Positions 1 to 64,000 of a DNA stretch of 64,000 nucleotides are shown here, piece by piece. How positions within the stretch are numbered: the stretch's first letter is position 1; the number at the start of each line of letters is the position of its first letter. The notes below the pieces were generated by a model. The model ran no database searches and was not told where the DNA came from. It worked only from the letters and a program-made list of their open reading frames with translations. Where the stretch lies: NCBI GenBank assembly GCA_030248065.1, contig JASAMV010006835.1, positions 124,001 through 188,000 on the forward strand. Reading direction: 5' to 3'. The position numbers were made by a program, and so were the translations under genes. The DNA is from Rhynchonema sp. JSB1_4 (taxonomy: Eukaryota > Nematoda > Chromadorea > Monhysterida > Xyalidae).

Positions 1-258
1 ATTTGCTCCTTCTGCACATGACTCAAAAATTTTGACCAGTGAAAATTCGTTAAGTTTTAATTCGCGCCAGCTGAGACTGGTTTCCTTTCAGATTTCCCTC
101 CAGCAATGACACAGCTGTAAAGATAAAGTGGTACTCGTAACAAAATTATCGCAGAGAATGATTGTTTGTGTCAGAAGCGCCAGACAAAAACTAGTGCACT
201 ACATTTCAAACATCAGCAAACCACTAGAACTGTCTGCTTTAAGTTTTTTTGAAAATCT

Positions 259-412
259 CAAGGCCAGACTATACATACTTCGTTCTCTGAAAGAACTGAG
301 AACAAATTCTTGTGTGGTGACTGGCTGCTGTACGCGCGACAGCCAATCAGCGCGCGAGAATTTGTTCTCTGTTCTCTCAGAGAACGAAGTATCTTGTTAG
401 GACTTCACAGTT
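259..412. repeat. Hairpin MITE, family B, copy 1 (degenerate)
   Basis: Imperfect inverted repeat. The left arm begins AAGGCC..ATACTTCGTTCTCT and the right arm ends AGAGAACGAAGTAT..TTAGGACTT. The inner arms carry AGAACAAATTCT and AGAATTTGTTCT, and the loop side reads GCCAATCAGCGCGCGAG. A much better preserved relative lies at about 24927-25072. No transposase is encoded. The small ORFs crossing this segment come from the repeat and are not genes. Confidence 0.75.
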
Positions 413-1303
413 TGTTTGTAAGGAAAAGTCAGGGGACCAAACCACACCAGACCAGTACTTTAGTGCTCAACTACGACCAGCCCACCGGCCAAATTGCTAC
501 ATTTGATTTAGTTTGTAAATGCATAAATAAAAATAAATATAAAACCCTTTGACACTTCTGCAGTTAGAATGCAGAACTAAAGTTTTTAAAAATGGACGTT
601 CCGGACTCGTTTCAAAACCAAAATAAACAAACTAGTTTTTCCGCAAACGAACACAGCCAAAAAATTAAGCGTTCCAGTGGCTCCGCATTTTAAATTCGAC
701 ACAAAAGTGACTTCATCCCTTTACATGAAGCTGACCATACACCACACCTGGTGAGCAATGGTCCTCCGTTAGTCTTCATCTGCTGACGGGGATGTGGGAC
801 GCGTGATTTTGCCGACAAGTTTTGCATATTTATGTACCACAGGAACTTATGCAAATCGTCGTCATGAATCGACATGGCTGGCCAAGTGACATGAACTTCC
901 GACCCCAAAAAGTCTATTTTCGGCTTAAACTCAAATCATGCCTCACTCGATACGAACATCAATTTACAGTATGTCAAGTGCGGACACGCCACATTTTTAA
1001 AGATATCGTCTGGTTGGAACGGTTCATCGGCAGTCTTGGTGAAACCATATGAACACACACAATGTTCAGCTGATGGAAATGGGAAGGACGCTTTCCCCAC
1101 ACAACAGCACACACCATCATTCATCAGCAACTCTCTTTTCAGACACTCACCTTAACAGCAACATCTACGACCACATGACGCCACTGAGAAGCTCAATACC
1201 GCACAGTATTTTTATTTCAGACTCATACTAAGCAACACATAATTAACAATTACATAAAGATGAAAAAACGAAATAAAAGAGAAGATACGAATGCACCACT
1301 AAC
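413..1303. other. Non-coding stretch, nothing recognised
   Basis: AT-rich sequence with frequent stops in all frames and only short ORFs without family resemblance. A reverse-strand ORF near 936-1130 could hide an exon following the 1304 splice donor, but no convincing acceptor and phase were found. Confidence 0.4.
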
Positions 1304-4300
1304 CTCATGGTCAGCAACGCTCCGGGTTCCTGATACTCTGGCATGTTGTTGTTGCGTTTGGCGCTTCGCGCTGCGACTGGTAGTGTGGTCTTGCGCTGAA
1401 AAATGTTACCATACCGAAGCTAAAACAATGAATGCATAAGTTTAGGTGGTGAAACATTAACTTACATGGCACATATCTACGTTGCTCGGAAGGATGTTTG
1501 AGTTGGATTCGTTCTGTGATCCGTATCGCCTGAAGATGCCTGCCATGCCTGAAAAGTTAGGTAGATTTTCAGTATTGAGTAAGTAAATAATGTTAAGCCT
1601 GAAGACACTTCATAAGCTTCAGCCTAACCTTCCGACATGCCCTCACTCAGGAAGGACACGGTCGAAACTTTTTTCGGCGGCGCCGAAATCTTTCGTTTCG
1701 ACCCTGTCGCAGCCCCCTGGGAGTGATGGGCCGCAGCACGGTGGGCCGCCATTTTTGGACGACGCCAAAATAAGTGAATGATTTTGAAAGAACCTTTCTA
1801 TTTTAATTTGTCTGGCGGATAAGAAGATATCACATGGCGAATGCGCCTCCCTCGAAGGATATGGGGCCACTTTGTTTTTGCGTTATCTGTACTGAGAAAT
1901 GGACAAGCAGCTTGCGAAATTGCACAGTATATTCTGCGATTGGTAGGCATATTCTGACGTCAGGTGCTTACAGTTGAGCATTTGAAGAACACAAAATTGT
2001 TTTATTTTCTTTAAAGTACGAATACGTATAATTCAGTCCGGTTCTACAGCGGGCCCTTGATATCAAAATCCGGCCCTGTTACCAGCGTGCAGACGCAAGA
2101 AGAAACGCAATCTCGGCGCGCATCAGTTGACGAAAGTATGGTTATCTTTTCAATTCATGAAATTAACACGATAAACAACGCGGAGCGCTCTAACGACAGG
2201 GCATCAATTCGTGGTTAGAGTTGCCCAAAAGATACCATAGTACCCAAAGTAAAAACAAATAGATTGGTTGCAGGGCAGCTAGTATACCTATATCCCGTCC
2301 TGGCCATTCAACTGCATACAGTATGTCAGACCCTCCGAGCGATAATAAAGCTGACTTTATCTCTCAAAATGGCCAGCTGAACTGAGTCTGGCTAGAAAAA
2401 AGACCGAACAAATGCAGCGTATGCTATTCCCTTAGTTGTGTACATGTTGAAGCGGCTGGTTATCTTTGGGACCATGCCTCAAACGGTGGGACGAACCCTT
2501 AGAGCATGCATTAAAATGCTGGCCTCGGGTGACCCCAAGAAATGGCGAAAAAAAACGAACCAAAAAAGACAAAAGATGCGCGAAACCCGACTGGTATATT
2601 TATTACGACGCAAGCGCACGCCGTCACGGAACGCGAAACTATTGTTGTCTGTTTTTTGGTTTCGAAAAAACACAGTTTTATGTGCGTGTTCACTTCACTA
2701 TCACCTTTATGTGCCTGGTTTTTCGCCAGATGGCAAAGTTATGCTATTCAAATTCACGCGACTAAAGTGGGCCAAAGTGTGGGCATTGGGACACACAGGT
2801 TTAAAAGTGCTATGCATGTATATATGTGGAAATGCAGTTATAATTTTACAGTGTCAAACAAACAAGTGAAAAATGAACTGTCAAGCGAGACCAGCATAAT
2901 AGTACAGTACTGCGGTTATAGTTCAAATGCGCTGTCTTTAGTACAACTGGGTAGCTTTTCCGCAAAAAAACGTCTATGAAATGAGTCAATGCAAGAATCG
3001 CAACAAGTGTGAAACTCATGCCTTTGACCAAGTATTCTCTTAGTTTAGTGACAGCTTACGCCTTGGCGTATCCATATCCATCCGCCTTATCGTATGATGC
3101 TTGTTTCCAGTCAGAAATAATAAAATCAAAAAATTTTGCCTAAATTTCCTACGACTGACCATCATAAACGTGGTATGCCAGCAAGATTCAGAACCGGACA
3201 AGGAAATTGTGTTAACCCAAGCTTTGTAAATACGTACAATATTTGACCCTCTGATCCCTTGGGTTCTAGCACATTTTAGACCACAAGCACACTGACTGGT
3301 ACGCTGCTTAGAGTAGTCTGAGCACAGTAGTGCGCCTACTTGTGAAACTATACGTCGATTGGAAAACAAAGCGACAACAAAAAGCAAAGAACACAATCTT
3401 GGAAACCCGCACTTTCGGGCGTTGGTTGGTTGCAAACAGAGGAAACTATGTATCTTAAAAATGATGAAACCATGGTGTCCAACTCATCATAAAGTTTTAC
3501 ATAACACATGACCGGCAGAACAAAATTAAAAACAATTGGTAACGGTCTCGGAATCTCAATCCTTATTGTTTATGCTTACTGCTGATGCTCATTCATCCCA
3601 GCGTTTCCCTGATCACACGAAAAGGAGTCTATTTGTGGACCCATGATCAGTTGGGCTTTGCAACCACCAAAGCCGCAGTATAAGCTTCAGTAGCTATGAA
3701 AATTACTTCCAACTTTCATTGGCCTCGACTGTTTGAAAGTGGACCTACCCAGTTTGTCAGCACCTGATTAGCACATGAAGATACAACACCCTGCACCACA
3801 CAAACCATTGCGTTGTCTGAAAAAGAGTAGTTTCTTGGGCATCAGGTTTATGATTTAGAAAGTTCCCATGAAAAAATCGGCAAATACATGCCCAGGAAGC
3901 TATTCCTGCCAGATAAGTGCTTGCCCCTTCTGTACCCTACATTGAGTATCCTCATGAAAACATACATAACAGCTAAAACGCGCGAGCCCTCAACAAATGG
4001 GGTCGAACGGAAAGCAACTGCAACAGACTCTGGTGCTCGAAGAGTGGTTCTGTTCTGCTGCAAGGGGCCGTGAAAAATATGGTTCAGGCAGACAAAATGG
4101 AAGTGTCTAGCACGATGGGACGATAATAATAACAACAAATCAAGCTGAGCGAAACATGCACGTACATACCACTTGCAAGCCCAAGTTGGTTCTCACCACA
4201 AACACCGAGATCATGGTTCCATATGGATTTAACGTGATGGAAACCGAGAAAACGATAGATCTTGCTGTGACCTGTGTATGAATTCAAAACAGCTAGCGAA

Positions 4301-6290
4301 CCATTAGCAAGCCCAGTGACCTGGAGAACGAAACAAATCGACCCCAACAACAACAACTGTGTGGTCAATGACTTACATATGGGTAACAAGTCGAACAAAT
4401 GTGCTGGGGGACGGACGCATGGATATTTCGGTCCACAAAGGGTGTCATGTACGCTCAATTGAATTTTCGGTGTTTTCCTACGTGCGCGATCGGTAAAATT
4501 CAATTTCTAAGTGAATCCCCCACCACATGTACAAACTGCAGAGATAACAGAATTCGTTTCTTCCGAAAGTCAATGTCATCGCTGCGAAGCGACCACAAGG
4601 ACTGTGAAAGACATCGAGCATGCAGCAAGCGTTCAAAAAATTCTTCTCCCAACCTTGCCTGCTAGGTTAGCAAGATGCTCAATAATGCCGCGAAAGAGGC
4701 CCCAGCAGCAGCACATGTAAACAAAAAACGTGTCATAAGAATATATAAATAAACTCTGCCGAGTGTGCGGTGAGAAAAATAGCGCACTTTGCAAGGAAAT
4801 ACTGAATATTTATGATGATACCCAAACAACAGCTCTGATTCAGTGCAAATTGAGGGGTCTTGGGAGCAGACAGAACTCATTGGCATCAAATTCAGTTTGT
4901 ACCCAAGGAGGGGCCCAAACTCAGGCTTTTTGCGGAGGGGCTTCAAATTTCCATTCGAAACCATGGTTTTGCGCTGCATAAATCTGTCCCCGAGGCGACA
5001 GTATTTGACTGTCGTATATTTACCCAATTGATAATGTTTGAAAATTTAGGAAATGTTCCGTCACAAACTCACCGTTTCAATCCGATACTTGTCCGAAACC
5101 TGCGGTGTCAGCGAAAAAACATGAGGGAATATAGCTCGTGTACATTGTATTAAATGATCTGTTCATGTGCAAATGGATGCTAACGGCACGATAAACAGAC
5201 CAAACCAGGGAGAAACATAATAAAGTGTCGAATTCGACACACATATACCTACTTCTCGAACCCCAAAATTTTCCGGACTTTGCCTTCCCCAGACCTGTTA
5301 CGCACCGGAGCATACAGTGACACTATTATGGCGTGATTGCTGTAGGCCTGCTTGTAGTGTTAACTATGCAGCATGTATTCTATAGGTGATACCTTACAGG
5401 TCGCATGGTGCGCTTACTTTTGGCCGAATATTGAGGGCGCACTTGGAACAAAATTTTGTCAAATTTCGGTAGAACGGTCAGTTCTGAGTCAACGACCGGG
5501 AATAAACTGGGCTCGGTAGCTTTGGACTTGGCCCCAAGAAAATTTCTAGAATATCCTGTCAATCTATGCATACACTGATGTGAGAAGCAAACAAACATGG
5601 TGTGCGGCACTGAATTGCGGCAAGTCACTGGACCATTTCAGTTCGTGTTCAGAGAGACTGCATGACGTGAGATACATACCTGATGTACGGTAAGTAGGAA
5701 TTGGTACACATACCGGTTCGCTCAGGCATGGACCTTCTTAGATAGATTATTATAAGCATGACTTCAGTTAATATTTGACGCTACCGATTGGTTTTTGTGA
5801 TATACTGTAGGTATATGGGAGCTGTCTTGTGACCTAAAAGTGTTCTCTCTCGTCACGGGTGCTGTACAGTATACCTGGCTGAAAGAAGGGAAAATCGCCA
5901 ATCATTCCAAATCGTGTTTGACCTGGTTTCCTAATGTGCCAATTCAGTGCTGCGCATCTGCCCCGGCTAAACGGATACCATTATGACTTTGCCTCCTAAT
6001 TCAAGACCCCATTACTGGAAATCGCCACAGCGGTTGTATACATGTATAAGTATACGCGCGGGTGGAAAAAGAAAGACCAAGTTAGACATCGCATGGCTTT
6101 GTTGAACACTGTCAAACCACAACATATTGGAGGGTGATCACGGTTAGGAGACTCCGGTGCGGATACAACTCAATTCGGCGCACCATGTGTGGTGGACCCG
6201 TTGGTTGACTTACCCTGCGGGTGTTGCCCGATGCCCCGTATCGATGCGCTGGCTTGAAACATTTGTTGATCATATGAGGTGTTCACGTAA
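1304..6290 (-). CDS. Candidate three-exon fragment of an unrecognised protein
   Basis: Three minus-strand segments join in phase: 6290-6214 (donor CAGG|GTAAGT), 1548-1466 (acceptor TTTTCAG, donor CAT|GTAAGT) and 1395-1304 (acceptor TTTTTCAG, donor GAG|GTTAGT). They read without a stop and contain SYDQQMFQASASIRGIGQHP, MAGIFRRYGSQNESNSN and RSAKRNNNMPEYQEP. The composition is rich in N, S, R and Q, which suggests a disordered tail. No domain is recognised. The first intron would be about 4.7 kb. The chain lies downstream of the Kv stop codon on the same strand, so it could be an independent gene continuing past the window start or an alternative 3' part of the Kv unit. A further exon-like segment with donor GAAG|GTGAGT lies at about 7812-7884 but does not join in phase directly. 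The case rests on splice signals and phase alone. Confidence 0.35.
1661..1706. repeat. Small imperfect hairpin
   Basis: GGTCGAAA and TTTCGACC enclose a second stem, TCGGCGGCGCCGAAA. It lies in a G+C-rich patch of otherwise non-coding sequence. No function is assigned. Confidence 0.4.
1707..6213. other. Long non-coding stretch (intron or spacer)
   Basis: No protein family is recognised on either strand. The longest ORFs here (2438-2869 and 2542-2979 plus, 3040-3435 and 4084-4503 minus) are unlike known families and overlap each other in different frames. One segment at about 4170-4321 minus has an acceptor-like CTCCAG and a donor-like GTATGT and stays open between them. It does not join in phase with the candidate exons on either side, so it is not called. 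Confidence 0.4.
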
Positions 6291-6823
6291 CTGTTGAGTA
6301 GGGCATTCAAGAAATTGTTATCATAACAAACGATTGCTCCGGTTAAACTCAACACGATACCTCTCTGTTTCGTTTACCACCAAGGTTGAGAATGTATATA
6401 TGTGGTTGTTGTTTATTATAATCAAGTCAGCTACATAGTAGATGTGGCTCGCAAATTTCTTGTCTCACATTCTGTTTCCACACTTGAGAAGCAGGAAAAT
6501 GAGGACCGTGTGAGTGCACCTAGATTTACAGCAGACACCTTTTCACAATTTCCCAATAATTTATTCTGCGCTGTACTTGTGGGATTAATCAAGGAAACTT
6601 GAGACCGAGGGCCATGAAGCGAGAACAACAATGGCTCAGACAATTAGTCTGGCAACAAACGTTTCAGTGGGATAGCATCTGGAGTGCTGACTTGTGGTTT
6701 TCAACGATATACATGTGTTGTAGATTTCTATTTTTAAAGGCAACACTGTATGTACTTCCCCTTGAATAGTAACAAAACACCTTGGAATACCTTCTATGTA
6801 TAGTAACAAAGCCCATGCATAAC

Positions 6824-7309
6824 CAGGGTTGGGCAAAAAAACGTTTTTTTTCAAAAATTTATTTTTTAAAAATATAGTCTTTTAAGATAAAACTTTTTTC
6901 AAAAAAACGCCCAGATGCCCAAAACATGCCCCCAAGAAGTTTGAAAGGTGCGTTTTGGGAAGAAAGGACGGCTGAACAAACCATGTGTGTTATAAGGCAT
7001 AAAACGTGTTTCAACCGTTTTCTAGCAAGTTCCAAACTTTGCGGGTTGGTCCACATCATCTAACCAAATTTGGCAGGGGGTTCAACCATGAAAGTCAAAC
7101 TCCGTATATCGCCGTATTTAGACAAAGTGAAAATTGGTCGAAGTCTTTTTGACAATTATTGGACAAGAAAATTGATTTTCCTTGAAAATTCGGGTACCTT
7201 CCTTGAAAAATCAAGGAAAATCAGGGTTTAGAAAAACGAAAAACGACCCAGGCGCTTTTTAAGACGTCGTTTTTTTAAATGAAAACGCCGTGGTTTTTTG
7301 CCCAACCTG
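6824..7309. mobile_element. hAT-like non-autonomous element
   Basis: The left end CAGGGTTGGGCAAAAAA is mirrored by the right end TTTTTTGCCCAACCTG, the kind of CAG..CTG terminus seen in hAT elements. The roughly 486-bp interior is very AT-rich with A/T runs and has no transposase ORF. The 8-bp flanks do not match (TGCATAAC on the left, CTTTGTCA on the right), so the target duplication has decayed or one end has been rearranged. Confidence 0.65.
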
Positions 7310-8148
7310 CTTTGTCAGAAAGACAATTGCTTAAAACCCAGTGAGACAAAAGTAATTTTCTAGTCCGATGAATCCGTCATTTCTAATAAGGAATGCATGC
7401 AAGTTTTTTTGCAGACCTCTCTTCACTCTTACGCTTCAATGGTAATCAAAGGTGAAATATTGCGCGCGGCGTCGGTTTGAAAAAGCACAGCCCTTCCCAG
7501 TAAAGCTCACTACTCCTCCAGAAGCTTCATATTCCACACTGAAAGCAACTACAAGTCCCAGTCGTGGTGGCTCTCAACACCAACTGTCCCCAGCTGATTA
7601 AGAACAACATTTACATATAGAAGCTTGTATGGTTAATTTGAATTTGAAATGACATATCGCCCCGTACTCCTCGCAAGATCCAGGCTTTGTTTCAACGTTC
7701 TGTTATTTATCATCTATCGTAGCCTGAGATTTGTCTACATCAATTATAAACAAGTATCTGTCTGTAGGGACCCTTTAAACCAAACAAAGTTGGAACAGTT
7801 TTTCTCCGACTCACCTTCGACGTCCATGTCACCGGCCTGTTGGAAACGTCGCAGCATCTTCTCTCACAGATTGACGTGCTGAATTTCTGCTCAGGAGGCG
7901 GTGCGTAATTTCACAGAAAATAACCACTCTGGGTAACTGTCGGTGCAACGTGTTTCACAATAGCTGATGTTTCAGTCGAAGTTTGAAGTCCACGAGAAAT
8001 GAGTATGTACCCATGCATAATACAAAGTTATACCGAAATTATCTGCAAAGGGATTGTCCATGATTATTACTCGAAACGATGTTATTCTACCCAGCCAAAG
8101 TTGCGGGAGTCAAAAGGAAACATCGCACCAAATTCAGCGGTGCCACAG
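7310..8148. other. Non-coding stretch
   Basis: No recognised gene. One copy of the decamer TGATGTTTCA lies near 7965. An exon-like minus segment, about 7884-7812, has a strong donor GAAG|GTGAGT and could encode LRRFQQAGDMDVE, but it cannot be tied to neighbours in phase. Confidence 0.4.
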
Positions 8149-8275
8149 AGGGTGGAATTTTCGAAACGGTGTAGAGGTCAGTTGGGCGTAAAAGTCGTTA
8201 AATTCGTCAAAGCTCGTCGCATATATTACGTGAAACATTGCCGTTAGTAACGGGAATATGTTCAATAAACACCGA
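8149..8275. repeat. Hairpin MITE, family A, truncated copy
   Basis: It starts GGGTGGAATTTTCGAAACGG and runs through AGGTCAGTTGGGCG to the centre TGAAACATTGCCGTTAGTAACG, matching the left half and centre of the full copies at about 16207-16431 and 41848-42073. The right arm is lost after CACCGAGG. It lies downstream of the Kv gene's 3' end. Confidence 0.8.
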
Positions 8276-8780
8276 GGATCACACGAGACCCCCCCCCAAA
8301 AAAAAAGTAAAGTTGATCACCAAATCATGATTCATAAATTTATCTCAAACAATTCACGACACGAAACTGATTGAATTCACATGAGTGAACCACATGACAA
8401 AATCAACCGTAAAATAATAGTACCTGCTTGTGCGAATCGCTCGTGGTTGTGGTACACATCTGGGCTGAAGGCAATCGGATTATGATAACGACGTTATGCG
8501 TAAAAGATTATCAGCACCGACGTTGGCTCAGGTGCCAGACCAAAGACACAGATAATGCGCATTTGTTATGCAACCAGGCAAAATTATTCAATTAAAATTG
8601 TGCAAATAATATTTCCAGGCACTTCATAAAATCGGAGGCATTACATACTGTGCGTTGAAAATTATGCAATGCTATTATGCAAACAATCACGCAAAATATG
8701 AAGAAAAACCAGCTGTGGCCAGCCTTGACTGTGTTCAACCGTTAATCTCACAGGATGGCCGCAAAGAAATATGCCAATGA

Positions 8781-11700
8781 TCACGAAGATTCGTCCTCCG
8801 ACATTGATTCCGTAAATTTCTGCACCAAAATCGACACGGGCAACGCTGAGACCATCACTCCGAGCACGATGGTCACCGAACCCATTAGCTTGCCAACTGA
8901 AAACACGGCCAATGCATATAACATACTTACGGACTTGAACTCTATTGTCGCCACGACGTGTTACTGGTACAGTACTTTGCACTGATCCCAGAAGGTTCCC
9001 CCTTGGAAGCTCAATCAGGGAGCCTGCATTATTCATCAAAAAACGTAGTCTACAAATGGAAATGTCCGACATTGTTGTTCGTGTGGACTTTCAATGACCA
9101 AACCGGCTAGTATGGATGGACGCCACAAGCGAACCCATACAAAAGCGCTGCATTAGTGTTTTTGTGCTTCGCCGAAAAGCTGTTATTTGCAGCCGCCAAA
9201 TTTTGACGCGTTGGCCTTTATGATTAGGTGCTTGAGCATCACTCTCTTCCTATCTTTTGGTGCAGCCCGCCCGCGTTTTTGATAGCCAAAGGTTCTATAT
9301 CTCTTTAGCCACACACCCCTGTGTCAGGATAATCTTATTTATATGCGGGTCGGGAGTCGGGACGCCTTTTTTAGAAGCTTAACGAGGTGCAGAAAGGCAC
9401 TTGGCAGCTCTCAAAGTGGGGGCTCGAAAAATCAACCCATCGGAAATTAGGTCAGCAACTCACTAGCCGGTTCGTGTTGTGATCTTATTGCGATCATAAC
9501 ATGTGAACCAGCGTACTTTTTAACAAAATGGAGGTCTCAGAGGCACGGCTTCAACACAAATGTATGGCATCTTGTTTTAAGCAATGGGACCTGAGACTGA
9601 TGATTTGTTTGAGCATTGTGCACAGTCATTGTGATCGTACACCAAAGGGCAATTATAAGTCTGCTCACAGAGCTGACTAAAGTGCAGACTTTGATCAATG
9701 GCCGCGACGATAAGAATTGGCCTTGCTATTACCACTGAAAAACTGGTTCATTGTCGAATATAAGAATGGGAGTCAGACTCACGTATTGTTTGTGGCACGA
9801 TGTCACCGTAACCGACACTGCTCATGGTCACCAGGCACCACCACATTGCATCGAAGATCGACTAAAAAATGCAAAATTTAAAGATCGTTATTCTCACGAT
9901 GTCACAAATTGTGTGGAATTATGTGAAAAAGTGGTGAACTAATTCGATCGGTGCCATATCTCAAAGAATCAAGATCGGACGCTTTTTGATATACGGAATG
10001 AAAGTACTTCACAAAACGTCGCTTTGATTTGTCTTGTGATGAGTGCAAAGTCAGACCCGTCTATTGAAACATGTGGTACCAAGTCATGTACACGTGCAGT
10101 GCCAGTCTAACATCTGCTTACATCAAACTCGCCCATGTAAGCGTCGTCAGTGGTCAACGTCTCCAAATAGTAGACGGTCGTGGCACACAACACCAGTGCA
10201 ACGACCGCTATCATGAACACCGAGAACAGCTGCGTGGCCGATTTGTGCAGGATCGTGCCGAAACGCCGCAGCCCAACGCTGTACCTGTGAACCAGTGCAA
10301 CACCGTGTGGTAAGTATGTAGTAAAGAGTCGTACCCTGGGTCGCACGGTTGAATGAAGGGGTGCCCAGGGGACGGGCTGGTGTTCCTTTCTGTGTGTATG
10401 CGCGCGCATGCGAGAAACTCAACATGCACTTCACTCCTGTGCATTGCACTAACAGGAAAATTTTATGGCCAGTTGCTGAGGGAAAGCGAACATTGTGATG
10501 TCCAAAAAATCGGTTTTGAGATTTTGCCTGCAAATGGTGCTTAGAACGTTAGAACTGGTTAAAATCAATACATAAGCATAACAAACAAAGCACAAACATA
10601 TAAAAAATTGACGAAAACACACCTGGCTAGTTTGAGCACCCTGAAGACACGGAATATACGCATTATACGAAAGACCACCACCAAATTGGCGAGCAGCTGC
10701 AGACGCTCGTTGTTTTCCAGCACCAGACTCATGTCGATCACAACCTGGTGAAGAGAGCAGATATTTGCAACAAAAATTAACATGCGATGCAGTTTCTCAA
10801 AAAAAAGAAACATCATTGAAAAGTGAAGCCCTCAGAACTCAGAAAGTACCTCTATCCAAAAAGGCACGATGGCGATGAAATCGATTAGATTGAGTGGCGT
10901 CTTGAAGAAATGCCATTTTCGCGGCGCGACCATGAATCGAATCACATACTCGGCCGTGAAGTAGACCATACACACCCATTCGAGCAGCTCAAGACTGCGC
11001 ACAACCTGCTTGCCGTTTTGGCAGTCGTCCAGCTTTTTGACGTTCTCGGCTCGACGGGCCTGACGATAGAGATCAGTCTAAGTCGCTCCCAACTATTGCA
11101 TTGGCTAAATCTGCACACGTACATAGGTTTACTTGGTTACCAAACCGACATTTAAGCTGAACAATGTCGGCAAACTATACCGTCAGATGCGCGTTGAGTT
11201 TGCCAAATATTCTGAATATCCTGCGTATATCGGTGTGCATGGTCTGTGGATCACCCAGCCGCGGGTCGGGGCTGCCCGGTCGCCCACTAAGACCCATTCC
11301 AAGTGTCTTTGGCTTTTCGTTGCTCTCTTCATCTTCCACTTGAGTGTCATTTGATTCGGCGGTGGTTGAGTTGCTGTGACGTTTCCAACGTCGAAATCCG
11401 TCGGTGGACACGACGAAATGATGTTGTTGAAGTTCGTGCAGTCGCGCCGCTGAGACATGCGACAGATTCAAACGCTCGGCGGACACCGACACCTGGCGGC
11501 ATTCTTTGAACGAAGATAATGATCCCAATAGGAGGCCAACGAACGAGATGCAGATGAATGCTACTGCAATAACGGGCCAGTGTTAGATTCGTCTTTTACT
11601 GTGGGAATTTGTGATTGGGCTCCGTAGTGAGACAACTACTGGATGCCAAAACCATACGAATCACGACACAATCTGCAGCAGCTTACTTGACGCCAACATG

Positions 11701-12495
11701 AGCAATCGTGCCCAAACAGAACTGGTGGGATGATCCATCAGCTTGTGCACCACCTGTCTGAACTTGCCGCAACAGACTTTATCAAAGCCACTTTCCGGGG
11801 CCCAGTCGGTTTCTGCAATATCTTGTGTCATGAATCTCTGCAGTGTCCTTCCCGGTCGGAACTTAGGTCGTACTAAGCATGAGCCTGGGCCTGAATTTAG
11901 GCCTAACCGTACCTGATGAACAGTCATCATCATCACCATCCACTGGTCGTTCGTCGTACTTAAGTTGGTCTGGCACTTTCTTTCGGCAGCATTTCGCCAT
12001 ATCCCTAGTGGGAAAGGATTGCATGACATGGCAGTGGCAGCAAATTAAAGTTGAACGACCAAGAACAAATAAATTAGGCAGGAACGAACTCGCAACCGAG
12101 TTCCCAGAACTCAAGCTCGATTCTGAACTCCCATTTGCACAAATGCAACGGTCGATGCAGCTGACCGGTAATGTAGAAGTTGATGATGGCTTCGAACGCG
12201 GCGGGAGACCGAGCAAAGTAGTAGGAGTCCTCCTGCTCAAAGTACGCACCTGGAACCGGATCGCAGTTCATGCGTGCGTTATATGTACGTATGTAGAACA
12301 CGCGAAGCTGATTGAAAAATCTAAATGAGTCGAACCGGCTTCAAGACAACGTTCCTCATGTGATTTCAGGGTAAAATTGTGCAGATAGCCAGTCGGACGA
12401 CTCCTGATGGCCAACAACGGAAGACAGTAGTGCCGTCCACTGATGTTGAAACGTATGAATTCCTGAAACTGTTCCTGAAGAGTGTTTAAGCCCAT
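8781..12495 (-). CDS. Voltage-gated potassium channel alpha subunit (divergent Kv, Shab-like)
   Basis: Pore-forming subunit of a tetrameric plasma-membrane K+ channel. Nine exons join in perfect phase (1497 nt, 498 residues): 12495-12351, 12249-12097, 11812-11687, 11563-11181, 11059-10850, 10744-10623, 10284-10122, 9861-9783, 8896-8781. In order: T1/BTB domain ([19 protein letters not shown]), a CC pair, S1 ([14 protein letters not shown]), a long S1-S2 loop of about 110 residues, S2 ([12 protein letters not shown]), S3 ([14 protein letters not shown]), S4 ([16 protein letters not shown], six regularly spaced basic residues), S5, pore helix and filter (MSSVGYGD), S6 ([20 protein letters not shown]). 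The T1 domain has an HX5C..CC zinc-site pattern, which points to the non-Shaker classes. S2-S4 most resemble Shab/Kv2 and its silent relatives. The usual S6 PXP is PVS here, and the C-terminal tail is only about 15 residues. The ATG at 12495 is the first in frame; an upstream exon is possible. Confidence 0.9.
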
Positions 12496-12733
12496 GCTTC
12501 AGGCAAGAACGTTTCAGCGGATTTCAGGTTACCTGAAACGGACTGAAGCTCGCAACGGACCGTTTGAGGGCGTGCGCCTGCGCCGGTTTGCGTCTGGTTT
12601 GTGAATACCTGGGCAGTATTGATTGCACTGTCCCCAGCACCTCGCGTGCGCTGTCGCGTCGAAAAATGCCTGCCAACGTTGAACTTGGGACTGACTCATT
12701 ACACTTTGAGAAAGTAGCTATTCAATCGCTAAC

Positions 12734-15189
12734 CTCTGTGAAAGTGTGAATGGTTCTCCTTATCTTTTGCGGAAGCTCTCCGTGACCATTCGGGTACATT
12801 GCCGCCGGGCTGGAATGACACCCTGGTCTTGGGCTGTTTTGTGTCGTTGTTACCATTTACGCTGCTCATGTGCCGATTCACAACGGACTTCGGTCGTTCT
12901 CCTTCTCGTAAACTGACGGAATGATGCAAGATGCTCTTGGCGGGACTGGTTGGCAACGACAGAGGACTTGATGACGTCGTGGATTCGTCACAGCCACCTG
13001 ACGCAATAAATCGAAGGACATTAGCACCGATGAACCGTGCACCGATGGTCTGAACATAGTTCATCAAAATGGATGCCAAATCGCATTGCACGAATATTCG
13101 GTGTCTATAATGCCTCGAAGAACGCAGAAATAGTGTCGATTCTGATAGAGCGAAAACCTGCCTCTGTTTGACTCAATGTCATTATGTTGGCTGCTGCTAC
13201 TGCTCTGAGCTTTGTGTTCCGGACTGATCTCGGTCGCTTCTGTTTCCGGGTCCGAGTCAATGTTCGCCAACGTGTCCAGCATGCGTTCGAATCCTGTTGG
13301 GGAACGTTGTGGCACGGTCGTATCTGGAAATGGGATATCTGCTAAGAAATGCACCAATGCAGTAATCCAGACAGTACCCGAAGAATACAGTCAAAATATC
13401 TTGATTGATGCACCGGCTACCGTTTATTTTGCATACCTTGCATGTTGTTTGCCACTGTTGAACACTGACTGAACAGTGGATTACTGGACACTCGATGGTC
13501 CATTCCAGCTCGTGGATGGCGTACAAGAACGTAGGGCACTTTGCTGCAAATGAAAGGGTTTGAATCTGGAAAGGGTACTTGCCTCACGATCATGTCATGA
13601 AACATCCTGTCATCTTAATGGTGAACCTGCATTTATAGATAACCTAGCCTTTGCTGCATCGCCCCAATTCTCAGCTACACAAAGAGTCGTCACCCAACAG
13701 TCGCCTCCAACCCACACTCTATTCCCACTCGGTCCGATTGTCCTAGTGGCAACGACGTTGCTCGGCTTGCGCCCGCTGGTTGTTGGTTTCAGCTGTGTGT
13801 TCTCACCACTCCCATTCTCTTCGTCGCTGTCCTGCTCCAATTCGTAATCCGTACTGAAACGCTTCAGACTTTGTGTGATTCAATAGACGGTTCAAGAGAT
13901 GATAGGTTCATTGGCTCTTTGTTGTCAGTCTGGCCATTATGTTTTGTTCGGAGGCCAATTCTCATTTCGACATCACAAAGTCACAAATCATGCCTGCGTT
14001 TCGACAACCCAAATAGAACGGACCAATTGTTCGCAAATCGACAACTACCGAGACGAATAACGCGGCGCGGTTTTTGAATCAGTCCAAATTTAGTCAGAGT
14101 GAATGTCTGAGAAAATTACATTTCTCACTAATCCTACATCTTTACCTGGGATACATCAATGGTGGTTTTACCAATCTCTGCACTTTTCTACTCAATCTGG
14201 TGAGAATAATGAAATGATACTGGTGTATGTATGCATACCCTTCGCCTGCTGTGCCCGATTTCTTTTTCATCGGACGTCGAAATTGAGTGACCGAAGATGC
14301 ACGGAACATGGATGGTCCGTTGGCGGTCACGTCTCCTGCTTCAGTCGTTATGACGATTCGCGGCCGATGGAGATGATTTCTGAAATTTATCGATGAATTT
14401 TTCAAACAAATTCAAACGTTTTCACTAAGTGTGTTTTTGAAAAAACAGCGAGTTGCATCCTATTGTGGTTTAGTTAGCATTTGGCACCAACCTTCGTTGT
14501 CGACTGTTCTTAACATATAGAGAGGACTTTTTGCGCCTTGGTTTTGGGTTTCGCACCCCATCCACAGCGGGTCCCATGGCGCACCGAATCATGCCCGCAA
14601 ATTAAAATTTATTCACTCACAGTCGGGTTGACCAATTGAAATAGACTGGGCACAGACAAAGGCACCTCTGACACAGTGATTCTTTCGAGCTGGGCCACAG
14701 AACTGTCATCTATTTCTCATCTGCACAGCACGCGCAGTGGAAACGTTAGTTGCACAGATTACGTGCTTGTAATACCTACTTCAATTTTTGGCGCTCATTG
14801 TAATGTGGCACGCACTATTATGTAGGTATATGTGCAACATACTATAGATGTCACCAAAAGCACATGTAATCGTGTCTAGCAGCGTGCTCTTCGGTGTTTC
14901 CAAACACAGATGTGTACTAATGTTGTTGAAATGTCTTTCCGACACAAGCAATAACGTGCGGAAAAAACTGCATATACAGTGCGTTAACTACTGAAATAAA
15001 CATACACAAACTTAACAGCGTGCCAAAATGTTTAACTGAAGAGCTGTATACATACACGCGTCTATTGGGGTGTGGTTTAAATTTAAACTTACTTGAAAGA
15101 GCGAAAATAATTAAAAAAACTGAACATCGACATACCTTTCCCAGACCGTCCACCGAATGTGCCCAACACTCAGAATGGCGACTGCTGTC
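12734..15189 (-). CDS. Unrecognised Ser-rich protein, multi-exon chain (possible 5' part of the Kv gene)
   Basis: Six exons: 15189-15136, 14379-14239, 13853-13716, 13543-13437, 13338-13158, 12997-12734. The first five join in phase without stops. The sixth is open only in a frame that needs a small intervening exon. Recognisable stretches are RPRIVITTEAGDV, QFRRPMKKKSGTAGEG, ELEQDSDEENGSGENTQL, FERMLDTLANIDSDPETEAT, QSSSSSQHNDIESN and STTSSSPLSLPTSPAKS. The bias toward Ser, Pro, Glu and Asp suggests a disordered cytoplasmic region with many possible phosphorylation sites. No domain is recognised. It lies directly upstream of the Kv T1 exon on the same strand (gap about 240 bp), so it may be a long N-terminal extension of that channel. 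However, no phase-correct splice from 12734 to the T1 exon was found, and a separate gene is equally possible. Confidence 0.55.
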
Positions 15190-16205
15190 CTAAAATCTGC
15201 GGTGCACCAGGCACGAAGTTACGTAAAGATGTACAGTTGATTTCCAACACCGCGTGTAGATCTTATCACAAGGACCCAAGCATGCGGTGTTGTGGCTTTG
15301 GGTAGTCGTTTTTTGTACTTCAACAGCTCGAAGGCGACACGACGCGTTCTGTGGTGGCGAACCTGCGTGCATGTACAGACAGCGTAGGTATCTCTACTCC
15401 GTGTCTTGGTTCTTTCTCAATGTTTGGCACACATAAGTACTCATGACCAAGTGGGTTGCCGCGTGCGAGGTGTCAAGTGGCGAGTTACACAACTCGGACT
15501 ATTGGGTGCCTCCGCAAGCCACCATAATCGAACGGAACCAGAATGTTGTTGTGGGGTTGAGCGCATTTTGTTGCAGTAAACGAAGGGCGCATTTGAAAAT
15601 CAGCCAGTAACCTATGACATAACAGCCTGATTTTAGACATGGGGTGGTACGGAAATAAGGCTAAACCAGCGCGACGAAATCAGAAAGAATGGCTCCAAAA
15701 AATTTCAAACTCGAATTTCACGAATCAAAACTCGAATTTATATATGCTGATCTAACTCAGAAACTGAATGCACTGATACACGGAATGTGATGTGACTTAA
15801 ATTGTAAAAATTGCGTTTGGTGCTGCATTTTGGCATTGCATTTTACGGAACGAAGAATATCGAACTTTGCGTGTTTTCGTCAACTCTACGGGTGGTAGCA
15901 TGCTAGCAAACAAATCTATGTTTTGCGATGCCTCATGTCGTCGTGTCCTGTGTCTTACGATCACAAAAATCACCAGTTGCAGCACACAGCAGGTGATCAA
16001 CAAAAATGCTTCAAACGCGTGCAGACTCGCTGGGTGAGCACCATTGGGGCTATCTCATACAGGTTCAGGTTCGCACGTATGAACCTGCACTCGTACCGTA
16101 ACCGCAGCCAGCTGGTCAAAATGTACGATCAAGCATGTGGACCTGACGATATGATAATCAGCAACGCCAAACTTGTTCTTTTCGCTGTCATCACCACAGC
16201 CACTA
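15190..16205. other. Non-coding stretch between divergent genes
   Basis: No coding exon is recognised on either strand. The missing 5' exons of the plus-strand kinase gene or of the minus-strand chain may lie here or between the repeats up to 17790, but none could be identified. Confidence 0.4.
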
Positions 16206-16206
16206 T

Positions 16207-16431
16207 GGGTGATATTTTCGAAACGGTGTAAAGGTGAGTTGGGTGTAAAGGTCGGTGTAAGCTCAATCAAAAGCTCGGTCGGTGTCAGCTCGGTGTAAAC
16301 ATGAAACATTGCCTGCTGTTAACGTGGAATGTTTTATGTTTACACCGAGCTGACACCGACCGAGCTTTCGACCGAGCTTACACCGACCTTTACACCCAAC
16401 TGAGCTTTACACCGTTTCGAAAATGCCACCC
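16207..16431. repeat. Hairpin MITE, family A, full copy 1
   Basis: Near-perfect palindrome. The left arm is GGGTGATATTTTCGAAACGG..TGTAAAGGT..AGTTGGGTG and the right arm mirrors it up to CCGTTTCGAAAATGCCACCC. The arms are built from the short words GGTGTAAA and CTCGGTCGG, and the centre holds ATGAAACATTGCCTGCTGTTAACG. About 225 bp, no ORF of its own. Related copies lie at 41848-42073 and 8149-8275. Confidence 0.9.
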
Positions 16432-16680
16432 AATGTTTTCGACATTCGCTGCGGTCATGTTTTCATGTACGCACGCGTAAATCAGCATCAATCAGAATTA
16501 GTGAGCACCTGCTCACCGCGGTTGTCGTCAGGACTTGTGTACAGTCCTGGCAAGAAGTATCGATCGTAGAGGGTACAAAAAGCACACTTTTCTGGAACCT
16601 GCACATGAGGTATAGGCTAATCAACTTGTGGGACCAAAAATGGGTGCCCAGCAGTTTGAACTGGGATTTGTTTGACTTAA

Positions 16681-16804
16681 GGCCACTTTATACTTTGTCT
16701 CGTTGCGATACACGCAACATTTTCTGACGCGCTGATTGGCTGTGTGTCGGGAAGCCAACACCCGCAAAAATGTTGTTTGACTCAACGGGCAGGACAAAGT
16801 GGCC
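16681..16804. mobile_element. TTAA-flanked MITE
   Basis: GGCCACTTTATACTTTGTC at the left is mirrored by GACAAAGTGGCC at the right, with TTAA directly outside both ends, the target-site signature of piggyBac-type transposons. 124 bp. The interior holds GCGCTGATTGGCTG, also seen in the family B hairpins, so the two may be distantly related. Confidence 0.7.
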
Positions 16805-17090
16805 TTAAGGGCGGACTTAGGTTGAACACGAAACACGGAACTGTTTCCGTGCTCTGGTTTCAGTGATCAGTCCGTCCTTGGATTTCTATCTGTCGTCCAC
16901 GTTAATGTACACTTGAGGCTAAGCCTCATGTAAGTCCATGGGTGACATTAAAAAATGGGCACCTTAGTTTGTTTTGAGGCCGTCTTCTAGGACGGGTACG
17001 GCTCGCCACGACTGTACGTGCAGTGAATTCGCATAATTGCGTATCGAAAGTGACACATAAAGCGACTATCACTGAGCAATATCAAACTTG

Positions 17091-17110
17091 ATGATCGGAT
17101 CGGATCGGAT
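17091..17110 (+). repeat. Short GATCG tandem
   Basis: Four near-identical units (GATCG GATCG GATCG GATA) form a very short microsatellite in spacer DNA. Confidence 0.6.
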
Positions 17111-17150
17111 ATGACTTGCCTTGGTCACGTGTGATTCTTGCATTGAGGAT

Positions 17151-17264
17151 ATATTAAGAAATTTAACCGGAGCCAACTATAACTCTGTCTAGCGTAAAAG
17201 TTACTCATCGGCGAACAGCTTTTACGCTGGTCGAAGTTGATGGCCCCACTAAATTTCTTAACAT
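17151..17264. repeat. Imperfect hairpin element
   Basis: The ends TTAAGAAATTTA and TAAATTTCTTAA are exact mirror images, and a second stem, AGCGTAAAAG / CTTTTACGCT, lies near the centre. About 114 bp in the spacer upstream of the first detected kinase-gene exon. Probably a decayed MITE. Confidence 0.6.
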
Positions 17265-17790
17265 CTCTAATTTAAAAAAGTCACGTGACCAACGTAGCAC
17301 CGGTCTGATCACCAAGTTTGGTACCGCTCAATATGGTTTTGTCACGAACCACCGGCTGTGTTGCAGGTTTGATGCTCTCCCTACGTTGAGTATTGAAGTA
17401 TGTAGTGTCAAACGTGTGTGGTGAACCCTTGATTCTCAGGAAACCCTAATGTTCTTGTATACTGTCCTGCGATAATTTTTTGCAACAAATTTGGAACTGC
17501 ATTTGGTTGAAACCATTTATAGTGAATAACAGCGCGTCATTACGCTGTCGTGAAGCGATAACAAGGTGATTAGGGGATGAATTATGAGGGCGTGATACTT
17601 TGAGACAGTGGATCGTTTGATGTGGCGTTTTGTTTCACTCAAACATCACCCAATCAACGTAGTGCAGCATGGTTCGTGCTCACATTGATGTGAGCAAGCA
17701 TATGACACAGTAAACATCAACATCGCGAATGGCAATAAGAAGCGATCAACTTACCACCATAATCTTATTCATCATATTCATTGATTGCAG

Positions 17791-40217
<22,427 letters not shown>

Positions 40218-41050
40218 GGACTACTGAGCACACAAATCAACAACAACGACTACTTTCGCTCTCTACGTAACCTGTACACGAAAATCCGACTACTTTGAAA
40301 CATTACTGTAGATTTTAACTCTGCAACGATATTATTTTCTGATGTTTCATCTAGGTGTGTGCCTTCACAAACTTCTAATCGCGCCTTCTTTACGTGACAC
40401 CTTAGCACAAGTTTGAATTGTGTTTTACTCTGTTTTGAGGCTTATATTATTACGGTGTCACCAAATTACATGCAGCTTTTGCAACGGCGCGTATTCTTGT
40501 TAGTAGCGTTTCACTACTTTTTCTTGACAAGTTTCGCTTGATAGACTTTAGCATGCGCGTGTTTGTGTGTGTGTTGTGTACCCTTGGCTTCGTGTACCCG
40601 ACACAAGATGAACGATTGACACTGCGAATCCAACTGTTGTTTTTTTGATTTATCATCTGATTGATTTATCGAATTATCGTTTTTTTACATTTCATTTATT
40701 GTGCATTTTGCAGATCTGTCTCATGGAATATTGCAGACACGCAGTTCTACTCTGAGTATATTAAAGAACATAAAATTAATGGCAACTTTTTCGGATTAAG
40801 TCTCTGTGAGTGGCCGACCCTCCCGCTCTGCAGTTGATTTTAATCCTTATAACTGCTGTTGTTGGCGTTTCATTATGTTTTTGCTCGTTCTTTCGCATAC
40901 ACACACTGAATTACCGAAGCAACTTTTGACTGTTTTCTTTCGCTGTTCATTTTCATTTTTGATTGTCACATTTATACTTTGTGACTCATCGTATTTGACT
41001 CCATTTATTACGTGCCGTGCTGCTTTGCAATAAAATGATTTTCGGTTGAA
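40218..41050 (+). other. 3' untranslated region of the giant kinase gene
   Basis: AT-rich sequence after the stop at 40217 with no further Ig exon. It contains one TGATGTTTCA decamer near 40340 and leads to the AATAAA at 41029. The exact poly(A) site is not visible in genomic DNA. Confidence 0.6.
41029..41034 (+). terminator. Poly(A) signal AATAAA for the giant kinase gene
   Basis: AATAAA preceded by GCTTTGC and followed within 30 bases by T/G-rich sequence. It is the first canonical hexamer downstream of the stop in a suitable context. Confidence 0.6.
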
Positions 41051-41847
41051 AAGCCCTTGTTAAATTTATTTCAACTTTTTATTTCGTCATTAATTTAAGA
41101 AAACAAAAAGTGACAACTTTTGTTCTAGAACAGGTCAGTGGTGCCTAAAAACTGGTTTGCATATTGCATGGGAGTACATAATCTACAGACAAAAAATCGC
41201 TATCAAAGAATAATAAACGGACACTGTGATAACCAGCTTGTCCTAGATTTACAAGAATCCAAATAATTAAGAAAAATAATGTGTTTTGCCAGCTTTACGA
41301 GAGAAAATTTTTTCAACTTCGATTATTCATCGTAAACGTGGCTCAGCTGACATTTTTCAAACCACAATAATGAAAGCCAAGACTGCATTAAGCTGGAGTT
41401 ATACTTGTCCATTTTGGGATTGTAGACAATGAGGACAAATTTTTTTTTTGTCATTTTTGTGTGGTGTGACTTTCTTGCGAGTTGTTCTTTGGGCGGGCTT
41501 TGTGTCGACCCCCCCAAAAAAAACCCCCCCCTTAAGATCAAATTTTCCACCAACATTTATACATACAGTTGAATACCCGAGATTAAAACTCCTCTTCAAG
41601 AAAAACTGTGCACGCAAATTTACAAGTACACATAATTATGTATAAGAACACAATCATGATCTATACCGGAAACATGAGCAAATACGCATGGAAGGCATGT
41701 TTGGCCATCGAAGATAGAACCATGACATGAATAATGTAAAACATTCAATCTCAAAGTTCTTGGTTATTCCGGAGATTTCAGCATTCTAGGCTTATTAGAT
41801 TGTTTGACTCTTATCAGACAGGATGCTGAAATTACTGTCCAGCCTTT
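41051..41847. other. Spacer between convergent genes
   Basis: Non-coding on both strands. It holds poly(A) and poly(C) runs near 41510-41530 and AT-rich sequence. No RNA gene is recognised. Confidence 0.5.
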
Positions 41848-42073
41848 GGGTGGAATTTTCGAAACGGTGTAAAGGTCAGTTGGGCGTAAAGGTCGGTGTA
41901 AAGTTCGGTCGAAAGCTCGGTCGGAGTAGCTCGGTGTAAACGTGAAACATTGCCTGTTATTAACATGGAATGTTTCAAGTGTACACCGAGGTCTATCACA
42001 CTGAGCTGTCGACCGAGCTTTCCACCGACCTTTGCACCCAACTGACCTTTACACCGTTTCGAAAATATCACCC
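41848..42073. repeat. Hairpin MITE, family A, full copy 2
   Basis: The left arm GGGTGGAATTTTCGAAACGG..TGTAAAGGTCAGTTGGGCG is mirrored to CCGTTTCGAAAATATCACCC. The centre GTGAAACATTGCCTGTTATT matches the centre of the 16.2-kb copy. It ends about 100 bp beyond the ChaC stop codon. Confidence 0.9.
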
Positions 42074-42176
42074 TCTCAAAGCCCCTCTGTTCACAAAACC
42101 GAAGTTTGACTGCATGTACATAAGCGATAACATGGCAGTTTTACGCAAATGTACAAAATCCGCCACCCTTGTTCCT

Positions 42177-43761
42177 TTACTCCTTCAACACATTGTCTGT
42201 CCTCAGCCTCTCTTTGACCAACAATTCAAGTGTGTACAGATGTTGGTCGTGAAAATCAGGGAAAAGTTGTCTCGTGCTTTCGGCTAATTTCAGCAGGTAA
42301 TCGGCATTGCGACCGGCTTGACCCTGAATGAGCAAGGTGGTTGATCACAAATCTAGGAAATGAGTATAAAAGAGTGGGAAATGGGTCGGTAGAAAAACAA
42401 GAAGCTCAGCAGACAGTCAGAGTTCTGCGCTCTGCTCTTGGTGCGTAAAATGGCGGTGATGCTGGGTGCACGCAACTATAGTCACGACTGGTAGGAATTT
42501 AGGAAAATCTCAGAACATAAAAGCAAACTGATAATATCGAACCTTGGCGACAGCGATTTGCTTGGCGAGTGAAACATCATCCTGAGGTCCCACATAGTCG
42601 TCATTGTGCGCACGTGCGACGCACGTCAACACATGACGATCGATCGATATGCGATGACCGATATCGACTTGCACGCTCAACGTCTCGTAATTGTATCTGC
42701 ATGGACAAATATTGATTGATTAAAATGATTTGTGGGTGATGTTGTCATCATGATCTTCAGTGATTGGATATGCAAAACAACGGCATTTTAATGTACATAC
42801 GAAAAGCTCTGAGATACACCAATGGCCAACCTACCCATTCTCAATCTCTCTGTACTGCAGATGTTTCAAGGCAGCCTGTATTTGATTGACACCACGTACG
42901 CGGAAGATCAGACCAGCGACAGTGGAATCGGCTTGTTCGGTTATGGTCACAACTCGACCCGGCTGAAACAAGCAGCAGTTTTGGTCTGGTCACCAACGCA
43001 ATTTGTGTGTCCTTCGGACCCAACTGTGCACTGCACTCGCACTAACGATGACCTAATGCACCGCCCGTCTGTGAAAACACGCACAAACTGGCAATCAAAA
43101 CGTGCTGCATAATTCACTTAAAACAATGGGTACGTGTACTAGCGCTCTTTCAGTGTTATTCAAACAAACAAAGGCGCATTTTCAGTTTTTATGGCACGAA
43201 AAGGAGCGATAAAACCAAGCGTCTGGGCGCATTTATCAACAAAACGAGTCGCGTGATGGTCAGACTTCCAGACGCCAACTGTTTTACTTTCCTCAAAAAG
43301 CGTGCCAACTGAAACAATTCACGTGCCTGGCGCGTGGCAAGCTACAAAGCAAAAATCCTAGATACAGAATGAAAGGACAAAGCCATAAAAATCAAAAAAA
43401 TAACTCAACAAATATGAAATGCCAAGGTTTTATACTCACCCTCTCTTTCGTGCCGCGATGAAATGTGTTGCCATGCCAGAATCGTCGTGCATAGCCCACG
43501 GCCACTGCCTTGCGAACTTCACTGTGCTCAAAACCCGGATTCCAAATTAGTGAACCTGAAATTAACATTCGTATTATTTTTCACGCATTTAACGGAATAA
43601 GAAATTCTGAGAAAACATCTGTCAAACATACCGTATCCAAAAATCCACAAGCTCGGCAGTTGAGTCTTTGGGTCGATTTCGAATAGATTCATGATGTCAT
43701 TGAGTCGTTGTGTTGATGTTTCGGGCTGCTGTTGATCAGTAATCAAGAATTGATCGAACAT
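42177..43761 (-). CDS. ChaC-family glutathione-specific gamma-glutamylcyclotransferase
   Basis: Cytosolic enzyme that cleaves glutathione to 5-oxoproline and Cys-Gly. Five exons join in perfect phase (675 nt, 224 residues): 43761-43632, 43555-43440, 42962-42835, 42696-42543, 42323-42177. The substrate-binding loop LWIFGYGSLIWNPGFEHSEV is split by the first intron. Then follow GYARRFWHGNTFHRGTKERP, GRVVTITEQ, HLQYREIENGYNYE (conserved acidic residues of the active site), RAHNDDYVGPQDDVSLAKQI, and AGRNADYLLKLAE..HLYTLELLVKERLR. These are in family order, and the length is near ChaC1/ChaC2. The N-terminal 35 residues before LPSLWIF are unlike the family core. The start used is the first in-frame ATG; the frame is open upstream to about 43815 with an acceptor-like TTGTCAG, so an upstream exon is possible. 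The gene is convergent with the giant kinase. Confidence 0.92.
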
Positions 43762-46024
43762 GTTGAGTGAATTTTGAAATGCCGTTTTCTTTATTTCGAA
43801 TATGTGATCTGACAATTAGAAAAGAAAAGTTTCAGATGCCTAAATTTGATCCTGGGAATATGTAGCTGGGAAGAGGAGCTAATAATAATAGAAAATAAAC
43901 GTTGGCGAACACATATCACTTCGAAATGCATTGAAATGCCCATATTCCGTACGTCATTATTTCTGTCGAGGCTGGTATTCTATTTTTTCAATAGCAAGAA
44001 TTGCACTGTTCAGGCAAATGTCCAGCTAAACTTGAGAAAGTGCCGTGGTGACCCACCCACCGCCAGCAAATGACATTTACCAGACATGTACAGACAAAAA
44101 CAAACACAAACAACTTTGAGTAAACACAGAACACACAAACAAAGTAATGCGAAGCGCGCGTGGCTTCACGGTTGAGCTGACACCAGACTGGGGTATGGAC
44201 AGAGAAATGCTTGTTTACTGATAAATACATAGCTGATGATGACTGGATGTAAACGTGGGACTCAAAAACACCTAGGATTAGGCATTACATACTCAGTAAC
44301 TGGAACAACGAAAAACAAATCCAAAAACAGTGAACCATGCACAAGGGTACAAGTTTTAGCCATGGAACCGAAGCCTTGTCGACGTGTCTTTGAAAGAGAG
44401 TGAGAGTGAGTAAACAAAATGCGCACAGAGCCAAGCCAGCTAGCCAGCCAGCTGTCCAGAGTTCCTATTGCATGTTTAGATGTTTTTGTGTCAGGCCTGT
44501 TTTTCAGGTTCCTTGAGTGTGTTACTGCACTGCGTACACGAAACTTTGATCTCTGCAGTGTCAGGAAAACGATTTTGTGTGAGCGGGAACACTCATACAC
44601 AGTTCAAACAGGTCGTCAAATTATGGCCTATAATCCAACTACACAAGTATGCCCATGGAGATGGCACTAGACTAATCTACAAGTACAGTACCCAGAATAC
44701 TGAATAATACACATGCTTATGGGTTGGGGCTCTGTTTATATGCCCACGAGCAGACATGGGTATTGCGTCAGAAAACACCGTTATTACAACAGACAGAAAA
44801 AACTGGCTTTGATTTCAACCCCCAGCTGGTTTCCTCAGTGATCCTTAGTTCTTCTTCAGCTATGATTTTCTGGTATTTTGATGTTTGGAACCGAAACTAC
44901 GCCCAACTGGAACCGGCAAGCGTTACACTTTTTCGGAGAACTGGGTTGAGCACAGAGAAAAACGTGTTGCCCACGTGCATGCAAACTTGGCGGGAAAGAA
45001 AGAGAAGTAAAAGAAATACGCATAGATAACATTGGGAAAAGTGAAACGAATAATCAATCATTGCAATATCAATTGTAACAAGTCACACACCCACTGCACG
45101 GCACGGGGTTACTCAGTTGGAACAACATTATTTGTTCTTATTGTTGTGTTGAACAAAAGTTCGGCTGAATAACTTCAGCACTGATGCAATAGCAACGACG
45201 CATTACCGCGCAGACGCGCGTGGGCTATGAGTGGGAAGAATAACATGAAAAATACACGTTTTCTGAACCTGCCCGTATATTTGACAAATTGTTGTGGAAA
45301 CAGAATCGCGGCAATGGTTGTGGCTGACCAAACTGTTATTTCATGACCTACGCGTGCCAGTGAAATGCGAAATAACGCACAAGAACTTTGGTGATGATAT
45401 TGTTCGCAACTGTGCAGCGGCAGGTGTTACATCCATGCAGATCTTTATCTTACAAACGCCCGCATCGTGCGCATGATACGTGGTACCCACGCGGACCTAT
45501 GTGCATGCAATATCGATAGTTTCTGATGCAATGCAATTTTCAAGGTGGGATACACGAATATTAGGTATTTGTGGATTACGTGTTCCACAGAGCAAATAAT
45601 GTGGTTTTCTGGTTCAACTCTGAAATCATGCAACTCGCAAAATTACGTGACTTTGGGGACAAAAGTACCATAATGTGTTGCCTGTATGTTGCCGAAGTCT
45701 AACCGAAAACGTGACTTCGCCAGAACAAATTTGAAATGATCACAAACTCACCAGCCGAACAGGCGCTTTCGGTATTTAAGCGGCAAACGATGAGCAAAAA
45801 GTGACGTCATATCAAGCGTCAAGATGTTTACAGCGAGAGCAGACTGTATGTAGGTATATTTGTTGTTCGTAAACTTGCACCCGCGTGGTTCAAAAGAAAA
45901 CGTGCAAAACCCAGATTGGTGTTATTTGCCACTCATCCCTTCCGCAAAACATGTGCAAAAACATAAGCTTAACACAAATGCAAATTTCATGTTTTCATCG
46001 CAGGAGATGCCGGAGTTTTTCACA
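43762..46024. other. Non-coding spacer
   Basis: No recognised exon on either strand. It would hold the ChaC promoter. ORFs up to 112 residues (for example 44262-44600 minus) have no family resemblance. Confidence 0.45.
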
Positions 46025-46934
46025 TAGTAGTAGTACTTTATTTCGTTTCAGACACGAAAAGGGTAAACATCAACAACCGCTCGAGGCGTGACAGTAACGA
46101 CGAATACATTATGCAATTTCGACTTTTCTTTCACATACAGTACACCTTCATCGCTGGACACCCATTTACAAAATTTTGAAAATTTGGACACAACAATATC
46201 AGCAGGCAAACAGTTGTGCACATTGGACATCAATACAAGAGGTGAAGAGGACAAGACAGAATATTTGCATCTGGGTACCATAACAGCACGGGAATGATTG
46301 GAACGGGAACTTTTGCGATTTGACACAGTAGTTTTCAGTACAATGAAGCCAACAGGAAAATGACGGAAACCACAGACATACATGTGCATCAATTTCATAC
46401 GCCTGGAGAAAACAATTGAGCTGATGGCGCGAACACCAAACAAATCAAGTAGGGTTGTATAATCAACATCACGATTCCAATTTCCGAGGAACAGACGAAT
46501 ACAATACTTTTGAGTTCGCTCAAACAAGTCACGATCACGATTATGGGTGGGATATACGGCTTCAATGGCGTACAAGAGAACAGATTGCAACAATGTAACA
46601 TAGAAGTATCGACGAACATTCAATGAAACATCACGAAGCAACACACGATTCAAATATCCAGCATTACGTTTCACTCGAGCGCAAGTAATAGTAGCGTGAT
46701 CAGACATATCAAATTTGGAATCAATAACAGCACCAAGATATTTATGTGATTGCACAACAGTGACAGGCTCAGCATTGACAGTAATAGTGGGAGCAGTCAG
46801 AAGTGGACTGGACCGAGTGAAATGTTGGATTTTGGTTTTGTTGGGATTGATTGTGAGTAGTTTTGATGAGAAATACATAAAGCCCCCTCCTCGCCCCGAA
46901 CAGAGTCCAGGGAGCTCTAGATAGAAAATTTGCT
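46025..46934 (-). pseudogene. 5'-truncated LINE: C-terminal part of a non-LTR reverse transcriptase
   Basis: A minus-strand open frame (stop at 46048; first ATG at 46878, frame open to about 46934) carries features that follow the catalytic YxDD box in non-LTR reverse transcriptases: LTINPNKTKIQHF, then VVQSHKYLGAVIDSKFDMSD, ARVKRNAGYLNRVLLR and a thumb/connection region of about 200 residues ending VVTVTPRAVVDVYPF. The palm with YxDD, the endonuclease and any ORF1 are missing, as expected for an incomplete target-primed insertion. Downstream of the stop (lower coordinates) the minus strand reads GAAATAAAGTACTACTACTA, a short trinucleotide 3' tail like those of CR1/RTE/jockey-type elements. 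The frame is intact over 276 codons, so the copy is fairly young. Confidence 0.85.
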
Positions 46935-46935
46935 C

Positions 46936-47273
46936 TTAAAGCCCCCGGAGACTCCAATTGGATTTCTTTTGTATGGACCAGTCCGAAACATCAAGTTTCT
47001 GACCGACAGCAAACTTCTTGTCAAAATCGTTCAAATGAGCGAATCAGCAACCAAATATACCGTCGTTTTTCAGTGCTTCACCGCGCCGGACCGCATTATG
47101 TCACGTTCAAATATGGTCGCAGAATGTGAAAATGTTGTTCTAAATGTCTTTTCGCTGCTGAGAATCTTAAAACACCCAACTATTTGCTTGAAGCCTGGAC
47201 GTTTAGTTGAATTTTTTTATTGAACAGACCATTTTCCGCCAATTTCCACCATGCGGAGCCCCGGGGCTTTACG
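46936..47273. mobile_element. Possible TTAA-type inverted-repeat element abutting the LINE
   Basis: Left TTAAAGCCCCCGGAGACTCC resembles the inverse of right GGAGCCCCGGGGCTTTA, with weaker similarity further in (ATGGACCAGTC against GACCAT..). About 338 bp with no coding function. Its left edge coincides with the truncation point of the LINE fragment. Confidence 0.45.
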
Positions 47274-50200
47274 CGGAAAACTTTGATCATTCGCGCTGCG
47301 CGTTACAAAATTATCCCTATGAATGAAAAGCATAATAAAGTTGTTGAACCATGCATAAACCTGTGTTCTGTGCTAGCAAACTTCAGAACATACACCTTCC
47401 CTCACCAAATAAAATCTTAAAATAACATGCTGGACCTATCTGATCTGTTCAACTATGTGCTGTTTCACTCTGGGTCACCAATGGATGAACAAACGGATTC
47501 TTGGGCTCATGATAAAACGACAAACTTTCAATCGATTTTGTTCTGCTGCGGTACCAGAGAATCAAACATGGGCCCAAAGCCAGCCATCCCACAAGGGAGT
47601 GTGTTCCCAATCAAGTCCCAATGGTAATGATAAAGCTGTCAACTGTCAATCAATGCAATACACGCACACACACGTTACATACGCTCATTCAAATATGCAA
47701 AACGAAAATCGTATCCGGGTTTTTATAAATTCATGTTAATCGTGGCTGGCAAACCAGCATGATTTGTGGACATTGTTGATCGTTTTGTTCCTTTATTATC
47801 ATTAAGGTTTTTTCGATCTTCATTCAATCTTGCACGTAGCAAGATGAGTGCCAAATCGGTTCACAAATTTAAATGTGGCAAATTATAGAAATCTGCGATT
47901 TTGATCGGTGAAGCAGTCCCTCAATGGAATAATTTCAAAAAGACACTTATACACAATGTCTATTGGCGTTCAACTTTGTTGTTTTTGTCTCTGCGCAATT
48001 AATCACCGGCCAATTTGTGGCGACAACCTTCAACATATCGGCTCGTCCCTTTTCGATTAAGATACAAATTTGTACAAATCAGGTTATAGTCTGTTCTCAC
48101 TCTCAATGTACTCATATGTATTCCAAAACTGGTGGCTAATGACGGATAGGTGTAGATTACCGAGTCACTCTATAACCCTCCAGCATCCATCACAAGAGTG
48201 TCCTTGCAATAGCGCGCGCCATTGCCTGCAAAGATGGACAAAATAATCAACCAACAAAAGGTCTGATCTTATGAAAACAATGATCTATGTGGGGCTATCT
48301 GTTTCACACCTTTGCCCTTGGTGTGTCAAGGACAAACCACAGTGCACAACGGGTTTATGATTTTCTTGTTGTTCCTGGAGCTTCTCTTTTTGTATACGTT
48401 TTTGTCTTCGAAGTTGTTTATTATACATTTATTTTATTCCTTTATTACGAAATCTCATCTCTTATCCTTCTGGGCGGCTGACCGTTATTTGTGGTTTTGT
48501 GAGTTTATGGTTTATGGTTCAAGGTGGTGGTAATGGTAAAATAAGCATTATTGCAATCAGTAAACTCTTTGAAGATTGCCAAGAAGGTCAAATTTGTTAT
48601 GTTGCTTGAAAAATGTTTACATCATTTTGGGTTTTCAATGTCCCTGATCTTTTATGAGCTCTATTCGTTCTGCCAAATGCTCAGCAATAGCTGAAAACGT
48701 TTTTAACAATGAAGCCATGATGCATGAATCTGCATTGAACGGACACAGGTGGGTGGGACAGAATTAAAAAGGATCGCATAAGCAATGCTTCCTCTTCCTG
48801 TATTAACGAACGGTACTGTAGCCCTGCAACAAACACAAATCAAAGCCTTAAGGTTGGTTACGGTAGTTTCAGTTATACATAGTATACCTGCCTTCTCTAA
48901 TTATTGTACTTTCTTGTTGAATGAAAGTGCTTAAAATAAAGGATTAAAATTATGCGCATACATACATACCTGCATAATGTTGACAGAATTCATGAAAGTT
49001 TGGTCTTGCCGTAGCCTATACAACATGTATGCATGTATACAACCATCTCTGCCCTTTGTCGTGAGCTGTTGATAGCATTAGGTACATAGGTCGTAGGTGC
49101 ACCTGAACATGGCAAGCTTTTGACTTTTGGCTTGAGTCACTCTTCGTAGCTTTAATCGATACCCCATCTGCCCCCCTAACCATGGCAACTACTGAACCAA
49201 CCCATTGTTTATACCTGCTGGCACCAACCGTATTGTGCTATGTATACCCAAGCTTTGCTGACAACAGGGCTTGAAATTCAGGTTATTTTTAGCCATTGTG
49301 CCATTATTCCTATGTCTACATTATGTGCCAGTTCAGTCCCCTTTGAGTATCAGGACCAGCGGTCGCTGTTGTTTCCTATACCTTTTAATTTATCTCCGCT
49401 TTGTGGCTTGAACGAGCAATAATTTCGCTTTGAACTGCCTCGTATTTTGAAAACTATCGTGATTCCTTAAAAGAGTTCGCTCACGTTCAACCCATAAAGT
49501 AAACATTTGTTTAGAGGGGTCGTGCGACTCAAATCAAAAAGACAAGCAGCTCGTGTGGCGCATGGAATATAAAGAGCTTTAGACAGCCATCAAATTGAGA
49601 GACACCTTTCACTGATAAGACACCAGCATGAAACACTTCATGCTTGATACAGCACCAACTGGGTTTAATTCCAGTTCCTCGCTAAAAGTGTGGACCGCAA
49701 CTACGTGGAACAAGGACTATTTTTTTGGTCCCTATTCTTGAACGAAAAGCTTTCTCCATGATGATGTTGCGCAACAGCTTGTGCTATAGCTCTCAGCATC
49801 ACTTAGTGTGTTTTGGCTCGCTTTTTGGCTATTTCGTTTTACGATCGCCTGTTTTATTTCCCTTTTGTTGTTTTGCGCTTGTTTGTCCATAAGTTGGTCA
49901 GAAAAGCCTCCCAGACAACCTGGGTTCATCAACGTCATGTGATTATTCTCTTCCGCACTCTATTATCCTTCCGATCCATACATTGTTCATCCTTGTATAT
50001 TCACGAATGAATCATAATCGAAATCATTTTTTCTCAGACGTAATGCCTTCTTTTCTGGTTTTTTACACCAACGCAGGCGCCAACTGGAGTGTGGTGTGTT
50101 TTGGTACAGTCACATTATTCAATAATACACCCAAAGGACTCTATACTGTGTATATACGCGAACTCAAGACTGCTCACTTGAGGGCTGGATTTGCTGTGCA

Positions 50201-52080
50201 ACTTTCACTCTTCAGCTATACTTTGCTGCGGTACTCATTTTCTTGCTGTTTTCCAACCAGATCATTGTATTTAAAGAGTTTGACTCCATATTCCTTCCAC
50301 TTTTGTGCTATTGTATCTGCAGCGCACTGTGCGTTATACAGTATGTGAGTGTGTGTGTGTTTGCGTTACAGCTTGATGTTGATATGGCGCTCTGCTACCA
50401 GATTTACAGTCATGTGTAAACAAGCTTAGTTACGGCGCGCTCCCTTTAAACAATTCTTGTCTCAGATTGATGTGCTTTCGCCATGGAATGCAGCGCTGCG
50501 CATTCCTCTGGAATACTTTTGCGCGTAGTGAACGGTCCGGAGTCTTTGATCTAATCTTTCTATTCGCTTGAAAAGTGTGAAATAGATCATACGCCACTGC
50601 TGACTGTTGCAACATGTGGGGATGATACAGAAATTAGTCACTGAACATTTTTTATCCGGAATATTGCAACGGGTGAAAGCTGGAATGAATACTTCGCCCC
50701 CACTTGCTGAATAACACTCCTTGAGCCATTTAGACACGCTTGGTGTAGCTTCTGCAATCTGTTACCCAAATAGTGGGCAACCACTGTGCTATTCTGTATA
50801 TCCTATTTGTTTGGTGTAGGATATGGATCAATTAGTATCACTTTGTGCGATTTTTGGTAAACAACCCTGTGCTTTGTGACAAATAAATAACAGTTTTCGG
50901 TTAAAAATAGCTGCAGCCCCAGAAAAAATCATTATGGTTGCCAGGCTTCAAGTATTGCGCAATAGTCGACAATTGTTGGCTCTGAATTCGGCTTAGCCCG
51001 GCTTTAAACGTAAACCTTCACAGACAAAAGCTTTGTGTTTTCGGGTTGTCCCTCTCCAGAAAAAACAGTTGCTGCAGTGCCCTAATTCATGTTCGCGCTA
51101 ATTGGCTTTCGGTTTAGGCTTTTTATCGCGTTTTTTTCAGTTCTGTAATTTGACCCCAAGCGGATGACGCTGTTTTTATTACTTGATGTAATGCTCATTC
51201 CTGGTTGGCTCTTTAAAAGCGCTTTGCCCGCCACCGAAGAACCGACAGATACACACGGCTGGCAGCCTGGTGACTTCAAATTGGTTCCTGCTCCTATTAT
51301 TTGTTGATTTTGAACCCAGTTGGTGTTGCACTGCACAATAGCGTATTCCGCAGGTTGATACCGTAACGGCAAAAATTTGTCTTTTCAGTTACCGCGCAGC
51401 ACCGCGTTAAAATATTGGTTTGAAGGAGCTTTCAAAATTGTAAAAACAACTGCGGTACATCCTTCGGGTCAAAGAAAGAAAAACATGGGTTTATTGGAAG
51501 CGGAAGTTTTTGTTGGTCCAAATGTGATGTTTTCTCTTGGTCTGACTGTTTCTCTTCTGTTTCTATGAGTTCTGCCCAGGACAACGTTCACAGATGTCAC
51601 CAAGTCTGGGTGCTGATGTTTAATAACCAGAAGCATTGGCCTAATTTCACTGAAAAGGTTAATTCATTAATTACGGCAGACTGGCTCAGATAAAAACTGG
51701 CCCATTAACAACATTTTACAACCAAATGTTCGGCCCGATGCAATACTCTTCAAGGTAGATCGGCAGAAAAAAGCGAACTTGCAAGACTCTCACCCGGCCA
51801 GAGTTGAGCAATTTTCATATGTCAGTTTCTGAGCGTAACATTTTTTTGTCTTGTTTGTCCATTCCAGGCCAGATATCTCGGCCGAGTTTTAGAAGCAACT
51901 GTTTTGCGGGAAAGGTGTCAGCTAATATAATTGCCTCTACTTTAAGCTAGCAACTCAATGAATGATTCGAGTGAAGTGTGGCATAACTTGACAAAATTCA
52001 TAATTAGTAGCGTGACCTGGTCATTGTTGTTCACTCATACTGATGATGGTCTGGTGCACCATTCACCGGCTCAGCTACTA
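47274..52080. other. Gene desert, first part
   Basis: About 4.8 kb, AT-rich, frequent stops, only short ORFs without family resemblance on both strands. No RNA gene or tandem array is recognised. Confidence 0.5.
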
Positions 52081-52324
52081 CAGTACATTTCCAGGAAAGG
52101 GGTAGCTGCACAAGTGCGCACGCGGGTACACGATTAATTTGCGTGTACGTGCTTAAGAATTATCGACTTTTTGCTTAACTATCGCACGCATCCGCACGCG
52201 TGTGACCTAGTGCGGCGCTTGAGCGTGGGAAAGTCACAAAATGCTGCCTGTTAAGTACTGCACGCAAATTAATCGTGCACCCGCGTGACACTAGTGCAGC
52301 TACCCCTTTCCGGGAAATGTACTG
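52081..52324. mobile_element. Tc1/mariner-type MITE with TA duplication
   Basis: The left end CAGTACATTTCCAGGAAAGG..GGTAGCTGCAC..GATTAATTTGCGTG is mirrored by the right end to CCTTTCCGGGAAATGTACTG. Arms of about 75 bp. TA lies directly outside both ends. The 244-bp element has a CAGT terminus, typical of Tc1/mariner superfamily ends, and no transposase. Confidence 0.85.
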
Positions 52325-55300
52325 TAGTTCGCTACTGCAGCGCATTGTGTGAGCGCGTTAAAAAGCTACACTGCTATGTACGTTTTCTGTCAACCCAGCC
52401 CGCCCCTGCCCGCGTCAAGTCTTATCTGTCAGTTAATCAATCATGCAGTTGTTTTTCAGTTGTAACTTCATTTATAATAAGCCAACGGTGCGGCTAACAT
52501 TGTCGATTGCTCTGGGTCTCTTATGCTCATAACATGGACATTGGGTTGCGCATTATGTTTTGTGCTTGCTTTGCTTATGAAGTGCACCAATACTCTTTTT
52601 CTTCGGCGCTCAACGTCTTTAAGCTGAAATATCTGGGACTGGAAAAGTTTGTTGGTTTGATGTCACTGAGTCACCTCACCGACAGAGCGACTGGAAACGG
52701 TCATTCAATGCTCCCGATCTCTTTGTTTCAACACAATATGGTTTACAGAATCATAGCCAGGTGGTGATTCAGTCGTGATTTCAATTTCAAATTATTGGTT
52801 TATTCCGTTACCATTCTGATTACATCTCTCTTTTGTCAAGGCCAAAGGTTAACAAATTCCGTTGGCATTCCTGAAAATTATTCGAAACAGCTTTCAGTTT
52901 AAAAAACTGACAACATTGTGTCATAGGAGTTCTGATAGATGCGTACTCAATACCCTTGAAATTTAATGTAAATTCAGTCGCTATCTGTTTAACAAAAGGG
53001 AATATTAGTTCTGCGCAACTGGTTGTGCGGAAATTAACCAGCAGCACATAGAGATTCATGTTTTGTTGACTGTGATCTCCTATTGTAGGTACATACCCCC
53101 TTATCAAGGCCACTTGCCATTTTCGCATCAGTAACGGAGCGCAATTTGTTTTTTGCTCCGTTTAAAGGTAAATTTCGTACTTTTGTTTGTGCGGTGGTAG
53201 AATAATCTGATTGCATAACAAGGTGCAGATTTTAGTGACTTTACTTTGACTCCGTGAGACCAAAGCCCATTGAAAACATTTCCCTCCACAAAGTCCTTTC
53301 GATGAACGCGAACTTCAAAACGTCAGAACCCTGATCCATCAAGGTTCTAGCTTCTCAGATTCAGCACTGCAATAGAATTTGTAAAAACGTGTTTATTGTC
53401 CCCAAACAAACCACAAAAATTATAACATAAGGTTCTCATCAGGTTTTTGCGGTCATAACCTTTCCTCGAGGGACAGTCTTCGTCTGAAAAATTGATGATT
53501 ACAAATCCAATATTGTTATCCAATTGGGGATTGGCTGTTTTGTTCGCGATTTATCGACCGTTATATAACTGATTGGCGTGCTGGTTAGCAGATTTGGCAC
53601 TTTCTCGGGTGCAGACGCTAAAACGTACGATCAATAACAGCAAATAAATAATGCTAAAATAATTTGGACCTCATAGTTTCTGACTTTTTCAACTAAAATC
53701 TGTTTTTGTCAAAGGCACAGTCCTCAAATCAACACGACAGGTGTTGTCAGCACATCAGAACAGAATGTTACAGATTTTTATGCAAGTGGTTCATTTCTGG
53801 GGTTCATTATCGAGCGGTTTTGCTTGCAATTGAAGCAAATTAAAAGCGGTTTTGCTAATTTTTCTGGTTTCGCGCCGTCTGTGTTCAAATTTAGTGGTTC
53901 GGTTACTGTAGCGTTCCTCATTGCAGTGACTTTTTTCCTGTTCTTTTTTTCAACAAGTTTGGACCTCGTTACTCTTGTCTTTGTGTCCAAGGCTTCACAG
54001 ACAAGTTATCAGGAATCAAGTTCTTTATAATCTTCAGCCCAATTCTAACGTGACTCATTGAATTGGAATATTTTTAGCCAAATTTTTCGCTTACTTTCAC
54101 ACAATTATAAACAAATGATGTGTTTTGTGTGCAGGAATTGAGTCTTCCTGCGTTCTTGACCTTGAGTGCAAGAATATAGAGTTGGATTGATTTTTGTATT
54201 GTTAGATTTCACAAAATAATTTTTTAATTTTCTGTTCTGTAACGCAATGTAGCGTTGGAGATTACCTTATGCTGCCCCACCATTCAAAATGCGCGTGTGC
54301 CCACTGTCCATGGGTTGGGAAAGTCCTGCGCGGGCTTGTGCCCAGAGACTAGCCCGGGGAGCACCATGCGGTTCTGAGTGAGGTACATGAACATCCAATC
54401 ATGCTTGCGATCTTTTCAAAGGTATCAGTACCAAAAGTTGGGTAGGCTCCCTTGGAGTGTAAGTATGCGTCTTGGTGAAAAAGTCAAGATGAAAACACTG
54501 TGGACAAACGCGTTTGTTTAGCAGCGTGTTACGTAACCAAACATGTCTGATGCCCCCGAACACAATGGACCATCAATACGTCACATTATTATTGAAGTCA
54601 AGTTGTCTCGCGTAAAAAATGTGTAAATTGGAGTGCTGTGCTGCTCAATTCATTCAATCGTAAAAAAGTGACGCATGGATTGTTGCAAAATCGCTCATCG
54701 TTTCAAAACGTTTATGTCCGATGAATTACAGTTTTGCACATTGTCTATTAAAGGGCTTCTTTTGTTGAGAATGCCAGGTTGTTATTATTCGAACCTGTGT
54801 CTCACTTCAACTGGTTTTGCCTCGCATTCCGGTTTTGAACAATGTATTTTCGTGAGACGTCTGTCAAACAGCCCAGGCCCATATGCGCCGAATATAAATC
54901 CCTTCCGATCCCCATGATTGTAGTGGACGACGCGACAGATCAGACACCAATCACGGATACTGTATTGAGTCCGGGTTCCAGTTCTGGACCCATCCAGATC
55001 CATGTCTAGCTTGTATTCCAATTAGGCACCAGAACTAAAATGCTGAGCTTTTTGTAATGTTGACTTAGTGTCCGAAAAAATACCTATTGAAGCCCTAATT
55101 GGTTGCGCGCGTGCACCTAACGGTAATTTTAGCCCCCAATTGTTCTTGTCGAGGTGCTTCTTGTGGCGTCACCATGTTTGTGCAGGGGATTAATTGTCGG
55201 AGAAACAATTTTTGGTGGAAAATTATGAGACAACATTTCCTGTTTCTCCGGAGTCCGGACTAAACATAAAGGTCTTCTGTCTCATTTTTGTTCCGAAAAT

Positions 55301-58300
55301 GCAATTTCGCTCATTAACCTCAATTTTGTGACTTTTCAACGGTCCACTCACGACAACCATACTGACCACTTGTTGAGTCCAACTCAGCCCCCCAAACAGT
55401 TATGCCCTGTTTGGCATTTTTGTGCAAAATATCGGAGGACTGATCGACTTTCAATCGACATTACGGTTTCATACATAATTGTGCACGATTAGGGTGTTAA
55501 TTTACAAGTTAGTTTGGCTGACATGCTTATATATAGTCTTTCCGTTTTATAACAGTCCAGAGGCGGTATACAGAAAATGTTTCAACGCCTTGAAAACAGT
55601 AGTCATCGTCGTGGATGATAACCAACAGGCCGACAACGTGGCTCGAAACATGCGTGTTACTTGATGGCTGCAGTTGCGATGAAACATTTGCTGTATACTT
55701 TGTTTGGACCGAGAATAAAATGAAGCACTATACCTGCTTTTGAAAAACACACTGGTGCATGCCATGATGGAGCTTTGTTCTTTCCTTCTATACTATCAAG
55801 CGCTCTTCGCTGCGAAATTCCCCGTGATTTTCTCTTGTTGAAGTGCTGGTCTTGTACAATTTGTTCAATTTTTTTTCAACATAAATCTTGTGTTCTGTTC
55901 GTTTTCATTACGCACATCCAGCGATCACTTTACTGCACACCCATAAGCAGCTCGGTTTCTTAATAGGTTCGACACAAACGCCTTGAAACATCACATGTGT
56001 TTTTAATTTGCCATGATTTTCAAGCTGAGCATTGTTTTCGCAACCACCCCATCTATATCCCCGTCTATATCACGCAATGCGTCACCCTGGCTGCCCACCC
56101 CCAGACATGGGAAAGTGTCCGGTACACTAATCCATTACAAAAGTGTCAAAAAGTTACTGAACTTTTTTGACCCGACTTTTCGCACTTGGCAAGGGCGGAA
56201 CGCTATACATCGTTAGCCGCGTTACTAATGACCTCATAAATTTGTGGAATTCTCCCAGACGCTTGGGTGGTTCGAAGTGCTTAATTTGGTATATTTGTTC
56301 GACATTTTACAATTTTTCAGGAATGTTGTGTTTTTAGAATTGCGCGTTATTTGGGATTTAGTTAACAGTGCTTCCGCAATTCCTTTACGGATCAGGCTCC
56401 AGCTGGCACGAAATTACCGGAGCCACGATTTCTTTTATTTCGGACTCTGTCTTTAAAAAGAGAAGAGACTGGAACTCTGAGAACCCTTGGGTCCCCTGGG
56501 TGCACATTTTTTGTAAAACCTCGAGTGTAAAAATGATGTTCTGTGAAATGTTCATGTCTGTTTTTCGATTTGGCGGAACCACAACAAAGAAATATAAGAA
56601 ACGACTACCGTTTAGCAACACATCGTATACTATTGTTGCACAACTAAACCCGGGGGCTGGGGTGAACCTTTATTGTGTTACCCATAAACACCCCGCTTAC
56701 CGCATTGTGAAAGAACAATTGTTCTGGACATAAATTTTGTGAACTGCGGGTCGGGGTTCAACAAAAAAACCACGATACGAATACTATGAAAAGTCTACAT
56801 AGCCCTCGCTTCCCTCTAGGCTAGACGCTTATAAGTTTGGACAAGGTACCGAAAACACAGACTTTACTCCTGTCCAACCGTGCATGCCCGTCATTCGTGT
56901 CCAAAATTTCTGGCTGAAATGAATGCACAATGCAGTGTTCCAAAAATTTCGTCCCAAATTCGCTTCCTTTAATCCGTGTGCGCTCCAAAAGCTGATGAAA
57001 AAATTGATTGAATGTTTTAGCCAACTGTTACCTCTTAAAATCCGACGCCTATCCTTTCCGGTGCAGACCTGGCACCCCACAATTACATAATACAAACATA
57101 CACGCTTGCGCTTTACCTACTGCATTGTACATATATTCGGTTCTTGGCTAACAACACCCCCCCGTATTTTCGCTCATGTTGTCTGTTGTTACATGCTTTC
57201 AACTATGAGTGACTATGCGCAGCATACTGTTACCTATATGTATGTCTTGCAACCAACGAAAATGTAGCCGCAAGCCTAAAAATAACAGTTGTTCTCAGAT
57301 AAATAGGGTAATGGGGTTGAGATTTCGGTTGATTAATGTTTATTAAATCTGTGTTTACCTTCAAAAAAATGCCATTTTTTGACAGAAGCCAACAGCCTGA
57401 AGCAACACATTTATACATACAGTATACTACTGTATAGGCCCATGGGGTACCTATACATAGGGGCTCCACCTTTTGGATTTGATTTCAACAAAAGCTCCTG
57501 TCGCTCACGTGTGGATTTCTAAAATTTCGCGCAATTCCATTGCTAAAATTCACAAAAAACCACACCAACTATAATCTTCGAATATAAATCTACGTACATG
57601 AGTATTAGCGCTTCCGACAGTTGCTTCTGGAATCAAATCAGATTTTGAGGAAATTTAAACAAAAGCGCCTGTTTGTCAAACTAAATGCACCGCCTGTTCA
57701 CTGTTTTTTGCTTGAATAACATTTCCTTTATTTGTTTATTATTCTCATTTTGCGGGACACTTTAGCGCATTCAATACCTACATATTTCACTTCCCGTTTC
57801 TTTCTTAATTCAGCTGAGTTACGGTATCGTATATGTAGCTTACCCCGTTCCAAGGCAAAAGCTCTTTGATTTGCAAAGCAGCTTTTGTGCGCTTGTCGCT
57901 TACCGTCCTGTGGCCCAAAGGCTTGGTTTTTATGTTTTATTATTTTCTGCTAATGTGTAATCCACACCTGCGCGTGTGGAACCGTTAGTATTTTATGTTT
58001 GGATTGCATTATCGACTAATACGGAGTCAAAATATTCCTGGCGTACAACCCCCGTCCAGGCCCACTTCCCGTTTTAGCTGCTGCGTCTAAGCTGGCTGTG
58101 CTACGCATCCTTGAAACATCTCCGGTACAGAATTGCTGCTAGCACGCCTTCGTTTTATAGTACAAATGTAACTTGCATATATTCTGTGATGCGATGCCCA
58201 ACTTCATACACAGTGTGTAGGCTCCATTACAGAGGCGGTATAAGTTTTTAGCCAAAGCTTCCCCCACAACAGTGCGTGAGCTTGAAATCATTTTGACTTC

Positions 58301-60479
58301 ATTAACACTGCTGGTGGGTGAAGGCTTCAAGCATTGGTCCAGAAGAATTCTGATGGAGCTTCAACCCTGACTCATAAAGCTCAAACTGCCATTCTATCAC
58401 TTAACTTTGGTTTGTTTCTGTTTCCGTTAAAGTTTCAAGTTTCGAAAGTTGGCTCAAGTGCATCCCTTTTTTTTCGGGGACTGTGTCACGCGTGCATCTT
58501 GGAAGTAAATGCAACGCTAATGGTATATACTTGAAATTGGACACTTCGATCATCGATAACCGCTCCACACGTGGTCTTGTGCATTTGATTCCATGTTACG
58601 CCTTAATTTTATTGTTTTCTGGACCATGGTGTAATTTTTGGGCGGCAAAACAACTCCTGCAAATCTGTCGTCCTTAATTCCAATAATACAAGACCAGCTG
58701 CTGCGGATGGACGTTCCGTTTAATTCTTGTGACCAGACTCGTATTTTCTAGAGACTGTCTTCTCGTTCCACCTATTGATTCGCAATCACAAACCACATAA
58801 TCCTATTCTGACTACCACGAATAAGTAGCAATAATTTGTTCCATTTATAAAAACTGTGTCACAAATGTTTAGGAGTAATGCCACTTCTATGTAAAAGGGG
58901 TTGGTTCAGCGGACAGATGGTGTCCAACAAGACCGCATGCACAATCAACAGGTTGGCTGTTATTGCAATTAGGCACTGTTTCAGCCTAAAACTCAACCTA
59001 GACAGTTGGCGTTTTATTTTATTGTTATTAAGCGTTGTCTTTACATTGCAGTGACGAGACGACTATGACCCTGGTCCACATGCCTGCGTGCGACCCTGGT
59101 TACGGTATGCAGTACTTGTACCTACTCATACATCCTGTTCTACAAAAGTCTTGTGCCAACTTCTTTTAAAATCTTTCGCTTCAAGGAGCAAAATTTTGCT
59201 AACTTCCATATGCCTAAAACAAAAACCGCTCCACATAAAAAATTATTCCGCTGTTCTTTTTTGATAACCAACAAAAACGGTGTTTTCTTCAACCAGTGGT
59301 GTAACACATGGCGTAAGCACACACACACGCTTCATAAATAGTAGCACTGTGTCCAACCCATTATATTTCTTTTGTGTTGCGCGCGTCTAACATCTGTCCA
59401 AGTAAAACCAGACCGTACTATTACACCAGTGCTCACCTTCCACACTGAAATATGTACAATCGTGGATCCTTTAGTTTGTGGGTACTGCGAGTCTGTCAGA
59501 GTCTGCAATCTGGTTTTAAGTTCTTGATGTATGCAATTAAACTGTATGTTAATAGTTTTGGGACCCAATTTACTTGTGGCTGCTCACATTCACGTGTGAT
59601 TATGATAGACAAGCAAGACACGTGCTGCTATCTTTCTTTCATGAAACATCAGCTTATTGGGTACCACCATAGTCCCGGTCCCGCCAAGATTCAGGCTCGT
59701 GGACCTTTAATATGCCTGAGCTTACGCCCAGCCAAAGATGGTACCCAACATAACATCACTTTACCCATTGCGCACCCCGACAAGTGGGCGGGACTTGTTG
59801 CACATTGACAGACCCAGACCACAATGTCGCGTGTGTTGATGTGTATCTGTTCGCTGATTGGTCACATTGGCCGCAGTCGCAGCAGAATAGTTCGGGTTCG
59901 GTCTCTCAAACAGATGGCGTTTCTTGGTCTTGTGCCGATTCGGGTACTCTGTGCACATGTAACCATGTTTACGGCTGTTTGATGCTCATCTCATGCGCTG
60001 TTGCGCGCTTGCTTCCAGTGTTTTTGGCTCTGCGTTACTTGTGCACAAGTGCCTGCTCATCCGCGGTTCTTATTATTTCTTATATTTTTCGTGTTAGTCA
60101 GTTTTTACCTTTCACTCGCCTGTGAATAAGAATAACCGGCTTATTTTGTTTGTTAATAAATCCATACTTGCTTCCAATTGAAAACATCACAAAACATACA
60201 TACTGTATACCGCCTCGAACGGTCATGTTAATGCTTGGTCACAAAACCATCTGCCTGCCCCATTATCAGGCCATGCCGGGGCCTGTTACCAATTTTTTGG
60301 TCACCTTGTGTCCACTGTGTAAATCTGACCGATTCTAACTTTCAGTTCCGTAATATACTGGCGTCACAATGCATCAGCTGCCGACAACTGACTTCAGCGG
60401 TGCATGCACATGATATCGTGTATAAATTGGACTAATTACATATACAACAGAAAGTTACCGAAAGTGCGCGCAGCCAAAA
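52325..60479. other. Gene desert upstream of the Delta-like gene
   Basis: About 8.2 kb with no recognised exon. Open frames (for example 56368-56733 plus, 121 residues) lack family resemblance and splice context. A G+C-rich island near 54270-54380 contains the hairpin CGGGCT..AGCCCG. TGAAACATCA copies lie near 55984 and 59642. The stretch is a candidate regulatory landscape for the developmental gene that follows, but no specific site can be named. Confidence 0.5.
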
Positions 60480-62798
60480 ATGTCAATATTTCTGCCTTTG
60501 CTCAGGATATCAGCTTTACTACTTTGGGTCGCAAGCCAGGTTTGCTTTGAAAAAAGATATTTTACTTTCTCAATATATCGAACCTTTATCTTTGTCGGAA
60601 TTCATATTTTTCAAATTCCCGCCCACTCTTATTCAGGCGCACGGCGACGGTCAGATCGAGTTGCGCCTGATTCGTTACCGTAACCCAGAACGGCGTTCAT
60701 CCGACGGGGCATGTTGTCGCTCAAACAGCCATTCAATGAAACATCAGTCATCCTGCCATTCTTCGTGCAACTCATTTGTGCGTGTCTGTCTCAAACAGTA
60801 CCAATCCAAAGTTGACCCCAGTCCACCCTGCGTTTATGGCAGTCGCCGTTTGGACATTTTTACGCGTGACGCAGTGGAGTTTAGCCAGCTGTCCAGTTAT
60901 GCGGCGCCATTGCAGTTTCCGTTCGACTTTCAGTGGCCGGTCAGTGGGTTTTTCTCTTTTATTCCATTTCATACGTCTTGTCATTGTGGACTGAAGTTAT
61001 TTCAAATTTAAAGTGCCAGTCTGATTAGTAATGTTGTTCACTTCGTGGGTGCAAAAACCCATGTGACCCTCATGATTTTTAATGCACAACATCACGTTTT
61101 GTAGACACATATAAACATGAATAAACCATTTCCCAAACAAAAGGATGGGAAAGCAGAGTTTTTGTGAAACTGCTTCATTCATTTTCCCGCTCTTATGAAT
61201 GCATACGCAGGTGTGCATCGTGCCTGCGCATAGTTAGTAAAAACCGATGCTTCAAAAACTGAGTCTGAGAAATTCTATCAAACACTTAGCCATAAATTCC
61301 CGGAATGGTTGAATGGGCAGATATCAATTGTGCAACAATCTTGATTATTATAGGGTGACTTCTCGCTGATCGTTGAAGTTTGGCACAATGTTACTGGGAC
61401 CGGGTTCGGAGAAGAAGGCAAGATATCATAATTTCTTTATTTATCCATTTTGAGTTTGTTGTTAATTCTCCATTTATGAAACAATGCTTGCAAAGCGACC
61501 CAGGTGGTAGTACACCTTATAATATGCAGCGTATGTCTTGCAAAAGTCACTGGTACCAGTTGTGAGCTTATCACAAAATATTTTGGCTGCTTGGCTGGCA
61601 GGCGCCCGCCAATAAATTATAGACTTCTTTATTCCGTGCAGTGCAAATGTTACCTTTGGTCTTCTGATTAAAATTCTCGGGTCCCATTTTTGAAGAAAAA
61701 AGTTTCGGCACTGAAAACTCACGCATTGAAGGGGTACCGATAAATCTACCAACTTCAGTGGCTCTCTAATCAATCGCTTTTGGTAATAAAACTGTAGTTT
61801 ATGTGTTTATAGAGTGTGTGAGCTGCACACGGGGGCACGCGACAGCCCAGGTACATACACTGTTGGTGACATTTTGTAAACAGTTGCCTATGGGGCCAAC
61901 TTACTCTTCGCACACAATACAGAAAATGCCACACTTTTCGTACTTTATTGTAATGTTGTTGATACTGCAACAATGGCAATAATGATGTGTTGGTGTACAC
62001 TTTCGGGAACGGCAGTGGCGGATCCAGCTTTTGGCCAACGGAGGGACCCCAAGGGAGGTCATGGCCCATGTGGCCCCCTGGATCCGCCCCTGGGGAACGG
62101 TATGCTTATTGCGGGTGAGAACGTAAAATGAGAAGTGTGCATGGCATAAAAGTAGTAACTTATAGGGGGCTAGAAATATGGGTGTTCAGCACGGGCCTTC
62201 GTTTCATTCTCTTTGGGGCACAAGGCCTGAACCTCTGGATCGTGACAGAAGGGGATAATTTCTGGAACAATGTGACATCTCATCCAAAAACTTTTTGAAA
62301 CATCAGACCAAAACATTTTTCAGCGTCGAAACAACTGCTGGTGCGTGTGGCCGAACCGCGTCATTTGCTGATGTCGCCTGAGTGGACGCACGAAACACAC
62401 ACAAACGCGTTGACTGCGTCGAGCATTGAGTTCGAGTACAGGATGGTCTGTCAGAGAGACTACTTTGGACCGAATTGTGCCAAGTGCGTTAATATTTTGG
62501 ATCACGTTGTTGTTATCGTAGGATTATAGCTGCACAACGCACTTCTTTCTGACCAATCAATGCTTTGTGCCCCCTCCCGATGGGTATGATAACAAGGGAT
62601 AAGTTGTTTGTCGTCCTGCCCATCGTCAGTAAATTATCAGACTGCTCGATTCACCAAACCCAAACTTTTTCACAAATTTAACAACTTTCAGATACTGTCG
62701 CGCCCGAAATTCCACCACCACTGGTCAGCATTACTACTGTGATGTGAACGGGAACAAAAAATGCTACGTCGGTTGGACTGGAACGAACTGTCAGGAGT
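60480..62798 (+). CDS. Delta-like Notch ligand (DSL family), 5' part
   Basis: Single-pass membrane ligand for Notch; only the N-terminal part is in the window. Five exons in phase: 60480-60539 (signal peptide MSIFLPLLRISALLLWVASQ), 60637-60939, 61354-61417, 62324-62483, 62692-62798; 231 codons so far. The MNNL domain is GDGQIELRLIRYRNP, then CC, SFVRVCLKQYQSKVDPSPPC, PLQFPFDFQWPGDFSLIVEV. The DSL domain is FEYRMVCQRDYFGPNCAKYC, RARNSTTTGQHYYC, KCYVGWTGTNCQ, with all six DSL cysteines. EGF repeats, the membrane segment and the tail must lie beyond 64000, since no EGF exon was found in 62799-64000. The ATG is supported by the signal peptide and by its splice into the conserved MNNL start. Intron 3 appears to use a GC donor (GAAG|GCAAGA) and hosts a hAT MITE. 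Confidence 0.93.
62013..62092. mobile_element. hAT MITE with perfect 8-bp target duplication
   Basis: CAGTGGCGGATCCAG at the left is mirrored by CTGGATCCGCCCCTG at the right, and GGGAACGG is repeated exactly on both sides (62005-62012 and 62093-62100). An 80-bp miniature element of the hAT superfamily in intron 3 of the Delta-like gene. Confidence 0.93.
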
Positions 62799-64000
62799 GT
62801 GAGTTGATGTTTCATGGTTTTCTTTGAATTTTTGGGCTTCATTTTTGTTCTCGTTAGTTGAAACGTTAATGAAACGGCAGATGTGTCTTTAGAAACGAGC
62901 AATTAAAATTCTAAACAATAGCCAATTTGAGCACAACTCAAAGTCAATAACAAGTGCAAAAGTCATATCAGTCTGTCTGACAAAAAGGTACCCCATTGTT
63001 CTTTCACAAGTGTACCTAATTAGCGCACACCTGTGTGTTTTTTGCACCGGGGGTCTCTGCTTGTGTACACGCAACGCTTCGCGCCTCAGACTAGAATGTC
63101 AACAAATGGTTTACATTGGACTTTGTTTCCGGTCCTGAACAATGAGCTCGGCATTAGTGTAAAAACGTTGTTTTTGCTGTTCTCAGTTGTGTTCGGGGTC
63201 CCGTTGTTGGGAACTTATTCATAACTGTTTAGTGAACCAAAATGTATCCAAAATATCACAAGTTTTGCACAATTGATGTACGCACGTACTGTACCTAACA
63301 TGCGCATTGTTTGTTGCGCCCCATATCCACCTAATAATGGGGTCGCACCTTCGGGGCATGTTTACCCCACCGTTGTGTGGTGGGTGGTAACCTGCACATT
63401 TACATTTCGTGGTGCACGTTGTTGTCTTCAACTCCGCACCATCTGCTTGACGCTTCAACGTCTCATGCATATGGCGTGGGGATGACCCACTCATTACATG
63501 GGTATAGGTAGACACATGAGTCTTTTTGGTTCGAAAAGGTCTGTTGCATGAAAATATGGACATCTGGACGAAAGGGGGAGCGGTTATCACTTGATGGATA
63601 GGGCACGAAGAATTGAGATGTCTGGAAAATGAGATTTGGGGATCATGGCATTTTCTTGTGAAGTTCTGTTGGTAATATCTTTTATAGTTTTTCTATTTGG
63701 GCGCGTCAGTGCGTATAATACTCTCAAATCCATACTGTACCACAAACAAATAGAAACATTTCTGGTCACAACAAGCATACAGCGTGATGCAAGCAAAAGC
63801 ACTTGAGAAATCGTCACATGTTTATCGAAAACACACATACATACATAGAAAGAAATTCATGTGCGCGCAAATGCGTAACACCTGGCGTGTTTGTCTCTGG
63901 CGCACACGCATTATCACGTTTTGCTTTCTGCATCAAACGTGCACTTGATAATAAAACAGATGCCCGCTGAATGTTAGTCACCAGGGTTAAAGAAATTATT
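62799..64000. other. Start of a long intron of the Delta-like gene
   Basis: Follows the donor GAGT|GTGAGT. No EGF-type cysteine pattern is seen to the window end. One TGATGTTTCA decamer lies near 62806, eight bases after the donor. ORFs here are short and unremarkable. Confidence 0.6.

Follow-up and report, generated by a model that had tools for sequence, protein, structure and literature searches.

A decamer resembling an snRNA core promoter element occurs some 37,000 times in the genome of Rhynchonema sp. and may mark a huge set of tiny promoters

In this work, we followed up a short word, TGATGTTTCA (reverse complement, TGAAACATCA), which an earlier note had picked out by eye in a 64-kb window of Rhynchonema sp. 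DNA (the window being the whole stretch analysed, 64,000 nucleotides). The whole assembly (204 Mb) holds 37,556 exact copies of it, 18,727 and 18,829 on the two strands. It resembles the core promoter element of the snRNA genes, which points to a very large array of tiny promoters that may serve piRNAs of genome defence. We put the probability that the dispersed decamers are SNAPc-type promoters of short, piRNA-like RNAs at about 55%, judging from sequence. SNAPc, or a complex containing it, would then bind each dispersed decamer, a short transcript would start about 45 nt downstream, and this transcript would most likely be a piRNA precursor for PIWI; the roughly 37,000 copies would form a promoter class like that of the Ruby motif, here in a nematode from beyond the groups that have been studied well.

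The window had been said to contain about 20 copies of the decamer. It contains exactly 20 (14 as TGAAACATCA on the plus strand and 6 on the minus strand), and the positions given for 19 of them are correct to within 4 bases; the copy placed at 30641 actually lies at 30629. All are exact matches, and the strands below are those of TGATGTTTCA, the snRNA-promoter orientation.

7965..7974, +, copy
23158..23167, -, copy in an Ig-gene intron, directly before the 3' splice site by eye
26193..26202, -, copy in an Ig gene
30629..30638, -, copy within an Ig-coding segment (TETS on +)
32101..32110, -, copy within an Ig-coding segment (VKHQ on +)
32963..32972, -, copy in an Ig gene
35025..35034, -, copy in an Ig gene
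35242..35251, +, copy in an Ig gene
35809..35818, -, copy in an Ig gene, TATA at +15..+28
35998..36007, +, copy in an Ig gene
37763..37772, -, copy in what is, by eye, probably an Ig-gene exon (FDETSF)
38928..38937, +, copy in an Ig gene
40340..40349, +, copy
42570..42579, -, copy
46624..46633, -, copy within a 295-codon frame, 46048-46935 (-)
55984..55993, -, copy
59642..59651, -, copy
60737..60746, -, copy within frame 60436-61011, which matches the Notch-ligand MNNL domain
62296..62305, -, copy
62805..62814, +, copy

An Rfam search of the window gave no match. Dinucleotide shuffles of the window predict 0.50 copies, and none of 100 shuffles reached 20; a trinucleotide Markov model of the window, which includes the copies themselves, predicts 0.49. 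In a count of 10-mers the decamer is the commonest in the window, with poly-A alone above it. Across the assembly the word read backwards occurs just 345 times, which places the decamer far above background, and a readable sample of 332,740 bases contains 93 decamers versus 2.9 expected (5-mer Markov background, copies masked). Nothing we found favors an origin of the decamer by chance, from base composition or through an artefact of assembly; the shuffles, the Markov models and the genome-wide count all contradict such an origin, leaving it a negligible probability, and chance was rejected on the genome-wide comparison with the reversed word.

The copies might instead be remnants of mobile elements, or a short sequence that spreads itself through conversion, both of which had been proposed. 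MITEs are plentiful in the window, which lends this some support, as do the presence of some decamers in duplicated DNA (L006/L008, L034/L038) and a halo of near matches in the whole genome, where 92,371 decamer-like words are found with one mismatch allowed versus 15,893 for the reversed word. However, in the readable sample the one-letter variants number 109 versus 56 expected, with the excess mainly in a few of them; there the decamer is sharp-edged and its variants are scarce, TAATGTTTCA excepted. The flanks, as previously claimed, differ: 86 aligned decamer rows have unique flanks, with weak columns only at -1 (C) and -104 and the rest below the threshold used, and nothing alignable is shared that would unite the copies as one decayed transposon family. 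Moreover, 12 decamers in Ig-coding segments, in both orientations, lie in match columns, where they replace residues and insert none. By coordinates, none of the 20 decamers in the window is within a MITE arm, and the core at the centre of the family A MITEs, which had been called related, is TGAAACATTG, which is not the decamer. The MITE-core reading was rejected, as the copies have no alignable common flanks, and self-spreading found no positive evidence. Duplicated pieces offer few usable pairs for judging conservation; among L034, L035 and L038, which are about 80% identical, one decamer of two is intact and the second differs by a single change. Taken together, we regard a mobile or self-spreading origin as improbable.

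Even less probable, in our view, is a motif that acts in RNA, for example in splicing or as a branch site. Some copies do lie shortly 5' of 3' splice sites by eye, as had been pointed out, but the signal role proposed for them finds no support, since the decamers in plus-strand Ig genes are oriented 21:29 and are about as dense in Ig-coding sequence (12 in 22.4 kb) as in the remaining Ig-gene sequence (38 in 76.8 kb). A splice signal was rejected because the decamer keeps no single orientation relative to the gene; the equal strand counts genome-wide are, by themselves, uninformative on RNA-level motifs. Unique flanks, sharp edges, Ig-coding copies in both orientations and substitution rather than insertion therefore argue against both a decayed transposon and a splicing signal.

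The remaining suggestion, a genome-wide protein-binding site, is the one that gained support: TGATGTTTCA is very probably the upstream half of the Rhynchonema sp. snRNA PSE, a predicted SNAPc site. A forward match to TGATGTTTCA at 7 to 10 of 10 bases stands at a fixed position and in one orientation in 28 of 31 U1, U2, U5 and U6 loci (a set that leaves out L049). It is found in 8 of 10 U1 loci at -44/-45 (two of them exact), in all 8 U2 loci at -47/-48, in all 8 U5 loci at -45/-46, an outcome predicted in advance, and in 4 of 5 U6 loci at -56. Summed over 28 unique snRNA promoters, the score is 229, compared with 155.4 +- 10.2 (maximum, 210) for 3,000 shuffled decamers and 151 for the reverse complement of TGATGTTTCA. 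The decamer is thus like the PSE in sequence, position and orientation across the four gene classes. Known PSEs, however, serve a few tens of genes, whereas in this genome one half recurs in 37,556 copies. Of the 8 U1 loci with a match, 7 also have the downstream PSE half, and at the dispersed copies (86 or 92 examined) this half has no conserved column. TTATGTTTCA, the form in most U1 promoters of this genome, is hardly dispersed (2,024 versus 1,728 reversed).

The earlier note knew of no description of such a word. The kind of motif has in fact been described (Ruby/SNAPc motif; PMC6436959), while the decamer in such a role was not found in the literature: a text search with the decamer and its reverse complement gave none on such a motif among the matches listed (titles and abstract beginnings). 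The Ruby motif (CTGTTTCA in C. elegans) is, according to excerpts of the reports, a SNAPc-derived promoter of thousands of single-piRNA genes in nematodes (PMC6436959; PMC4015492, PMC6317315); it derives from a SNAPc motif with GTTTC, the piRNA promoter having arisen from the snRNA promoter (PMC6436959). TGTTTCA is common to the Ruby motif and the decamer, in the same sense, and a GTTTC core in thousands of copies is what we find here. Both are kin to the SNAPc motif and belong to nematodes with PIWI. They differ in that the word described here is a strict 10-mer, is as frequent in Ig-coding sequence as in other Ig-gene sequence, and has no YRNT enrichment around the position where a transcript would be expected to start.

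The PIWI-clade gene, a fragment only, gave 72.7 bits to Siwi versus 32.1 for the best AGO-type chain. A second locus (L065) was identified against the PDB as an Argonaute (best, AGO2, 69.7 bits), with no finer assignment; by eye, it and L067 may be WAGO-like. By its 57 cuticle-collagen matches the genome looks like that of a nematode, and SL1 with up to 1 mismatch occurs 0 times in it. COX1 gives a loose placement only: the top match is 76%, and insects, crustaceans, Peripatoides and the nematode Heterakis are alike at about 64% among the best 120 of 7,999 matches. One survey, in the part available, reports that Clades I to IV of the nematodes lack PIWI (PMC4323106); a later one added PIWI outside Clade V for two plectids only (PMC6436959).

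We favor Ruby-like promoters because of the decamer excess, the snRNA-promoter match, the PIWI-clade gene and a T-rich stretch downstream, and because the copies lie in both orientations inside genes, as do the dispersed piRNAs of Pristionchus (PMC6436959). The T-richness, at +13..+19, is orientation specific (0.345 versus 0.258 at decamers) and recurs at 18 TAATGTTTCA copies (0.349 versus 0.234); at 85 other NNATGTTTCA the values are 0.245 versus 0.271. YRNT is the piRNA initiator of C. elegans. Among 92 copies it shows no enrichment around the predicted start, at +41..+49 (55 versus 59.5 +- 5.8) or at +38..+52 (95 versus 98.9), which weakens the promoter reading; a count above expectation appears solely over the broad interval +35..+60 (184 versus 172.0 +- 8.3). 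The reading is weakened further because the downstream PSE half does not appear at the dispersed copies, because TTATGTTTCA is hardly dispersed, and because coding parts are not avoided, whereas 97% of intragenic piRNA loci in Pristionchus are intronic (PMC6436959). Judged by GC content, the same 92 copies have a flat profile with no low-GC stretch downstream, where Ruby-motif loci would have a low-melting, pausing stretch; this may also count against the reading. In Plectus, snRNA and piRNA promoters are similar in motif and place (PMC6436959); its piRNA promoters have the full SNAPc motif plus GTTTC and keep an additional 5' SNAPc part, whereas the copies here have the decamer plus a weak T-rich stretch only.

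It is quite possible, though at well short of even odds, that we are looking at a binding site related to that of SNAPc, or resembling it, whose dispersed copies make no piRNAs. They might instead start short RNAs of another kind, transcribed by Pol II or Pol III, or serve as gene-body marks or as landmarks for pairing or recombination. A PSE match without a YRNT signal would fit this, as would gene-body enrichment on one contig (62 decamers in 114 kb versus 10 in 114 kb). TATA at +15..+28, which recalls snRNA promoters of the Pol III type, would fit as well: 11 of 92 copies have it (10 if the U1 locus L039 is set aside), whereas 36 windows gave 2.4 per window and never more than 7. The TATA signal, however, came from a scan of many words and is a lead only, and 0 of 18 TAATGTTTCA copies have it. 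Also against this alternative are the PIWI-clade gene and the fact that, to our knowledge, the only large dispersed set of SNAPc-derived motifs is the piRNA one.

Returning to piRNA-type promoters, we tentatively propose, at a little under even odds, that selection may have planted an snRNA promoter half-site at about 37,000 places, coding as readily as intronic, where it would drive tens of thousands of individual short piRNA-type units without the C. elegans initiator. Ruby-type transcription could thus exist here in a more ancient or separately evolved form, made from the PSE half still in use at snRNA genes, in a lineage that belongs neither to Clade V nor, perhaps, to the plectids. If so, the decamer would be a strong DNA-level constraint overlying protein-coding sequence, and a nematode with a PIWI gene, no SL1 and an snRNA-promoter word in 37,556 copies would allow a direct test of how the piRNA promoter originated. 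Highly iterated words are familiar from bacteria (DNA uptake sequences, HIP1 and Chi). Like these exact, sharp-edged words of 8 to 12 bp, found about once per few kb, the decamer is strict and dispersed; unlike them, it resides in an animal genome and matches a promoter element of that same genome.

The decamer TGAAACATCA (reverse complement TGATGTTTCA), written here in the orientation it has at snRNA promoters, is present in 20 exact copies in the 64-kb window, where it ranks second among 10-mers to poly-A alone. The count bears out an earlier estimate of about 20 copies, made by eye; dinucleotide shuffles of the window yielded a mean of 0.50 and reached 20 in none of 100 runs. Across the host assembly (203.9 Mb, 5,747 contigs), 37,556 exact copies were counted (18,727 and 18,829 by strand), against 345 of the reversed word (the same letters read backwards). 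The size of the excess varies with the background chosen, being about 109-fold relative to the reversed word and 32-fold (93 versus 2.9 expected) in 332,740 readable bases under a 5-mer Markov model built after masking the copies. A Markov comparison, which the earlier note had proposed for the whole assembly, places the decamer far above background in this sample. We conclude that it is a real genome-wide word that has been maintained or has recently spread.

Flanks in the readable sample were mostly distinct (100 of 104 for GAAACATCA). When 86 copies were aligned with 120 bases on each side (keeping both duplicate stretches, L006 and L008), a weak C at -1 and a single column at -104 were conserved, with no further flank column above the threshold used. 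A later set of 92 copies had duplicates taken out and copies in snRNA loci put in, and contains two U1 promoters (L036 and L039). The 30 one-letter variants sum to 109 versus 56 expected in the 332,740 bases, the excess being chiefly due to TAATGTTTCA (21 versus 1.8), TTATGTTTCA (9 versus 2.5), TGATGTTTCG (9 versus 2.0) and AGATGTTTCA (7 versus 1.6). With up to one mismatch, the whole genome holds 92,371 matches to the decamer and 15,893 to the reversed word, and a variant halo is therefore present genome-wide; TAATGTTTCA alone accounts for 6,526 (620 reversed).

The host's proximal sequence element (PSE) contains the decamer as its upstream half, since position, orientation and score all match at the U1, U2, U5 and U6 loci, which were located with Rfam models (positions are relative to the first base of each model match). 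At U1, a 7 to 10 of 10 match lies at -44/-45 in 8 of 10 loci, exact in two (L036 and L039) and as TTATGTTTCA or a poorer form in six; in seven of these eight, the match is followed at a distance of five or six bases by GAATGAC or GAACGAC. All eight U2 loci have a match at -47/-48, mostly TGATGTGACA, and four of five U6 loci carry TGATGCTACA at -56 with GATAAAA downstream. For U5, we had noted in advance a prediction of at least 7 of 10 matches about 45 to 50 nt upstream in the same orientation; in agreement with this, 8 of 8 loci match at 8 or 9 of 10 positions at -45/-46. Overall, 28 of 31 snRNA loci carry such a match (L034, L038 and L054 do not; a weak U2 match, L049, was excluded from the 31). 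Some loci are duplicates, and the unique promoters number 28; their summed decamer score was 229, compared with 155.4 ± 10.2 for 3,000 shuffled decamers (maximum, 210) and 151 for the reverse complement. PSEs are known binding sites of SNAPc. At one U1-like locus, L039 (contig C3984), TATAAA stands at +17 after the exact decamer, which combines a Pol II-type gene with a Pol III-type promoter.

In Caenorhabditis elegans, each type I piRNA has the Ruby motif, CTGTTTCA, about 40 bp before its first U (PMC4015492; PMC6317315). The proposed origin of this motif is the SNAPc motif, whose ancestral form is inferred to contain GTTTC (PMC6436959). In Pristionchus, active genes contain dispersed piRNA loci in both orientations (PMC6436959). 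The decamer has TGTTTCA and the snRNA-type orientation and spacing in common with this system, and the host genome also has a PIWI gene. For the nematodes studied in Clades I to IV, earlier work reports no PIWI (PMC4323106); plectids were later added to the nematodes with PIWI (PMC6436959). Piwi-domain matches in the host number 54 on 17 contigs, pieces of 13 of which were read (all except C1663, C3368, C815 and C1227). Contig C4595 (L061) belongs to the PIWI clade (72.7 bits for Siwi versus 32.1 for the best AGO-type chain), and the remaining pieces read were AGO- or WAGO-like by eye or too short to place. C1663 and C3368 have matches at almost the same profile positions as C4595, and C971 and C4966 carry two Argonautes judged WAGO-like by eye. 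The cuticle-collagen domain Col_cuticle_N, a family not known outside nematodes, has 57 matches in the host genome and none in 14 control genomes, of which those named are prokaryotes; SL1 was not found in the host genome at up to one mismatch.

Dispersed decamers are polar in the promoter sense, because T is enriched at +13 to +19 (0.345 versus 0.258; 91 copies). The same holds for 18 copies of TAATGTTTCA (0.349 versus 0.234), with no excess in 85 other NNATGTTTCA copies (0.245 versus 0.271) or in 124 TGATGTT words that end differently (0.289 versus 0.284). TATA at +15 to +28, a signal that came from scanning, occurs in 11 of 92 copies (L039 among them) versus 2.4; the 18 TAATGTTTCA copies do not reproduce this enrichment. 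Most likely, the decamers form a class of Ruby-like promoters in a nematode that belongs to none of the studied groups, and we infer binding and a transcript at the dispersed copies. Against a piRNA reading, however, YRNT is not enriched near the expected start (55 versus 59.5 at +41 to +49; 95 versus 98.9 at +38 to +52); in simulations placing YRNT in +41 to +49 of 15% of copies, the observed count was exceeded in 98.8% of runs. A weak excess over +35 to +60 (184 versus 172.0 ± 8.3) leaves room for a scattered start. GC is also flat downstream, with no dip in 92 copies, and TTATGTTTCA, the variant found in the PSE of most U1 genes, is hardly dispersed (2,024 genome-wide versus 1,728 reversed). 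Either the initiator rule differs in this host or the copies serve another end.

A further point against the piRNA reading is that decamers do not avoid coding sequence. In Pristionchus, 97% of the piRNA loci within genes are intronic (PMC6436959). On C4200, the contig holding the window (at 124001-188000), a locally built profile found 154 Ig-coding segments, all on the plus strand, with 12 decamers in 22.4 kb, compared with 38 in 76.8 kb of remaining Ig regions; over both parts together, the two orientations number 21 and 29. Each of the 12 in coding segments falls on match columns when the Ig domains are aligned, and thus replaces residues without inserting any, although a few lie at segment ends, where the profile may extend into intron. 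In the Ig and Notch-ligand regions combined, there are 62 decamers in 114 kb versus 10 in the other 114 kb of C4200, a comparison on a single contig with region limits that we set. Two other features of the window are listed below.

60436-61011, plus strand: Notch-ligand MNNL domain (E 4.1e-25)
46048-46935, minus strand: 295-codon frame containing the decamer copy at 46624

The latter has no Pfam match; by eye, it resembles the terminal part of a non-LTR reverse transcriptase. Left of the window, C4200 77786-93725 holds four frames of 814 to 1,563 codons, partly internally repetitive and flanked by Ig segments of a titin-like gene; the region of these frames, taken as 16.5 kb, has a single decamer, in a short gap separating two frames.

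Several repeats were mapped on the same contig.

Window 16206-16432, 41844-42073 and 8145-8203: MITE-like inverted-repeat family (family A)
Window 24942-25061 and 275-392: inverted-repeat elements with arm lengths of about 51-53 nt and arm complementarity of 100% and 87%
Window 21219-22345: a nested set of inverted repeats whose 165- and 200-nt arms show 92-93% complementarity
L024 2489-6277 (C4200): tandem array, repeat shift of about 88 bases
L025 3478-5437 (C4200): tandem array, repeat shift of about 137 bases

The elements at 24942-25061 and 275-392 are 83% alike. Family A had been described as centred on a core related to the decamer; TGAAACATTG does lie near the centre, but it is not the decamer. 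A second, smaller dispersed word, GTTACGGTA, occurs in 17 copies with 17 distinct flanks (1.1 expected) in the window, C4200, C17 and the stretches L001-L004, L006 and L031-L049.
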